Positions 1 through 64,000 of a stretch of DNA of 64,000 bases are shown piece after piece. The notes under the pieces are model-generated. The model made no database searches. It had not been told where the DNA came from and worked only from the letters and a program-made list of their open reading frames with translations. The first letter of the stretch is position 1. Every line of letters begins with the position of its first letter. The position numbers and the translations under genes were made by a program. Source of the DNA: Thraustochytrium sp. TN22 (Eukaryota > Sar > Bigyra > Thraustochytrida > Thraustochytriidae); NCBI GenBank assembly GCA_013306675.1, contig JABLUY010000010.1:186001-250000 (forward strand). Reading direction: 5' to 3'.

Positions 1-22
1 GAGCGCGCGGCGCGCCGGGAGC

Positions 23-1381
23 ATGGCGGGGCGCGACAAGGGCGGCGAGCGGCGCGGGCTGCGCGTGGTGGTCAAGATCGGGACGTCGAGCGTGCTGCAG
101 GAGGCGAGCGGCGGCGCGACGCAGCTGGCGCTGGTCCACCTGGCCACAACCGTGGAGGTGCTGTCGGAGCTGCGCGCAGCGGGCCACGAGGTGGTGCTGG
201 TGTCGTCGGGCGCGGTGGGCGCGGGGTGCCAGCGCGTGGGCTTCCGCGCGCGGCCCGCGGAGCTGTCCGCGCGGCAGGCGCTGGCGGCCATTGGCCAGGT
301 ACGGCTGGTGGCCAAGTATGACATGCTTTTCTCGTCGCTAGGCCAGCAGTGCGCGCAGGTGCTGCTGACGTACGAGAACTTTCAGGACCGCACGCAGTAT
401 CAGAACGCGCGACACACCTTCGACGCGCTCTTTGGCCTGGGCGTCATCCCGATCGTGAACGAGAATGACCCGGTCGGGATCCAGGAGATCAAGGCCGACA
501 ATGACAAGCTGGCCTGCATGGTGGGCAACATGATCCACGCCGACCTGGTCTTTCTCATGACGGACGTGGATGGCGTTTACACGGCGAACCCGCGCAAGGA
601 CCCGAACGCGCGGCGTCTGGCCCTCGTGACGGACTTCGCCGAGCTGCGCCGCACGTGCACGCTCGGTTCGGGCGACGAGTCGGAGTGGGGCATGGGCGGC
701 ATGGCGGCCAAGATCACGGCTGCCTCGCTGGCCACCTCGCTCGGCGTGCGCACCATCATCATGCACGCCGACGACTGCTCCAGGATACCCGAGTACGTGG
801 CGAATGAGCTGGCCGAGGTCAAGGGCGGCGCGGCGGGTCGCGAGAGCGGCAAGCGCTTCGCCTTTGGCACCACTTTTGAGCGGGTTGCCCACCCGCCGCG
901 CGAGCGCAAGCGCTGGATCCGTAGTCTGCCCCGCCGCGGCGCCATCACCGTTGACGACGGCGCGCGCGACGCCGTGCTCGCGCACAAGACGCTCTTCGCG
1001 CCTGGCGTCAAGGCCGTGCAGGGCAACTTCACCTCCTACGAGAGCGTCTCCATTGTCGATCTCTCCGGCAAGGAGATCGCTTGCGGACTCTCCAACTTTT
1101 CCTCGGGCCAGCTGCGCGAGATCTTGCACCTCAAGAAGCATGAGATTTACGAGCGCTTTCGCGTCAGCGGCACCGTCATCGAGCGCGACAACATGGACAT
1201 TTTCCCTCGTGAGGACGATGAGCCCAGGGCGGGCGCCAAGTCCGCGTCTGTTGTATCTGCTGCGCCTACCGTCCCTGCGGAGACCGGGGATGCTACCACT
1301 GCGGATGAGGTTGCCTCGGGTTCCACGGGCGACACGGGTTCTGATGGTGTGGAAGCCGAGCCTTTTTTGCCGCTTACCTAA
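23..1381 (+). CDS. PRO1: Glutamate 5-kinase with C-terminal PUA domain
   Basis: Catalyses ATP-dependent phosphorylation of glutamate to glutamyl-5-phosphate, the first step of proline synthesis, presumably in the cytosol. The 452-residue protein opens with the amino-acid-kinase core (VVVKIGTSSV near residue 16, VLVSSGAVGAG near 58, PIVNENDPV near 143, FLMTDVDGVY near 178, GMGGMAAKI near 227). A PUA domain follows at about residues 300-385 (RRGAITVDDGARDAV, then FSSGQL). This is the monofunctional kinase-PUA layout of bacterial ProB and yeast Pro1; there is no fused GSA dehydrogenase as in plant and animal P5CS. The last 60 residues are an acidic, Ser/Thr-rich tail of no known role. The start is the first ATG, 22 bases from the window edge. 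No intron is needed. Confidence 0.93.
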   Translation: MAGRDKGGERRGLRVVVKIGTSSVLQEASGGATQLALVHLATTVEVLSELRAAGHEVVLVSSGAVGAGCQRVGFRARPAELSARQALAAIGQVRLVAKYDMLFSSLGQQCAQVLLTYENFQDRTQYQNARHTFDALFGLGVIPIVNENDPVGIQEIKADNDKLACMVGNMIHADLVFLMTDVDGVYTANPRKDPNARRLALVTDFAELRRTCTLGSGDESEWGMGGMAAKITAASLATSLGVRTIIMHADDCSRIPEYVANELAEVKGGAAGRESGKRFAFGTTFERVAHPPRERKRWIRSLPRRGAITVDDGARDAVLAHKTLFAPGVKAVQGNFTSYESVSIVDLSGKEIACGLSNFSSGQLREILHLKKHEIYERFRVSGTVIERDNMDIFPREDDEPRAGAKSASVVSAAPTVPAETGDATTADEVASGSTGDTGSDGVEAEPFLPLT

Positions 1382-2387
1382 AGCTGGATGAAACAATCCT
1401 TGGTATTGAAAAGGATGGAGGATGGTGAACCACTGGAAGACCGTCACCTGCCACGAAGAGAGCTCTGCAGGATGAAGAGAGCGAGCTTTCCTTGGCACTG
1501 CAAACTTGAACAGCACTGCAGCATGGAGAGAACACACTTTCCTTGGCACTGCACAGTGGCGGCGCTGCCAAGAGCTCCGACCTTCGTGTCGCGAATCTTC
1601 AACAGCGCTGCTTGACTCTGGCTCCTCGAGCCTCACTCTCCCTCTCTCTTTGCACACCGATGTTCATTCACAAATTCTTTGCTGGTGCGCGCGCACGACA
1701 GCGCCCCCTCCAACTCGGCGCGAGGGGTGCCCCCCCTTGGACGACTTTTGCCCCTTCGCATCCATCGCCGCCGTCTCGCGCTCTGGCGGCTCTGCCGCGT
1801 CGCGAGGTCGCTGTCGGTACCAGGTACCCGGAACCACCAACGGCCGGAGACAGACCCTGACGCAGAGATGCGTAGTAGACCGCGAACCTCGACCCCGGCT
1901 GCGCAGGCTGCGCAGCAAGAGCATCGCAGGCCGGCATCGCACGGTGTCGCACGGCCGCTCACTGGCAGTTGCGTAGCTGGTATCTCCACGACGAAGATTT
2001 ACAAGCAGGGAGAAGAGGCCCGGGCCGCCCGGCGCCTCGACCTCCTCCAGCATCGAGAACCTGTACGTACCCGGTACCACGAACGTTCGGAGGACTCGGA
2101 AAGGATTACGCGCATGATGAAGAAGAAGAAGCCCGGCACCCCGACGTGCTCCAGCCCAGCAGGGAGAGCTTGCCTGCAACAGCCTCTAGTAGAAGAGCTC
2201 TTGCGCGCCGCCGACCACGACTTGGAGGCAGGCCGGCCAAGGGTGCGCAGGCCAGCCCGAGAGTGAGGCGGTCCACGTGGAGCCAAGTCAGGCCTCGCTG
2301 GTGAGTCCGCAACGGCGCAGCGGAGCAGACCGGCATCAGGATCGAGCGCGGCGCGGCGGGCGCGCGGCGCGGCGCGGCGGCGCGGCG
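1382..2387. other. Intergenic region between glutamate kinase and inositol polyphosphate kinase
   Basis: No coding sequence recognised. Contains a short direct repeat (TTTCCTTGGCACTGCA near 1488 and 1540), a pyrimidine-rich stretch near 1620-1660, and two copies of a GTACCCGG-type motif listed separately. Probably the 3' UTR of the upstream gene plus the promoter of the downstream gene. The last 50 bases before 2388 are almost pure G/C. Confidence 0.5.
1824..2085. repeat. Two dispersed copies of a 19-bp GTACCCGG motif
   Basis: GTACCCGGAACCACCAACG at 1824-1842 and GTACCCGGTACCACGAACG at 2067-2085 match at 17 of 19 positions, on the same strand, about 240 bases apart. Each sits beside another GTAC palindrome. 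They lie upstream of the inositol polyphosphate kinase start at 2388, so they could be promoter elements. That role is inferred only from position. Confidence 0.4.
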
Positions 2388-4226
2388 ATGGTGTCGGAGG
2401 GGCAGCTGCGCGCGGCGGCGGCGGCCGCCGGCGCGGTGGCGCTGGCGTACCTGGTGTGGCGGCGGTGGGAGGAGAACCATGCGGCGGCGCGGCGGCGCGG
2501 CGAGGCGCGCGGCGGCGGCAGCGCGGCGGCGGCGGCAGACGGCGGCAGCGGCGAGCTGGGCGCGCTGGACGCGGTGGGCGGGCACGGGAGCAAGAAGGAC
2601 AAGGGCCCGCCGATCCTGGTCAAGGAGGGCATGATCCTGAAGCCGTTCCAGCCGGCGCAGCCCGGCAAGGGCAAGAGCAGGGGCGAGCTGGAGGCGGACT
2701 TTTACCGCGAGGCGACGGAGAAGGGCGAGGCCATCAGGGACTTCATTCCCAAGTACATGGGCCTAGAGCGCCTGGGCGAGGCGGTGTACCTGAAGCTGGA
2801 GAACCTGACGTACGGGCTGGAGCGGCCGTGCATCCTGGACCTCAAGATGGGCACACAGACGTACGACGAGACGGCGTCGCCGGAGAAGATGGCGAGGGAG
2901 AAGAAGAAGTACCCGCCGCAGGAGAAGATCGGGTTCCGCATCGTGGGCATGAAGGTGTGGCGGCGCAGCACGGGCGAGGAGTGGAAGTCGTCGCGGGACT
3001 GGGCCATGAGCATTACGGAGGACTCGATGCAGAACGCGATCGAGCAGTTCTTCTTCGACGGGCGCGTGCTGCGCCACGCGCTCATGGCGAAGTTGGTGGG
3101 TGAGCTGGACCGCATCGAGGAGATGCTGCGGCGCGCGCCCAAGTGGCGCATGTACGGCAGCTCGCTGCTCGTGGTGTACGACGGCAAGGCGGAGCAGCCG
3201 GAGCTCCGCGTGCGCATGATCGACTTTGCGCACGTGTTTCCGATCCGCGACGGCGGCGTGGACGAGGGCTACCTGCACGGCGTGGACTTTCTGCGCGGCT
3301 GCCTGACGGCGAGCCTGGCAAGCGCGGCGCCGCGCGCTGGGCCGGCGCAGGTGGGCGGCGCGCACGGCAACATCTCGGCGCGCGGCGGCGAGATCGTCAA
3401 GCGCGAGGACAAGCCGGCGCAGTTCGACGACGAGGTCGCCTTTTACCGCAAGGCTTGGGATGAGGCGCAGCCCGACAGCCTGTCGCGCGTCATGCCGCGG
3501 CTCATCCGCGTGAACGAGTCGGCGCGCCCGCGCGAGATGGTCATCTCGGACGCCGCCACGCTCGTGCGCGCGCCTTCGCTCGACCCGCAGGCCGCCGAGG
3601 CGGTCTCCATCATGGACGTCAAGCTCGGCCTGCGCTCGTTCCGCGCCGACTGCCCCAACGACCCCAAGCCGGACTACTACAACAAGTACGCCACCTTTGA
3701 GACCGAGCTCTCGCCGGGCCGCGCCGAGAGCATCTGGCAGGAGCTCGTGCGCGACCGCAACGGCCCGCCCTGCCTGGCCGAGGGCAAGCTTGGCAAGCGC
3801 GACTACCTCGCCTTCCGCGACGCCACCACGACCTCGCGCGAGCTCGCCTTTCGCCTCACCGCCCTCGTGCACGGCGACTACCGCGTCTCGCAGGCCGACT
3901 CGCGCTCCATCGAGACGCGCTTTCAGTTCCTCGAGCGCCTCGAGCACTACCTCTACAACGAGGAGGGCTTTGACCTTGGCCTCGCGCGCCAGTTCGTCGA
4001 CGAGCTGCACACCGTGGAGCACGCCCTCTCCGAGTCCCGCATCTACGCGGACTATGAGCTCGTGGGCACTTCCCTGCTCTTTCTCCACTGCAACGGCCGC
4101 GCTGCGATTCGCCTCATCGACTTTGCCAACTCCACGCCCTCCGACGCCGCCGACCGCAACGGCGTCCACACCGGCGTCCAGCTGCTCGCCATGGCCATCG
4201 AGGAGCTCATTCACAAGTATAGCTAG
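2388..4226 (+). CDS. Inositol polyphosphate kinase family protein with two tandem IPK domains
   Basis: The IPK superfamily (IPMK, IP6K, IP3K) phosphorylates soluble inositol phosphates. The 612-residue protein has a hydrophobic N-terminal stretch (about residues 8-23, then RRWEE) that could be a signal anchor. Domain 1 carries the family signature PCILDLKMG (near residue 146), SSLLVVYD (near 257) and MIDFAHV (near 276). Domain 2 repeats the signatures: SIMDVKLG (near 407, lacking the usual leading Pro), GTSLLF (near 559) and LIDFANST (near 574). Usual family members have one such domain in 250-450 residues, so this is a tandem duplication or fusion. The reading frame is open from 2277, but the ATG at 2388 is chosen because the hydrophobic segment follows directly and the upstream part is GC-rich filler. 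Which inositol phosphate is used cannot be told. Confidence 0.85.
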   Translation: MVSEGQLRAAAAAAGAVALAYLVWRRWEENHAAARRRGEARGGGSAAAAADGGSGELGALDAVGGHGSKKDKGPPILVKEGMILKPFQPAQPGKGKSRGELEADFYREATEKGEAIRDFIPKYMGLERLGEAVYLKLENLTYGLERPCILDLKMGTQTYDETASPEKMAREKKKYPPQEKIGFRIVGMKVWRRSTGEEWKSSRDWAMSITEDSMQNAIEQFFFDGRVLRHALMAKLVGELDRIEEMLRRAPKWRMYGSSLLVVYDGKAEQPELRVRMIDFAHVFPIRDGGVDEGYLHGVDFLRGCLTASLASAAPRAGPAQVGGAHGNISARGGEIVKREDKPAQFDDEVAFYRKAWDEAQPDSLSRVMPRLIRVNESARPREMVISDAATLVRAPSLDPQAAEAVSIMDVKLGLRSFRADCPNDPKPDYYNKYATFETELSPGRAESIWQELVRDRNGPPCLAEGKLGKRDYLAFRDATTTSRELAFRLTALVHGDYRVSQADSRSIETRFQFLERLEHYLYNEEGFDLGLARQFVDELHTVEHALSESRIYADYELVGTSLLFLHCNGRAAIRLIDFANSTPSDAADRNGVHTGVQLLAMAIEELIHKYS

Positions 4227-4861
4227 ACGCAACCTGCCAAATGCGTGCGGTTCGCCATGCCGATACGCCAGCAAGCTAGCTAGCTAGCAAGCTAGCAAGC
4301 AAGCAAGGTAGGCTTGTCGAGAGAAATTGCAAGTACAACACGTTGACTGTGGCTGGGGGAGGAGGAGATTTGCGATGCGCGGTGGACAGAGTTCAGACCT
4401 TGAAATCGAGAGAAAGAGGATGAGGCACGATGCACCGCCCACGCTCCGGCCGCCAGACTGGCAGACCGGCCATGACTCTCACTCTCACGGAGGCGCTACG
4501 CGCGTACCTTGTGGTGAGGGTTGTGAGGCGCCGTGAAAGGCATCCCAGTCTGACTTCTTCATTCACATCAACCAAAAAGGAAGCATCGTTCGAACTCGGA
4601 GGCACACCAGGAGTTCAGGTCCGACCTGGCTGGTCTCACTGGCAGAGGCGTGGCGTGGCATGGCATGGCATTCACGCGAAGCTCAGAGCCTCAGACTCGC
4701 GGTCGCCAGGCAGGGTTGCCAAGGTCGTCGGACGCAGCCCTTGCAGAGAATCTCGCGAGGTCTGGTGACGCGGCTTGTTGGCGGGCACTGGCGGCCCCAT
4801 GGTTATTTGCGTCACGGTGGTCACCATGGCGGACGCCGCCCACCATCACCCGCCAAGCCAC

Positions 4862-4888
4862 CACTGGCAGCGCGAGGCTCTGCCAGTG
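4862..4888. repeat. Inverted repeat CACTGGCAG / CTGCCAGTG
   Basis: A perfect 9-bp inverted repeat: CACTGGCAG at 4862-4870 and CTGCCAGTG at 4880-4888, separated by 9 bases. The same arms recur with 11-bp stems at 35113-35149, 38178-38233 and 59622-59667. It could form a hairpin or be a two-site protein target. Function unknown. Confidence 0.6.
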
Positions 4889-7655
4889 CTGACGTTTAGG
4901 CGTTCCCGTAGCTTCTCCACGTGAAGCTGTTCAAGCTGTTCAAGGGACCTGGCCGGTGTTCGGACACCGATTGAACAAGCAAGGAAGGCAAGCAAGACGA
5001 GCAAGTCTTCAGCAAGATGAAGAGTGGGAGGGAGCACGAGCCGCCAGCCCTCACAGCCTCGTTGACAGTACGGGTGAAGTTGGTTGTTGAACTTTCGCGG
5101 CCTGCCTCCCGCGCTGGTCCGGGGCTTGCTGCCTGTCACTTGCTCGCGTGGCAGTGCTACTTGGCCTACTAGTAGAACGGCACCCGCCGCGCTCGTCCAC
5201 TGCTGCCGCTGGCAGTGCAGGTCACCCAGGAAATTGGTCCGGCTGGCCCTTGCAACTTGCCAAGGTGTGTCCGCGATCAACCAAAAGTCAACAAAGTCGA
5301 GTAGCCTGGCCACCAGGCGTGGCGTGGTACGACAGACAGCCACGCGCCGCCTGCCGTGCCAGTCACGGTGGTGGTGGCCGGGTGGCGTGGCACTGGCTGG
5401 TTAGCACAGCCTGAGGTGCAGCGCAGGCCTGGCTGCGGCGCTGCGCAACGCGCGGCCGCCGCTCTTGGTCCGCGGCGCCTCCAACTCCCCGCGAACGTGC
5501 TCCAGCGCGCGGCCATGCACGACAGCCAGCGAGGCGCCTCCTCCGTTTCGCTCGTAGGTAGCGGCCACGGCACGCATCGCGATGATCGCATGCATGTCCG
5601 CGAGCCAGGGTCAGCGCAGCTGCGCTGTGCTTCGGCGCGAGGCAGCTGCCAGCCAGCCAGCAGCTCCTGTGCCTGAGTGAAGCTGCAGCCTGCCAAGGTC
5701 TGCGACTCCGCGCCGAGCTCCATCCACGTTGCCGAATCGAGAGACCATCCTGGCAGCCAGGCGAGGCCACCGGCAGCCACTGTGGCACTGACCGCGCTGA
5801 GCAGCTGAGTGAGCGAGCAGTGGCAGGTCCGTGCCATGGGCCCATCACCACTGGACTCTGCGTCTTGCGCGTCTGGCGCGTCTGGCGTGCTCCGAATTCG
5901 CACGCCACGCAGGGCCAGGCCGCAGCCCCGGACGAGAACTCCCGTTGGCTACACCGGTGACAGAAGAACTGCGTGCAGTGACAGCTCGCAGTTCGTGAGT
6001 GAGCGTGCGTCTCCGGTCCGGAGCCTCGGGCGGCCGGGCCTGCAAAACGCGCTCACTGTCAGCGCGGCGCCGCGCCGCCGCCACTCACTGCAGGGCGCCA
6101 CGGCCTCTGCCCTGCCACCGCTGCTGTCGTGCGCTCGTTGCACTGCAGTGCAGGCAGTGCGGTGCTCGCTCGTCGTCGATCACGAGTCGGAGGACCACTG
6201 CCGGACTCGGAGTCCCAACCATGCCGCCACCGGCCAGGTGCGCCTCCGAGATTGAGCCGAAGAAAGCGCAGTTCAGCGCCTGCACGCCCCACAACTGCCT
6301 TGCTGCTTTGCTTGCTCGCCCGAGCTTCTGCCTCCTTGCCTCGCCTTGCCTTGCCTCGCTCCGCCTCGCATCGATCCTGAAAAATCATCCTGATGATGGA
6401 TGTCGCAAGACAAGAAAGAAAAACACCAGCGACCAGCGGCCGCTGCGCGACCCGCCGCCGCCCGTGCGCCGCGAGCCTTCGCGCTGCGACCCTACGCTCT
6501 GCGCTCGTTGAACCTCGTTTTTCAGCCGGCCGGCCAGCCTGCCTGCCTGCCGCCCTCGCGGCGTCGGCATTCGGCGCCTGTCCCGTCACGCACGCCGCGC
6601 TGCCCGCCGTGGCCGCTGGCCGCGCTCGCAGGTAGGTAGGTGCCTCTTGCGAGGCGACTTGCGAGCCGGGCGCGCCGGCCGACGCCGCGGCGCTCGCCCG
6701 CGGCTGCTCGCCGCGCCGCGGCATCGCGCCCGCTCAGCGCGCGCCGGCTCGCCGGGCTCGCCGGCCGAGCGCGGCGGCGGCGGCGCCGCGGCGCCGCTGG
6801 CCCGGCGCGGCGCGGCTGCCTCGGCGCCGGCCTTCCTCCCAGCCGAGGCCGCCTTCCTCGTCCTCCCCGCGCCGCGCTTCCTGCGGATGCCGCCGTGATG
6901 ACGAGCTCGAGGCCGCGGCGGCGCGCGAGGCGCGCGGCGCGGCGCGCCGGGCGGCCGGGCTCGCGCGGCGGCGCAGGGCTGGCAGGGCGGCGCCGCAGCG
7001 CAGCGCAGGGCGGCGCGCCAGCCCGGCCTCGAGCGCGGCCCCAGCCTGGCCGCACGCGGGCAGCCGGCGAGTCCGCGCCGCCCCGTTCGGCTGCAGGACC
7101 GGCGCGTCGCGGCGCAGCGCGAGCGCGGCGCGGTGCAGCGCGGCGGCGCGGCGCCCGGCACGAGCGGGCGGGCGGGCGGGCGCGGCAGCCGGGGAGGGAG
7201 GGACGGCGAGGGCGAGCGAGGCCTGCAGCCGCCACGGGCCGCGCCGTGCTGGCGTCCTGCCAGGCGGGCTCGGCCTGGCCTGGGCTCGGCGGGTTGTGTC
7301 AGGCGGCTGGGGCCGTGCGCACGGGCTCGCGCGGCGACCGACAGCGCAGCGCAGCGCGGCGCGGCGCGGCGCGGCGCAGCGGGCGCAGCGAGCTGGCAGC
7401 ACGGCGCGACGTTGGCGCTGACGTCTCTTCCGTGGCGCCGCTGGCTGCCAAGCAGCGCAGCGAGCCTCGGTTCCTTGGTGGTGTTTTTTCGAAAAAAATT
7501 CGAAGTCGAGGGCGCCGCCGCGCGCGCCGCGAGCGCGAGCGCCCTGGCAGCCAGGCCGGGCGGGCGGGCGGCCGCGGCCCTGCGCCCGCGCCTGCGCCCA
7601 GTGCGCCGCGCCTGCGCGCGCGCGGCCGGCCGGCGCGCGGCCGCCCACCCGCCCG

Positions 7656-7705
7656 GCCTCGCCTCGCCTCGCCTCGCCTCGCCTCGCCTCGCCTCGCCTC
7701 GCCTT
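7656..7705. repeat. GCCTC pentanucleotide microsatellite
   Basis: About ten tandem copies of GCCTC, followed within 60 bases by AAGG/AAGC runs. It lies roughly 480 bases upstream of the MYB start codon, so it is probably promoter or 5' UTR. Confidence 0.85.
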
Positions 7706-8181
7706 GACGAGAAAAAAAGAAGGAAAGAAGGAAAGAAAGCAAGCAAGCAAGCAAGAGCGAGACTCGGGAGGGAGGGCAGGCAAGGGAGACTTGGCGCGGC
7801 CTCCGCGCGGTTCAGAGCGGCGGCAGACCGCGATCGCTCGATTCAGCCGGCCACGCCGCGCGAACGCTTCGGCGCCAGGCCCGCCCCGGCCGGCTGCTGC
7901 TGCCTGCGGTGCGCTGCTGCCCGACCGCGCGGAGGGAGGAGGAGTCGCGCGCAAGCAAGCTCGCTTCGCACCCGCGCGCTCGCGCTCGCGCTCGCGCCTC
8001 GCACCCAAGCGCTCGCGTGAAGGCGTGAAGGAGGAGGCGGCGGCGCGTACTCGTGGGCGACGGGCGTGCTGGAGAGGGAGGAGCAGGCGCTGCAGCTGGC
8101 CGCGCCCAGCGGCAGGGCAGGCAGGCAGGCAGGCAGGCAGGCGAGCGGGCAAAGAGGGAAAGAAAGGACTGGCAGGCAGGC

Positions 8182-9416
8182 ATGTCGGAGGCCGGGCGGC
8201 TGCTGCTGGAGGGCATGAGCATCTCGAGCGGCGCCAGCGACGCCGGGAGCGACAAGCGGCTGACGAAGCGGCAGCTGTCGAATGGCACCTACAACAACGC
8301 CGGGCCCGCGCCCGCGCTGCAGCGCGTCTCCTTCCTGAGCGCGCGCAAGCCGGGCGTGGTGCCGCGCATGTGGACGGCCGCCGAGGACGAGGCGCTGCGC
8401 GCCGCCGTGGCCAAGCACGGCGAGAAGAACTGGCGCGCCATCGCCGAGGAGATCGAGGGCCGCAACCACCTGCAGTGCGTGCAGCGGTGGAAGAAGGCGC
8501 TGCGGCCCGGCCTCGTCAAGGGCCAGTGGACCAAGGAGGAGGACGCCAAGCTGCTCGACCTCATCAAGGCCTTCACCGAAAAGAGCAACATCTCCGCCGT
8601 CAACTGGCAGGCCATCTCGCAGCAGATCCACGGCCGCAACGCCAAGCAGTGCCGCGAGCGCTGGTTCCTCAACCTCGACCCCAGCATCAACCGCGGCCAG
8701 TGGACCGCCGCCGAGGACCGCTGCCTGCTCGAGCTCGCCGCCCAGTTCGGCGGCCGCTGGTCCCTCATCTCCAAGAACATGGAGGGCCGCACCGAGAACA
8801 TGGTCAAGACGCGCTATCAGAGCCTGCAGCGCCAGGAGGCGCGCAACCGCGGCTGGACCGACAACGAGGACAGCACCCTGCTCCAGGCCGCCATGATGTT
8901 CGGCCGCAACTGGACCAAGATCTCCAAGCAGCTGCCCGGCCGCTCCAAGGGCCAGGTGCGCAAGCGCTTCACCCAGCTCACGCAGAGCCGCCCCGACCTT
9001 GTACAGCAGATTGAGACCATCGAGGACCAGATCTCCGAGGGCCACATCCTCGTGCCCGAGCTCCCACCAGCGCCCATCAAGCCCATCTCCACCACGGCGC
9101 TCCCGCACACGGCTGCCCTCATCGGCGGCCAGCCGTCCCAGTCCTCCGCCTCGCCCTACGGCAACGGCGGCTACAGCAACGGCGGCTCCTCTTCCTACTA
9201 CGCCCAGCCGACCCAGTCCTCCTCGCAGCACTTTGGCGCCTCGTCCTACGGCCAGCCGCAGCCCCCGCCCCCGCCCTCGGCCTCAGCCTACGACAGCTAC
9301 GGCCTCGACTCGCTCGCCATCGGCGGCACCTCCGCGTCGTCCTCGGCGGCGCGCGGCTCCTCCTCCCTCGGCATGTCCCAGCACCACCAGCCGTCGAACC
9401 AGTACCAGTCCCAGTC

Positions 9417-9458
<42 letters not shown>

Positions 9459-10221
9459 CCCAAAGGGCATGTTCCGCAAGTATGGCAGCTCCTGGATGGC
9501 TGGCATCGCCGATAACCTCGACGCCACCGGCCCCAGCAACACGCTCACCTCCTACCCGTCCGCGCTCGGCGGCATCGACTCGCTGCGCCGCACCAGCTCG
9601 CAAAAGTTCCTCGGCGACTGGGGCCGCACGGCCGAGAACAACACCACCAACGCCGACGCCGGCCTCGCCTCCACCATGCACTCGCACGCCACCACGGCGC
9701 CCAACGCCAACCTCATGCACCGGCAGGAGACCAACACCCAAATCATGCTGCTCGACAAGTTCCTCAACAACGAGGCCAGCTCCAACGGCAGCGGCAGCTC
9801 CGGCGCATCGCCCTCCACCGAGATGCCACCCGACTTCCCGCCCTCGCTCGGCGGCGAGGCGCCCCCGCTCTCCCGCAACACCTCGCAACAGACCAGCCAG
9901 CAAGCCTCTGCCTATCAGTTTCAGTCCAACCAGCCCGCTCAGACCGTCGCCCAGCAGGCCCAGGCCAGCCAGCAGCGGCAAAAGGGCCTCCGCGCCTACA
10001 ACTCCTGGGGCTCGGTCGGTGCCGGCATCCACGGCAGCTCCGGCTCGGACTTTGCTCAGCTCTTCTCCTTCGAGTCCGGCATGGCCGCCGCCAACCAGAC
10101 CGCCGCCCCAGTCAAGTCCCTCCAGCACAAGATGTCCAGCTCCAACTGGCAGACTGGCCCCACGCTCCAGACCTACGAGAGCAACGGCCAGGACATGAAG
10201 AACATCTTCAACATGCTCTGA
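8182..10221 (+). CDS. MYB-type DNA-binding protein with four SANT/MYB repeats
   Basis: Probable nuclear transcription factor, 679 residues. Four consecutive repeats show the spaced tryptophans and acidic ED pair: RMWTAAEDEAL near residue 62, KGQWTKEED near 112, RGQWTAAED near 170 and RGWTDNED near 222, ending near 270. Repeats 1-3 resemble animal/plant 3R-MYB (for example GRNAKQCRERW in repeat 2); a fourth repeat is as in SNAPc4-like and 4R-MYB proteins. Repeat 2 has a four-residue insertion (KSNI). The C-terminal 400 residues are low-complexity, Ser/Gln/Pro-rich, with about 13 glutamines at 9418-9456, typical of an activation region. The frame is open upstream to 8053, but the first ATG is at 8182. 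No intron is needed. SNAPc4 orthology is not supported beyond repeat number. Confidence 0.88.
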
Positions 10222-10854
10222 CCGTGATCGACGGGACGCAGACCGACCGACCGACGGACCGACCTTCATTTTTGAACCCACCCCTTCGATCACACACACA
10301 GCACAGACAGATACCCAGCCAGCTAGACTTTCACCAGCACCGACCAGATTAAAATAGGGTGCAATCTCTCTGCCCTTTTCGGACTCTGACTGAGAATATC
10401 CCAATCACACCTCTATGCTTACTCGTATCCGCCTACCACGCGGGGGTCCCTCGGTGACGCCCGGCACAGGGGGCACTAAAGCGTATTAAGAGGGTACTTT
10501 ACTCCCGATTTGCTCCAAAAAAGTGGCCTAGAGTCTGGCGAAGTTAGTTCCGCATTCGATCAAAAACGCAGCGATGGGGCCGAGCTTGAAGAGGCCCACT
10601 CGAAGCGACCCAAGGCTCCTGCCCCCTATTCATTTTGGCCGAAGGCGTGGTGGTTAGGATGAGATGAGCTCGGCAGTTCGCCCAGAGCGGCTTTGGGGGG
10701 AGCTCGCGCGCGACTTCGTCGCGGAGCGCGCTGGAGCCGCAGGCGCTGCGGCGCGCGGCTGCAGGCGGCCCTGGCGGGTGCCTTGTGCCTGCTCTCAGCT
10801 CGCACGCCCCTGCCGCAGCGCTTGGACGTGGAGTCGGGCCCGCACTGCGACATC
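10222..10854. other. Intergenic region after the MYB gene
   Basis: Starts with a GACC-rich run (10236-10264) just after the MYB stop, then an AT-richer segment (10265-10560) that is probably the MYB 3' UTR and terminator. From about 10660 GC content rises again into the decayed element gene. No terminal inverted repeat or flanking TTAA pair typical of piggyBac elements was found here. Confidence 0.4.
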
Positions 10855-12530
10855 ATGGCATCGGCGAGGCCTAACCACCGCGTGGAGGACGACAGCGACA
10901 GCGACAGCGACAGCGAGTTCGTGCCCCTGGACAAGCGGGACACAGGGGACGAAGACGAAGAAGGAGAGGAGCTTGGCGACGAGGATGCTCGTGCTGAGGC
11001 CGCTGCGCAGCAAGACTTCGAAGACATACTTGCGTTGGTCGACGAACCGACGCGTGGTGCGAGTGCATGTTCGAGGTCGGCCTCATTCAGCACAAGACCG
11101 TTCCGGGGCTCGCAGTCCCGCCGGATGGAGTCGCCCGCGTCCGGCTTCCAGGCGCGGAGTGCGACGCATCGTCAGTACTATGCAGCGTCGAGATCAAGAC
11201 GCGCGTCGCGCCTGGAGGCGCGGTAGACGCACGTATCGTGAGCACCCAGATGAACACGTGGGGGACGAGACTTGGTGGAAGGCCATACCTGCCGAGCACC
11301 GCGCGCAAGTCTTGCACCAAGCTGTGGTCCTCCAAATCGATCACGTGCTCTACGTTGCTGCCAGCACGAGTTCGTGTTTGTACGCCTGCCTCGTTGAAGT
11401 GCCTCCGGACGCCCGGCTCGCCATGGAGCGCGCTCTGAAACCGTGGGCGGACAAGCTCACGACATGGGCGCACCAGAGCATCGACAGCGGGTGCGCCGCC
11501 CAAGCCACCTGCCATCTTCGGCGAGGAGGAGGGGGCGGTGCTGAGCTCGCACTTCCGGCTGTGGCGCGCCATGCGCAAGCTTGTCGCTCTGAAGGGGCCC
11601 ATGCGGCCCGTGCATGTCATCAAGTGCTTACCGCAGGAGCTATACAACGTCGCAAAGGGCGGCGTCGACGGAAGCACACAGTACGTGGAGCAGATCACCA
11701 ACACGCAGTGCATGAATCTGAGCTGCGACCAGAACATCGCGTTGCGCACGTACAAGCAGCTCGTTGTCAACGCCATCGTGGTCTACCGCTACTTACAGGC
11801 TGCGAGGAAGAGCAACCTCGAAGACAGCGACGGGCTAAAGGCCCTCCGCGACAAGGTGAACCGCTCTGAAGCGCTCAGCACTGTCTCGTTCCGCCTCACT
11901 GTCGACATGGTCCGTCACGTCTACAGGAGCAGGCAGCTCGATACGGCGCAGGTGGAGTTCAACATGCAGCCAAGCATGCCCAAGCCCACTGGGCTCACCA
12001 GGGAAGCGGCGAGGGACCTCGTGACCGCCGGTAAGCGCAAGCGAACCCCCGAGTTGCAGAAGTTCTTCAACCACGGCCAAGCCCGCGACATCCGCCTCGA
12101 TGCCGCACTGCAACATGACTCAGAGGCAGCGGGAAAGGCATCCTTCAACGCCAACAACAAGAGGATTCCCGCCAAGCGGCTCTGCGTCATCTGCGGCAAG
12201 CAAACGCACCGTCGTTGCACCATCTGCGGTGTGCCTCTGCACGTGTTCATGAGAAAGAATGAACGCACAACCTGCTTTTCCAAGTGGCACACGCGCGTGC
12301 GCGTCGAGCCTCACGAAGGCTTCAAGAAGCGCAAGACAAACGTCAACGGAACACCTTCGCCCATTTGCCTCGATCATGTCGATTCGAGCAGCGCCAGTGC
12401 CTCGTCCGGTACCCCTACAGCGCAGAGCAGGAACGACCACGTAGCCCAAGCCAGCTACACCGACACCCCATCAAGCCATAGTTCAAGATCCTCTCGCAGC
12501 AGCCTCAGCACGAGTCCATCGTGCCCTTGA
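10855..12530 (+). pseudogene. Decayed piggyBac-like element gene with a YqaJ-nuclease-like segment
   Basis: The coding signal lies in pieces spread over the three forward frames. First: an acidic N-terminus from ATG 10855 (DDSDSDSDSEFVPLD). Second, about 11045-11240: a stretch like YqaJ / PD-(D/E)XK nucleases (GLIQHKTVPGLAVPPDG, then SVEIKTRV). Third, about 11240-11500: EHRAQVLHQAVVLQIDHVLY, as in the rest of a YqaJ fold. Fourth, 11538-12530 (330 codons): a piggyBac-like end with NVAKGGVDGSTQYVEQ, VVNAIVVYRYL and a zinc-ribbon tail (CVICGKQTHRRCTICGVPL, then CFSKWHT). The frame changes at least three times, so it is most likely a dead copy; unrecognised introns are the alternative. It is AT-richer than its neighbours, which fits a mobile origin. 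The cysteine-rich tail and GGVD motif are the strongest family evidence. Confidence 0.55.
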
Positions 12531-12972
12531 TGCAGCCCAAGTTGGCCTCAGCATCCGCACAGGCCAGTCGGAAGTGACCAACACTTTACGCTTCCATACA
12601 AACCCAGTAGTTGAAAGTTCCAAAAATGATTAGAATCATGATAGCAACAGGTCAGTCGAGCGCAAGCAGGAGAGCCGATTTACTAGGGATAATATGGCTA
12701 TCCTGATTAAACTCCGTCTAGGGCGATGGGATTGGGCTATGCATGATGTACCAAGGCTTTACCAGAACCTATCTTTCTGATTCCTGATGAGGAAAGTCAT
12801 CGCGCACACGAGACCAAGCAAGTGAACGAATTGGCCGCAAGAACCCAAACAATTCCGCCATTCATTGCCCGAAATTCATTGCCCGCAAATAAATAACGAA
12901 CAGCGAGCGAGCGACTCTCGGCCCGCCGCCGCCAATCGACCGCAAGCGAACACGCCTTGACCAATCAAACAA
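12531..12972. other. AT-richer intergenic region right of the decayed element
   Basis: No coding sequence. Noticeably richer in A/T than the rest of the window, so possibly residual element DNA. Contains ATTCATTGCCCG twice in tandem (about 12859-12886) and AATAAATAA near 12888. A right-hand terminal repeat matching the left flank was looked for and not seen. Confidence 0.4.
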
Positions 12973-13716
12973 TCAAAGATCACTGCTCTCTTGCATCCGG
13001 CAGACCTCTTGATCCAAGCGCACGCACTGGTCCGTGCCAGAAAACGAGGGCAGGTCCGTCAGGTTGTACTTTTCGCGCAGCGCAGGCGGCAAAAAGCGCC
13101 CGCCCAAGTAGTGGTACTCGCCCGTGAAGCGAGCGGCGCACAGCTTGGGCGCCGTCAACGAAATGAGCATGGACGGCCGCAGACCGTCGCCCGTCTCGTC
13201 GCCCTTCTCCACATCCCAACCCGAGGGCACGTCCACGGACGCAATGGGCAGGTCGGTCGCCCTGAGGCAGTCCATCACCTTGTCAAAGGGAGCGCGCGCG
13301 CCGCCCGACGGCGAGAAGGAGAACCCAAAGACCGCGTCCACGACCACGTCGTAGTCCGCCTTGGCAAAGCTGTCCGGGGTCTCTTCCAAGACCGGCACGT
13401 CCAGAGCGTGCAGCTGCGTCAGGAGGCCCTTGTAGATCTTGCCCGACTCGTTGTCCTTGGGCGGCTTCGGGTACAGCACCGTCGGCGCGTACCCAAAGTG
13501 CAGCAGGTGCCGCGCCGCCACCAGCCCGTCGCCGCCGTTGTTGCCCGGACCGCACACCACGAGCAGCCGCGTCGCCACGGGCCAGACTGCCGCCAGTGCG
13601 CACGCCACGGAAAGGCCCGCCAGCTCCATGAGGCTCTCCAGCGCGAAGCCGCCCGTGCTCATGAGCTCCTTGTCCAGCTCCTGCGCCAGCCGCTGGCCCA
13701 GCATCAGATGTCGCAT
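12973..13716 (-). CDS. NAXE: NAD(P)HX epimerase (YjeF_N domain)
   Basis: Repairs damaged nicotinamide cofactors by interconverting the R and S epimers of NAD(P)HX so that the dehydratase can restore NAD(P)H. The 247-residue protein is a bare YjeF_N domain: QELDKELM followed by LMELAGLSVA (residues 27-42), the Rossmann-like GPGNNGGDGLVAARHL, then VVDAVFGFSFSP and SVDVPSGWDVE, which supply the acidic residues placed in the active site and K+ site of this family. It ends shortly after LTAPKLCA and FLPP, so there is no fused C-terminal dehydratase as in bacterial Nnr. The first ATG is at 13716; the frame extends a few codons further only through a TTG. Same strand as the CBP3-like gene, 372 bases downstream of its stop. 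Confidence 0.93.
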   Translation of the reverse strand: MRHLMLGQRLAQELDKELMSTGGFALESLMELAGLSVACALAAVWPVATRLLVVCGPGNNGGDGLVAARHLLHFGYAPTVLYPKPPKDNESGKIYKGLLTQLHALDVPVLEETPDSFAKADYDVVVDAVFGFSFSPSGGARAPFDKVMDCLRATDLPIASVDVPSGWDVEKGDETGDGLRPSMLISLTAPKLCAARFTGEYHYLGGRFLPPALREKYNLTDLPSFSGTDQCVRLDQEVCRMQESSDL

Positions 13717-14088
13717 CCTTCCTGCCTGACACACACGCCCCGGGCGCAAGCACTTGCGCGCGCGCTTCTGTCAGTCGCTGCGTCTCTGCCTGCCGCGTTG
13801 GGCCTTGCGAAGAAGCCGTCGCCGACCGTGACGTCCCTCACTGTCAGGCTCGATCCGTGATTGATTCTCGAGCCTCGGACGAGGCGGATGCCCTGCTCAG
13901 ACTTGGATCCAAGTGGTTTGGCGATCGATGATCCGCCCGGCATCAGCCGGCACCCGCGCAACAACAGCAGCATCAGCACGACAGTGGAGACAAGAAATTC
14001 GTTCATCATTGTGTGCTTTTGTAAAAGAAAAAAAGGGAGAGCAAGGTAGGCAGGCTTGCGGACTAGCTCGCGAGCAGACTCTCTCTCT
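13717..14088. other. Intergenic region between CBP3-like gene and NAXE
   Basis: Holds the 3' end of the CBP3-like gene and the promoter of NAXE, both on the minus strand. An AT-rich patch (about 13990-14040, including a run of A/G on the plus strand) may carry the termination signal. No gene seen. Confidence 0.4.
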
Positions 14089-15015
14089 TCAGACGCCGCC
14101 CGGCTTGGTCCAGGAGGTCTCGCGCGTCTCGACGTTCCACCAGTAAGTACGGCCGTCCGCGGCGAGCGCCGGACGCCATAATGAGTCGAGCTCCGCCGGC
14201 CGCGCGTCAAGCTCAAGCCAGGACAGCTTGCCCTCAAAGACCGCCTCGCGGTCCAGACGGTCCAGACTGCTAATCTGGTTGCGCACATAGTCGGCCAGGC
14301 GAAAGACGCAGTCGTCCGACACGGTCTCGTCGCTCTGGTACACGTTGCGCCACAGCGCGCTGCCGAGCTCCAAGTTGTCGTCATTGGTGATGTTGAGCCC
14401 GTGGTCGTACGAGATGGCTGCCGCGAAGCACTTCTTCTGCACCTCCGACAGGTGCTTGTTTACCGTCAGCTCGTGCACGCCCGTGGACCGCACGTGGCGC
14501 GTCGTCTGCTCCCAGCAGCTGTCAAAGAGGGACTCCTGCAGGTCGCGGCCGCCCTCGTCCTCGACCAGCAGCCGCCGGTGCACCATCCACACGTGCAGCA
14601 TTGTCAGCTGCTGGCGCCGGTGGAAGTTCTGCACGTCCAGCCAGTCAAAGTTCAGGCCGAACGACGCGACCTTGTTCACAATCTGCGCCTGCTCCTCGCA
14701 GCTACGGTAGAGCGCCTGCCCGTGCCGCAGGTCCAGACTCTCCTTGCTGTAGAACCCCAGCAGCCGCAGAATCCAGCCATAACGCTGCTTCCACACCGAC
14801 TCCTGGCCCTCTAGCGTCGCGAACGACCCGCCAGGCCCCGCGTGCACCTCCTGCGCCGCCACCGGCGTCGGCGTCGGCGTCGGCGTCTGCTGCTGCTGCT
14901 GCGAGCTGCCGCCGTGCAGCAGCGCCGACCGCGCCGGCGCCTCCACGAGCTGCACGCCGCGCGTCAGCGGCACCAACCGCCGCAGCGCCGGCCGCGCCAC
15001 GCGTTGCGCCAGCAT
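14089..15015 (-). CDS. CBP3/UQCC1-type ubiquinol-cytochrome c chaperone with C-terminal WW domain
   Basis: The family (yeast Cbp3, human UQCC1) helps translate and assemble cytochrome b of respiratory complex III in mitochondria. The 308-residue protein begins with an Arg-rich, acid-free presequence (MLAQRVARPALRRLVPL), fitting mitochondrial import, then a Gln/Thr-Pro linker. The Ubiq_cyt_C_chap region spans about residues 85-235: SFGLNFDWLDVQNFHRRQQL, LTMLHVWMVHRRLL, ESLFDSCWEQTTRHVR and KKCFAAAISYDHGL match the family pattern FxxW..LHVWLL...FxDxExRxR...AYDxGL. Residues about 278-305 form a WW domain (two spaced Trp with GRTYWWNVETRETSWTKP between them), which ordinary Cbp3 proteins lack. 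Start is the first ATG (15015). No intron is needed. Confidence 0.85.
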   Translation of the reverse strand: MLAQRVARPALRRLVPLTRGVQLVEAPARSALLHGGSSQQQQQTPTPTPTPVAAQEVHAGPGGSFATLEGQESVWKQRYGWILRLLGFYSKESLDLRHGQALYRSCEEQAQIVNKVASFGLNFDWLDVQNFHRRQQLTMLHVWMVHRRLLVEDEGGRDLQESLFDSCWEQTTRHVRSTGVHELTVNKHLSEVQKKCFAAAISYDHGLNITNDDNLELGSALWRNVYQSDETVSDDCVFRLADYVRNQISSLDRLDREAVFEGKLSWLELDARPAELDSLWRPALAADGRTYWWNVETRETSWTKPGGV

Positions 15016-16332
15016 CCTGCTCTTGCCGCCGCCGCGCGCGCGCTTCTAGCCCGAGCCGCGCCTCGCGGCCACCCGCTCGCCGCCACTGTCGCCGCGCCCC
15101 GATCCCGGCCGCTCCGCTCCGCTCCGCTCGCGCTCGAGCAGGCGCTCGCGTTCGCGCTTGCGCTCGCGCGCGCCGCCGCCGCCGCCGCTACTGCCGCCGC
15201 CGCCGCCGCCTCGCGCGCTCCGGTTCTGCCGGCCGCACTGCAGCGCCGGCCTGTCGCTGTCGTCGCGCGCCAGCTACGGGCGCCTCGGCGCGGCCCAGGC
15301 CGTCGCCGCCGCGGCCGCCAGCCGCGCCGGGTACGAGCCGGCCGCCTCCGAGTCGCAGCGAGAGGGCGAGCTCGCGCTGGACTCGCGAGGCGAGAGGGCG
15401 AGCTCGCGCCGGACTCGCGAGGCGAGGGCGCAGCGGGCGAGGCCGCGCGGGCTCCGGACGCACGGGTCGCAGCGCGCACGAGCGGCGAGAGGGCGGGGAG
15501 CACGAGGAGGACTGCGTAGACGAGCGGGGACGAGCGGGACGAGGGCAAGAGGCCGAGGAGGAGAGGACAAGGGCACGGCCAAGGAGGGGGATGCGGGACC
15601 GGGGGAGAGTGAGGAGGATCGCCGAGCGAGAAGGGACGGCGAAGGCGGGGACGAGGACGGATGGGAAATGAGGCGATGAACACGGAGGAAGGCGTTCGTT
15701 TCGTTGAGGTGCGATGTGTATGGAGCGAATTGGGTTGACCTGCCTGACCGTGCCTTTGACTGACTGACTGACTGACTGTGAGTTTGCACGGCTACTACAG
15801 AGAAGACAGGCGGTCAGAACCTTCTTCATCCTTCTCCCCTGAAGCTCCCTGAAGCCCCTGAAGACTTCAACCATCGTCGATCGCGTCCATTAGCCGACTG
15901 TATTAGCTGCGACTGCCGCATTGTTAATGGCACCTTAGCAGTAAGTTGGGGTCCAACGTTGAACTTGAGAAGCTTTCACAAAAGGCTTGGTTGCAGTGGA
16001 AAAAAAGAAAGCGGTACACACCCTATTGAGAATCAGGGTCCGCGCGCGCGGAGAAAGCGAACCAAGCGCACTGGCGAGCAAGGCCGAGCGAGGCCGAGCA
16101 AGGCCGAGCAAGGCCGAGCAAGGCCAAGCAAGTGCAAGACCAAGCAGGGCCACGTGCAGTGGCGCGCAGGCGCGCCAAGGCCGCGCCAAGGCCGCACAAA
16201 GGCCGCACCGAGGCCGCGCCAAGGCTTCGTCCAGGCCGTGCGCGCCAAGGCCGTGCGCCAAGGCCAAGGCCAAGGCCAAGGAGCTAGCGCGCTTTGGCGC
16301 TCTTTGACGCGTTCAAGGACGGCACTCTCACG
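15016..16332. other. Divergent intergenic region, CBP3-like (-) and EF-hand (+)
   Basis: A 1.3-kb shared upstream region. 15050-15260 is a C/G-rich run of CTCGC-type and GCC repeats next to the CBP3-like start. 15360-15430 contains two near-identical GGCGAGAGGGCGAGCTCGCG units. 15530-15670 is purine-rich. GACT repeats lie at about 15758-15780, and 15690-16020 is AT-richer. A minisatellite (listed separately) abuts the EF-hand start. No gene seen. Confidence 0.5.
16076..16290 (+). repeat. Minisatellite of AAGGCCGAGC/AAGGCCGCGCC units
   Basis: About five tandem copies of a 10-bp AAGGCCGAGC unit (16076-16135) are followed by a more degenerate array of AAGGCCGCGCC-like and AAGGCC units running to about 16280. 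It ends about 45 bases before the EF-hand start codon, so it probably lies in the promoter or 5' UTR. Confidence 0.75.
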
Positions 16333-17691
16333 ATGGCGTCGCCGATGGAGCGCGGGCGACGGCTGGCGGCGCAGCGCAAGGACGCGGCACGCGAGGTCTT
16401 CGCGCGGCAGCTGACGCAGAATGTGGACGTGGAGACGCTGTTGCTGGACAAACTCATGCAGCGGTCGCGCGGCGGGTCGAACGGAATCTTGCAGCAGTTC
16501 CGCAAGCTGGACCTGAGCGAGGGCGGCACAGAGGCGGAGATCAGCTTTCCAGACTTCAAAAAGTGCCTAGCGCGCTTTGGGCTGGACGGGCTGCGCGAGG
16601 AGGACGCGCGCAAGCTCTTCGACAAGTACGACTCGGACGGGAGCGGCGGCATCAGCCTGCAGGAGTTCGCCAACAACGTGGTCAAGGCGACGCATTCCAT
16701 CTCGACCATCGGGCGCTCCGCGACGGACCATCAGGATGCGGCCCGTGCGCGTGAGCGCGCGCGCATTCTGAAGCAGACGGCCATGCGCACGAGCTGGAAG
16801 ACCATCAGTGTCGACGCGGAGCGCCTGCTGCAGCAAAAGATCGAGGAGCGACTCAAGGGCGGCCCACACTCGCTGCGGCTGGCCTTTCGCAAATTCAACA
16901 ATGACCGCCGAGGTGACAGCGCCATCTCCTTTGAAGAGTTCGGCAGCACACTCGCCAAGATGGGCCTCGAGGGTCTCTCAGAGAAGGACCTGCGCGTGCT
17001 CTTCGATCGCTTCGACGACGATAAGAACGGCACCATCGAGTACTCGGAGTTTGTCGAGTTCGTGCTCAAGAGCAACGCGCGCCACAACGGGCTCAAGATT
17101 GCCAACCCTTTGGCTGCCGACAAGAACGCGGCGCGCCTGCGCGCGCAGGCGCTCGCCAACCAAGAGCGCCGCAGCAAGCTGCACTGGGACTACGCGGCAG
17201 ACCACGTCGACATCGAGACCATGGTCGTCGAAAAAGTGCAGCAGAAGCTCAAGTCCGGTCCGCACGCGCTGCGCCGCGCCTTCGGGCTCTTCGACTCGGA
17301 CCACGGCGACGCCGCCGAGATCTCGCGCGAGGCTTTTCGCCGCGGCCTCGAGGAGCTCGGATTCGTGGACATCCCCGACAAACTCGTCAAGCGCATCTTC
17401 GCCAAGTACGACACCTCCGGTGACGGCATCATTTCCTTCCGCGAGTTCATCGCGCAGATGGAGCATCCGTCCCGCGTCGGAGAGCGTCCGCACTTTAATT
17501 GCTGCAAGCACTGCTGTTGCCACCGCTCCCCGGACCACCACCGCCGCAAGCGCAGGCACAAGCACCACCACGACAAGCGCACGTCCCAGCCCGTCGACTC
17601 GGCGCGCCTGCTCCGCTCAACGCGCTCCGAGGCCCACCTGCCGCCCGTCACGGGCCGCTCTCTACGCGAGCACCCGGGCCCATCACCATGA
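16333..17691 (+). CDS. EF-hand calcium-binding protein with three repeated modules and a Cys/His-rich tail
   Basis: A 452-residue protein built of three homologous modules of about 125 residues. Each begins with a helix after VDVETLLLDK / VDAERLLQQK / VDIETMVVEK, followed by a degenerate first EF hand and a better second one: DKYDSDGSGGIS (near residue 97), DRFDDDKNGTIE (near 225) and AKYDTSGDGIIS (near 357, first Asp replaced by Ala). At about residue 390 comes FNCCKHCCCH and then a run of Arg/Lys/His. That tail could bind metal or, through its cysteines, be lipidated; both are guesses. The ATG at 16333 is chosen because the 13 codons upstream begin at a TTG. An AATAAA follows 11 bases after the stop. 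Calcium sensing, possibly cytoskeletal or flagellar, is likely but no specific partner is evident. Confidence 0.85.
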   Translation: MASPMERGRRLAAQRKDAAREVFARQLTQNVDVETLLLDKLMQRSRGGSNGILQQFRKLDLSEGGTEAEISFPDFKKCLARFGLDGLREEDARKLFDKYDSDGSGGISLQEFANNVVKATHSISTIGRSATDHQDAARARERARILKQTAMRTSWKTISVDAERLLQQKIEERLKGGPHSLRLAFRKFNNDRRGDSAISFEEFGSTLAKMGLEGLSEKDLRVLFDRFDDDKNGTIEYSEFVEFVLKSNARHNGLKIANPLAADKNAARLRAQALANQERRSKLHWDYAADHVDIETMVVEKVQQKLKSGPHALRRAFGLFDSDHGDAAEISREAFRRGLEELGFVDIPDKLVKRIFAKYDTSGDGIISFREFIAQMEHPSRVGERPHFNCCKHCCCHRSPDHHRRKRRHKHHHDKRTSQPVDSARLLRSTRSEAHLPPVTGRSLREHPGPSP

Positions 17692-18252
17692 TAAGCTTCG
17701 CGAATAAAGTCACTTGATGATGGTCGCCGCGATGGCGTGATTTCCCTGCCTCTCAAATCGAAGCTCTAGCTTTGACGGCGACCTGGCGACCTCGTGACCA
17801 TGTGCCCGCACAAGGCAGTGTCAATGATTGTCACCTCACTGCCTTTTTCCATCCCACTGCTCGCACGTGCTCGGCTCGAAGCTCTGGTCACGACGTCATC
17901 GCCCTGCAGAACGCGCAGCCCGTAAAGCTCGTGCACCTCGTGCGCAGCGCCCGCACAGCTCGCGCACAGCTCGCGTGCAGCTCACGTGCAGCTCACGTGC
18001 AGCTTGTGCACAGCAAGACCATGATCTCCTTCCTTCGCTTCCTTCTCCTCCTTGTCCTCGTTCTCCGCCTCCTCCTCCCTTTGCCCTCCTCCTCCGCCTC
18101 CTCCTCTTTTCGCCCTCCTCCTCGTCCTCCTCGTCCGGGTTGTACTCCTCGTCCTCCCACCCAAGGAGCACGAGCCGTCGTGCCGCACAGAAAAGCAGTA
18201 CAAAGCCTGAGCAAAGCGGAGCGCCGGCGACCGCGAGCGCGAGCGCGGGGCG
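17692..18252. other. Upstream region of the WDR6-like gene with CACGTG repeats and a pyrimidine tract
   Basis: 17927-18012 carries tandem 11-12-bp units of the form GCAGCTCACGTG / ACAGCTCGCGC, giving two perfect CACGTG (E-box/G-box) palindromes and several near misses. 18040-18160 is an almost pure C/T tract on the plus strand (CCTCCTCC and variants). Both lie within 330 bases upstream of the ATG at 18253, so they are good candidates for core-promoter elements. No gene seen. Confidence 0.5.
17703..17708 (+). terminator. Polyadenylation signal AATAAA of the EF-hand gene
   Basis: A canonical AATAAA starts 11 bases after the TGA at 17689-17691. This implies a very short 3' UTR. No experimental cleavage site is visible from sequence alone. 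Confidence 0.5.
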
Positions 18253-21218
18253 ATGGCGGCGGCGGCGGCGGCGACGGCGAGCCCCGTCAGCGGCGCGCTG
18301 GTGCCGCTGACGGCGCTCGGGTTCTGGGACGCCGAGGTGGACGCAGGCCGTGATGGCGCGGCGGCCCCGTCGACGGGTGGCAGCCGCAGCGAGACGCTGC
18401 TGCTCGCCGGCGCTGGCAGCGACGTGAGGAGCTACAGGCTGCGCGAGGCAGACGAGGGCGAGTGGACGCTGGTCTGCGTCCAGGCGATGCTGTACGTAGA
18501 GCAGGACGAGCCAAGGCGGGGAAAAAGGGACAGCTGACTGACGACCACGGGACGAGCGCCCAGGCCGACCGCCGTCGTGCACGGGTTCGCCAAGGGCGCG
18601 GACCAAAGGCGATGCGCAGTCTTCGGGCACCGGCACGTCAAGGTCTGCACGTGGACCGCGCGCGGTCTGCGCGAGCAGAGCGAGCTGGACAGCGTCTGCG
18701 ACCTGATCTGGGATGCGACGTGGGCGGGCCGCGAGCGGCTGGCCGTCGGCACGGCGCAGGGCTTCGTGGAGGTGCACAGCGAGGAAAGCGGCGCCTGGAC
18801 ACGTACGCACCGCGTGCTGTGCACGGCGCGCTGCATCTTGTACTCGCTGGCGTTCTCGCCGGTCGCATCGAGCGAGGCACCCGGGCTCGAGCTTGCCTCC
18901 GGCACGGTCTTCGGCGAGATCCTCGTGTGGGATGGCGCGAGCGAGCACGGCGAGCCGCGCGAGCGCCTGGGCGGCCACCGCGGGCCGATCTTTCGCGTGC
19001 AGTGGAACGGGGCGGGCGATCGCCTCTGCAGCGTGGGCGACGACCGCACGGTGCGCGTGTGGAGTCGCAGGTCGCGCGAGGGCTTTGCGCAGCTGTGGAA
19101 GTCCTTTGGCCACAATGCGCGCGTGTGGGACTGCGCTTTCGTGGGGCCCATGCAAGCCGTGGTCAGCGTGGGCGAGGACCGCCAGGTGCGCGTGTGGCGC
19201 GAGGACGATGGCCAGCCGCTAGCGCTGCTCGAGGCGCACTTCGGCCGCAACATCTGGCGCTGTGCCGCGCTGTGCCGCGACGACGTTTGCCTGCTCTTCA
19301 CTGCCGCGGCAGACACCTCCATCAAGGTCCTCGACCTTCAGCGCGAGGTGGCCTCGCGCGAAGCCATGGGCGGCCTGTTGCGGCTCGCCTGCACCGAGAC
19401 CGACCAGGCGCCGCCGCGGCAGGGCGCGAAGCGCAAGCGCAGCAAGGCCGCCAACGCGTACGTCTTCGATATCAAGCGTGTGGCGCCAGCAGCCTGGCCC
19501 GCCATGCGTCTGCTGGTCGTGCACTCGGACGGTGCGCTCTTTGGGGTCGACGGGGGCTGCCCCAAGGACAGCGCGGACCGCTCCTGGACCCTGCTACTCG
19601 AGGCGGGAGCCGGCGCCGATGCGCTGCGGCCATCTTGCGTGCACGTGAGCGGCGCCGACGTTCTTATCGGCACCTTGGACGGCAAGGTCGCCGTCCTGCG
19701 AGACACCACGGGCGGCGCCTTCGACACGGCGGTTGAGCGCATCGCCTTGCTCACCGTCTTCGCGGAGCCGGCCCTCTCCGTCGCGCAGCTCCTGCTGTGC
19801 GAGGGCGGCCGCGCGTTGGGCGCCACGGCCGGCGGCAGCGGCAGGCTGAGTGTGTGGGACCTGGTCCGGGACGGGCCGGGCGCCGCTCTGGCGCTGCGCG
19901 AGCGCTTCTCCGCCGAGCCCAAGGACGTCAAGGTGCACGTGTACACAGCGATTGCGGAGCTGGAGGACGAGCGGACCGTGGTGCTGGGTAGCTCGCGAGG
20001 CAGCCTGCACTGGGTCTCCACAGCCGGCGGAAGCGCCGAGATGCGCAGCATTGCGCGCGTGCACGGCTCGTGCAAGGTCGTCTGCCTCAAGGCGCGCGGT
20101 GGCGCGCTCTTCAGCGCTGGCCACAACGGCGGCATCGTCAAGTTTGTGCCGCGCCGCGCCGAGGACGGCGAGGTGGTCGGTCTGGTTCCCGTGCGCGATG
20201 TGCGCCTTATGCATGCTGTGCAGCACATCAACGAGCTGGCCTGGATCGGCGGCGACCTGGTGGCGGCCGGCTTCGACTACACGGACTTCGTTGTTTGGAA
20301 CGTGGACCAGGATGTGCCGCTGCTGCGCGACCGCACGGGCGGCTGGAAGCGGCCGCACGCTGTTGTGCTAGGCCCCAACCCTTTCGAGCAGTGCGCGGTC
20401 TTTTGCTCGGAGTCTTCGCAGGAGCGGCGCGCGCGCGGCGCGCCAGCGAACGAGCTGGCCTTGCTCCGCGTGGGCCGCCGCGCGGCGCCCACCGCGCGCC
20501 GTCTCGGCGCCGGTTCATCGCTCGGCAACGTGTTCCACTGCCGCGGTGTCTGGACGGCACGGTGGTTGCCGGCGCCCTACGCAGACTGCGCGGTTTTCGG
20601 CTGCGAGGACGGCTTGCTCTCGCTCGTGCGCACGGTCGAGTCCGGCGAGACCACGAGTGCCGCCGGTGGGCTGGCGCTGCGCGTCCTATCGCGCCATCAT
20701 CGCGAGCGCGGTGTGCGGTGTGCCTGCGTGGCGCAGGGTCCCACTGCGTACCCGGTGCTGGTCCTCACGGGCAGTACGAACCAAGTGTTGCGCGCGTGGC
20801 ACGCCGACCCGGATGCGGAGGACAGCCTTGTGCTCCTGGCCGAGTCGCGGCCCGTCAACGAGCTGAGCGCGGGCGGAATGGGCGGCGACGACGGCGAGGA
20901 GGAAGGGGAAGAGGAAGAGGAGACGGATGGCGTGGCTGCCGCACAGCGCGTGCTGGGCATTTTCGCACATGACGGCCTCGTCGTGGTGGGCACCTCGACC
21001 GGCGCCTTGGTGGCGTACGACCTACAGCTCGCGGGCGGCGCGGACGGGGCCGGTGCCGACAAGAAGGAGGAGGAAGAGGACGGCGAGGATGCTACAGCTG
21101 CGGCCATGCCCCCCTCACGGGCCTCCCGGAGGCGCACGGAGACTCGCTTGCCGCTGCCGGGCAGCTTTCGGCTGCTCGGTGAGTTGCATACCCAGCGCGG
21201 GGTGGCGGGAGACCCGCA

Positions 21219-21249
<31 letters not shown>

Positions 21250-21846
21250 CAACAACAGCAACAACATGCCAAACCCGTGCGCTCCATGGCTGGCCATTTC
21301 GATGCCGCGACCGGCGCCGTATGGCTCTTCGTGGGACGCACCAACGGGGTGCTCGAAATCTGGTCTGGCGCCGAGTCAGGCCGCGGCGCCTGGACGCGCC
21401 ACGCTTCCGTAGAGACAAATGGCATGGGCGTGAACTGTGTGGATGTGGCATTGCGGCCCGATGGCCTGCTCTGCGTCGCGACGGGCGGCGACGACCAGGC
21501 CCTGGCCGTCCTCTGGTGGTCCGCCAAGCAAGCCTGCATGGTTGCTGGACCAATGCGCGTCACGGACGCCGATGCCTCGGCGCTGCGTGGCATTTCCACA
21601 GACGGCGCGCATGTATGGACCTGTGGCCTGAACCAGCGCCTCCGGCGCTGGCGGCTGCCCGAGTCGTTGCCCAGCGCGCCAGTCACGCTGCAGGTGCACA
21701 ACTGCAGCGAGATGGACGGCGGAGTGAAGCTCCACCTCGAAGCAGAGCACCTTGTTGACGTTGCTCACGTCAACTGCCTCGCAATCCAGCCTTCGAGCGG
21801 CCTCTGCGCTGTCAGCGGCGATGGCGCGCGAGTTCTTGCTGCGTGA
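18253..21846 (+). CDS. WDR6: WDR6-like WD40-repeat protein, two exons
   Basis: WDR6 (yeast Trm734/Rtt10) is the WD40 partner of the FTSJ1/Trm7 2'-O-methyltransferase acting on the tRNA anticodon loop. Exon 1 is 18253-18491 and exon 2 is 18564-21846. The 72-bp intron has donor GTACGT, a CTGAC branch-like site near 18533 and acceptor CCCAG. Splicing joins frames exactly (phase 2) and restores the family order: LLLAGAGSDVRSY, then VVHGFAKG, then CAVFGHRHVKV. Predicted length is 1173 residues. WD blades are clear at LGGHRGPIFRVQWNGAGD, SVGDDRTVRVW, FGHNARVWDCAF, SVGEDRQVRVWRED and LLEAHFGRNIWR, as in WDR6; later blades are more degenerate. Acidic and poly-Gln inserts (21217-21265) interrupt the C-terminal half. 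Start is ATG 18253 after a CGAGCGCGGGGCG leader. Confidence 0.87.
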
Positions 21847-23301
21847 CCAACGCACTCGGCGCAGGCTGGGACAGAGTCTGGCGAGGTGCTTCACCGCGGA
21901 CTCGAGGCTCTTGGCGCCTCTCCGCGCCCCTGTAGGAGTCGGCGCGGCTCGGCGCGGTCAGCGCGTTCATTCTCCGCGTTCTCTGGCTCTCTGGCCGTAC
22001 TCGGGCGCCGGCGGGCGCTGACCACACCGTGTTGGCGCTGACCACCTGGCACGGCACAGATCAAAACGAGCGCCGCGAGCCTGCCAGTGGTGGTCTTGCC
22101 GCGACTCGGAGGATGCATGACTTCGCGGCGCCCGGCAGCGCCCGGCCGAGCCTCGCGTGCAGCCTGGACAACACGCCGCCGCGTTGTTCGTCTGTCGCCG
22201 AGCCATCCAGGAAAGGTCGGCGCGCCGTCACGCGGGCCTGCGGGCACGCGCGCGCTGTCAGGAGGTCAGGGAGAGAAAGAAAAAATTACGCCGTCACGTC
22301 ATCGCCACCACGCACGGCTTGCGGCTGCGGCATCAGCTCGAGCCTGCGCAGCGCGCAGCGCGCTCGAGCCGCTTGACATTGCCTCGAGGCTCCATCACGA
22401 TGTCAGTCCGAGTCGGCGCGGTCGGTCCGCGCGTCGCCCGCAGTACTGCACTGTAACTGCAGGTCGCTCTTGACCAGGTGCGGCGACTCGCGGCGCGGCG
22501 GCGCGGCTCGGGGCGCGCGCCGCCGCCGGGCCACGCCACCATGCCACGCCCTGCGCAGGGCGAGGAACCTCCGCACGCGCTTCAAAAAGGCGCCAGCGGG
22601 GCGCCACGCCCGGGCTTGGCGAGACGCGCGGCGGCCCACTTCGCTCGACCGCAGTGGTCACTGCAGGTTAGTTAGTTACCAGGCTTCTAACAACACCGCT
22701 GCCGTGGCCGTGCAGTGGAGCGCCGGTGCGTCGCCCGACCTTGCGCGCGCGCGCGCGCGCAGGCTGCGCTGCGTTGCGCTGCGCTGCGCGCCACTGCAGG
22801 GGGGGAGGGGCAGTGGAGTCGAGAGCAACGCACTGCAGGGCAACGCACTGGTTCAGAGGCCTCTTGGCCGGCACCGTGATTGCTTTTGCGGCCACGGCAG
22901 CCGGTGAGTAGCAGTGCCAGTGGTCAGCGGAGGTCAGCGGGGATCCACGGAGTGCCGCGAGGTTGGGGACCCTCTACTTGGGGTCGGCGACCGGGTGCGT
23001 CGGCGGAACAGAACCCACCGACGCACGCTAGGCTGCTCTGCTCGTTTCGCAGGCGGGAGCGCACCGGCGGTTCGTCGCGGCCACGGCACCGCGTGCGTGG
23101 CTCGGAGCGCTGTTCGCCTGCAGAACGCCACCGCTATTGCGAGACGCCTAGAGCGGCCTGGCTGCTGGCTGCAGTGCCCTGCTCCGGCCGCCTGCCCTGG
23201 CCTGGCTGGCAGACCCGGTATAGCAGCGCGGCGGCGGCGGTCAACGTCCACCATCTGCCCTCGCTGCTTCTCGGTTGCTCCTCAGCTGCTCCGGCGCTGC
23301 C
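21847..23301. other. Intergenic region between the WDR6-like gene and the membrane-protein cluster
   Basis: No gene recognised on either strand; the open frames overlap each other and are compositionally biased. Contains a GC dinucleotide run near 22744-22765, CACTGCAG-type boxes (22440-22460, 22790-22850), and CCTGCCAGTGGTGG near 22079. The last few hundred bases probably form the promoter and 5' UTR of gene A. Confidence 0.45.
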
Positions 23302-24756
23302 ATGGTGGGGGCTGAGGACTCCGCGTCCACCACTTCGTCGATCTCGTCCACGACCCAGGACGATATGGACCTGCACCAGCAGGAGCAGCACCAGCAGGAG
23401 CAACCGCCGCAGACACCCGTACAGGCGGCGATGGAGATGGTGGGCAACGCGGATCGGCAACTGCTGGTGCGCAAGGTGGATGAGGACCTGGCCCCGGCTG
23501 CTGGCAGCGGCGAGCCGGACGTGGCGGCAGCTGTCGCGGTGCGACCGGCCGAGCGCGAGGGAACCTCGTTCCGCAAAGAGCACCGCAAGGAGCGCAAGGC
23601 GGAGCGGGAGGAGCAGCGGCCGGGCGCGATGCTGGCGGCGCTGGTCGTGGTGGTGGCGCTCTTGCAGGCGAACTTCTGGCTGGTGGAGTACCCGCGGCAC
23701 GTGGACGAGCCGGCGCGTAGCGGCGTGGGCGTCATCCCCTTCTCGACCATGCTCATCACCGTGTACGCTGTGGCACAGTTCGTGGACGAGGCGGCGGGCC
23801 GATGGCCGCGCGTCGTGGCACTGTCTGCAGAGAAGCGCAAGAAGTTCACGGTGCACGCTATGGAGATTGTGTGGGGGTCGGTAATTCTTGGACTTGTTAT
23901 GGCCGTCACAGTGCGCATCTTCGTCTTCAACTACCCGGAGGGCTGCTCGGTCGATGAGTATGTGATGCTGGAGGCCTACGTGCCGACGCAGGTGGTGACG
24001 CGCGTGGACACGCTCCCGGAGAGCGTCCTGGGCCTGCCGGTGGTAAACCCGGGCACCAAGGTGATGGAGGTGAGCGCCGAGGAGGCGGAGCGCATGCAGG
24101 TGCTGGCCAACAGCTGCATCGCTGCCAACAAGTACTGGATGGAGGCCACCTTCGCCGCCATCATGGCTCTCTACGTGTGGGAGATGGCGGCTCTCGGCAA
24201 GTTTATCCGCCTCAGTCTGCTAACGCACCACCTCTTCGTCTTCGCCATGCTCTTCACGTACCTGGCCTTCCCGCAGGGCTCGGTGAGCGGCCTGCTCGCC
24301 TTCGTGCAGACTTTTTTCGCCGGCCTGGAGCACCCGACGTTCATCGCTCTCGTCTTCTACCGCCTCTCGGCCAATACGCGCCTGCAGGCGCGCCTCTTTC
24401 TGGTTGGGGCAGCTTGCTTCGGCGTGCTCAAGGGCATCGCTGTCGTGCTCACGGTTGTCATGCTCTTGCGCTACGACCACGAGGTACCGGGGCTCTTTAC
24501 GGGTATCTGGGCGCTCTTCACCGCCATCGGCGCGCTGTCGCAGGCCTACTCGACCTACGCGCAGTACATGATCGCCGCCAACATCTCGCGCAAGGCCCGC
24601 AAGGCGCGTCACGCGCACCAGGAGCTCGTCAAGGCGCGCCGCCCCACGCTCAGCTGCAGTGACTCGGACTCGGGCTCTGGCTCCGGTGCAAGCTCCACCG
24701 ACGGCGCCTCGGACTCGGGCGACAGCGACGGTCCCTTTGCCATCACCATGGTCTGA
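23302..24756 (+). CDS. TLC-like multi-pass membrane protein, cluster gene A
   Basis: First of nine paralogues. 484 residues: a 100-residue acidic/Gln-rich N-terminal region, then the shared core. TM1 is followed by QANFWLVEYPRHVDEPARSG. Further on are LSAEKRKKFTVHAMEIVWG and a soluble loop bracketed by two cysteines (EGCSVDEY ... LANSCIAANKYW) and containing GLPVVNPGTKVMEVS. Then come WEMAALGKFIRLSLLTHHLF and GLEHPTFIALVFYRL. This TM order, the HH pair and the EHPTF-type motif resemble TLC-domain (TLCD/TMEM56) proteins, which act in membrane-lipid homeostasis; the exact function is unknown. The C-terminal tail is basic and then Ser/Asp/Gly-rich. Start ATG 23302 has a GCCATGG context. The 3' end of this gene was copied into the junction at 28941. 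Confidence 0.75.
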   Translation: MVGAEDSASTTSSISSTTQDDMDLHQQEQHQQEQPPQTPVQAAMEMVGNADRQLLVRKVDEDLAPAAGSGEPDVAAAVAVRPAEREGTSFRKEHRKERKAEREEQRPGAMLAALVVVVALLQANFWLVEYPRHVDEPARSGVGVIPFSTMLITVYAVAQFVDEAAGRWPRVVALSAEKRKKFTVHAMEIVWGSVILGLVMAVTVRIFVFNYPEGCSVDEYVMLEAYVPTQVVTRVDTLPESVLGLPVVNPGTKVMEVSAEEAERMQVLANSCIAANKYWMEATFAAIMALYVWEMAALGKFIRLSLLTHHLFVFAMLFTYLAFPQGSVSGLLAFVQTFFAGLEHPTFIALVFYRLSANTRLQARLFLVGAACFGVLKGIAVVLTVVMLLRYDHEVPGLFTGIWALFTAIGALSQAYSTYAQYMIAANISRKARKARHAHQELVKARRPTLSCSDSDSGSGSGASSTDGASDSGDSDGPFAITMV

Positions 24757-25219
24757 AGCAAGAGCACAAGCACGAACAAAAGATGAAGCGCCTGGCACCG
24801 GCAGCCCGCGCATGATGAGACCGACTCTGCCTCGCCTCACAAGTAAGATGATTTAGCCGGCCAACAACGTCCGAGTCCTGTACTACGAATTTTCTCTCTT
24901 TCGTGATTTTGTTGGGAGAACCTCCCGGCCCGGCCAGGCGTGCGTGTGCCCACGTGACTGGTACTCACGACAACGGCGGCCGACCGGGAATGGAGGAGAA
25001 CCAGGAGAACTCCGCGCGCGGACCGCGCGGGCCCGCGCGGCGAAGTCTAGCAGTCTAGCTTCAGAGCGCTTCAGAGCGCTCTAGACCAGGAGAGCGCCGG
25101 AGAAGCGCGCGGCGCGGCCACGCGGCCACGGCTGGCTGGCCGGCAGACCCTGAATCCACCACCGCGTTAGCCCGCGGGGCGTGGCCAAGGTGGATCCAGA
25201 GACGAACCCCAGGCGCGCG
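24757..25219. other. Region between A and B1 with small inverted repeats
   Basis: 3' UTR of A and promoter of B1. Notable: a GC-palindromic patch (GCGCGGACCGCGCGGG..., about 25014-25040) and, at 25053-25086, GTCTAG ... CTAGAC flanking two tandem TTCAGAGCGC units. The same structure is repeated before B2 (about 29281-29314). No gene seen. Confidence 0.5.
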
Positions 25220-26374
25220 ATGCCGCGCAGCTGCTGGCCGTCGCTTAAGCTCGTGGCGTCGGGCGTGGTCGTGGCCCTGGTACAGGCCAACTTCTGGGCT
25301 GTGGAGTACCCACGCCACCTCGTGGAGCCAGCTCGCAGCGGCCTTGACTTGGTGCCGCTCGTGACCATGATGCTCACGTTGCATATGTTTGCGCAGGTGG
25401 CGGAGGAGCACGTCAGCCAACCGCCGCCCGACGGTTTGCGCTTCAGGCACAATCACATCATCCACGGAGTCTCTACGACTTGGGGAACGCTAGCTCTCGC
25501 TGCTGCTGCAACGCTCATGGTACTCACCTTCACCCTCGGGTATCCGGTGGGCTGCTCGAAGGGTGCCGAGTCCTACGTCATGCTGGATGCCTACGTGCCC
25601 TTGCAGCCCGTCACGTTCACGCTCCGAAGCTGGGAGAAGATTCCCGAGACCTGGCACGGTCTGCCTGTAGTGGATGGACGCGTCAAGGTGATGGAGGTAA
25701 GCAGCGAGGAGAGAACGCGCATAAAGGCCCTGGCGTCCAGCTGCGTCGGCGCTAACCTGTACTGGATCGAGATGAGCGCCTGCGCTGTCCTTGCCTTTTA
25801 CGTGTGGGAGATGGCGGTCTTGGGCAATCTCATCCGCCCCAGCGTGCTCGCGCATCGCCTGCTCTTCTTCGCCATGGTCTTCCTTTACCGGGCTTTCCCG
25901 CAGAGCTCGATCAGCGCGGCGCTGGTGTGCTTGCAGACCTTTTCCGCGAGCGTGGAGTTGTCCGACCCCGGAACCCCTGACAATTGCCGCCACGCGGGGG
26001 TCGTGCGCGACAGGCCGTGCGCCTCCATCATCATTCTGGCCGGCCTCGCCACTGCCGAGCTGCTCACTCTTACTTTTGCGCTGGCCCTTCTCGTGGACTT
26101 TAACGACAAGCTGCCGATCGCCTTCACGGCCATGTGGGCGTCTCTGACAACGCTGAGTGCGCTCGTGCGGGCCTCCGGCATGTACACGCGCTACAAGCAC
26201 GCGCGAACGGCCCGCCTCGCGCGGATCGATGCCGCCTGTCCGGATCCCAACTCGAGCGACGCAAAGTCGTGCGCATCCTCCGTCTCGGAGGACTCACTTC
26301 CCAGCGATACTGGCTTCGAGATTGCCTCGGACGCTGACGAGAAGACCGCGGCCGCATGTGTCACCGCGGTCTAA
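25220..26374 (+). CDS. TLC-like multi-pass membrane protein, cluster gene B1
   Basis: 384 residues, starting straight at TM1 (MPRSCWPSLKLVASG), followed by QANFWAVEYPRHLVEPARSG. The Cys-bracketed loop is present (GYPVGCSKGAES ... LASSCVGANLYW) with GLPVVDGRVKVMEVS. The position equivalent to the His pair of genes A, D and E reads LAHRLLF, so the second His is replaced. The following EQPTFIALVLYRL motif is also lost, replaced by a Cys/Arg-containing segment (DPGTPDNCRHAG). A C-terminal TM and a basic, then Ser/Asp-rich tail remain. B1 is therefore a divergent paralogue, perhaps with altered or lost activity. The first ATG is at 25220; further upstream the frame opens with a GTG. It is nearly identical to B2. 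Confidence 0.72.
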   Translation: MPRSCWPSLKLVASGVVVALVQANFWAVEYPRHLVEPARSGLDLVPLVTMMLTLHMFAQVAEEHVSQPPPDGLRFRHNHIIHGVSTTWGTLALAAAATLMVLTFTLGYPVGCSKGAESYVMLDAYVPLQPVTFTLRSWEKIPETWHGLPVVDGRVKVMEVSSEERTRIKALASSCVGANLYWIEMSACAVLAFYVWEMAVLGNLIRPSVLAHRLLFFAMVFLYRAFPQSSISAALVCLQTFSASVELSDPGTPDNCRHAGVVRDRPCASIIILAGLATAELLTLTFALALLVDFNDKLPIAFTAMWASLTTLSALVRASGMYTRYKHARTARLARIDAACPDPNSSDAKSCASSVSEDSLPSDTGFEIASDADEKTAAACVTAV

Positions 26375-27293
26375 GCTCAGGAGCGAGTCGGAGGTGGCAT
26401 TCGCCATCACACCTGGTGTCGCCCGTCTGCACGTTCCTTACACAAATGCCTCCGCCTCGTGTCTTTCGAGGTCGAAGTGTAGATGAACCAAGAGAGAAGA
26501 AAAATCATCACCTCTCTGCTGCTACATCTTGCCAATGCGATGCGTTTTGGGAAGAATTGGTGCTTGCACCACGTCTGCCGCATTCTTCACGTGAATTGAT
26601 GTTCCCCGCGCGCCTGGGCTTCTGGCAGCGTCTCCTGATCTCCAGGGTCTACGTCCGCCCGGCTTCGGCAGCTCGAAACCTTCTTGACAAGGGCTGGACA
26701 GGCACGGGAAGCACGAAGCAACTTGAGTCATTAATTTAAAAAAAGCGAGGTCTCGACTGGGACGGACACCGTTGGTTGCCGTGGTTCTCACCGTGAAATT
26801 TGCTGCGAAAGCGCCTCTCATCGACATTCAGTTTGCTTCAGCGTGTTGCCAGTGTTGCCAAGTCGGGGGCCAGGCTCGCGTCACGGTCAGCCCGCCCGCA
26901 AGCTCGCGTCAGCCCAGTCTCGGACTGACTGCCAGTGTGTGGCTCGATCGTGATCCGAGGCGGTCCGAGTCCGAGTCGTCGGTTGGCGCCGGCCGCGGGC
27001 CGGCCGGGCTGGACCGACTTCGCCGCCGTCAAGTCGATTCCTCGCCCGCCTGTCAGGCTCTGACAGTGACAGAGAGCAAACCGTTCTCCCGCCTCGCGGC
27101 CGGGCGCGGCGGCGGGCGCGAGCCCTGCGGCGGCCCTGCGCCGCATCCCAGGAGAACGCAGGAGAACGTGCGGCCAGTCAAACTACTCGCGGCCGGCAAG
27201 TCCAAAACCAAACCAAGCAGACTCCCAACGACCGGCGGCGGCAAGGCGCGGCTGGTGGCGCGCCCTCGGATCCGAGTCCTCGGCGGCACGAGG
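26375..27293. other. Region between B1 and C1
   Basis: 3' UTR of B1 and a long upstream region of C1. The C1 frame stays open back to 26772 but contains no ATG before 27294, so this part is treated as non-coding. Features: TTAATTTAAAAAAA near 26731, a candidate AT-rich core promoter or terminator, and GAGTCCGAGTCGTCGG near 26966. The whole segment is repeated at 30603-31521 with only a few differences seen. Confidence 0.5.
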
Positions 27294-28502
27294 ATGGAGA
27301 CGGACTTGGCTGCGAACCGCGCGAGGCCGGCCTCGGGCGAGCACCCGGAGGAGCACCCCGAGGAGCACCCGGAGGAAGACCCCGAGGAGGACCCCGAGGA
27401 GAACCCTGACGAGCAGTTGATGTGCCCGACGTACATGCTCGTGGCGCTGGGCATCGTCGTGGCCCTGCTACAAGTCAATTTCTGGGCCGTAGAGTATCCG
27501 CGCCGCCTCGCGGAGCCAGCTCGCAGCGGCTTCGGTTTTGTTCCGCTCGTGACCATGGTCGTCACCATGTACGCGTTCGCGCAGCTCTTAGAGATAAGAA
27601 TCATTCGTCGCCACCCTCTCGCCCGGGAGATTCTGAAGGAGAAGGTATGGAAGAGGTACCTTGCCGACAAGACTGGAGAAGCCTGGGGCATCGTATGTGT
27701 TGTTCTTATCATAGGGGCCATGCTACGCGCCATAACATTCTCTCTCCTAGGCCAAGAGGAGTGCTCGACTAGTGATTCGTCCTTTGTCATGCTGGATGCC
27801 TACGTGCCCGTACAGCCCGCAACGCGATGGGACGAATACGACAGTACTAAACGCAGGTGGGAGGTGGTGGACGCGGGCATTCCGGTGATGAAGGTAAGCG
27901 ACGAGGAGAGCACGCGCATGGACACGCTGGCCTCCAGCTGTTTCGGTCTTAACATGTACTGGATCGAAGTCAGCTTCAACGGCATCGTGGCGTTTTACAT
28001 GTGGGAGATGGCTGTACTCGGCAACTTCATCCGTCCCAGCGTCTTCGCGCATCGCATGGTCTTCTTCACCATGGTCTTCATGTATTTGGCCTTTCCAAGG
28101 AGCTCGATCAGTGCTTTGCTGATTTGCATACAAGGCATATCGGCGAGCATGGATTTAGACACCTTCGTCGACGATGAAAGCCTCGCGGTTACGTGTATAC
28201 CGTTCATGATCGAGCTGAGCGCGCACGCTGGGGGAGCCTTCAGCCTTGTGTACACTCACGACGAGGTGCCGGGGCTCTTCACGGCGGTTTGGGCGTCTCT
28301 GGCAGCTCTGAGCGTGCTGTTGTCGGCGCGGTTCAAGCACTTACTGCGATTCAAGCACGCATACGGGGGTCTCCAGGCGCTCGAATCTCGATGCCCAGAC
28401 TCCAGTGGGGGCGACTCAGAGTCGTGCGCCTCTGACGCGGAGTCGTGCGCCTCTGACGCGGAGTCGTGCGCTTCTGACGCGGAGTCGTGCGCATCTGTGT
28501 AG
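27294..28502 (+). CDS. TLC-like multi-pass membrane protein, cluster gene C1
   Basis: 402 residues. The N-terminus has a short repeat of EHPEEHPEEDPEEDPEE type, then TM1 (MLVALGIVVALLQVNFWAVE) and the shared PRRLAEPARSG. The Cys-bracketed loop is kept (EECSTSDSS ... LASSCFGLNMYW), but the GLPVVNPG core is replaced by VVDAGIPVMKVS. The His pair reads FAHRMVF, and the EQPTF motif is gone (SMDLDTFVDDES). The C-terminus holds three full and one partial 21-bp repeats (28429-28499) encoding ESCASDA units. Start ATG 27294 gives a length like the other paralogues. Differences from C2 concentrate between about 27750 and 28400. Function unknown. Confidence 0.7.
   Translation: METDLAANRARPASGEHPEEHPEEHPEEDPEEDPEENPDEQLMCPTYMLVALGIVVALLQVNFWAVEYPRRLAEPARSGFGFVPLVTMVVTMYAFAQLLEIRIIRRHPLAREILKEKVWKRYLADKTGEAWGIVCVVLIIGAMLRAITFSLLGQEECSTSDSSFVMLDAYVPVQPATRWDEYDSTKRRWEVVDAGIPVMKVSDEESTRMDTLASSCFGLNMYWIEVSFNGIVAFYMWEMAVLGNFIRPSVFAHRMVFFTMVFMYLAFPRSSISALLICIQGISASMDLDTFVDDESLAVTCIPFMIELSAHAGGAFSLVYTHDEVPGLFTAVWASLAALSVLLSARFKHLLRFKHAYGGLQALESRCPDSSGGDSESCASDAESCASDAESCASDAESCASV
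28429..28499 (+). repeat. 21-bp tandem repeat encoding ESCASDA
   Basis: Three complete units and one partial unit at the C-terminus of C1, each adding one cysteine and two acidic residues. The same array is in C2 at 32657-32727. Confidence 0.9.
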
Positions 28503-29447
28503 CAGCCCTGACATTGAGTCCGCGCGTCCGACGCTTTGGTCTTTGACACGAAGTACAGCCGAGGATTGATGAAGAAAGGTTGCTGGCGTAGCCGATCCAG
28601 AGTCTTCTGCTGTTGAAAACTGCCGACACGACGTCCGTCCCAGGGCTCTTGGGTTGTTTGCGCCTCATTGAGTCTCGTTGGGCGAAGCACCGGCCGGGCA
28701 GGAGAGAGGCGGAGCTTCGTTTCGTAGATGGCGCATCAAGAAGAAGAATATTTCATCAATCACCACTCACTTCAAGCACGCAGACTGGTCATCAGAACTT
28801 CTTGCCACGTTGCAGGTCACCACCATCAGTTTCACGAGCCAGCAGGGTGGACGTCCTTGGAGTCGCCACGCGCCCGCGTGGCCTTGCGGTGCGCTCGGAG
28901 GCCATGCTTGGACATGACGAGCTGCGCCTGCACCGAGTACGCCTCGGACTCGGGCGACAGCGACGGTCCCTTTGCCATCACATGGTCTGAAGCAAGAGCA
29001 CAAGCACGAACAAAAGATGAAGCGCCTGTCACCGGCAGCCCGCGCATGATGAGACTGACTCTGCCTCACTTTTTCCAGCTGGCAGGTAAGATGATTTAGC
29101 CGGCCAACAACTACGAATTTTCTCTCTTTCGTGATTTGGTTGGGAGAACATCCCGGCCAGGCCAGGCGTGCGTGTGCCCACGTGACTGGTACTCACGACA
29201 ACGGCGGCCGACAGGGAATGGAGGAGAACCAGGAGAACTCCGCGCGCGGACCGCGCGGGCCCGCGCGGCGAAGTCTAGCAGTCTAGCTTCAGAGCGCTTC
29301 AGAGCGCTCTAGACCAGGAGAGCGCCGGAGAAGCGCGCGGCGCGGCCACGCGGCCACGGCTGGCTGGCCGGCAGACCCTGAATCCACCACCGCGTTAGCC
29401 CGCGGGGCGTGGCCAAGGTGGATCCGGAGACGAACCCCAGGCGCGCG
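28503..29447. other. Region between C1 and B2, containing the duplication junction
   Basis: 3' UTR of C1, then a truncated fragment of gene D (28832-28940, minus strand), the junction at 28940/28941, the last codons of gene A (28941-28990), and the promoter of B2 corresponding to 24757-25219. Confidence 0.7.
28832..28940 (-). pseudogene. Truncated 3' end of gene D at the duplication junction
   Basis: On the minus strand this segment encodes YSVQAQLVMSKHGLRAHRKA and the following residues to DSKDVHPAGS, matching the C-terminus of gene D (33068-34219). It has no 5' part: at 28941 it meets the 3' end of gene A in inverse orientation. It is a scar of the tandem duplication, not a gene. Confidence 0.85.
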
Positions 29448-30602
29448 ATGCCGCGCAGCTGCTGGCCGCCGCTTAAGCTCGTGGCGTCGGGCGTGGTCGT
29501 GACCCTGGTGCAGGCCAACTTCTGGGCTGTGGAGTACCCACGCCACCTCGTGGAGCCAGCTCGCAGCGGCCTTGACTTGGTGCCGCTCGTGACCATGATG
29601 CTCACGTTGCATATGTTTGCGCAGGTGGCGGAGGAGCACATCAGCCAACTGCCGCCCGACGGTTTGCGCTTCAGGCACAATCACGTCGTCCACGGAGTCT
29701 CCACGACTTGGGGAACGCTAGCTCTCGCTGCTGCTGCAACGCTCATGGTACTCACCTTCACCCTCGGGTATCCGGTGGGCTGCTCGAAGGGTGCCGAGTC
29801 CTACGTCATGCTGGATGCCTACGTGCCCTTGCAGCCCGTCACGTTCACGCTCCGAAGCTGGGAGAAGATTCCCGAGACCTGGCACGGTCTGCCTGTAGTG
29901 GATGGACGCGTCAAGGTGATGGAGGTAAGCAGCGAGGAGAGAACGCGCATAAAGGCCCTGGCGTCCAGCTGCGTCGGCGCTAACCTGTACTGGATCGAGA
30001 TGAGCGCCTGCGCTGTCCTTGCCTTTTACGTGTGGGAGATGGCGGTCTTGGGCAATCTCATCCGCCCCAGCGTGCTCGCGCATCGCCTGCTCTTCTTCGC
30101 CATGGTCTTCCTTTACCGGGCTTTCCCGCAGAGCTCGATCAGCGCGGCGCTGGTGTGCTTGCAGACCTTTTCCGCGAGCGTGGAGTTGTCCGACCCCGGA
30201 ACCCCTGACAATTGCCGCCACGCGGGGGTCGTGCGCGACAGGCCGTGCGCCTCCATCATCATTCTGGCCGGCCTCGCCACTGCCGAGCTGCTCACTCTTA
30301 CTTTTGCGCTGGCCCTTCTCGTGGACTTTAACGACAAGCTGCCGATCGCCTTCACGGCCATGTGGGCGTCTCTGACAACGCTGAGTGCGCTCGTGCGGGC
30401 CTCCGGCATGTACACGCGCTACAAGCACGCGCGAACGGCCCGCCTCGCGCGGATCGATGCCGCCTGTCCGGATCCCAACTCGAGCGACGCAAAGTCGTGC
30501 GCATCCTCCGTCTCGGAGGACTCACTTCCCAGCGATACTGGCTTCGAGATTGCCTCGGACGCTGACGAGAAGACCGCGGCCGCATGTGTCACCGCGGTCT
30601 AA
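29448..30602 (+). CDS. TLC-like multi-pass membrane protein, cluster gene B2
   Basis: 384 residues, nearly identical to B1. Visible differences are confined to the first third: PPLKL for PSLKL, VVVTLVQ for VVVALVQ, EHISQLPP for EHVSQPPP and HNHVVHG for HNHIIHG. From the Cys-bracketed loop to the stop I see no amino-acid change. It shares B1's lost His pair (LAHRLLF) and lost EQPTF motif. Retention of an uninterrupted frame in both copies suggests recent duplication, ongoing gene conversion, or selection; sequence alone cannot separate these. Confidence 0.72.
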   Translation: MPRSCWPPLKLVASGVVVTLVQANFWAVEYPRHLVEPARSGLDLVPLVTMMLTLHMFAQVAEEHISQLPPDGLRFRHNHVVHGVSTTWGTLALAAAATLMVLTFTLGYPVGCSKGAESYVMLDAYVPLQPVTFTLRSWEKIPETWHGLPVVDGRVKVMEVSSEERTRIKALASSCVGANLYWIEMSACAVLAFYVWEMAVLGNLIRPSVLAHRLLFFAMVFLYRAFPQSSISAALVCLQTFSASVELSDPGTPDNCRHAGVVRDRPCASIIILAGLATAELLTLTFALALLVDFNDKLPIAFTAMWASLTTLSALVRASGMYTRYKHARTARLARIDAACPDPNSSDAKSCASSVSEDSLPSDTGFEIASDADEKTAAACVTAV

Positions 30603-31521
30603 GCTCAGGAGCGAGTCGGAGGTGGCATTCGCCATCACACCTGGTGTCGCCCGTCTGCACGTTCCTTACACAAATGCCTCCGCCTCGTGTCTTTCGAGGT
30701 CGAAGTGTAGATGAACCAAGAGAGAAGAAAAATCATCACCTCTCTGCTGCTACATCTTGCCAATGCGATGCGTTTTGGGAAGAATTGGTGCTTGCACCAC
30801 GTCTGCCGCATTCTTCACGTGAATTGATGTTCCCCGCGCGCCTGGGCTTCTGGCAGCGTCTCCTGATCTCCAGGGTCTACGTCCGCCCGGCTTCGGCAGC
30901 TCGAAACCTTCTTGACAAGGGCTGGACAGGCACGGGAAGCACGAAGCAACTTGAGTCATTAATTTAAAAAAAGCGAGGTCTCGACTGGGACGGACACCGT
31001 TGGTTGCCGTGGTTCTCACCGTGAAATTTGCTGCGAAAGCGCCTCTCATCGACATTCAGTTTGCTTCAGCGTGTTGCCAGTGTTGCCAAGTCGGGGGCCA
31101 GGCTCGCGTCACGGTCAGCCCGCCCGCAAGCTCGCGTCAGCCCAGTCTCGGACTGACTGCCAGTGTGTGGCTCGATCGTGATCCGAGGCGGTCCGAGTCC
31201 GAGTCGTCGGTTGGCGCCGGCCGCGGGCCGGCCGGGCTGGACCGACTTCGCCGCCGTCAAGTCGATTCCTCGCCAGCCTGTCAGGCTCTGACAGTGACAG
31301 AGAGCAAACCGTTCTCCCGCATAGCGGCCGGGCGCGGCGGCGGGCGCGAGCCCTGCGGCGGCCCTGCGCCGCATCCCAGGAGAACGCAGGAGAACGTGCG
31401 GCCAGTCAAACTACTCGCGGCCGGCAAGTCCAAAACCAAACCAAGCAGACTCCCAACGACCGGCGGCGGCAAGGCGCGGCTGGTGGCGCGCCCTCGGATC
31501 CGAGTCCTCGGCGGCACGAGG
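30603..31521. other. Region between B2 and C2
   Basis: Copy of 26375-27293, differing at a few positions near 31274-31323. No gene seen beyond the flanking ones. Confidence 0.5.
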
Positions 31522-32730
31522 ATGGAGACGGACTTGGCTGCGAACCGCGCGAGGCCGGCCTCGGGCGAGCACCCGGAGGAGCACCCCGAGGAGCACCCGG
31601 AGGAAGACCCCGAGGAGGACCCCGAGGAGAACCCTGACGAGCAGTTGATGTGCCCGACGTACATGCTCGTGGCGCTGGGCATCGTCGTGGCCCTGCTACA
31701 AGTCAATTTCTGGGCCGTAGAGTATCCGCGCCGCCTCGCGGAGCCAGCTCGCAGCGGCTTCGGTTTTGTTCCGCTCGTGACCATGGTCGTCACCATGTAC
31801 GCGTTCGCGCAGCTCTTAGAGATAAGAATCATTCGTCGCCACCCTCTCGCCCGGGAGATTCTGAAGGAGAAGGTATGGAAGAGGTACCTTGCCGACAAGA
31901 CTGGAGAAGCCTGGGGCATCGTATGTGTTGTTCTTATCATAGGGGCCATGCTACGCGCCATAACATTCTCTCTCCTAGGCCTAGAGGAGTGCTCGACTAG
32001 TGATTCGTCCTTTGTCATGCTGGATGCCTACGTGCCCGTACAGCCCGCAACGCGATGGGACGGATACGACAGAACTTATCGCAGGCGGGAAGTGGTGGAC
32101 GCGGGCATTCGGGTGATGAAGGTAAGCGACGAGGAGAGCACGCGCATGGACACGCTGGTCTCCAGCTGTTTGGGTCTTAACATGTACTGGATCGAAGTCA
32201 GCGTCAACGGCATCGTGGCGTTTTTCATGTGGGAGATGGCTGTACTTGGCAACTTCATCCGTCCCAGCGTCTTCGCGCATCGCATGGTCTTCTTCACCAT
32301 GGTCTTCATGTATTTGGCCTTTCCAAGGAGCTCGATCAGTGCTTTGCTGATTTGCATACAAGGCATATCGGCAAGCGTGGATTTAAACCCCTTCGTCGAC
32401 GATGAAAGCCTCGCGGAAACGTGTCTACAATTCATGTTCGAGCTGATCGCGCACGCTGGGGGAGCCTTCAGCCTTGTGTACACTCACGACGAGGTGCCGG
32501 GGCTCTTCACGGCGGTTTGGGCGTCTCTGGCAGCTCTGAGCGTGCTGTTGTCGGCGCGGTTCAAGCACTTAATGCGATTCAAGCACGCATGCGGGGGTCT
32601 CCAGGCGCTCGAATCTCGATGCCCAGACCCCAGTGGGAGCGATTCAGAGTCGTGCGCCTCTGACGCGGAGTCGTGCGCCTCTGACGCGGAGTCGTGCGCT
32701 TCTGACGCGGAGTCGTGCGCATCTGTGTAG
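31522..32730 (+). CDS. TLC-like multi-pass membrane protein, cluster gene C2
   Basis: 402 residues, paralogue of C1. The first 150 residues (acidic repeat, TM1, TM2 and most of TM3) look identical to C1. The Cys-bracketed loop and following part differ at many positions: WDGYDRTYRRREVVDAGIRV against WDEYDSTKRRWEVVDAGIPV, SSCLGLNMYWIEVSVNG against SSCFGLNMYWIEVSFNG, and VDLNPFVDDESLAETCLQF against MDLDTFVDDESLAVTCIPF. The His position again reads FAHRMVF. The 21-bp ESCASDA repeats are retained (32657-32727). Function unknown. Confidence 0.7.
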   Translation: METDLAANRARPASGEHPEEHPEEHPEEDPEEDPEENPDEQLMCPTYMLVALGIVVALLQVNFWAVEYPRRLAEPARSGFGFVPLVTMVVTMYAFAQLLEIRIIRRHPLAREILKEKVWKRYLADKTGEAWGIVCVVLIIGAMLRAITFSLLGLEECSTSDSSFVMLDAYVPVQPATRWDGYDRTYRRREVVDAGIRVMKVSDEESTRMDTLVSSCLGLNMYWIEVSVNGIVAFFMWEMAVLGNFIRPSVFAHRMVFFTMVFMYLAFPRSSISALLICIQGISASVDLNPFVDDESLAETCLQFMFELIAHAGGAFSLVYTHDEVPGLFTAVWASLAALSVLLSARFKHLMRFKHACGGLQALESRCPDPSGSDSESCASDAESCASDAESCASDAESCASV

Positions 32731-33067
32731 CAGCCCTGACATTGAGTCCGCGCGTCCGACGCTTTGGTCTTTGGCGCGAAGCACAGCCGAGGATTGATGA
32801 AGCAAAGTTGCTGGCGTAGCCGATCCAGAGTCTTCTGCTGTTGAAAACTGCCGACACGAGGTCCGTCCCAGGGCTGTTGGAGTGTTTGCGCCTCACTGAG
32901 TCTTGTTGGGCGAAGCACCGACCTTGGGCAAGACCTCGTGGGCAGGAGAGAGGCGGAGCTTCGTTTCGTAGATGGCGCATCAAGAAGAAGAATATTTCAT
33001 CAAGCACCACTCACTACAAGCACGCAGACTGAATCAGAACTTCTTGCCACGTTGCAGGTCACCACCA
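32731..33067. other. Convergent intergenic region between C2 (+) and D (-)
   Basis: The 3' ends of C2 and D face each other here, separated by about 340 bases. The sequence corresponds to 28503-28831 of copy 1 with an extra GACCTTGGGCAAGACCTCGT-type segment near 32921. No gene. Confidence 0.5.
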
Positions 33068-34219
33068 TCAGTAAGACGAGCCAGCGGGGTGGACGTCCTT
33101 GGAGTCGCCACGCGCCCGCGTGGCCTTGCGGTGCGCTCGGAGGGCACGCTTGGACATGACGAGTTGCGCCTGCACCGAGTACACCTGCGAGGCAGCGCCG
33201 AGGATGAGCAGAATCCACCAGAGGATGGCAATCGGCCCCGGGAGCTCATCCCTGTAGTGGATGAGAGCATAGACGCCGACGCCGGCGGCGACAAGCTTGC
33301 CGAGGCCAAAGGTGACGGCGCCGGCCATGAACCAGCGGCTCTGACGTTTCTTGTCGTCGGTGAGGCGGTAGAGCAGCATGGCGATGAATGTGGGCTGCTC
33401 AAGGGACGCAAAGACGAACTGCACGAGCGGCACTGGGAAGCTCACGGTGGTCTCCGGGTAGGCGAGCATGCCGAGCACGAAGGCGAGCACACAAAAGTGG
33501 TGCGTCGCGATGCTCACACGCACGAAGCTCATGAGCATGTTGAGCTCCGTCAGGTAGAGCGCCACAATGAGGCTGGTCGCGAGCTCGAGCCACCACATGT
33601 TCTGCGCGATGCAGCTGTGCACGAGCAGGTCAAGCATCGCCGCGTCCTCCGCGCTCACCTCGATCACCTCCGTGCCCGGGTTGACCACTGGCAGCCCGTT
33701 GACAGTCTCGGGCAAGCTCGCAAGCCGCGTGGCATATGTCTTGTAGAGGTGCGCGTCCAGCGAGACGAAGACGTTCGTGCAGCCGCTGGGCTGCTCGAGC
33801 AGCAGTGCGCGCGTGATGGGCACCATGATCACGGCGAACATGAGCGTGCCCCAGATTACCTCGAACAGATAGACGACGCACTTGCGGCGCTTCTCCGCAG
33901 AGAGCGCCGTGGCCTGCGGCACCAGGTCCAGGACCGCGTCGCAGGCGCTGGCCACCACGTATGCCGTGAGGAGCACGATAATAAAGAGCGAGGGCGCCAG
34001 GCCGCTGCGGAACGGCTCGTCGCGCATGCGCGGCACCTCCACGAGCCAGAAGTTCGCCTGCAGCATTGCGAAGACCACCGCTAGCACGCCGAGCATCGCC
34101 ACGGGCCTCTTCTCGCCTGCATCCTCGGCCCGGCCCTTCTGTGCCTCTTCTGCCACTTGCACCACGTGTGGCGAGCTCTCCGAGTTATCCTCGCCCTTGC
34201 CTTGAAGCATGCTGCTCAT
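33068..34219 (-). CDS. TLC-like multi-pass membrane protein, cluster gene D
   Basis: 383 residues and the only cluster member on the minus strand. The core is complete: AMLQANFWLVEVPRMRDEPF, LSAEKRRKCVVYLFEVIWG, the Cys-bracketed loop (SGCTNVFVSLDAH ... LVHSCIAQNMWW) with GLPVVNPGTEVIEVS, then FVRVSIATHHFCVLAF with an intact His pair and LEQPTFIAMLLYRLTDDKKR. The last TM is followed by a basic tail (KRALRAHRKATRARGD). The start is placed at ATG 34219 (MSSMLQGKGED) because upstream of about 34400 the sequence is the same non-coding repeat found before E2 and E3. It is divergent from E1 and shares its upstream region. Its C-terminus is copied at 28832-28940. Confidence 0.77.
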   Translation of the reverse strand: MSSMLQGKGEDNSESSPHVVQVAEEAQKGRAEDAGEKRPVAMLGVLAVVFAMLQANFWLVEVPRMRDEPFRSGLAPSLFIIVLLTAYVVASACDAVLDLVPQATALSAEKRRKCVVYLFEVIWGTLMFAVIMVPITRALLLEQPSGCTNVFVSLDAHLYKTYATRLASLPETVNGLPVVNPGTEVIEVSAEDAAMLDLLVHSCIAQNMWWLELATSLIVALYLTELNMLMSFVRVSIATHHFCVLAFVLGMLAYPETTVSFPVPLVQFVFASLEQPTFIAMLLYRLTDDKKRQSRWFMAGAVTFGLGKLVAAGVGVYALIHYRDELPGPIAILWWILLILGAASQVYSVQAQLVMSKRALRAHRKATRARGDSKDVHPAGSSY

Positions 34220-35548
34220 CCAGTTTGTCAGCCAACTTGAACGCGACGCGGCCTTGGCCCGTGCTCGCTCTTCGCGTTGTGCTTGCGGTTTTGCTTGCCT
34301 GCGGTTCTCGCCGCCGGATTGCTTGCGGCCTTGCTTGCGGTTCTCGCGGCCGGACCGCCGGCCAGCCGGGCCAGGGTCTCGGTCCCCGGCCGCGCAGCCT
34401 GCCCTGCCAGCAGCAGTTTGGCAGGCAATCAATGAATTATGAATGTGAGCGGTCCGCCTGCATACCTGCCTGCCAATGGCGAGCCGGGCCGGGCCGGGGA
34501 GGTGGGCGTCCTCGTCCGGCCGGGTTGACGCCGCGAGCGCCGACTCGACGACCCGCGCGTGGCGCGCCGAGGCGACCTTGAAGCGAAGCCCGGGTGCTGC
34601 TCCAGGCCGCTCCTGGCCAACGCGCAGCGCGGAGCGCGCTGGGCGAGCTTCGTGCCAGGAGGGAGGAGGACGGACGGCTTGCGACGGCCCGGCCTGCCAC
34701 TGCCGGGAAGTGCGTGTCGCGCCGACGCGCCGCCGGGTAATTATGTCAGTGATGATGAGTTGAGCAGGCTGGCCGAAAACAGAGCGCGCGCGCAGAGAGC
34801 CCGAGCAACTTCGGAGCAAGGAAAGCCTGGCTGCGAGCGGGGACCCCCGGTTCAGACCCATCGGCCACGGACAGAATCTAAGTTACTGTGCTACAACAGA
34901 GTAATACAGACCGTAGAGTACGAGTCGAGCCCGGGCCAGCTTTGCAGCCGCACGTCGCGGCGCGCGGCGGACTCGGACGGGGGCTAAGTTAGCGGACACT
35001 GTCCATCATCGGCGGTGGCACAATGGGCTCAGGAGGTACAGGTCGCGCTGCGAGTGCAGGTGGCACGCTGGCACGGCACGACACTTGCTCGGGGCTTGCG
35101 AGCGTCGTGCCGTCACTGGCAGGGCGGCTGCCTGCCTGCCTGCCAGTGAGACCTTCTTCGCGGCGTTCATGCCGGCGATCCGACGGGCGTACAGGGCGGG
35201 CCGCCCGGTGTGGTGGCGATACCGTCCACGATTGTGGCCTACGCAGCTGCGCTGGCCAGCGCGGCCTTCGCTGGCCTGCGCCGGCGCGCGCCGGCTTGCG
35301 CCGGCCTGTGCCGGCCTCCGCGTTTCCGGGGTGCGCGCCTCGCTTGCGTGATAAATGAAACCCACACCGTGACTGCGCCCCCTCTCCATACTGCAGTGAA
35401 TCCGCACCCCTCGCAGCCCGGCGCGTCAATGGCGCTAGCGAGAGGTCCACACAAAGCTGTGAGGCCAGAGCCAGGCAGACACCAAACGCTCTGGGTCTAC
35501 GTGGACGTAGAGTCGGTGATCGCGATTGCATTGGCATCGCTCGTCATC
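34220..35548. other. Divergent promoter region between D (-) and E1 (+)
   Basis: From about 34405 this is the left part of the 3-kb E unit; the same sequence precedes E2 (37395-38662) and E3 (40578-41577) with indels. It contains GAAGCGAAGCCCGGGTGCTG and neighbouring conserved blocks, the inverted repeat at 35113-35149, and CACCAAACGCTCTGGGT-type sequence just before the E start. No gene seen. Confidence 0.55.
35113..35149. repeat. Inverted repeat TCACTGGCAGG / CCTGCCAGTGA before E1
   Basis: A perfect 11-bp inverted repeat: arms at 35113-35123 and 35139-35149 with a 15-base spacer. The E2 unit keeps both arms unchanged but with a 34-base spacer (38178-38233). It lies about 400 bases before the E1 start codon. 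Confidence 0.7.
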
Positions 35549-36673
35549 ATGCCCGAGTCGGAGTCGAGCTTCCGGGCGATGGTGCTGACCGGGAAGCCGA
35601 TAGGGCAGCGGCCCGCGTCGGTGTTCGCGACGCTGAGCGTGGTGTTCGTGCTGGTGCAGGTGAACTTCTGGCTGGTGGAGTTTCCGCGGCACCTGCAGGA
35701 CAGGCTACACAACGGGCTGGGCCCGGCCATGTTCACGATGGTGCTGGTGACAGCATACGTCGTGGTGACCTTCTTGGACGCCTGGCTGGACACGCTGCCG
35801 CGCGCGCGGGCGCTAGCAACGGAGAAGCGTCGCAAGCTGCTGGTGCACTGCTGGGAGCTCTTGTGGGGCACGATGCTGCTCGTCATCATGCTGGCGGGCG
35901 TGCTGCGCGCCTTCGTGCTGGAACTGCCGACCGGGTGCGACTCGAGCCTGTTCTCGTTGAGCGAGTACATTTACCCGACGTACGCGACGCGCGCGGTGAA
36001 CTTCCCGGCAACGGTGGACGGGCTGCCTGTGGTGAACCCAGGCACTGAGGTGCTGGAAGTGAGCCTGGAGGACGCGGTGAAGTTGGGCATGATGGAGGAC
36101 TCGTGCCTGGCGGCGAACCGCTACGTGCTGGAGATTGGCGCGACCTTCACGCTAGTCATGTACTTTTGGGAGCTCTTCTACCTGATGGGCGACGTGCGCG
36201 CCAGCCTGCAGATGCACCACCTGACGGTGGTGATTCTGTACCACGCGTGGCTGGCGTTCCCGCCGAGCACGCTGACGTCGCTGCTGGCCATCATTCAGTT
36301 CTTCTTTGCGGCCACGGAGCAGCCGACCTTCATCGCCCTGGTATTGTACAGGCTGACGGACGACAAGGTGCGGCAGCGGCGCTGGTTCATTGCGGGTGCC
36401 GTGAGCTTTGCAGTGTGCAAGGTCGCGGCGCTCATCATCACACTGGTGCTCATGGCAGAGCACAGTGAGGAGCTGCCCCCCAAGTACGCACCGATTTGGC
36501 TCTTCTTTGTGATTGGCGGTCTTCTGGCGCAGATGTACTCGGTGTACGCGCAGTGCGCCATGGCCAGCCGGCTCGGCCGTGAGCTGGCACAGGACCACAA
36601 GACGGACTCGAGCTCAGCGGGGTCCGACGACTTTGAAACGACGGCGCAAAGCAAAGCAATTCAGCAGGTGTGA
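35549..36673 (+). CDS. TLC-like multi-pass membrane protein, cluster gene E1
   Basis: 374 residues. MPESESSFRAMVLTGKPIG leads into TM1, then VQVNFWLVEFPRHLQDRLHN, ATEKRRKLLVHCWELLWG, the Cys-bracketed loop (TGCDSSLFSLSEY ... MMEDSCLAANRYV) with GLPVVNPGTEVLEVS, FWELFYLMGDVRASLQMHHL (intact His pair), ATEQPTFIALVLYRLTDDK, two further TMs and a Ser/Asp tail. The TM order, the HH pair and the TEQPTF motif after it match the TLCD-type TLC domain. Start: ATG 35549 is the first Met conserved in all three E copies. Upstream readings conserved in E1 and E3 are out of frame in E2, and the ATG at 35429 occurs only in E1. The 3' end of the gene is partly re-duplicated downstream (about 36707-36827). Confidence 0.78.
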   Translation: MPESESSFRAMVLTGKPIGQRPASVFATLSVVFVLVQVNFWLVEFPRHLQDRLHNGLGPAMFTMVLVTAYVVVTFLDAWLDTLPRARALATEKRRKLLVHCWELLWGTMLLVIMLAGVLRAFVLELPTGCDSSLFSLSEYIYPTYATRAVNFPATVDGLPVVNPGTEVLEVSLEDAVKLGMMEDSCLAANRYVLEIGATFTLVMYFWELFYLMGDVRASLQMHHLTVVILYHAWLAFPPSTLTSLLAIIQFFFAATEQPTFIALVLYRLTDDKVRQRRWFIAGAVSFAVCKVAALIITLVLMAEHSEELPPKYAPIWLFFVIGGLLAQMYSVYAQCAMASRLGRELAQDHKTDSSSAGSDDFETTAQSKAIQQV

Positions 36674-37095
36674 GCAAGAACGCATGCATGCACGCGCTCT
36701 TGAAGGTGTCTGCGCGCGTGCGCAATTGCCAATCGCGAGCTGGCAAGGAACCACAAGACGGACCCGAGCTCAGCGGGGTCCGATGAGTTTGAGGGCGACG
36801 GCGCAGAGCCAAGCAATTCAGCAGGTGTGGGCGAGAATGGATGCACGCACGCACTCTTGAATAACATGCGCGCTCGCACTCTCAAAAAGATACATGCGCG
36901 CACGCACTCCCGAAGAAACATGCACGCACGCACTCTCGAAGAGTGTTTTTGAAGAAACGCTTTTCCCAAGTTTGGACCTGCGCCCACACCGAAAGGCTCT
37001 GTGCACTGCAATGGCTATTTTTACTTGGTTTCTAAATATACGACGTGACCACTCCCGCTTCTTCCTTCTATGCATGTGCGCGTCGGCGCGAACTT
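36674..37095. other. 3' region of E1: duplicated gene tail and minisatellite
   Basis: 36707-36827 repeats the last 40 or so codons of E1 (ending CAATTCAGCAGGTGTG). From about 36845 to 36955 comes a minisatellite of roughly 28-bp units containing ATGCGCGCACGCACTCTC. Then follows the 3' flank of the aldolase fragment (37000-37095), which is homologous to 42915-43021 beside the intact aldolase gene. Confidence 0.7.
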
Positions 37096-37394
37096 GACTT
37101 GGTTGGAGTAGTCCTTCTTGTAGGTGGAGGTGTTGGCAGGGGCTCCACCAGCGGCCTTGCCGGAGTACTTGCCGAGCTGGGCCAGGCCGTTGGCCTTGGT
37201 GCGGAGGAGCAGGGCCTGCTGGGCAGCCTCAATCTGGACGTCCCTGCCCTTCCACTCCTTGAGCACGGTGGCCTGGAGGGCGCGGCCGTAGGAGAAGGAG
37301 AGGTTCCAGGGCTTCTTGCCCTCGGCGTGGTTGAGCTCGTTGAGGGCGAGCTCGTTGAGAGCAATGGTGGCCTCCTCCTCGGACATGCCGCCCG
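37096..37394 (-). pseudogene. Aldolase 3' fragment 1
   Basis: On the minus strand this encodes about the last 95 codons of class I aldolase (MSEEEATIALNEL, WNLSFSYGRALQATVLKEWK, AQLGKYSGKAAGG). Compared with the intact gene it has a 12-bp tandem insertion giving NELALNELN, substitutions such as KGRDVQ for KGEDAQ, and a changed stop codon so the frame reads through. The 5' three-quarters of the gene is absent: homology stops at 37394, exactly where fragment 2 also stops. A leftover of unit duplication; not expected to function. Confidence 0.88.
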
Positions 37395-38177
37395 GGGCCA
37401 GTAGCAGGTTGGCAGGCAATGTATTTGAGTGCAGCCGCGTGCAGCCGAACAGCGGTCCGCCTGCCTGCCTGCCAATGGCGAGCCGGACCGGGCCGAGAGG
37501 TGGGCGTCCTCGTCCGGGTTGACGCCGCGAGCGCCGACTCGACGACCCGCGCGTGGTGCGCCGAGGCGAACTTGAAGCGAAGCCCTGGTGCTGCTCCAGG
37601 CCGCTCCTGGCCAACGCGCAGCGCGCCGGCGGAGCGCGCTGGGCGAGCTTCATGCCAGGAGGGAGGAGGACGGACGGCTTGCGACGGCCCGGCCTGCCGG
37701 GAAGTGCGTGTCGCGCCGATGCGCCGCCGAGTCTTTGACTCATGACAGTGGGTTGAGCAGGCTGGCCGAAAACAGCCTGAGAGCGCGCGCGCAGAGAGCC
37801 CGGCCAAGGAAAGCCTGGCTGCGAGCGAGGACCCCGGATTCAGACGCCGCAGCGCGCTGTCGAAGGCGCAACACTCATCGGACAGAATCTAACTTACAGT
37901 AGGCCTAACAGAGCACTCCAAACGGACGGCCCGGGCCCGGCCGCCCACCTCCGAGTCCGAGTCGAGCCCGGGCCAGTGGCCACTGTGGCACTGCAGCTTT
38001 GCAGCGCACGTCGCGGCGCGCGGCGGACGTACAGTCAGACAGGGGCTAAAAGTTAGCGGAAACTGTCCATCATCGGCGCAGGCTACAGCTTGACGAGGAG
38101 GTACTGGTCGCGCTGCGAGTGCAGGTGGCACGCTGGCACGGCACGACACTTGCTCGGGGCTTGCGAGCGTCGTGCCG

Positions 38178-38233
38178 TCACTGGCAGGGCTCAGGCTGGC
38201 AAGTCATGTGGTGGCCTGCCTGCCTGCCAGTGA
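38178..38233. repeat. Inverted repeat TCACTGGCAGG / CCTGCCAGTGA before E2
   Basis: Perfect 11-bp arms at 38178-38188 and 38223-38233 with a 34-base spacer. The spacer is 19 bases longer than at the E1 copy while both arms are unchanged. Confidence 0.7.
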
Positions 38234-38662
38234 GACCTTCTTCGCGGCGTTCATGCCGGCGATTCCACGGGCGTAGAGGGCGGGCCGCCCGGTGTGGTGG
38301 CGATGCCCTATTTCGTACCGTCCACGATTGTGGCCTGCGCAGCTGCGCTGGCCAGCGCGGCCTTCGCTGGCCTGCGCCGGCGCGCGCCGGCCTGCGTCGG
38401 TCTCCGCGTTTCCGGGGTGCGCGCCGCGCTGGCGTGATAAATGAAGGCTACCTGCTGGCTGGTACCCGCACTGCGCCCCCTCTCCATAATGAAGGCAGTG
38501 ATTCTGCACCCCTTGAAGCCCCGCGTTGTTGACGCTACTAGCTAGCGAGAGGGCCACACGGAGGCAAGCTGAGGCCAGAGCCAGGCAGACACCAAACGCT
38601 CTGGGTTCTACGTGGTAACGTCAGTAATCCCGATTGGCATTGCTTGGGCATCGCTCGTCATC

Positions 38663-39793
38663 ATGCCGGAGTCGGAGTCGGAGTCGAGCTTCCGGGCGAT
38701 GGTGCTGACCGGGAAGCCGATAGGGCAGCGGCCCGCGTCGGTGTTCGCGACGCTGAGCGTAGTGTTCGTGCTGGTACAGGTGAACTTCTGGCTGGTGGAG
38801 TTTCCGCGGCACCTGCAGGACAGGCTACACAACGGGCTGGGCCCGGCCATGTTCACGATGGTCCTGGTGACAGCATACGTCGTGGTGACCTTCTTGGACG
38901 CCTGGCTGGACACGCTGCCGCGCGCGCGGGCGCTAGCAACGGAGAAGCGCCGCAAGCTGCTGGTGCACTGCTGGGAGCTCTTGTGGGGCACGATGCTGCT
39001 CGTCATCATGCTGGCGGGCGTGCTGCGCGCCTTCGTGCTGGAACTGCCGACCGGGTGCGACCCGAGCCTGTTCTCGTTGAGCGAGTACATTTACCCGACG
39101 TACGCGACGCGCGCGGTGAACCTCCCGGCAACGGTGGACGGGCTGCCTGTGGTGAACCCAGGCACCGAGGTGCTGGAAGTGAGCCTGGAGGACGCGGTGA
39201 AGTTGGGCAGGATGGAGCACTCATGCCTGGCGGCGAACCGCTACGTGATCGAAATTGGCGCGTCCTTCACGCTAGCCATGTACTTTTGGGAGCTCTTCTA
39301 CCTGATGGGCGACGTGCGCGCCAGCCTGCAGATGCACCACCTGACGGTGGTGATTCTGTACCACGCGTGGCTGGCGTTCCCGCCGAGCACGCTGACGTCG
39401 CTGCTGGCCATCATTCAGTTCTTCTTTGCGGCCACGGAGCAGCCGACCTTCATCGCCCTGGTATTGTACAGGCTGACGGACGACAAGGTGCGGCAGCGGC
39501 GCTGGTTCATTGCGGGTGCCGTGAGCTTTGCAGTGTGCAAGGTCGCGGCGCTCATCATCACACTGGTGCTCATGGCAGAGCACAGTGAGGAGCTGCCCCC
39601 CAAGTACGCACCGATTTGGCTCTTCTTTGTGATTGGCGGTCTTCTGGCGCAGATGTACTCGGTGTACGCGCAGTGCGCCATGGCCAGCCGGCTCGGCCGT
39701 GAGCTGGCACAGGACCACAAGACGGACTCGAGCTCAGCGGGGTCCGACGACTTTGAAACGACGGCGCAAAGCAAAGCAATTCAGCAGGTGTGA
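38663..39793 (+). CDS. TLC-like multi-pass membrane protein, cluster gene E2
   Basis: 376 residues, a near copy of E1. Visible differences: an extra ES pair at the N-terminus (MPESESESSFRA), DPSLF for DSSLF, VNLPATV for VNFPATV, LGRMEHSCLAANRYVIEIGA for LGMMEDSCLAANRYVLEIGA, and SFTLAMYF for TFTLVMYF. All core motifs are intact, including the His pair (MHHLTVV) and TEQPTFIALV. From about residue 230 to the stop I see no amino-acid difference from E1. Start is the conserved ATG 38663; the longer frame begins with a GTG. Role as for E1. Confidence 0.78.
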   Translation: MPESESESSFRAMVLTGKPIGQRPASVFATLSVVFVLVQVNFWLVEFPRHLQDRLHNGLGPAMFTMVLVTAYVVVTFLDAWLDTLPRARALATEKRRKLLVHCWELLWGTMLLVIMLAGVLRAFVLELPTGCDPSLFSLSEYIYPTYATRAVNLPATVDGLPVVNPGTEVLEVSLEDAVKLGRMEHSCLAANRYVIEIGASFTLAMYFWELFYLMGDVRASLQMHHLTVVILYHAWLAFPPSTLTSLLAIIQFFFAATEQPTFIALVLYRLTDDKVRQRRWFIAGAVSFAVCKVAALIITLVLMAEHSEELPPKYAPIWLFFVIGGLLAQMYSVYAQCAMASRLGRELAQDHKTDSSSAGSDDFETTAQSKAIQQV

Positions 39794-40292
39794 GCGAGAA
39801 TGCAAGCACGCACGCAGCGAGAATGCAAGCACGCACGCACTCTTAAAGATGTCTGCGCGCAGTGCGCAATGGCCAGCCGGCTCGGCCGCGAGCTGGCAAG
39901 GGACCACAAGACGGACCCGAGCTCAGCGGGTTCGATGAGTTGGAGACGACGGCGCAGAGCCAAGCAATTCAGCAGGTGTGAGCAAGAATGCATGCACGCA
40001 CGCACTCTTGAAATGATACATGCGCGCTCGCACACTCAAAAAGATACATGTGCGCACGCACTCTCAAAAAGATACATCCGCGCACGCACTCACGAAGATG
40101 CGCACGTTATCAGAAGACAACCTGTCATTGTGCTGCAGTGGCTTTCAATAAGAGCTTCCCCCAAGTTTGGACCCGCCAGTTCGATTGTGCCCACATCGAA
40201 AGTCTCTGTGCACTGCAATGGCTATTTTTTTTAAATAAGATACGATGTGACCACTCCCGCTTCTTCCTTGCATGTGCGCGTCGGCGCGAACT
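39794..40292. other. 3' region of E2: duplicated gene tail and minisatellite
   Basis: 39860-39981 repeats the last 40 codons of E2, ending in CAGCAGGTGTGAGC. About 39990-40105 holds three or four minisatellite units containing GATACATGCGCGC / ACGCACTCTCAAAAA. Then aldolase 3' flank homology up to the fragment at 40293. Confidence 0.7.
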
Positions 40293-40577
40293 TAACTTAG
40301 TTGGAGTAGTTCTTCTGGGAGGTGGAGGTGTTGGCAGCGGCTCCACCAGCGGCCTCGCCGGAGCACTTGCCGAGCTGGGCCAGGCCGTTGGTCTTGGAGC
40401 GGAGGAGCAGGGCGTGCTGGGCAGCCTCAATCTGGGCGTCCCCACCCTTCCACTCCTTGAGCACGGTGGCCTGGAGGGCGCGGCCGTAGGAGATGGAGAG
40501 GTTCCAGGGCTTCTTGCCCTCGGCGCGGTTGAGCTCGTTGAGGGCAATGGTGGCCTCCTCCTCTGACATGCCGCTCG
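40293..40577 (-). pseudogene. Aldolase 3' fragment 2
   Basis: On the minus strand it encodes about 93 C-terminal codons of aldolase (ATIALNELNRAEGKKPWNLS, AQLGKCSGEAAGGAAANTS, KNYSN then a stop). The stop codon position is retained but the final Tyr, important for catalysis in class I aldolases, is Asn. Homology ends at the same aldolase position as fragment 1, so both derive from one recombination breakpoint. Confidence 0.88.
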
Positions 40578-41577
40578 GGGCCAGTTGCAGTTTGGCAGGC
40601 AATGTGTGTGAGTGCAGCCGCGTGCAGCCGGACAGCGCGGTCCGCCTGCCTACCAATGGCGAGCCGGTGCCTTGTCCGGGTTGACGCCGCAAGCGCCGAC
40701 TCCGACTCGACGACCCGCGCGTAGCTACTAACATGTAAGACCAAGGCCAAGGCCAAGGTCAAAGCCGAGGCGCGCCAAGGCGAAGCGAAGCTCGCGAGCT
40801 CTGGTGCTGCCTGCTCCAGGCCGCTCTTGGCCAACGCGCAGCGCGGAGAGGCTGAGCGAGCTTCATGCCAGGAGGGGAAGAGGACGGCTTGCGACGGCCC
40901 GGCCTGCCGGGAAGTGTGTGTCGCGCTGACGCGCCGCGGAGTCTGACATTGACAGTGAGACTCGAGTGAGTTGAGCAGGCTGGCCGAAAACAGCCTGAGA
41001 GCGCGCGCGCAGAGAGCCCGAGCAAGGAAACCCGATTCAGACGCTGCAGCAGTGCAGCGCGCTGTCGAAGGCGCAACACTCATCGGACAGAATCTATCTT
41101 ACAAACCACTCCAAACGGACGGCCCCGCTGCCCACCTTCAAGTCGAGCCAGCTTTGCAGTGCACGTCACGGCGCGCGACGGAGGCTAACTGTAAGTTAGC
41201 GGAAACTGTCATCATCGGCGGTGGCATAACGAGGAGGGACTGGTCTCGATCTACTACCAGCAAGTTCGCACTACCTGCACCGTGACCGTCCTCGGACTCG
41301 GACAACTCGCCGTGTCCTGGAGGTTACTCGTCGGTTTGGTCGAAACGGGCGCTGATTCTTCCGAGTCCCGGGCCGAGGCGGAAGCGCTGCGCTTTCTGGA
41401 CACTGCGGCCCCTCTCCATACCTCAGTGAATCTGCACCCCTTGCAGCCCCGCGTCATCGACGCTAGCGCGAGGCCCACACAGAGCCGCCAGTGCAGTGGC
41501 CAGGCAGACACCAAACGCTCTGGGTCTACGTGGACGTAGAGTCGGTAATCCCGATTGCTTTGGCATCGCTCGCCATC

Positions 41578-42702
41578 ATGCCGGAGTCGGCGTCGAGCTT
41601 CCGGGCGATGGTGCTGACCGGGAAGCCGATAGGGCAGCGGCCCGCGTCGGTGTTCGCGACGCTGAGCGTAGTGTTCGTGCTTGTGCAGGTGAACTTCTGG
41701 CTGGTGGAGTTTCCGCGGCACCTGCAGGACAGGCTACACAACGGGCTGGGCCCGGCCATGTTCACGATGGTGCTGGTGACAGCATACGTCGTGGTGACCT
41801 TCTTGGACGCCTGGCTGGACACGCTGCCGCGCGCGCGGGCGCTAGCAACGGAGAAACGCCGCAAGCTGCTGGTGCACTGCTGGGAGCTCTTGTGGGGCAC
41901 GATGCTGCTCGTCATCATGCTGGCGGGCGTGCTGCGCGCCTTTGTGCTGGAACTGCCGACCGGGTGCGACCCGAGCCTGTTCTCGTTGAGCGAGTACATT
42001 TACCCGACGTACGCGACGCGCGCGGTGAACCTCCCGGCAACGGTGGACGGGCTGCCTGTGGTGAACCCAGGCACCGAGGTGCTGGAAGTGAGCCTGGAGG
42101 ACGCGGTGAAGTTGGGCAGGATGGAGGACTCGTGCCTGGGTGCGAACCGCTACGTGCTGGAGATTGGCGCGACCTTCACGCTAGCCATGTACTTTTGGGA
42201 GCTCTTCTACCTGATGGGCGACGTGCGCGCCAGCCTGCAGATGCACCACCTGACGGTGGTGATTCTGTACCACGCGTGGCTGGCGTTCCCGCCGAGCACG
42301 CTTACGTCGCTGCTGGCCATCATTCAGTTCTTCTTTGCGGCCACGGAGCAGCCGACCTTCATCGCCCTGGTATTGTACAGGCTGACGGACGACAAGGTGC
42401 GGCAGCGGCGCTGGTTCATTGCGGGCGCCGTGAGCTTTGCAGTGTGCAAGGTCACGGCGCTCATCATCACACTGGTGCTCATGGCAGAGCACAGTGAGGA
42501 GCTGCCCCCCAAGTACGCACCGATTTGGCTCTTCTTTGTGATTGGCGGTCTTCTGGCGCAGATGTACTCGGTGTACGCGCAGTGCGCCATGGCCAGCCGG
42601 CTCGGCCGCGAGCTGGCACGGGACCACAAGACGGACTCGAGCTCAACGGGGTCCGATGAGCCTGAGACGACGGCGCAGAGCCAAGCAACCCAGCAGGTGT
42701 GA
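41578..42702 (+). CDS. TLC-like multi-pass membrane protein, cluster gene E3
   Basis: 374 residues, near copy of E1 and E2. It carries MPESASSFRAMVLTGKPIG, the shared core, LGRMEDSCLGANRYVLEIGA, MHHLTVV and TEQPTFIALV. Differences include VCKVTALII for VCKVAALII and a tail with SSSTGSDEPETTAQSQATQQ. It lacks the downstream re-duplicated tail of E1 and E2. The stop at 42702 faces the stop of the intact aldolase at 43022 across a 320-base convergent region. Start is the conserved ATG 41578; the longer frame starts with a GTG. Confidence 0.78.
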   Translation: MPESASSFRAMVLTGKPIGQRPASVFATLSVVFVLVQVNFWLVEFPRHLQDRLHNGLGPAMFTMVLVTAYVVVTFLDAWLDTLPRARALATEKRRKLLVHCWELLWGTMLLVIMLAGVLRAFVLELPTGCDPSLFSLSEYIYPTYATRAVNLPATVDGLPVVNPGTEVLEVSLEDAVKLGRMEDSCLGANRYVLEIGATFTLAMYFWELFYLMGDVRASLQMHHLTVVILYHAWLAFPPSTLTSLLAIIQFFFAATEQPTFIALVLYRLTDDKVRQRRWFIAGAVSFAVCKVTALIITLVLMAEHSEELPPKYAPIWLFFVIGGLLAQMYSVYAQCAMASRLGRELARDHKTDSSSTGSDEPETTAQSQATQQV

Positions 42703-43021
42703 GGAAGAACGCGTGCACGCACGCACTCTTGAAGATACATGCGCGCGCACACTCTCAAAAAGATACATGCGCGCACGCACTCTCGACGAGGCATGCACGC
42801 GCGCACTCTCGAAGATTCGCACGTAATTAGATCAAAAGACAACCTGTCATCGTGCTGCAATGATTTTTCAAAAAAGCTTTCCCCAAGTTCAGACCCGTGA
42901 GTTCGATTGCACCCACACCGAAAGGCTCTGTGCAATGGCTATTTTTGTTTGGTTTTTAGATACGATGTGACCACTCCCCGCTTCTTCCTTCTATGCATGT
43001 GCGCGTCGGCGCGACCTTAAC
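42703..43021. other. Convergent 3' region of E3 and aldolase
   Basis: Minisatellite units of the ATACATGCGCGC/ACGCACTCTC type at about 42712-42825, then an AT-richer segment (42835-42970) that presumably carries the 3' processing signals of both genes. This segment is copied, diverged, beside both aldolase fragments. Confidence 0.6.
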
Positions 43022-44104
43022 TTAGTAGGAGTAGTTCTTCTGGTACGTGGAGGTGTTGGCAGCGGCACCACCAGCGGCCTCGCCAGAGTACTTGCCGAGC
43101 TGGGCCAGGCCGTTGGCCTTGGAGCGGAGGAGCAGGGCCTGCTGGGCAGCCTCAATCTGGGCGTCCTCACCCTTCCACTCCTTGAGCACGGTGGCCTGGA
43201 GGGCGCGGCCGTAGGAGAAGGAGAGGTTCCAGGGCTTCTTGCCCTCGGCGCGGTTGAGCTCGTTGAGGGCAATGGTGGCCTCCTCCTCGGACATGCCGCC
43301 CGAGAGGAAGTTGATGCCCGGGACGGCGGGCGGCACGGTGCGCTGGAGCGTGCGAAGCGTGTAGGCGGCGACGGTGGCCATGTCGGCCGGGTCGGCGGCG
43401 TCGGCGCCCGAGCGCACAAAGTTGGGCTTGAGCAGGAGGCCCTCAAAGAGGAGCTTGTGGTCGGCGAGCGCCTTGAACTGCTCGTGCCAGACGCGCTCGG
43501 TGACGGCGGCGCTCACCTCGATGCTGTGGGAGCCGTCCATGAGCACCTCGGGCTCGACGATGGGCACAAGGCCGTTCTCCTGGCAGATGCTGGCGTAGCG
43601 GGCGAGGCCGTTGGTCTGCTCCTTGATGCAGAGGTCGGTGGGGGCGCCGTCCGACGGGTCGATCTTGATGACCGCGCGCCACTTGGCGAAGCGAGCGCCC
43701 TGCTTGTAGTACTCGGCGCAGCGGGCGGCGAGGCCGTCGAGGCCCTGGGTGCTGGTCTCGCCCTCGGCGGCGTGCATGATGGGGGCCTGGCCCTTGTCGA
43801 CCTTGATGCCCGGCACGATGTTCTCGGCCTTGAGCAGGTCAACGAACGGGGTGCCCTCGGGGGTCTTCTCGTACAAGGTCTCCTCGAAGAGGATGGCGCC
43901 GCTGATGAACTCGCCGAGGCCCTTGGTCTCGAAGAGCAGCTGGCGGTACTTCCGGCGGTTGTCCTGAGTGTTCTCCACGTTGATGGGCGCGAACCGCTTG
44001 CCGATCGTGCCGATCGACTCATCGGCGGCCAGGATGCCCTTGCCGGCCGAAGCGATGGCCTGCGCCGTCGCCTTGAGCTCCTCCTCGTACTTGTTGGCGC
44101 CCAT
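43022..44104 (-). CDS. FBA: Fructose-bisphosphate aldolase, class I
   Basis: Glycolytic and gluconeogenic enzyme cleaving fructose 1,6-bisphosphate into dihydroxyacetone phosphate and glyceraldehyde 3-phosphate. 360 residues, normal for the class. Hallmarks: GKGILAADESIGTIGKRF (residues 22-39), KVDKGQAPI, FAKWRAVIKI (Lys of the active site), PIVEPEVLMDG, and the Schiff-base lysine at about residue 226 in LLLKPNFV. FLSGGMSEEEATIALNEL is the phosphate-binding region. It ends in Tyr, as catalytically required. No targeting peptide is seen, so probably cytosolic. Start is ATG 44104; the longer upstream frame is low-complexity. Its 3' quarter was duplicated twice to the left (37096-37394 and 40293-40577). 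Confidence 0.97.
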   Translation of the reverse strand: MGANKYEEELKATAQAIASAGKGILAADESIGTIGKRFAPINVENTQDNRRKYRQLLFETKGLGEFISGAILFEETLYEKTPEGTPFVDLLKAENIVPGIKVDKGQAPIMHAAEGETSTQGLDGLAARCAEYYKQGARFAKWRAVIKIDPSDGAPTDLCIKEQTNGLARYASICQENGLVPIVEPEVLMDGSHSIEVSAAVTERVWHEQFKALADHKLLFEGLLLKPNFVRSGADAADPADMATVAAYTLRTLQRTVPPAVPGINFLSGGMSEEEATIALNELNRAEGKKPWNLSFSYGRALQATVLKEWKGEDAQIEAAQQALLLRSKANGLAQLGKYSGEAAGGAAANTSTYQKNYSY

Positions 44105-45421
44105 CTTGCTGCTTGTTGCTTGCTGCTTGCTGCTGCTGCTGTCTGTCTGTCTGTGTCGGCGTTGCGAGTCTGCCGTCAGTCCTCTGCTCTCCCCTCCTCG
44201 GCGTGCCGCGAGCAGCGAGCGCTGCGCTGTACTGTGCCACAAAGACGGCGCCGCAGCTCGTGTCTCCCTCTCTCCTGAGCCCTCCCTCCTCCTCCTCTCC
44301 CGCTCCGCCCAGCGCCGACCTCGGCGGGCCTTGCGCGGGGCCCGCGCGGACGAACGAATATCCTCCGGCCACTGGCCGACGGCCAGCGCCCGCCAACCTC
44401 GGCGTCTTGTCGGCGTCCCGCGCGCCGCTCTGCGCCAACGTGGCGTGCGTATCCTCGCTCCGGCATCCGCCCGCCAACCTTCCGTCCGCCGCCGCTGCGC
44501 CCGGGCTCCGGCCGGCCCGCGACCCGCCCGCCCGCCCGCGCGCCGCCCGCCCGCCGCTCGGGCGCGCGCCGCCGCCGCCGCCGCCCCCGCCGCCGCCGCC
44601 GCGCGACGTACCTTGCTCGATGGATTGCGATTCTGGATTGGATTTGAATTTTGTTTTCTTTTCATTTTTCGAATTGATCGCGAAAGCGCGCCCGCGCGCC
44701 ATTCTCCACTTGCGCGCACGTTTGCGGCGCTTGCGCGCAAGTGCCGCGCGCCGAAGCGCCACTTGCGCCGCGGATACTCGACTTGCGCCGCCCGCGCGCG
44801 CGGTCCGGTGCGCCCGCGCCGCCCCGACGCGGCGGCGGAGACGGCGCCGGGCCCGCGTGCGGCCCGCAGCGGAACCGTCCGCCGTACATGATCGTGAGGC
44901 GCAGACGCCCGCGTCATCCGACTCCCAGCAGAGCACCGGAAGCCACGCAGAATGGATCATGGAAAGCGCGGCGCGGCGCGGGCGGGGCGCGGCCGCTGCT
45001 CGGCCGCTTGCAGTGGGCCTGGCCGCTGGCGGGCGCGGCTGCAGTGGCCGCCCCGGAGGCCGAGCGGCGACCGAGCGGCGATGTCGGACATGACATCAGC
45101 CGAGGACGACACGGGTGTGCGCGGTGTCCCCGAAGGGTGGCAGTGTGAGTGATTTGCGATAGTGGCGCTCGCAGGACAGGGCAGGCCGGCGGAGTGGCCG
45201 CGCAAGTGGCCGTGCAATGCAAGCTTCGACTCGAAGAAGGGAGTCCAGCCGGAGTTGGACGGGACCGCGGCGACAGGGACCTGGCAGCAGGGCAGGGCAG
45301 GACGCGCGAAGCGCCCGGCAGTGCGCTGCAGCTCGAGCTTGCCTGCCTGGCACGGGGGGATCGGGCGGCGGGCGCGGCGCGGTGGCGTACTGGCGCTGAG
45401 CTGCGGCTGGGAACCCCGACC
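44105..45421. other. Divergent region upstream of aldolase
   Basis: 44106-44160 is a TTGCTGC/TGTC microsatellite, probably in the aldolase 5' UTR. 44510-44610 is a run of CCCGCC and GCC repeats, G-rich on the aldolase sense strand and capable of G-quadruplex-like structure. 44632-44680 is a sharp AT-rich island (TTTGAATTTTGTTTTC...) inside very GC-rich DNA, a plausible core promoter or nucleosome-free site. 44700-44790 contains repeated TTGCGC/GCGCAAG boxes. No gene seen. Confidence 0.5.
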
Positions 45422-46294
45422 ATGTTCCGCGCGGAGCCCGACGCCCTCGGGCGCGTTGGGATCGCGAGGGAGGAGGAAGGAGACGACGTCGTGGCACCGA
45501 GGTTTCTGATGGTGCAGGCAGAGCGAGCGGGCGGCATCTTTGAGCGCATCCCGCACGTCCGGCATCAGGATGATGTCGTCTACTGTCGAGGCGATGGCCT
45601 CACAATTTGCAGGGCAAGCATCGCGGGCCGCAGCGGCTGGGTCCTGGGCGAGCCGCCCGGCACAGTTTTCTTTGGCACGTGCAAGTGGGCCTGCGAGCAA
45701 CATGTGGGTCCCGGCCTGGTCGCCGCATGGTCGCCCTACGCCGCCGTCGGCGCGGACTTGCGAGCCAGAGGCTCTTGCGTCGTACGTGCCATCTCACCTG
45801 GAAGCGCTCTGTTGCGCACCCGAGGTTTCGTCTGCTGCAGCGAGGAGCCTTCCGGCGAGCGGTGCGAGGCAGTCATCACTGGATTTCGTCTGGAGCTCGA
45901 CGGCGACTTGGCTGTCGAGGACCTGCGCCAGGCACGGGTACGCCGGCTGCCGGGTCCTGCACTCTGCATCAACGAGCTTGTCCTGCGTGTAGATGACGAC
46001 GGCGCGCTCGACCAATGGGAAGCCTCTCTGCGTGCACTTCGCGGTGCGGTTTGCGAGTCTGACGAGCACGAAGCAGTTGAGCCCGTGAAGCAGCATCGCC
46101 CTGCAGCGAGCAAGCGGGCTCATCTCCAGCGGCTTCTCTCCGCCAATGCGAACGGACCCAAGGCTTGTTGTGATGGTGACGACCCTGGCGCGCCGGCCGC
46201 CATGAGTGCCGAGCAGCTCATTTGGCACGAGCGGCGCAAAGATCACATGCTACGGGTGCAGCTTGCAAGCTACGCCACGCCACCAGCGCTATGA
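45422..46294 (+). CDS. Hypothetical Cys-containing protein
   Basis: A 290-residue open frame from ATG 45422 that I cannot assign to a family. It has non-repetitive composition (VYCRGDGLTICRAS, GTCKWACEQHVGPG, TRGFVCCSEEPSGERC), about a dozen cysteines and no clear transmembrane segment. The C-terminus holds a basic helix-like stretch (AASKRAHLQRLLSANAN) and HERRKDHMLRVQL. The even composition distinguishes it from the compositional ORFs nearby, but a minus-strand open frame overlaps part of it. The frame continues upstream to 45149 without an ATG. It lies between aldolase (divergent) and the methyltransferase (same strand, 350 bases further on). Confidence 0.5.
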   Translation: MFRAEPDALGRVGIAREEEGDDVVAPRFLMVQAERAGGIFERIPHVRHQDDVVYCRGDGLTICRASIAGRSGWVLGEPPGTVFFGTCKWACEQHVGPGLVAAWSPYAAVGADLRARGSCVVRAISPGSALLRTRGFVCCSEEPSGERCEAVITGFRLELDGDLAVEDLRQARVRRLPGPALCINELVLRVDDDGALDQWEASLRALRGAVCESDEHEAVEPVKQHRPAASKRAHLQRLLSANANGPKACCDGDDPGAPAAMSAEQLIWHERRKDHMLRVQLASYATPPAL

Positions 46295-46645
46295 AGCAAA
46301 GCGATGATGATGATGATGATGATGATGATGTCGAGGTCGAGGTCGAGGTCGAGGCATGAAGACGCGCTGCTACTGCGCCTCGACTCAGACTCTCGTCTTC
46401 CGAGTCGAGCGTAACGTGAGGAGCTTGGTGGCCGTGGTGGTCGTGCCGCGGTGACGGTGAGCGCAGAGACCTCGGCTGCAGACGCAGACAGCGGCGCGGC
46501 GCGCGGCCGGCCGGCCGGCAGGCAGGCAGGTAGGCAGGCCGCAGGCCGCAGCCCCCTGCCGCGAGCCCGCCGAGTCCGTCAGGCGGTGAGCTCGCTGCCT
46601 GCAATGCAAGTCGGAGCGCCATTGAGCAAGCCCAAGGCCACCACC
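46295..46645. repeat. GAT and GTCGAG repeats upstream of the methyltransferase gene
   Basis: 46304-46330 is a run of GAT triplets and 46331-46354 holds four GTCGAG units, followed by GCAGGCAGG-type repeats near 46515-46540. Probably the 3' UTR of the hypothetical gene and the promoter of the next. The methyltransferase frame is open back to 46451, so this boundary is not certain. Confidence 0.55.
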
Positions 46646-47869
46646 ATGACGGCGGCCGAGGTGGCGAGCGCGAGCGGGCAGCCGGGCGTGTGGGCGACAA
46701 GCTCGATCGGTTTCGAGCGCGTGGTGGCCGACGATATGGTGCGGTCGCTGGGCGTGACGGAGAGCGAGGTGGCGCGGGACCGCGGCTTCGCGTTCGCGCC
46801 GCTCCAGAGCTACGAGGCGCTCACGGCCGAGACGGTCGGCGCCTGGTACGCGATAGAGAACGCCTTCGCGCTCGTGGCGGCCGTGCGCATCCCCGGGCTG
46901 AGCAGCATGGACGAGGAGGAGGCCCTGCAGGCGATCGAGCACGCCACGGCGCAGACCGACCCGGCGCGCTGGGAGGCCGCGAGGCGCGCGGCGTGGCGTG
47001 TGCGCGGGCGGCAGGAGGGCGCCGAGACCGGGGAGGAGACACCCATCACCTTTCGCATTTTCCGCAAGCGGTACGGCAAGCACGCCTTTACTAGCGCGGA
47101 CCTGGGGCGGCCGGTCTTCAACGGGCTGCAGCTGCTCATGCCGGCGTGGGAGGGCGTGCTCGGGGAGTGCAACCTGCCCATGATGGCGCGCGTGTCCGAA
47201 GAGGTGCTCCTGCTGGGCGTGCGGCTGCTGGACACGTCACCATGGCAGACGCTGCTGGCGCAGGACCGCGAGCGGGTGTACACGCCGCTGCGGCCGTCGA
47301 CGGCGTACTCGCTCGTCCGCACGGCGCGGGCCAGCGCGGGCGACATTCTCGTCGACCCCATGGCCGGCTGCGGCACGGTGCCCGAGGTGGCCGTGGCCAC
47401 GGTGCCGGCCGTCTTCGGGCTCGCGGGCGAGCTGGACGACCTTAGCGTGTCCAAGGCCGCGCGCAACGCCCGCGCCTCGCCCATGCACGGCTACCTGGAC
47501 GTGGTGCAGTGGGATGCGATGCGCATGCCACTGCGCGACGGCGCCGTGCAGCGCGTCGTGAGCGACTTGCCCTTTGGCAAAAAGTGCGGCACCAAGTACA
47601 GCAACCCGCGACTGTACAAGCTGCTGGCCGCGGAGTGTGACCGCGTCCTTGCGGCGGACGATGACGCGCGCGCAGTGCTTCTCACGTCGGCAAAACACAG
47701 CGCGGCCAGCAAACTGCAGCCGGTGAGCGACACCTTGCGCGCCGAGCAATGGTGCGTCTCGTGCGGTGGCTTGGACAATGCGGTCAGACTGCTTGAGCGC
47801 TGCCGGGCAGCACCCTCCGAGCATGTAACAACACAAGACAGAAAGGATGACGAGTCTCAGCCAGTCTGA
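46646..47869 (+). CDS. THUMP-domain class I methyltransferase (THUMPD3/Trm14-like)
   Basis: Proteins of this family make N2-methylguanosine in tRNA, using S-adenosylmethionine. The N-terminal region (VWATSSIGFERVVADDMVRS) matches the start of THUMPD3-type proteins, followed by a THUMP-like segment (TFRIFRKRYGKHAFTSADLG). The Rossmann methyltransferase part has LRPSTAYSLVRTA (near residue 215), DILVDPMAGCGTVPEVA (near 235), GELDDLSVSKAARNA, and catalytic motif IV SDLPFGKKCGT (near 305), close to DMPFGK of THUMPD3. 407 residues. ATG 46646 is chosen for its CCACCACCATG context and because the conserved region starts ten residues later; ATGs at 46604 and 46451 are possible. Human THUMPD3 needs the partner TRMT112, which is not in this window. 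Confidence 0.85.
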   Translation: MTAAEVASASGQPGVWATSSIGFERVVADDMVRSLGVTESEVARDRGFAFAPLQSYEALTAETVGAWYAIENAFALVAAVRIPGLSSMDEEEALQAIEHATAQTDPARWEAARRAAWRVRGRQEGAETGEETPITFRIFRKRYGKHAFTSADLGRPVFNGLQLLMPAWEGVLGECNLPMMARVSEEVLLLGVRLLDTSPWQTLLAQDRERVYTPLRPSTAYSLVRTARASAGDILVDPMAGCGTVPEVAVATVPAVFGLAGELDDLSVSKAARNARASPMHGYLDVVQWDAMRMPLRDGAVQRVVSDLPFGKKCGTKYSNPRLYKLLAAECDRVLAADDDARAVLLTSAKHSAASKLQPVSDTLRAEQWCVSCGGLDNAVRLLERCRAAPSEHVTTQDRKDDESQPV

Positions 47870-47991
47870 CCCCCCAAAAAATAACTCTAACTTAGCTAGC
47901 GCGCGCCAAATGATTCTTCAGGCAAAGATTTGGTCCAGCACACTGTCGCTGCAGCGGAGAGCGCGCAACGGAGGTGAGGGGGCGTGTCACA

Positions 47992-49008
47992 TCAGGCATA
48001 GACCATGGCGCGGTCGGCCCAGCCAGTGGGCAGCATTCGCAGGACCCAGTAAAGCAGCGCATGCAGGGGCGCGTTGAGGGTGACGTGCTCCGGCGCGCCC
48101 GGATCCACCGCCGTGGCGACGATGGCCTCAGCCACGGCGCGCGGACTGAGAAAGACGAGGCGGTTTGCATGCATGCGCGTGCCCATCTCGAAGACGGCGC
48201 GGCGGTCGCGCATGACATCCGCAAAGAGGCTGGCCGAGTTGGCTTCGAGCCAGCGCGTGACAAGCGGGGCGCACGTCGAGAGCATGCCGGTGTCAATGGC
48301 GCCCGGCAGGATGGCGTGCACGCGCAGCCCGAGGCCGGCCGCGCGCACCTCCTTGCGCAGCGTGTCGTTGAAGCCGAGCAGGCCGAACTTGGTGGTCGCG
48401 TAGGCGCCCTGCCACGGCCAGGCCACGCGGCCGGAAATGCTGCCGACGTTGACAATGGCGCCGGCGCGCGGGCCGGCGAGGAGCAGCTCGAAAAAGATCC
48501 GGCTCAGCCGCATGGGCGCCAGCAGGTTCACGCGCACCTGCATCTCGATGGTGGCCCAGGGCGTCTCCAGGACGGGCGCGGCGTCCAGCACGCCGGCGCA
48601 GTTCACCAGCGCATCGAGTCCCTTGCCGTCGGCGGCGCCCAGCGCCGTGGCGACGCGGTCCCGCAGCGCCACGCAGGCGGCCTCATCCGTGACGTCCACC
48701 AGCTCGGCGCGCACGTTGAGGCCAGCGGCCTGCTGCAGGTCGCGCTCCAGCGCCTCGAGCGCCTCCGCGTTCTTGTCCACGGCCACCACGAGCCAGCCGG
48801 CGCGCGCCAGCAGCTCCACGACCTCGCGTCCCACGCCCGACGCGCCACCCGTCACCACGGCGGCGCCGCCGCGCCTGCGCTGCGCCAGCGCCGCCAGGGC
48901 CGCGCGCCGCCGCCGCGCATCTAGCGCCGTGCGCACGCCCGCCGCGAGCGCCGCCGCGGCGGCGAGCGCCAGGGCCCACCGCGCCGCCGCGCGCGCGCGC
49001 GCGGCCAT
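47992..49008 (-). CDS. Membrane-anchored short-chain dehydrogenase/reductase (RDH/17-beta-HSD-like)
   Basis: Classical SDR, 338 residues. An N-terminal hydrophobic helix (WALALAAAAALAAG, residues 11-24) precedes an Arg-rich stretch, typical of ER-anchored SDRs. The cofactor motif is VVTGGASGVGRE (residues 51-62), VDKNAEALEAL lies at the cofactor-specificity position (Asp suggests NAD(H)), NCAG replaces NNAG, IVNVGSISGR supplies the catalytic Ser, and YATTK at 203-207 is the YxxxK motif. PGAIDTGM follows as usual. The substrate is probably a lipid (retinoid, steroid or sphingoid-like), judging from the anchor and the closest-looking subfamilies; not certain. The ATG at 49008 is used because the longer frame begins with TTG. 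The gene converges with the methyltransferase gene (122 bases between stops). Confidence 0.87.
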   Translation of the reverse strand: MAARARAAARWALALAAAAALAAGVRTALDARRRRAALAALAQRRRGGAAVVTGGASGVGREVVELLARAGWLVVAVDKNAEALEALERDLQQAAGLNVRAELVDVTDEAACVALRDRVATALGAADGKGLDALVNCAGVLDAAPVLETPWATIEMQVRVNLLAPMRLSRIFFELLLAGPRAGAIVNVGSISGRVAWPWQGAYATTKFGLLGFNDTLRKEVRAAGLGLRVHAILPGAIDTGMLSTCAPLVTRWLEANSASLFADVMRDRRAVFEMGTRMHANRLVFLSPRAVAEAIVATAVDPGAPEHVTLNAPLHALLYWVLRMLPTGWADRAMVYA

Positions 49009-49719
49009 TTGCCGCGCTTCCAACCGCGTGGAGCGTACCAACTCGAATTAGTAATTCAGGTTCTGCGTTCGCGAGTGCTGGGCAAGGCAGCTCCTGCAAG
49101 GTGCCGAGCGAGTCGTACAACGACACGACATCAAAGTCTGATCGCGTGGCGCAGAGTCCGTCAAAGCTGATGCGACTTTGCTCGCCGAGCGAGCAATGCC
49201 AAACCGCAAGCACATCTGGATCGCCAGGGAGCGGCGAGGATCCGGGAGGCGAAAAGGCGGGGAGAGACGAGCAACAGCGTTCGCTCACATCTCGCCCCGT
49301 CCTCGCGTTCTGCCTCGGCGGACGAAGGGCGGGGCTTGCTTTCGTAGAGCTTAGCTAGTAGCTCTAGAAGGTCATCAAAGTATCCTGCATCGAACTCTGT
49401 CATGGACATGGTCACGGTCACGGTCTCGGTCTCGTCGTTGGTCTGCGCCAAAGAACTCGGAACTCGTCGACCAGGGAACCGCGCGAAGCACGACCAATGG
49501 CAGCGCTCCGTTGGCCTGTGGGTCCACGCGAGGCAGATCAACGCCAGGCTGACTCGGGGGCTGACTGTCGCCATGGCATCCGCCGGTCGTGACGCCACCC
49601 CCCCCCCGGCACATTGCATCATTACATCGACGAGACGTAAGTTCTTGGGTTGTTTGTTTATCGTAGTAAGATACGGGCACAGAAAGAGGCGACGTTTGTC
49701 GCTGTGCAGGGGTTTTTGA
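49009..49719. other. Intergenic region between SDR and sulfite reductase beta
   Basis: Upstream region of the SDR gene and 3' region of the reductase beta gene, both on the minus strand. Contains GTCACGGTCACGGTCTCGGTCTCGT-like hexamer repeats near 49410-49435 and an AT-rich segment (49640-49680) just downstream of the reductase stop, likely to hold its termination signal. TTAGCTAGTAGCTCTAG lies at 49351. No gene seen. Confidence 0.45.
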
Positions 49720-52700
49720 TTACCAGTAGATGTGGTTGGTGCCGGAGGGAGTGTTGGTGTCGTTGTCCTTGGGGTCCTCAACCCAGAAGCAGCGGCCATG
49801 GAGGACGGGCATGACGACCTCACGGCGGATGAGGAAGTCGCCGAAGCGCTCGCCGTCAAGGCGGTACTTGGCGTAGTCCCGAATGAGCGGGGAGACGATG
49901 GCGAGGATCTCGTCCTCGTCGCAGCCGCGCTTGACGAGGCGGGCAATGCGCTCGCCGGAGCCGCCGCCGCCGAGGCAGAGGTGGTAGCGGCCGGGGGCGG
50001 AGCCGATGAGGGCGATCTCGGCCATGTAGGGGCGCGCGCAGCCGTTGGGGCAGCCGGTGACGCGCACGACGAGCTCGTCGTTGCGGAGGCCAGCCTCGAT
50101 GACGACGTCGTCGAGCTTGTCGAGGAGCGTGGGCAGGTAGCGGGAAGCCTCGGCCATGGCGAGGGCGCAGTAGGGAAACGAGGCGCAGGCCATGGAGGAC
50201 TTGCGCATGGCGGTGAAGCGCTCGTTGGAGACGCCGTAGCGGGCGAGGATCTCCTCGATGCGCGACTTGTTCTCCGGGGACACCTTGCCGATGACGACGT
50301 TCTGGGTGGCGGTAAGAGACATCTCGCCGCCGAGGTTGGCCTTGGCGACGTCATAGAGGCAGGAGCGCAGCTTGTAGTTCGGGTCGTCGCGCACGGAGCC
50401 GTTCTCGACAAAGAGGGTGAAGTCCCAGTTGCCGTCGTAGCCCTTCTGCCAGCCGTACTCGTCGGAGTTGCTCTGGAGGCGGATCGGGCCAGCCTTGCCG
50501 ATCTTGAAGCCGCAGAGCTCCTCGACCTTGGTGCGGAAGACGTCGAGGCCCATGCGCTCGACCGTGTACTTGAGGCGGGCGTTCTTGCGGTTCTCGCGCT
50601 CGCCGTGGTCGCGCTGCACCTTGACAACGGCCTCGGACACGGCGAGGACCTGGTCCGGGCGGACAGAGCCGAGGACATCGGCGAGGCGCGGGTAGGTGGC
50701 CTCGTTGCCAAAGGTGGTGCCCATGCCACCGCCCACGGTGACAATGATGTCGTCGAGTTTGCCGTTCTTGATGTTGGCGATAAGGCCGAGGCAGTGCGAG
50801 AAGACGTCGACGAGGTTGCGCTCGTTGTTGACGGCCAGGGCAATCTTGAACTTGCGCGGCAGGTAGGTGGGGCCGTAGATCTTCTCCTCCATGACGGTGC
50901 CAGCGACGATCTTCTTGTCGAGCCAGATCTGCGCGTACGAGTGGCCGCCGGCCTGCGGGCGCAGGTGGGCCTGGAGCTTCTTGGCGAGCTCGTTGAACTC
51001 GGCGTGGCCAGGCGACTTGCGCCAGTTCTGGTCGCCGATGACGTTGCGGTTCACGTCACCGCAGGCGGCCAGGGTGTCCATGGCGGCGCGGTTGATGCCC
51101 TTCATGGTGTCCTTGAGCTCGGACTTGATGACACCGTGGATCTGGAAGGCCTGGCGCGTGGTAACCTTGAGGATCTGGTTGCCCGAGTACTTGGTGATGA
51201 TGTCGTCCATGGCGATCCACTGCTCCGAGGTGGCAATGCCGCCGGGGAGGCCGATGCGGATCATGAAGGAGTAGGCGAGCTCCTGGTGCGCGGAGATGCG
51301 CGCCTCGCGCAGCTCGCGCTGGTCCTGCTGGTACATGCCGTGGAACTTGGTCAGCTTGGTGTCCTCGGGCAGCAGCTTGCCCGTGGTGGTGTCGGCGAGG
51401 CCCTCGTCGATCATGCCCTGGAGGAAGTTGGACTTGAGCTTGATGTCGTCGTCCACGATCTGCGGCGCGCCGCCCAGGTCCTTGGAGGTGTCGATGGTCA
51501 CGTTGAGCGCGCTCCAGAGCGCCGGCTCGAACTCGGCCACGGCGCCGTCATAGCCGTCGTCGTGCTGGTCATCGCCGAGAGCGATGGGCGCGATGCGCTG
51601 CGCGCCGAGGGCGGCCAGGCGCTCGTCCACCTGGCGCGCGTTGAGGCAAAAGTACTTGGCAGAGTCGGCGGTGTCCTTGCCCCAGTAGTGCGAGTCGCCG
51701 AGGCCCACGACGGCGAACTTGAGCCCGTCCAGCTTGACGTTGGCGCCCTGGAGCGCCTCGCAAAAGTGCTTGGCATTGGCGCACGGCTCGCCCTGGCCGG
51801 CCGTGGCGAGCACCAGAACGACGTGCTGCTCCTCGACGAGGTCCTCGGGCGCCACGTCGTTGGCCTCGAGGCAGCGCGTCTCGCCGCAGCCGGACACCTC
51901 GGCCTTCTTGGCAATCTTCTCGGCGACCGAGGCGGCGTTACCGCCGTCCGAGCCGAAGAGCACGAGCAGGTTGAGCTGCGGGTTGCTGCCGGCGCCCGCG
52001 GCGTCGGCGAGCTGGTCGAACTGGGAGGCCAGCCGGCGCTGCTGCGCGGCGCGCAGGAGCTCGTCGTGCTGCGCGGCGCGGCGGTTCTCGAGCGTGGTGT
52101 CGGCGTCGCCGACCGGGTTGGTGGGCATGGCCTTGGACAGGATGCTCAGCTGCTGCTCGCGCTTGAGGAACTCCTCGATGGACTTGAGCAGGCGCGCCGA
52201 GTCGAGCGAGAACTCCTCGTCCGGGTGGCTCGGGTTCCAGCGGTACAGCGGCCAGGAGCCCGAGTCGACAGCCGCGGCCGCCACCTCGAGCACGGAGCCC
52301 TGCTTGCCGCCGTTGAACTGCGAAGCCGAGTGGAAGCTGGCGTCGAGGGCGGCGAGCACGCTGTTGCCGGCCTCGGCGGTGCCGGCGGCGGGGCGCGGCG
52401 CGTGCGCGAGGATGACCGAGGGCCCGCGGTAGGCGTCGGCCTCGGCGAGGGCGCGGAGCGTCTGCGACTGCGAGGCGAGCGCCGAGACCGAGGCGACGTA
52501 GGCGTTGCCGTAGTTCATGCAGTACAGGCCGATGTTGCGCTTGGACGACTGCGCCGGCTGGACGGGCTGGTCGCCGACGGCGGGCGGCGCCGCCGTCATG
52601 GAGGCGGCCACCGAGACGGCGCTCTGGTTCAGGTCGACGTCCAGCTGGGCGTCGGCCGGCTCGACGAGGTCGTCGTGGTCAAAGATGATCACGTTGACGT

Positions 52701-55008
52701 CGGCGCCGCTCTTGAGCAGGTGGTGGATGCCGTTGGTGGCCAGGTCCTGCGCCCAGTTGTCGCCGGCGACGATCCAGGTGGACGCCTTGGGCAGCAGGTG
52801 GCGCTCCGCAAAGACGTGCGCGACGTCGGCGTGGCGGTCCTTCTCCGCGGCCAGCAGGCCGAGGAGGCGCGGGATGACGCGGCCGCAGCGCACGGCGTTG
52901 TCGTGGCTGCCGTGCCACATGCCGAGCGAGGCGAGGAGCTCCTTGGAGCACACCTTGGCGGCCTTGCGGTCCGAGAGCATCTGCTTGACGTAGTCCACGA
53001 GGCGCTTGCGGGCGAGCGCCTTGGCCAGGCAGGCGCCGTAGGAGACCTCGACGGACTCCGCCACGGTCGAGTGCGTGGCGTCGGCCACGAGCAGGCGCTC
53101 GCCGAAGAGCTGCGCCATGAGCGCGCGGTACGGCGTGGTGGCCGGGTCGGCGGCCTTGGAGGCCTCGCCCAGGGCGGCCGGGGCCGGCGCCAGGGCGGCC
53201 GGCGCCAGGTCGACGGGGAAGGGCAGGCTGGCGTCCTCCTCGCTGGTGGCGGCCGCGGCGGCGGCGGGCGCGAGGGGCGCGAGCTGCAGCGCGCGCACGG
53301 CCGAGGCCACGGCCTCCGGGCGGAGCTTGGGCAAAAAGGTGGCCTGCGCCTCCGGGACGGCGCGCGCGGCGACGCGCGACATGTGCGTGTAGGTCTGCGC
53401 GTAGTCGGCCTTGGCGCCCAGCAAAAAGACGGCGAGCAGCTGCATGGCCCAGGAGCTGAGCGCCGGGGCGTCGCCGACCAGGCGCGTGGCGTCGGCCACG
53501 AAGAGCTCGGCGCCCGAGGCCTGCAGGCGCGCGCGCAGCGCCGGCGTGAGCTCGCGGGCCGCCTGCTCAGCAGTGGTCCAGGGCGCGTTGATGAGCAGCT
53601 TGGTGCCGACGCGCGCCTGGTGCAGCACATCGCAGTGCGGCAGCACGAGCACCGAGGGGTCGTCCACGACGATGACGTCGGCGCCGCGCACGGTGTGCTC
53701 AAAGTTGCGCAGCGCCACGGTGCCGAAGCGCAGCTCGGTGCGCGCCACGCCGGCCTGCGGCGAGACGGCGTCCACGGCCTGCACCTTGAGGCCCATGACG
53801 GGACCGCAGACGGCGGCCAGCGCGTTGCGCGCCGCCGCGCCGTTCTTGCGCAGCGTCCAGCTGACCACCTGGCAGATGAGCGTGCTCACGGGCGGCAGCG
53901 GCACGCTCTCCATGGCGGCCTCGACCTCGAGCGCCGACAGACGCGACTTGGCGGCGCTCGCGGCCAGCAGGTTGTCCTCGATGGCGACCACCAGCCCCGG
54001 GTGGTAGCCCAGGCCGGCGTGCGGCGCCAGGCAGGCGCTCATGAGCACGGGCGGCGCGTACTGCGCCTCGCCGGCGTGGAAGGACGCCGCCACGTCCTTG
54101 AAGAGCGGCGTGTCGCCGGAGCGGCTCTGGTCCACCACGCAGATGCGGCGCGTCGACTCGGGCAGCGCCGCGAGAAAGTGCGCCGCCGACCACGGCCGCA
54201 CGGCGCGCACGCGCACCACGCCGACGCGCGCGCCGGGGAAGCTGGCCGCCGCCGCGCCGCAGGCCACCACGACGCACTCCGCGTCGGCCGGGCCGCGGTA
54301 CTCGAAGAGGCCGCTCGGCGTGCCGGTGCTGTCCACGCGCTTGAGCGCGGTGTCCAGCGCGTGCGCCACGGACGGCAGGCCCTGCAGGTCCGCCATGTCG
54401 GCGCGCAGGTCCGCGAGGTCCTCGGCCGACATGAGCGTCGCGTTGCTCAGGCCGCTCGTGTGCCGCGTCGCGTCCCAAAAGTGCACCGCCGCCACGCCCT
54501 GGGCCTCGGACACGAGGTGCGCCACCACGGCCATGTCGTGCGCCTCCTGCACCGAGCTGGCGGCCAGCATGGCCAGGCCGGTCTCGCGCGCGGCCATGAC
54601 GTCGCTCAGGTCGCCGTGCACGCTGCCGTCCTCGCCGCGCGACGCCGCGCTCACGTGCAGCACCACGCTGTTGCCGGCGCCCAGGCGCTCGCTGCCCAGC
54701 GCGTACAGGTTGCCGAGCATCTTGCGCACCATCTGGCTGCCGGTCAGCACGGCCACGCGCGCGCCCTCCTCCTTGAGCTCCGCGCCCGTGCTGTCCGCGC
54801 GCTCCACCATGCGCACGCCGGGCGTCGCGCCGCCCGCGTTCGCCTTGCCGCCGGCGGCCCACCCGCGCACCGCATCCGCGGCCACGCCGCCCGCGCCCGC
54901 CGCATCCGCGCTCGCCTGCACCAGCACCGCGTCGCTCAGCAGGTACGCGGCGTGCGCGCTCGCCTCCGCGCCGCTCACCAGCACCGCGCCCCTGCTGCCG
55001 CCCGCCAT
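49720..55008 (-). CDS. MET5: Sulfite reductase (NADPH) beta subunit, MET5 type: PFOR-like, flavodoxin and hemoprotein
   Basis: Reduces sulfite to sulfide in sulfate assimilation, taking electrons from the alpha subunit. 1762 residues (yeast Met5: about 1440). Order: a pyruvate:ferredoxin-oxidoreductase-like N-terminal module (DLSDVMAARETGLAMLAASS near residue 132), a decayed TPP-binding PFOR domain (STWIVAGDNWAQDL near 743, where active enzymes have GDGWAYDIG, and GLYCMNYGNAYVASVS), a flavodoxin domain (LLVLFGSDGGNAASVAEK near 1015), then the siroheme/4Fe-4S hemoprotein half from about 1190. The cluster cysteines are present: ACASFPYC near 1607 and TGCPNGC near 1649. The TPP-site changes imply a structural role only. 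ATG 55008 is used; upstream the frame starts with TTG. No intron is needed. The partner alpha subunit is at 59784. Confidence 0.96.
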   Translation of the reverse strand: MAGGSRGAVLVSGAEASAHAAYLLSDAVLVQASADAAGAGGVAADAVRGWAAGGKANAGGATPGVRMVERADSTGAELKEEGARVAVLTGSQMVRKMLGNLYALGSERLGAGNSVVLHVSAASRGEDGSVHGDLSDVMAARETGLAMLAASSVQEAHDMAVVAHLVSEAQGVAAVHFWDATRHTSGLSNATLMSAEDLADLRADMADLQGLPSVAHALDTALKRVDSTGTPSGLFEYRGPADAECVVVACGAAAASFPGARVGVVRVRAVRPWSAAHFLAALPESTRRICVVDQSRSGDTPLFKDVAASFHAGEAQYAPPVLMSACLAPHAGLGYHPGLVVAIEDNLLAASAAKSRLSALEVEAAMESVPLPPVSTLICQVVSWTLRKNGAAARNALAAVCGPVMGLKVQAVDAVSPQAGVARTELRFGTVALRNFEHTVRGADVIVVDDPSVLVLPHCDVLHQARVGTKLLINAPWTTAEQAARELTPALRARLQASGAELFVADATRLVGDAPALSSWAMQLLAVFLLGAKADYAQTYTHMSRVAARAVPEAQATFLPKLRPEAVASAVRALQLAPLAPAAAAAATSEEDASLPFPVDLAPAALAPAPAALGEASKAADPATTPYRALMAQLFGERLLVADATHSTVAESVEVSYGACLAKALARKRLVDYVKQMLSDRKAAKVCSKELLASLGMWHGSHDNAVRCGRVIPRLLGLLAAEKDRHADVAHVFAERHLLPKASTWIVAGDNWAQDLATNGIHHLLKSGADVNVIIFDHDDLVEPADAQLDVDLNQSAVSVAASMTAAPPAVGDQPVQPAQSSKRNIGLYCMNYGNAYVASVSALASQSQTLRALAEADAYRGPSVILAHAPRPAAGTAEAGNSVLAALDASFHSASQFNGGKQGSVLEVAAAAVDSGSWPLYRWNPSHPDEEFSLDSARLLKSIEEFLKREQQLSILSKAMPTNPVGDADTTLENRRAAQHDELLRAAQQRRLASQFDQLADAAGAGSNPQLNLLVLFGSDGGNAASVAEKIAKKAEVSGCGETRCLEANDVAPEDLVEEQHVVLVLATAGQGEPCANAKHFCEALQGANVKLDGLKFAVVGLGDSHYWGKDTADSAKYFCLNARQVDERLAALGAQRIAPIALGDDQHDDGYDGAVAEFEPALWSALNVTIDTSKDLGGAPQIVDDDIKLKSNFLQGMIDEGLADTTTGKLLPEDTKLTKFHGMYQQDQRELREARISAHQELAYSFMIRIGLPGGIATSEQWIAMDDIITKYSGNQILKVTTRQAFQIHGVIKSELKDTMKGINRAAMDTLAACGDVNRNVIGDQNWRKSPGHAEFNELAKKLQAHLRPQAGGHSYAQIWLDKKIVAGTVMEEKIYGPTYLPRKFKIALAVNNERNLVDVFSHCLGLIANIKNGKLDDIIVTVGGGMGTTFGNEATYPRLADVLGSVRPDQVLAVSEAVVKVQRDHGERENRKNARLKYTVERMGLDVFRTKVEELCGFKIGKAGPIRLQSNSDEYGWQKGYDGNWDFTLFVENGSVRDDPNYKLRSCLYDVAKANLGGEMSLTATQNVVIGKVSPENKSRIEEILARYGVSNERFTAMRKSSMACASFPYCALAMAEASRYLPTLLDKLDDVVIEAGLRNDELVVRVTGCPNGCARPYMAEIALIGSAPGRYHLCLGGGGSGERIARLVKRGCDEDEILAIVSPLIRDYAKYRLDGERFGDFLIRREVVMPVLHGRCFWVEDPKDNDTNTPSGTNHIYW

Positions 55009-55885
55009 CCTGCCGCGCTCGCGCCGCGCTGCGTTTCCAGTCTGCCTGCTGCCGCTCCTCGCCTCCACTCGCCGCTCCAGCAACTAGCTAGTCGTGGTCG
55101 CTGCCGCCCGTGGCCCACAAGGCGCTGCAGCCGCTCGGCGGCGACAAACAAAACAAACAGCAAGCGGACTCGGCCTGGAGAAGCCAAGAAAGAAGTTACT
55201 GCAGCGGCCTGCAGCGCTGCGCTGCGCGGCCCAGGCTGCGCAGCCGTCACCGCAGCCGCAGCGCGGGAACGCGAGCAGCGCAGCGGCGGCCGCCAGTGGG
55301 TGGTCGCCAGCCGCCCCGCCGCATGACGTTGCTCGCACGGCGACGACACCGCATAATGGCATGGCACACAAGGCTGCGTGCAACTTGAGAGAAGATAGAT
55401 GCTTCCGGCGCGACGGCGTGACGCCGAGGATGATGGCGGGCGTCCTGTGGCGGCTGGAGTCAGCCAGCATCGCTGCAGTCAGCAACCGAGGGCTTCAAGT
55501 TGGCGTCGCTGCGCAGGACGTGGACCAGGGCCATGCGCGCCGCATCCCCCGTGAAGCTGGCGCGCCGCCAGCGTCGCCAAGCACGCGACCCGGACCGATC
55601 AACCCACTGCAGTGCTTCCAGTGCGCCGCGAGCGGCAGCCGACGTGACCGTCGCGGCGGCAACGTAGGCAGGCAGGCCGTGGACGCCGTGCAGTGGCGCC
55701 TGCCAGCCACGCCGCCTTGTGAGGACATGCCGCTGTCTTCCTGGCACAAGCGAGACTTGGAAGCACAGTTTGTGAGAGGCTCCGCGAGCTACTCTGCATC
55801 CGAGTCCGACATCATCATCTTGTGACGAAGGACGTGGAGCCCGACTCGGCGTCCGTGCTGGTGAATTACTTACAAGGCGAGCTAG
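55009..55885. other. Intergenic region between sulfite reductase beta start and LRR gene end
   Basis: Promoter and 5' UTR of the beta subunit (right to left) and the 3' region of the LRR gene. A plus-strand frame (55094-55825) is open but begins with GTG, is compositionally biased and resembles nothing I know. GCTAGCTAGC overlaps the LRR stop codon, and GAGTCCGACATCATCATC lies near 55802. Confidence 0.45.
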
Positions 55886-58140
55886 CTAGCCAGCCTGAGG
55901 AACGATAGCGGCGAGCGCCAGGGCCAGAGCCGTGCTAGCACGATACGAGCCGGCTGAACCAGCATCGTCGGGGGCGTCGGGACCGGTCTCGGTTGCGTCG
56001 ACAGGAGAAGCGCCACCGGCGGCAGGGTCGCTCGATGGGGTCTCGCCGACCGTCGGGGACTCGACGCCTTGGTCCACCTGCGTTGTGGGCGAGAGCGTTG
56101 TAAGCGACGTGGGCGACGTGGGCGACGTGGGCGACGGGAGGGCGATGACGATGTCTACATAGGAGGGCGAGGATGTCGTAGGCGCCGTGGGCGCCGTGGG
56201 CGCCGTAGGTGCCGGGAAGCCGATTGCGATATCTCCAAAGGTGGGCGAGGGCGTGGGCGTCCCGGCCGGCTTGAGGCCAATCGGCGCGGGCGTCGGGGAG
56301 CACGTGCTGAGTGCTGCCATATCCACGTCCACGGACGCGATCGCCCCGAGGTCCGGCTGCGCGCCGCAAACCAGCGGGTTGCCAGAAAGCTCACTGCAAA
56401 AAGGCACCGTCAGTGCACGCACTAAATAAGAGTACAATGCAAGCCTCGCTCGCAACGAGACTTACAGGTTTGTGATGTTGGTCATGCCAGCAAGGAGGTC
56501 CGGAACGATGGTCATGAGATTGTCCGTGAGCACGCTGTGCGGCACACGCAGTTGCGCGCAAGTCAGGGCGGGTCGTCAGCGATCACGAGCGAACGGCAAC
56601 GCAGGGCGGGTGCCACTGCAGTGGGTGGGCTCGCGATAGACGGCGGTTGCACTGGCACTGGCAGTGAATACGTACAGCGAGGTCAAGGCAATGAGGTCGT
56701 CAAAGCCCTCGGGGAGGTCACTCAGCTGGTTCCAGTTCAGGCCGCTGCGAGGGGCAAACGCAAGCGGTGAGTGAGCGAATGAGTGCAGCGGGTGAGGCAA
56801 CCTCCGGCGCTCCGGCACGACCGCGGGCCCATCACTTACAAGGTGTCAAGCGAGCTGAGCTCGCCAATGCCGTCCGGCAGCGCGGTGAGGGAGTTGGTGC
56901 CAAGGCTCCTGCGAAGTGCTTGTCAGAGCCAGCGCCTCGCCTCTGGCCGGCGCACAGGAACGTACACCGTCTTGAGGTTGCCGAGTTCCGTGAAGCTGTC
57001 AGGGAGCGAGGTCAGGTGGTTCGAACCGGCATACCTTCGCGCCCGCGCCACCCGCGCGTAGCGTTAGTATTCGCGCCGAGCTGAGCCATGGGGTGGGACG
57101 TACATTCGTGAGAGGGCCGCAGGCAAAGCGGTCGGCAGCGAGGTGAGCTTGTTGAAGTCGATCCACCTGACGCCCGTGCCGTGTCAGTCACCGTCCACCC
57201 CTACCTTCTCGAACCGGGAGCGCACGCACGTACATGGTGTGGAGCACCGAGAGATCGGCAAGGTCGTCGGGCAGTGCTTCGATCTTGTTATTGCGGACCG
57301 ACCTGCAGAGAGCATACTCATGGTCAAGGTTAGCACTGCAGCTTCGCAGTCCCGGCGCGGACCAGGCAACCTACAGATACGTGAGCGCGGTGAGCTGCGT
57401 CAGGGCGCTGGGCAGAGCGGTCAACTCATTCTTGGCTACGGAGCTGCGCGCATGCGGCCGTGAGACGCTTGCGAGGGAGACAGGCTTGTCTGCATGTGTG
57501 GCTAGCCAACGTACAGAGCTTTGAGCTCGGTGAAGCAGCTCAACGCGTTCGGCAGGCTGGTGAGCACGTTGCTGTACGCCTCGCTGTGTAGGGTTCTTGA
57601 TTCTTGTTAGCGGCAAATGCCGAGTCAAGGTGAGCCAGTTGAAGATGCCACTTACAGAAAGGTGAGCTTGCTCAGGGCGCAGAGGTTCTCGGGAAGGGTG
57701 CTCACGCTGTTGCTGTTGAGCGTGCTGAAGCAGGCCGTGAAACTTGAGTCGTCAGTCAACCCGCCCCTGTGCCACGCTCGTCTAAGCCAAGTCAGAGCTG
57801 ACGTACAGTCTACGAAGCGTGGTCAGTTTCGTGATGTTGGGCACGGTCGTGAGCAGGCTACCCTCGTCAAGGTTCCTGTGCGAGCGTAGCGACAGATACG
57901 TGCGTGAGTGAGCATGATTTAGCCTATGCTGCGACGGCGCGCGCAGACGCACAGCTCTGTGAGGGCCGTCATGGCGAGGATCGCACTGGGTAGGCCGGTG
58001 CATCCAGAGCACGAGACCTTGGTGACGGAAGGCGCCAGGTCCGCGGGGTCGCACGAGTCGCAGACCATAGCCGCGGCGCGAACGGAGGCCGCTGCAGCGA
58101 GCAGCTGCGTCGCAAGCAGCATGAGCTTCGTGATCGTCAT
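55886..58140 (-). CDS. Secreted leucine-rich-repeat protein with predicted GPI anchor, 12 exons
   Basis: Exons (minus strand): 58140-57953, 57875-57807, 57724-57656, 57583-57515, 57443-57375, 57302-57234, 57166-57104, 57034-56966, 56908-56840, 56744-56676, 56534-56466, 56393-55886. All introns are GT-AG and phase 2; they run from 57 to 141 bases, and one has ACTAAC. Spliced CDS 1380 bases, 459 residues. A signal peptide (MTITKLMLLATQLLAAAASV) precedes a Cys-containing cap (CDSCDP ... VSCSGC). Exons 2-11 each encode one 23-residue LRR (21 in exon 7), e.g. SVAKNELTALPSALTQLTAL, YAGSNHLTSLPDSFTELGNL, SLGTNSLTALPDGIGELSSL. ELSGNPLVCG ends the array, then a Pro/Thr/Ser-rich stalk and a hydrophobic C-terminus (STALALALAAIVPQAG) fitting a GPI signal. 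Probably a cell-surface recognition or adhesion protein. Confidence 0.88.
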
Positions 58141-59783
58141 CCTGGCGGTGATCGCAAGCCTCAACGGGGTCTGCTTTGCTTGCCAAACTGTATTCGCTTT
58201 GCTTGCTTGCTTGCTTGATTGCCACTGGACGCCGTGCATGGGCGTTCATCTCCAAGGAGCTTGAAGAGCCCAAGGCTTGTCCGAAAGGTCGAGGCGGGGG
58301 AGGGGGGGGTCTGCAGTTCCGCCCGCCTGTCGCCATGCGCCGCCAGATGAGCACCACACGAGGTGCATGAGGGCGTGCATCCCGTCCCTCCACCGTAGCC
58401 AAGCGTCCGCACAAGCCGGTGCAGCGTCCCGGTTCAAGCGCCGCAAGGCGGACGGCAGCCTGGCTGCAGAGCCGTCCGGTCTGCAAGCCAGCTGGGGGCA
58501 GCCAGCTGGGGGCCGGCAGCCATCACCCGTGCCCAGGTTGGCCCTCTCGCCTCATGTCAGGCCGGGCTGCACACGTAGGAAACGAAAGGAAAGAAAAGAA
58601 AACCTTTGCAGTGGCCACCACCACAGACTTTCAGCGAGTCCCACGAACCGGCGCCGGCTGAGCCGCGGCTCGCCAGTGCCAGTTTGGCGCGGGCGGCGCG
58701 CGCCGCAGCCAGGCTTTGACCGCGAGCAACTACCGAGGATAAGTCGTCCCGCACGTGCGGGTGCCCGCGCCCCGGGTCCCCGAGCCGCCGCACACCGTGC
58801 GGGCCGCGGGTTGCGCGTCCGGATGACGTCTCGCGCCCCGACGTCACGCCGGGTTCACGATGGCCACCATCTCGCGCCGTCTCGTCGGGCGCCGCGAGGC
58901 CGAGGCTCCGCGCGCCGCCCGACCGGCCTCGCGCCGAGGCGGCAGGGAGCGGTTGCGCGCGGCGCGACCGGCTCGAGCAGGCCGGCGCGCGGCGGCGGCC
59001 TGCCTGCCGAGTGAGCGGGTCTGCGTCGCCCGCGCGCGGTTCCGCCGGCCGGGCGCGACGTCACGGCGCGAAGGCGCGCCGTGCCCCCCGGCGGCGGCGG
59101 CGGCCCCGCGCGCAAGCAGGGAGAACGTCGCCGCGAGGGGGCGGCGCGCGGCCGGCGCATCCGGCGGCTGACGTCGCGCGCGGCGCCGGCGACCGCCACC
59201 AATGTTGCGGTCCGGCCGGCGCGGCGCCACGCGAGCGTGAAGATGGGACGGGGCGGCGCGCGGCGTCGGCGTCGCGCGCGGCGACTCCAGCGGCGGCGCC
59301 GATGTGACGATTCACTGACGAATGCCGAGTCTCAGCCGAGAGCAACGTGTGATGTCTGTCTGTCCCTCCCTCCCTCCGGAGCGAAGTCGCGGCGCGAGGC
59401 TCGGCGAGGCGGACTCGCGCCGGCGAGGCCCACCCACGTCACTGCCGCGCGAGCAGCGTCACGTCGTTACCTCGGTCACGGTGACTGACCTCTGGCTTTG
59501 CAGTGCAGTGCAGTGCGGTGCAGTAGCAGAGCTGGCTGGCGGCGGTGCTGTGCTGCGCTCGCGGGCGGTGACGGCTGGCGTCGGGTGGCCTGCGGCCTGC
59601 CTGTAACAAACTTCCTTCCTTCCACTGGCAGGCCCTGATTCCAGCGGCCCGCACTGCCTGCCAGTGGCGCGGGCGCCTGGTCTGCACGCGTCGCGGGACC
59701 GACTCGGACTCGGCTCGGAGCAGCAAAGTCGAAACGAAACAGGCAGGAGGCGCAGCGGGAGAGCGCCTGCGCGTCGCGGCACC
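58141..59783. other. Divergent promoter region, LRR gene (-) and sulfite reductase alpha (+)
   Basis: 1.6 kb with no gene recognised. 58190-58225 carries TTGCTTGC repeats next to the LRR start. 58850-59300 is extremely GC-rich with spurious open frames on both strands. 59490-59530 has CAGTGCAGTGCAGTGC repeats, and the inverted repeat at 59622-59667 lies 117 bases before the reductase start codon. Confidence 0.5.
59622..59667. repeat. Inverted repeat CCACTGGCAGG / CCTGCCAGTGG upstream of sulfite reductase alpha
   Basis: A perfect 11-bp inverted repeat: arms at 59622-59632 and 59657-59667, 24-base spacer. The inner ten bases of each arm are identical to the arms at 35113-35149 and 38178-38233, and nine match 4862-4888. 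It is 117 bases upstream of the ATG at 59784, so it may be in the promoter or the 5' UTR. Confidence 0.7.
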
Positions 59784-62700
59784 ATGGGCAAGGGCAGCGG
59801 CGAGATGGAGGGCTTCATTCAGCTGGCCGGCGGCCTGCTCATGGGCGGCTACGCGCTGTACAAGATGACCAAGGAGGAGACGCTGGGCGGCAAGCAGGTC
59901 CCGCCGCAGAAGCCCAAGCTGGAGCACAAGCCGCTCGTGGCCGTGCCCCCGCAGCAGCAGCAGCAGCAACAGGACGAGGACGACATGCCGTCGTGGATGT
60001 CGCGCAAGGAGCCGTCGACGGGGCCCAAGGAGGTCATGGCCGCGCAGCCGGAGGTGGCCGCCACCTTCGGCGCCAAGGACGAGGCCAAGCAGCAGAAGCA
60101 GCAGAACATCCCCAAGGTGGCGTCCGTGGCGTCGACGGCCATGTCGACGGCGTCGGTGTCGTCGGGCGAGACCGAGGAGGAGGACGAGGAGTACATCCCG
60201 AGCTGGATGAGCCGCAAGGAGCCCAAGACGCGGCCCGAGGAGGTGGTGGCCGTGGGCCACCGCGCCGCGGCCGGCCGCGCCGGCGAGGTGGACGCCTCGG
60301 GCGCGCGCCCTAGCGCCGCCACGGGCGTGGCCCAGCTGACGACGGTCAACCACGCCGTGTCGCGCGTGGCGCAGGCCCGCAGCGACGTGGTCTTCGTGTA
60401 CCCGGCGGCCGGTGCCTCGTACCTGGGCCAGACGCTGGACAAGACGGCCGGCGAGGCGCAGATTCTGGAGATGGAGACGCGGCCCGGCGCCGGCGCCGCC
60501 GTGGTGGGCGCCGCCGCCGGCGGCTCGCGCGTGACGGTGCTGGCCACGAGCGCGTCCATCAAGGCGATGCTGCCGAACCTCTTCGAGATGGCGGCCAAGT
60601 CGCTGCCGGTGGTGGTGCACGTGGCGGCGCTCTCGGTGAGCGACGGCGACCTTAGCGTGGCCCAGGACCTGAGCGAGATCATGGCCGCGCGCGAGACGGG
60701 CGTCATCATGCTGGCCTCGGCGCGCGCCGAGGAGACGCAGGACATGGCGCTGGCCGCGCACGAGCTGGCCGAGGCGCGCCGCGCGCCCGTGCTGCACTTC
60801 TTCGACGGCTCGCGCGCTCTGCAGCAGCTTACGCCCGTGCGCCTGGCGGCGCCCTCGCTGCTGGCCGCGCCGGCGCAGCCGGCCGCCGTGGCTGCCGCCC
60901 CGGCCGCCTTTGAGTACTCCGGTTCGCGCACCGCCGAGGTCGTGGTGGTGGCCATGGGCGCCCCCGCCGTGGTCGTGGAGGAGGCCGTGGCGGCGCGCGG
61001 CGCGCACCAGGCTGATCTCGTCGGCGTCCTCAAGGTGCGCATGCTGCGCCCGTGGTCCGTCAAGGAGCTCGTGGCGGCGCTGCCGCCGCAGACGCGCCGC
61101 ATCTGCACGGTGGACCAGGCCGGCGCGCTGGCGCCCCTCTTCGAGGAGGTGGCCGCCAGCATCCACTCGGACGTCTGGGCCTCGGGCGCCTCGGGCGCCG
61201 CCGGCCGCGCGCTCCCGCTCCTCGTGTCGGCCCGCCTGCCGCCGCTCGTGGACGGCTTCACCCCGGCCATGGCGCACGCCGTCGTGGCCAACCTGCTCGT
61301 GGCGCGCCCGCAGATGTCGCTCGGCGCCGAGCTCGCCTTCGCCTCGGGCAGCCAGGGCCTCTCGCGCCCGGCCGGCTCGGCCCGCGCCATCGTGGCGCTC
61401 ACTGCCGGCGGCCCGGGTGCCGTCGCGGCCGTGCGCGCCGCCGCCACCGCCATGGCCTCGCAGACCTCGTCCCAGGTGCTCGTCAGCGAGGACCCGTACG
61501 CCGGCGACGACGGCCTCGTGCGCACCGAGCTGCGCGTCGGCGCCGCCGGCCAGACCCGCCTCGCCGAGTCCTACGCCGTGCAGGAGGCCGACGTCGTCGT
61601 GCTGGAGCAGCGCTCGCTGGCCAGCGCCGGCCTCCTTGGCGCCGAGCTCCTGCGCGAGCGCGGCGTCGTCATCGTCGTCCCGGACTCGCGCCGCGCCGGC
61701 CCGCTCGAGCTCCCGGCCGAGGTGCGCAGCGAGCTCGTGCGCAAGTCGGCCCGTGTCATCTCGGTCGACGCCCACGCCTTTCTGCGCGACGCCGCTGAGC
61801 GCTCGCCGGAGCCCGTGCCCCTGGCCGTCCTGGCCGCCGCCGAGCGCTGGATGGCGCTCGTCGCCGCGCTCTACCAGTGCGAGGGCCCTGAGCGCTTCTC
61901 GGCGCAGCTGGCGGGCCAGCTGCGCACGGCCGTGCGCTCGGCCGCGCGCGCCGCCCTCGGCGGCGCCCTCGGCGACGCGCTCCTCACGGGCGTTGGCCGC
62001 GTCGAGGGCTACCTGACCGACAGCGCCTCGGCGCTGCGCGAGTTCTCCTTTGGCGCGCCGCACGCCTACGTGCCGCGCATCCAGTCGCTCGGCGACTCGG
62101 CCGAGGTCAGCTCGCTCAGCTCCTCGCAGTTTGGCGCCATGTCGCCCATCCCGCACGCGCGCGGCGGCGCCTCGCGCGGCTTCGACCACCGCTTCGTGCC
62201 GCGCTTCACCGTGGCCTCCGCGCCGCAGCCCGTCGCCGCCCGCGTCGGCTCCTCGGAGACCATCACGCGTCTGCAGCGCCACCAGGCGGCGCTCCCGCTC
62301 ATCTTCCCGGACGCCTACGCCAAGACGGACGCCATCAAGCCCGCCTCGCGCGAGCAGGCCTACCAGGTGCGCCTCACCAAGAAGATCCGCCTCACCCCGC
62401 AGGAGTACGGCCGCGACATCTTCCACCTCGAGTTCGACATTAGCGACACGGACATCCAGTACCGCATCGGCGATGCTCTCGGTGTCTACCCGGAGAACGA
62501 CGAGGCCGAGGTCGACGCCTTCATCCGCGAGTACGGCCTCAACCCGGACGACTTCGTCTCCTTCCCCTCGCGCGACGGCAAGGTCGAGATCAAGTCCGTG
62601 CGCAACATCCTCATTTCCGAGCTCGACCTCTTCGGCAAGCCGTCCAAGCGCTTCTACTGCGCGCTCGCCGGCTTTGCCTCCTCGCGCTACGAGCACCTCA

Positions 62701-63491
62701 AGCTCATGCACACCGGCACCGACGACTCGGAGGCCTTCAAGCTCGGCACGTACGAGACCGTGCGCTTCGCCGACCTCTTGCTCCAGTACCGCTCGGCCAA
62801 GCTCACCATCGAGGACCTCATTGAGATCGTGCCGCGCATTGTGGCGCGCCACTACTCGATCGCCTCTTCGCAGAAGCTCCACCCCACCTCGGTGCACCTG
62901 CTTATTGTCGCTGTCGACTGGGTCACCCCGTCCGGCAAGAAGCGCTACGGTGCCGCCACTCGCTTCCTCAACAGCCTCGACGTGACCAAGCAGCCCCGCG
63001 TCACGGTCGATGTCATTAGCTCCGTGCTCCGCCTCCCGGACACCCACGACTCGGCGCTCATCCTCACCGGCCTCGGCACGGGTCTCGCCCCCTTCCGCGC
63101 CTTTGTGCAGGAGCGCAAGTGGCTCAAGGAGCAGGGCCACACCGTCGGCCCCATCCGCCTCTACTTTGGTGCCCGCCACCGCAACGAGGAGTACCTCTAC
63201 GGCGACGAGTGGGACGCCTACCAGGCCGAGGGTCTCGTCGACCTCTGCCTTGCCTTCTCGCGCGACCAGCCCGAGAAGATCTATGTTCAGACCCGCATGA
63301 ACGAGGACAAGCTCGTTCTGCGCGACCTCCTCGCCAACCACGATGCCCATGCCTACATGTGCGGTCCCGTCTGGCCCGTCCCCGATGTCTCCAACGCGCT
63401 TGGTGTCGCTCTCTCCACCAGCGACGAGGCTGATCTTGACGCTGTCGAGAAGCTCAAGAAGCTGGGCCGCTACCTGCTTGAGGTTTACTAA
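59784..63491 (+). CDS. MET10: Sulfite reductase (NADPH) flavoprotein alpha subunit, MET10 type
   Basis: Passes electrons from NADPH through FAD to the beta subunit. 1235 residues. Like yeast Met10 it has PFOR-like N-terminal modules (DLSEIMAARETGVIMLASAR near residue 295) and a C-terminal cytochrome-P450-reductase-type FAD/NADPH half from about 860: RHYSIASS near 1021 for FAD, LTGLGTGLAPFRAF near 1095 for NADPH and RMNEDK further on. There is no flavodoxin domain; that lies in the beta subunit, as in fungi. The N-terminus is unusual: a hydrophobic stretch (FIQLAGGLLMGGYALYKM) that could be a weak membrane anchor, poly-Gln, and two copies of a PSWMSRKEP motif (near 68 and 138), each after an acidic run. 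ATG 59784 has ideal context (ACCATGG). The frame is open further upstream but low-complexity. Confidence 0.95.
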   Translation: MGKGSGEMEGFIQLAGGLLMGGYALYKMTKEETLGGKQVPPQKPKLEHKPLVAVPPQQQQQQQDEDDMPSWMSRKEPSTGPKEVMAAQPEVAATFGAKDEAKQQKQQNIPKVASVASTAMSTASVSSGETEEEDEEYIPSWMSRKEPKTRPEEVVAVGHRAAAGRAGEVDASGARPSAATGVAQLTTVNHAVSRVAQARSDVVFVYPAAGASYLGQTLDKTAGEAQILEMETRPGAGAAVVGAAAGGSRVTVLATSASIKAMLPNLFEMAAKSLPVVVHVAALSVSDGDLSVAQDLSEIMAARETGVIMLASARAEETQDMALAAHELAEARRAPVLHFFDGSRALQQLTPVRLAAPSLLAAPAQPAAVAAAPAAFEYSGSRTAEVVVVAMGAPAVVVEEAVAARGAHQADLVGVLKVRMLRPWSVKELVAALPPQTRRICTVDQAGALAPLFEEVAASIHSDVWASGASGAAGRALPLLVSARLPPLVDGFTPAMAHAVVANLLVARPQMSLGAELAFASGSQGLSRPAGSARAIVALTAGGPGAVAAVRAAATAMASQTSSQVLVSEDPYAGDDGLVRTELRVGAAGQTRLAESYAVQEADVVVLEQRSLASAGLLGAELLRERGVVIVVPDSRRAGPLELPAEVRSELVRKSARVISVDAHAFLRDAAERSPEPVPLAVLAAAERWMALVAALYQCEGPERFSAQLAGQLRTAVRSAARAALGGALGDALLTGVGRVEGYLTDSASALREFSFGAPHAYVPRIQSLGDSAEVSSLSSSQFGAMSPIPHARGGASRGFDHRFVPRFTVASAPQPVAARVGSSETITRLQRHQAALPLIFPDAYAKTDAIKPASREQAYQVRLTKKIRLTPQEYGRDIFHLEFDISDTDIQYRIGDALGVYPENDEAEVDAFIREYGLNPDDFVSFPSRDGKVEIKSVRNILISELDLFGKPSKRFYCALAGFASSRYEHLKLMHTGTDDSEAFKLGTYETVRFADLLLQYRSAKLTIEDLIEIVPRIVARHYSIASSQKLHPTSVHLLIVAVDWVTPSGKKRYGAATRFLNSLDVTKQPRVTVDVISSVLRLPDTHDSALILTGLGTGLAPFRAFVQERKWLKEQGHTVGPIRLYFGARHRNEEYLYGDEWDAYQAEGLVDLCLAFSRDQPEKIYVQTRMNEDKLVLRDLLANHDAHAYMCGPVWPVPDVSNALGVALSTSDEADLDAVEKLKKLGRYLLEVY

Positions 63492-63840
63492 ATTCGAAAA
63501 CGATTCCAATTTCGCTCACAAATTGCACACCAACAAGCGCCGGCGCGAAATCAAGGTCATGGCGCTGGGATGCTTGAATTTTAGACCTACCACAAATAGG
63601 AATGCGATCTTGAGACATGGGGCGGCGGCTGCCGTGGCGGCGGCAGCGGTTGAACCCGACCACTGCAGCCACTGGAAATTCGAGGTGCGGCAACTTCTTC
63701 GCTCTCTGAAACAAATGCAAAACGAATGCTGCTGGCCAACGAAATTCTACCTTTATACTGTTCACAACCAAGATCCAAACGATCGCGTTTGCCTCTGGCA
63801 GTGCCCACAGACATGGTACCAGCCGTGCGCGTTCCCTGCC
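63492..63840. other. 3' flank of sulfite reductase alpha
   Basis: The first 60 bases are AT-rich (ATTCGAAAACGATTCCAATT) and probably hold the transcript end. A GGCGGCGGC-type patch lies near 63620-63650. No gene seen. Confidence 0.45.
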
Positions 63841-64000
63841 GTGCTCAGGTGCGCATTAGCCTTGTGCTCACGTGCGCATTGGCCTTGTGCTCAGGTGCAC
63901 ATGTGCTCAGGTGCACATGTGCTCAGGTGCGCATTGGCCTTGTGCTCAGGTGCGCATTGGCCTTGTGCTCTGGTGCGCATTGACCTTGTGCGCAGGTGCG
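63841..64000 (+). repeat. Tandem repeat of 23-bp units at the window edge
   Basis: Units begin GTGCTCAGGTGCGCATTGG and continue CCTT, 23 bp in all; two shortened 16-bp units (GTGCTCAGGTGCACAT) sit in the middle. About seven units are seen and the array runs off the window, so its full size is unknown. Confidence 0.9.

Follow-up and report, generated by a model that had tools for sequence, protein, structure and literature searches.

Nine open reading frames clustered in the window (the whole 64,000-nucleotide stretch of DNA that was analysed) probably form a strongly diverged, locally multiplied lineage within the TLC (TRAM-LAG1-CLN8) superfamily, in which A, D and E1–E3 would be acyltransferases and the B and C copies would be impaired. 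The claim of nine paralogous genes was confirmed by open frames at the coordinates given in Table 1 and by homology in alignment and tblastn searches: the core of A recovered the other eight at 36–43% identity and E-values of 5e-61 or better, far beyond chance, and the alignment of the nine trimmed cores contained 40 invariant columns. As B1/C1 and B2/C2 are copies of a single block (97.2% identical) and E1–E3 are nearly identical (96.7–98.1% protein identity of the cores), the array comprises five distinct gene types. Within the 37.9 Mb eukaryotic assembly the nine array frames were the only family members found, and no confirmed relative was detected among viral contigs, prokaryote genome contigs or PDB sequences. 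The PDB-sequence match at E 0.071 was an unrelated deacetylase, and the phage matches (two Listeria records, E 0.2, 26% of the query) were taken as chance. Judged by eye, the mitochondrial contig C363 resembles those of stramenopiles, having frames similar to nad7, nad2 and ribosomal protein genes.

Table 1. Coordinates of the array genes, their conserved sites and associated features, numbered from the first letter of the window.
Feature	Position	Strand	Details
Gene A	23302–24756	+	484 aa from ATG; HH 24226–24231; EHPTFIALVFYRL 24328–24366
Gene B1	25181–26374	+	397 aa from GTG; HR 25853–25858; TM6 motif lost
Gene C1, open frame	26772–28502	+	conserved core from ~27384; HR 28050–28055; TM6 motif lost
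Gene B2	29409–30602	+	protein 98.5% identical to B1; HR 30081–30086
Gene C2, open frame	31000–32730	+	conserved core from ~31612; HR 32278–32283; TM6 motif lost
Gene D, open frame	33068–34861	-	conserved core 33068–34135; HH 33497–33502; EQPTFIAMLLYRL 33362–33400; first part of frame overlaps repeated spacer 34448–34857 and is probably non-coding
Gene E1, open frame	35210–36673	+	conserved core from 35579; HH 36215–36220; EQPTFIALVLYRL 36317–36355
Gene E2, open frame	38612–39793	+	conserved core from 38699; HH 39335–39340; EQPTFIALVLYRL 39437–39475
Gene E3, open frame	41491–42702	+	conserved core from 41608; HH 42244–42249; EQPTFIALVLYRL 42346–42384
E3, acid of WE	42199–42201	+
E3, Lys aligned with TLC Arg	42448–42450	+
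Class I aldolase 3' fragment 1	37105–37392	-	residues 269–359 of 360
Class I aldolase 3' fragment 2	40303–40590	-	residues 264–359 of 360
Fructose-bisphosphate aldolase class I, complete frame	43022–44917	-	360 aa, counted from MGANKY; borders the array on the right
Duplicated block, copy 1 (4.25 kb)	24693–28944		A 3' end, B1, C1, D 3' end
Duplicated block, copy 2	28928–33186		97.2% identical to copy 1
B–C tandem duplication junction	28835–28982		D 3' remnant (28835–28960, minus) meets A 3' remnant
A 3'-end remnant at B–C junction	within 28893–28982	+	meets D 3' remnant

The motifs that the sequence-only reading had described were recovered in part. QxNFWxVE[YF]PR is present in all nine proteins in the looser form QxNFWxVExPR, D carrying V at the [YF] position, and the EKR helix-start motif, said to be common to all, occurs in five (A, D and E1–E3) as EKRxKxxV[HY]xxExxWG, with Y instead of H in D, whereas B and C keep WG alone. 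An HH pair followed by an acid segment holds for the same five, the segment being of the type ExPTFIA....YRL, but the acid lies 34 residues after the first His and not about 25. B1, B2, C1 and C2 carry HR in place of HH and have no PTFIAL..YRL.

A direct Pfam test of the proposed family failed, as none of the nine proteins matched TRAM_LAG1_CLN8 (PF03798) at E-values up to 10 (hmmscan); a PF03798 search of the same genome gave 11 matches over the curated cut-off, none of them inside the array. Profile–profile comparison with these 11 TLC genes (hhalign) succeeded and upheld the TLC-like reading: the A/D/E alignment scored 46.9 (E 6.1e-6, probability 85%) and the alignment of all nine 44.2 (E 2.1e-5), while control profiles for elongases, fatty-acid hydroxylases and HlyIII remained near background (scores 12–20, E 0.08–0.73). 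The observed score was reached by none of 200 segment shuffles and none of 200 local shuffles of A/D/E (maximum 32.1). A comparable distance separates the CerS-like from the TLCD-like subset of the TLC genes (scores 47.5–50.7); against either subset alone A/D/E scored weakly (16.6–32.0), and in leave-one-out comparisons the score ranged from 29.9 to 57.3, falling inside the shuffle range when L009 was removed. Single proteins scored 24 (A, D) and 14–19 (B, C) against TLC, compared with 49–153 for true TLC singles. When an HMM built from these 11 genes was run over 1,244 open frames, E3, E2, E1 and A ranked directly below the training sequences (E 2.7e-4 to 0.041), on few bits (9–16.5, with bias corrections of 12–17 bits); D was absent up to E 10, and B and C appeared amid unrelated frames (E 1.1–2.9). 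In the reverse search no TLC gene did better than E 0.075 when the HMM comprised all nine rows, or E 0.4 when it comprised A/D/E. Taken together, A, D and E are firmly linked to TLC; B and C, which alone do not rise above the TLC background, are tied to it only through their homology to A.

Two AlphaFold models were obtained at low confidence (pLDDT 62 and 64, pTM 0.51 and 0.55); the second, for which the B/C rows of the alignment were trimmed, raised pLDDT by only these two points and made the PDB outcome less clear. Both showed eight long helices and not the seven that had been expected. In Foldseek searches of 350,542 PDB chains with these low-confidence models, CerS6 was found at ranks 1 and 4 with the first and at rank 3 with the second, for which a designed protein topped the list; TMEM120A appeared with both. 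Among the best 50 of 145 viral matches in BFVD, seven were named as TLC-domain or TRAM/LAG1/CLN8 proteins (TM-score by target up to 0.63) and two as elongases. CerS6 and TLC-named proteins stood high by rank but fell short of significance: the models were poor, the best E-values were 0.37 for CerS6 and 0.018 in BFVD, and no match reached E <= 0.001. Each protein is predicted to have two N-terminal helices followed by a six-helix TLC barrel (TM3–TM8), and the TM3–TM4 insert of about 60 residues, with two invariant cysteines, would probably face the lumen of the ER or Golgi.

The suggestion that the HH pair occupies the TLC active-site position was borne out by a joint alignment with the TLC genes, which set HH on HH for A, D and E1–E3, matched the acid of WE with the TLCD-like Asp and the Lys with the TLC Arg, and brought the ExPTF region next to E-x-S-T-P-F. 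The third helix of the predicted barrel carries HH in five of the nine proteins and HR in the other four, and the second His is also lacking in two of the 11 TLC genes (HG in L010, HA in L016). The acid preceding HH, at the position of TLCD1 D98, is Glu in every array protein; among the 11 TLC genes it is Asp in eight, Glu in one and neither in two (L009, L011). The acid of the following helix (TLCD1 E145, CerS6 Asp242) is E in A, D, E1–E3 and B1/B2 and D in C1/C2, and is offset from its TLC counterpart by one or two columns at most. All 11 TLC genes have a conserved Arg near the last helices (equated with CerS6 Arg275 by position only) that the array lacks, A, D and E1–E3 having Lys there and B/C Glu; the CerS6 Arg275Lys variant retains only about 20% activity (PMC11919693, partial text). 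The His pair, the two acids and the Lys do not vary among A, D and E1–E3, a pattern expected of an active site, and dN/dS values of 0.26–0.33 between the E copies (NG86) indicate constraint on E. Ping-pong chemistry via acyl-histidine is established for CerS6 His211 (PMC11919693, partial text) and for TLCD1 H117, where D98 and E145 are needed (PMC11838012, partial text). A, D and E1–E3 are most likely acyl-CoA-dependent acyltransferases of this kind: acyl-histidine would form by attack of the leading His of the TM5 HH pair on acyl-CoA. Three residues, the acid in W/T-E-[LM] on TM4, that in ExPTF on TM6 and a Lys on TM7, would then position and activate the acceptor, probably a lysophospholipid or another amphiphile.

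Enzyme function is probably impaired in B and C, which combine HR with a broken TM6, and these copies may be pseudo-enzyme partners or decaying genes; the same lack of the second His in L010 and L016 speaks against regarding them as dead. Reading TM6 of B in three frames gave a faint EPLTIAATR-like echo in the +1 frame and no clean frameshift, and C is shorter than B at this point. Changed codons between C1 and C2 were 22 nonsynonymous and 4 synonymous, but no case for positive selection on C is made, since a dN/dS of 1.05–1.29 fits relaxed constraint and gene conversion confounds the estimate; the nine base differences between B1 and B2 were too few for one.

The proteins could share the TLC fold and still be non-enzymes, acting as membrane scaffolds, cargo receptors or lipid sensors with a structural HH, which we consider rather unlikely. 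Compared with the TLC genes of the genome, the array has Lys for Arg, and Glu for the Asp of the TLCD-like genes, and four of the nine copies have kept long frames open without the second His; TRAM-type roles are not known to involve catalysis. This reading has to account for the invariance of all five residues of the putative active site (the His pair, two acids and Lys) in A, D and E1–E3 despite D being only 42–44% identical to the other HH copies. That the array belongs to another acyl-CoA six-TM barrel, on the side of ELOVL, HACD or TMEM120A, seems highly improbable: TMEM120A and the viral elongases do occur among the Foldseek matches noted above, the histidine pairs of ELOVL7 and CerS6 superpose, and the CerS6 paper compares the CerS, ELOVL and TMEM120A families as six-TM barrels (both PMC11919693, partial text), but the elongase profile, made from four of the five loci found, scored 18–20 against 40–47 for TLC, and no HxxHH-type box was seen by eye in the alignment. 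We give equally little credence to the idea that the array is a polytopic family unrelated to TLC, with a merely coincidental likeness in the histidine pair and its spacing. The silence of PF03798, the weak Foldseek E-values, the sensitivity of the TLC score to which TLC genes are included, the weak reverse HMM search and a sub-threshold match of E1–E3 to DMT_YdcZ (E 0.02–0.03; 15 bits, cut-off 24) would fit it; against it, none of the 400 shuffles preserving local composition attained the score, and TLC was indicated by three methods (profile comparison, HMM search and Foldseek against BFVD).

Tandem duplications gave rise to the array, and one of them took along 3' pieces of the adjoining aldolase gene, the complete aldolase frame at the right border being the likely source of both fragments; fragment 1 moved along with the E duplication. 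The two B–C block copies share a stretch of about 1.5 kb without differences and diverge by about 4–7% in the end bins. Two alleles set in tandem by the assembly might produce such an identical stretch, yet this artefact is very unlikely given the divergence of the end bins and the definite junction of D and A 3' ends, which adjacent alleles would not readily give; the identical tract is instead explained by gene conversion, a probable part of the history of the array. A bolder extension of the TLC reading, which we regard as unlikely, is that the array is a self-diversifying module. It would represent a TLC clade so far unrecognised, its lumenal domain tied by a disulfide; A, D and E would pair with the HR pseudo-enzymes B and C as mixed dimers, and copy number and gene conversion would tune acyl chains or acceptors for a lineage-specific lipid.

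One survey agrees that so large a local expansion is out of the ordinary for the family: it counted 7–10 TLC genes in four algae and 6–20 in 21 angiosperms, local-duplication pairs holding 6.8% of the angiosperm genes (PMC6862079, partial text). Non-ceramide-synthase TLC proteins have only recently been reported as acyltransferases (PMC11838012, partial text). That Pfam misses such a branch suggests an undercount of TLC-type enzymes in microbial eukaryotes. The matched HH and HR copies offer a natural variant set for asking what the TM6 segment and the second His contribute.

Comparison with TLCD1/FLD-1, CLN8 and TLCD4 (TMEM56) was made through the TLCD-like genes of the genome (labelled by eye). 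The array shares with these the HH pair, the preceding acid in a WD/WE context, the T/P/F segment with a later acid and the order of helices, and differs in having E for D, E-x-P-T-F for E-x-S-T-P-F and Lys for Arg. The ceramide synthases (CerS6, Lag1) provided the best-ranked natural protein in both PDB searches, bar one designed entry at rank 2 of the second, and the array HH aligns with that of the CerS-like genes; unlike the three CerS-like genes elsewhere in the genome (L009, L011 and L012, labelled by eye), which all have D-x-x-D after HH, A, D and E have [TL]E[QH]PTF there. TMEM120A and ELOVL, both in the Foldseek lists, belong to the six-TM barrel class (PMC11919693, partial text), but similarity of the array profile to ELO (scores 18–20) was not above background. 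With five copies that look enzyme-capable and four that look damaged, the array would be unusual yet understandable as an offshoot of an established protein type; what is new, compared with the TLCD type, is the pair of N-terminal helices before the barrel and the insert with two invariant cysteines, in a form to which PF03798 is blind, while the TLC kind itself is known.

The nine paralogous membrane-protein genes that the sequence-only reading had placed in 23302–42702 (A, B1, C1, B2, C2, D, E1, E2 and E3, with D on the minus strand) were all recovered as open frames. An alignment of their trimmed cores contained 40 invariant columns, and the A core matched the other eight genes at 36–43% identity. 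Six-frame searches with E3, D, A and B1 were run on the eukaryotic assembly (37.9 Mb, 453 contigs), whose contig C11 contains the window, and yielded as family members the nine genes and a few terminal scraps at the same locus, a count that is a lower bound because the search scores best candidates only; genome-wide beyond this locus they returned weak matches only (E 0.18 or worse). In the same assembly, the mitochondrial contig (C363:1–9900, L038) showed an SSU rRNA match and frames resembling nad7, nad2 and ribosomal protein genes by eye.

The motif QxNFWxVExPR was found in 9/9 genes, as had been claimed, while the EKR helix start, likewise attributed to all nine, was present in five and absent from the remaining four. 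The HH pair and the ExPTFIA..YRL-type segment did occur in A, D and E1–E3, with a spacing of 34 residues and not the proposed 25 or so; B1, B2, C1 and C2 carry HR instead of HH. Two cysteines in the insert between TM3 and TM4 were invariant in all nine proteins. C1 and C2 also contain an acidic EEHPEEHPEEDPEED-like repeat ahead of TM1 and, C-terminally, four SCAS(DAE) repeats.

The Pfam domain of the TRAM-LAG1-CLN8 (TLC) superfamily (PF03798), to which the sequence-only reading had likened the family, was detected in none of the nine; this genome contains 11 genes, each on a separate contig, that pass the PF03798 cut-off. When aligned by hhalign with these 11 TLC genes, the alignment of A, D and E1–E3 scored 46.9 (E 6.1e-6), all nine genes 44.2 (E 2.1e-5) and a trimmed set 39.9 (E 7.3e-5), where each E-value refers to one pairwise comparison and not to a library search. 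Control profiles scored 18–20 (ELO), about 12 (FA hydroxylase) and 14–16 (HlyIII), and shuffling columns inside hydrophobic/other runs or inside blocks of eight gave maxima of 32.1 (A/D/E) and 29.9 (all nine) in 400 trials each. Leaving out one TLC gene at a time gave 29.9–57.3 for A/D/E and 30.4–44.2 for all nine. Against either by-eye subset alone, CerS-like or TLCD-like, the family scored 16.6–32.0, and the two subsets scored 47.5–50.7 against each other. As single proteins the E copies reached 35–37, A and D 24, and B and C 14–19, compared with 49–153 for single TLC genes against the rest and 9.9–21.5 for control singles (4 ELO, 14 FA hydroxylase). An HMM built from these 11 TLC genes and searched over 1,244 frames ranked E3 (E 2.7e-4), E2 (0.0048), E1 (0.0074) and A (0.041) directly behind its training set, with bias corrections of 12–17 bits; B and C followed at E 1.1–2.9, and D was absent from the matches up to E 10. 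In the reverse direction, the best-matching TLC gene was L009 (E 0.075) for the nine-row HMM and L014 (E 0.4) for the A/D/E HMM.

Two low-confidence AlphaFold models (pLDDT 62.1 and 64.2) contained eight long helices, with a largely coiled insert separating helices three and four. PDB fold searches placed CerS6 at ranks 1 and 4 and TMEM120A at rank 2 for the first model, none significantly, and designed proteins at ranks 1 and 2, CerS6 at 3 and TMEM120A at 38 for the second. In BFVD the best match of the first model (E 0.018) was a nameless protein, and among the best 50 of 145 matches seven were named TLC-domain or TRAM/LAG1/CLN8 proteins, with TM-scores by target up to 0.63. In a joint alignment, HH of the genome's TLC genes fell on HH of the array family and the TLC Arg on an array Lys; the Asp of the TLCD-like genes aligned with WE, and their E-x-S-T-P-F lay by ExPTF. 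The case for a TLC link lies in the agreement between these methods rather than in any single one, and for A, D and E1–E3 taken alone we regard the relationship as very probable.

In CerS6 the acyl group is attached to the first of the paired histidines, the second is essential and the site includes Asp242 and Arg275 (PMC11919693); TLCD1 uses H117 like the first His of CerS6, its second step requires D98 and its activity E145 (PMC11838012). Because A, D and E1–E3 retain HH, both acids and a Lys, acyl-CoA-dependent acyl transfer would, by analogy, be their most likely function, an assignment we favour with some reserve. In B and C the first His and the acids are conserved, but Arg replaces the second His and TM6 is broken; to judge from these residues, B and C are probably impaired. 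Caution is called for here, since 2 of the genome's 11 TLC genes (L010 with HG, L016 with HA) lack HH, and loss of the second His thus occurs outside the array too.

The array grew by tandem duplications. A block comprising the A 3' end, B, C and the D 3' end was duplicated in tandem (97.2% identity), and at the junction a scrap of the D 3' end abuts a scrap of the A 3' end. The copies are mosaic, with zero differences over about 25500–27000 (~1.5 kb) versus 4–7% in the end bins, which looks like gene conversion or, less probably, an assembly matter; B1 and B2 differ at only 9 bases, and C1/C2 dN/dS is near 1. E was duplicated twice, together with a spacer and the last 91–96 codons of the adjoining class I aldolase gene, and the resulting aldolase fragments (86–88% identical) mark the duplication unit. 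The E coding sequence is under constraint: it has fewer differences than the flanks, and dN/dS of the three pairs is 0.33, 0.31 and 0.26 (NG86).

Features of the array and other frames in the window
Feature	Position	Strand	Remark
WD40 protein frame	18577–21846		polyglutamine run
B1–C1 block	24693–28944		
C1	26772–28502		
B2–C2 block	28928–33186		
C2	31000–32730		
Extra copy of E C-terminal tail	36704–36949	plus	just after E1; small
Aldolase 3' fragment	37105–37392	minus	after E1; class I fructose-bisphosphate aldolase
Extra copy of E C-terminal tail	39794–40231	plus	just after E2; small
Aldolase 3' fragment	40303–40590	minus	after E2; class I fructose-bisphosphate aldolase
Complete class I fructose-bisphosphate aldolase gene	43022–44917	minus	after E3
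Single long frame	49720–55083	minus	POR_N, flavodoxin and nitrite/sulphite reductase domains

Tandem arrays also occur elsewhere in this genome: four FA_hydroxylase (PF04116) matches follow one another on one strand within 9.4 kb of another contig (C229:24218–33615), another local cluster of genes resembling lipid enzymes. Among the papers listed in the literature search, whose coverage leaves out most subscription journals, none dealt with a TLC array of comparable sort. A plant survey (PMC6862079) gives 7–10 TLC genes in four algae, 6–20 in angiosperms and 16 in mouse, and places 6.8% of the angiosperm genes in pairs of local duplicates; this genome has at least 11 plus the nine in the array. 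Measured against those figures, the local expansion is indeed unusual in size, as had been supposed, and we rate the array as ordinary in origin and unusual in its size, its divergence and its mix of intact and HR copies.
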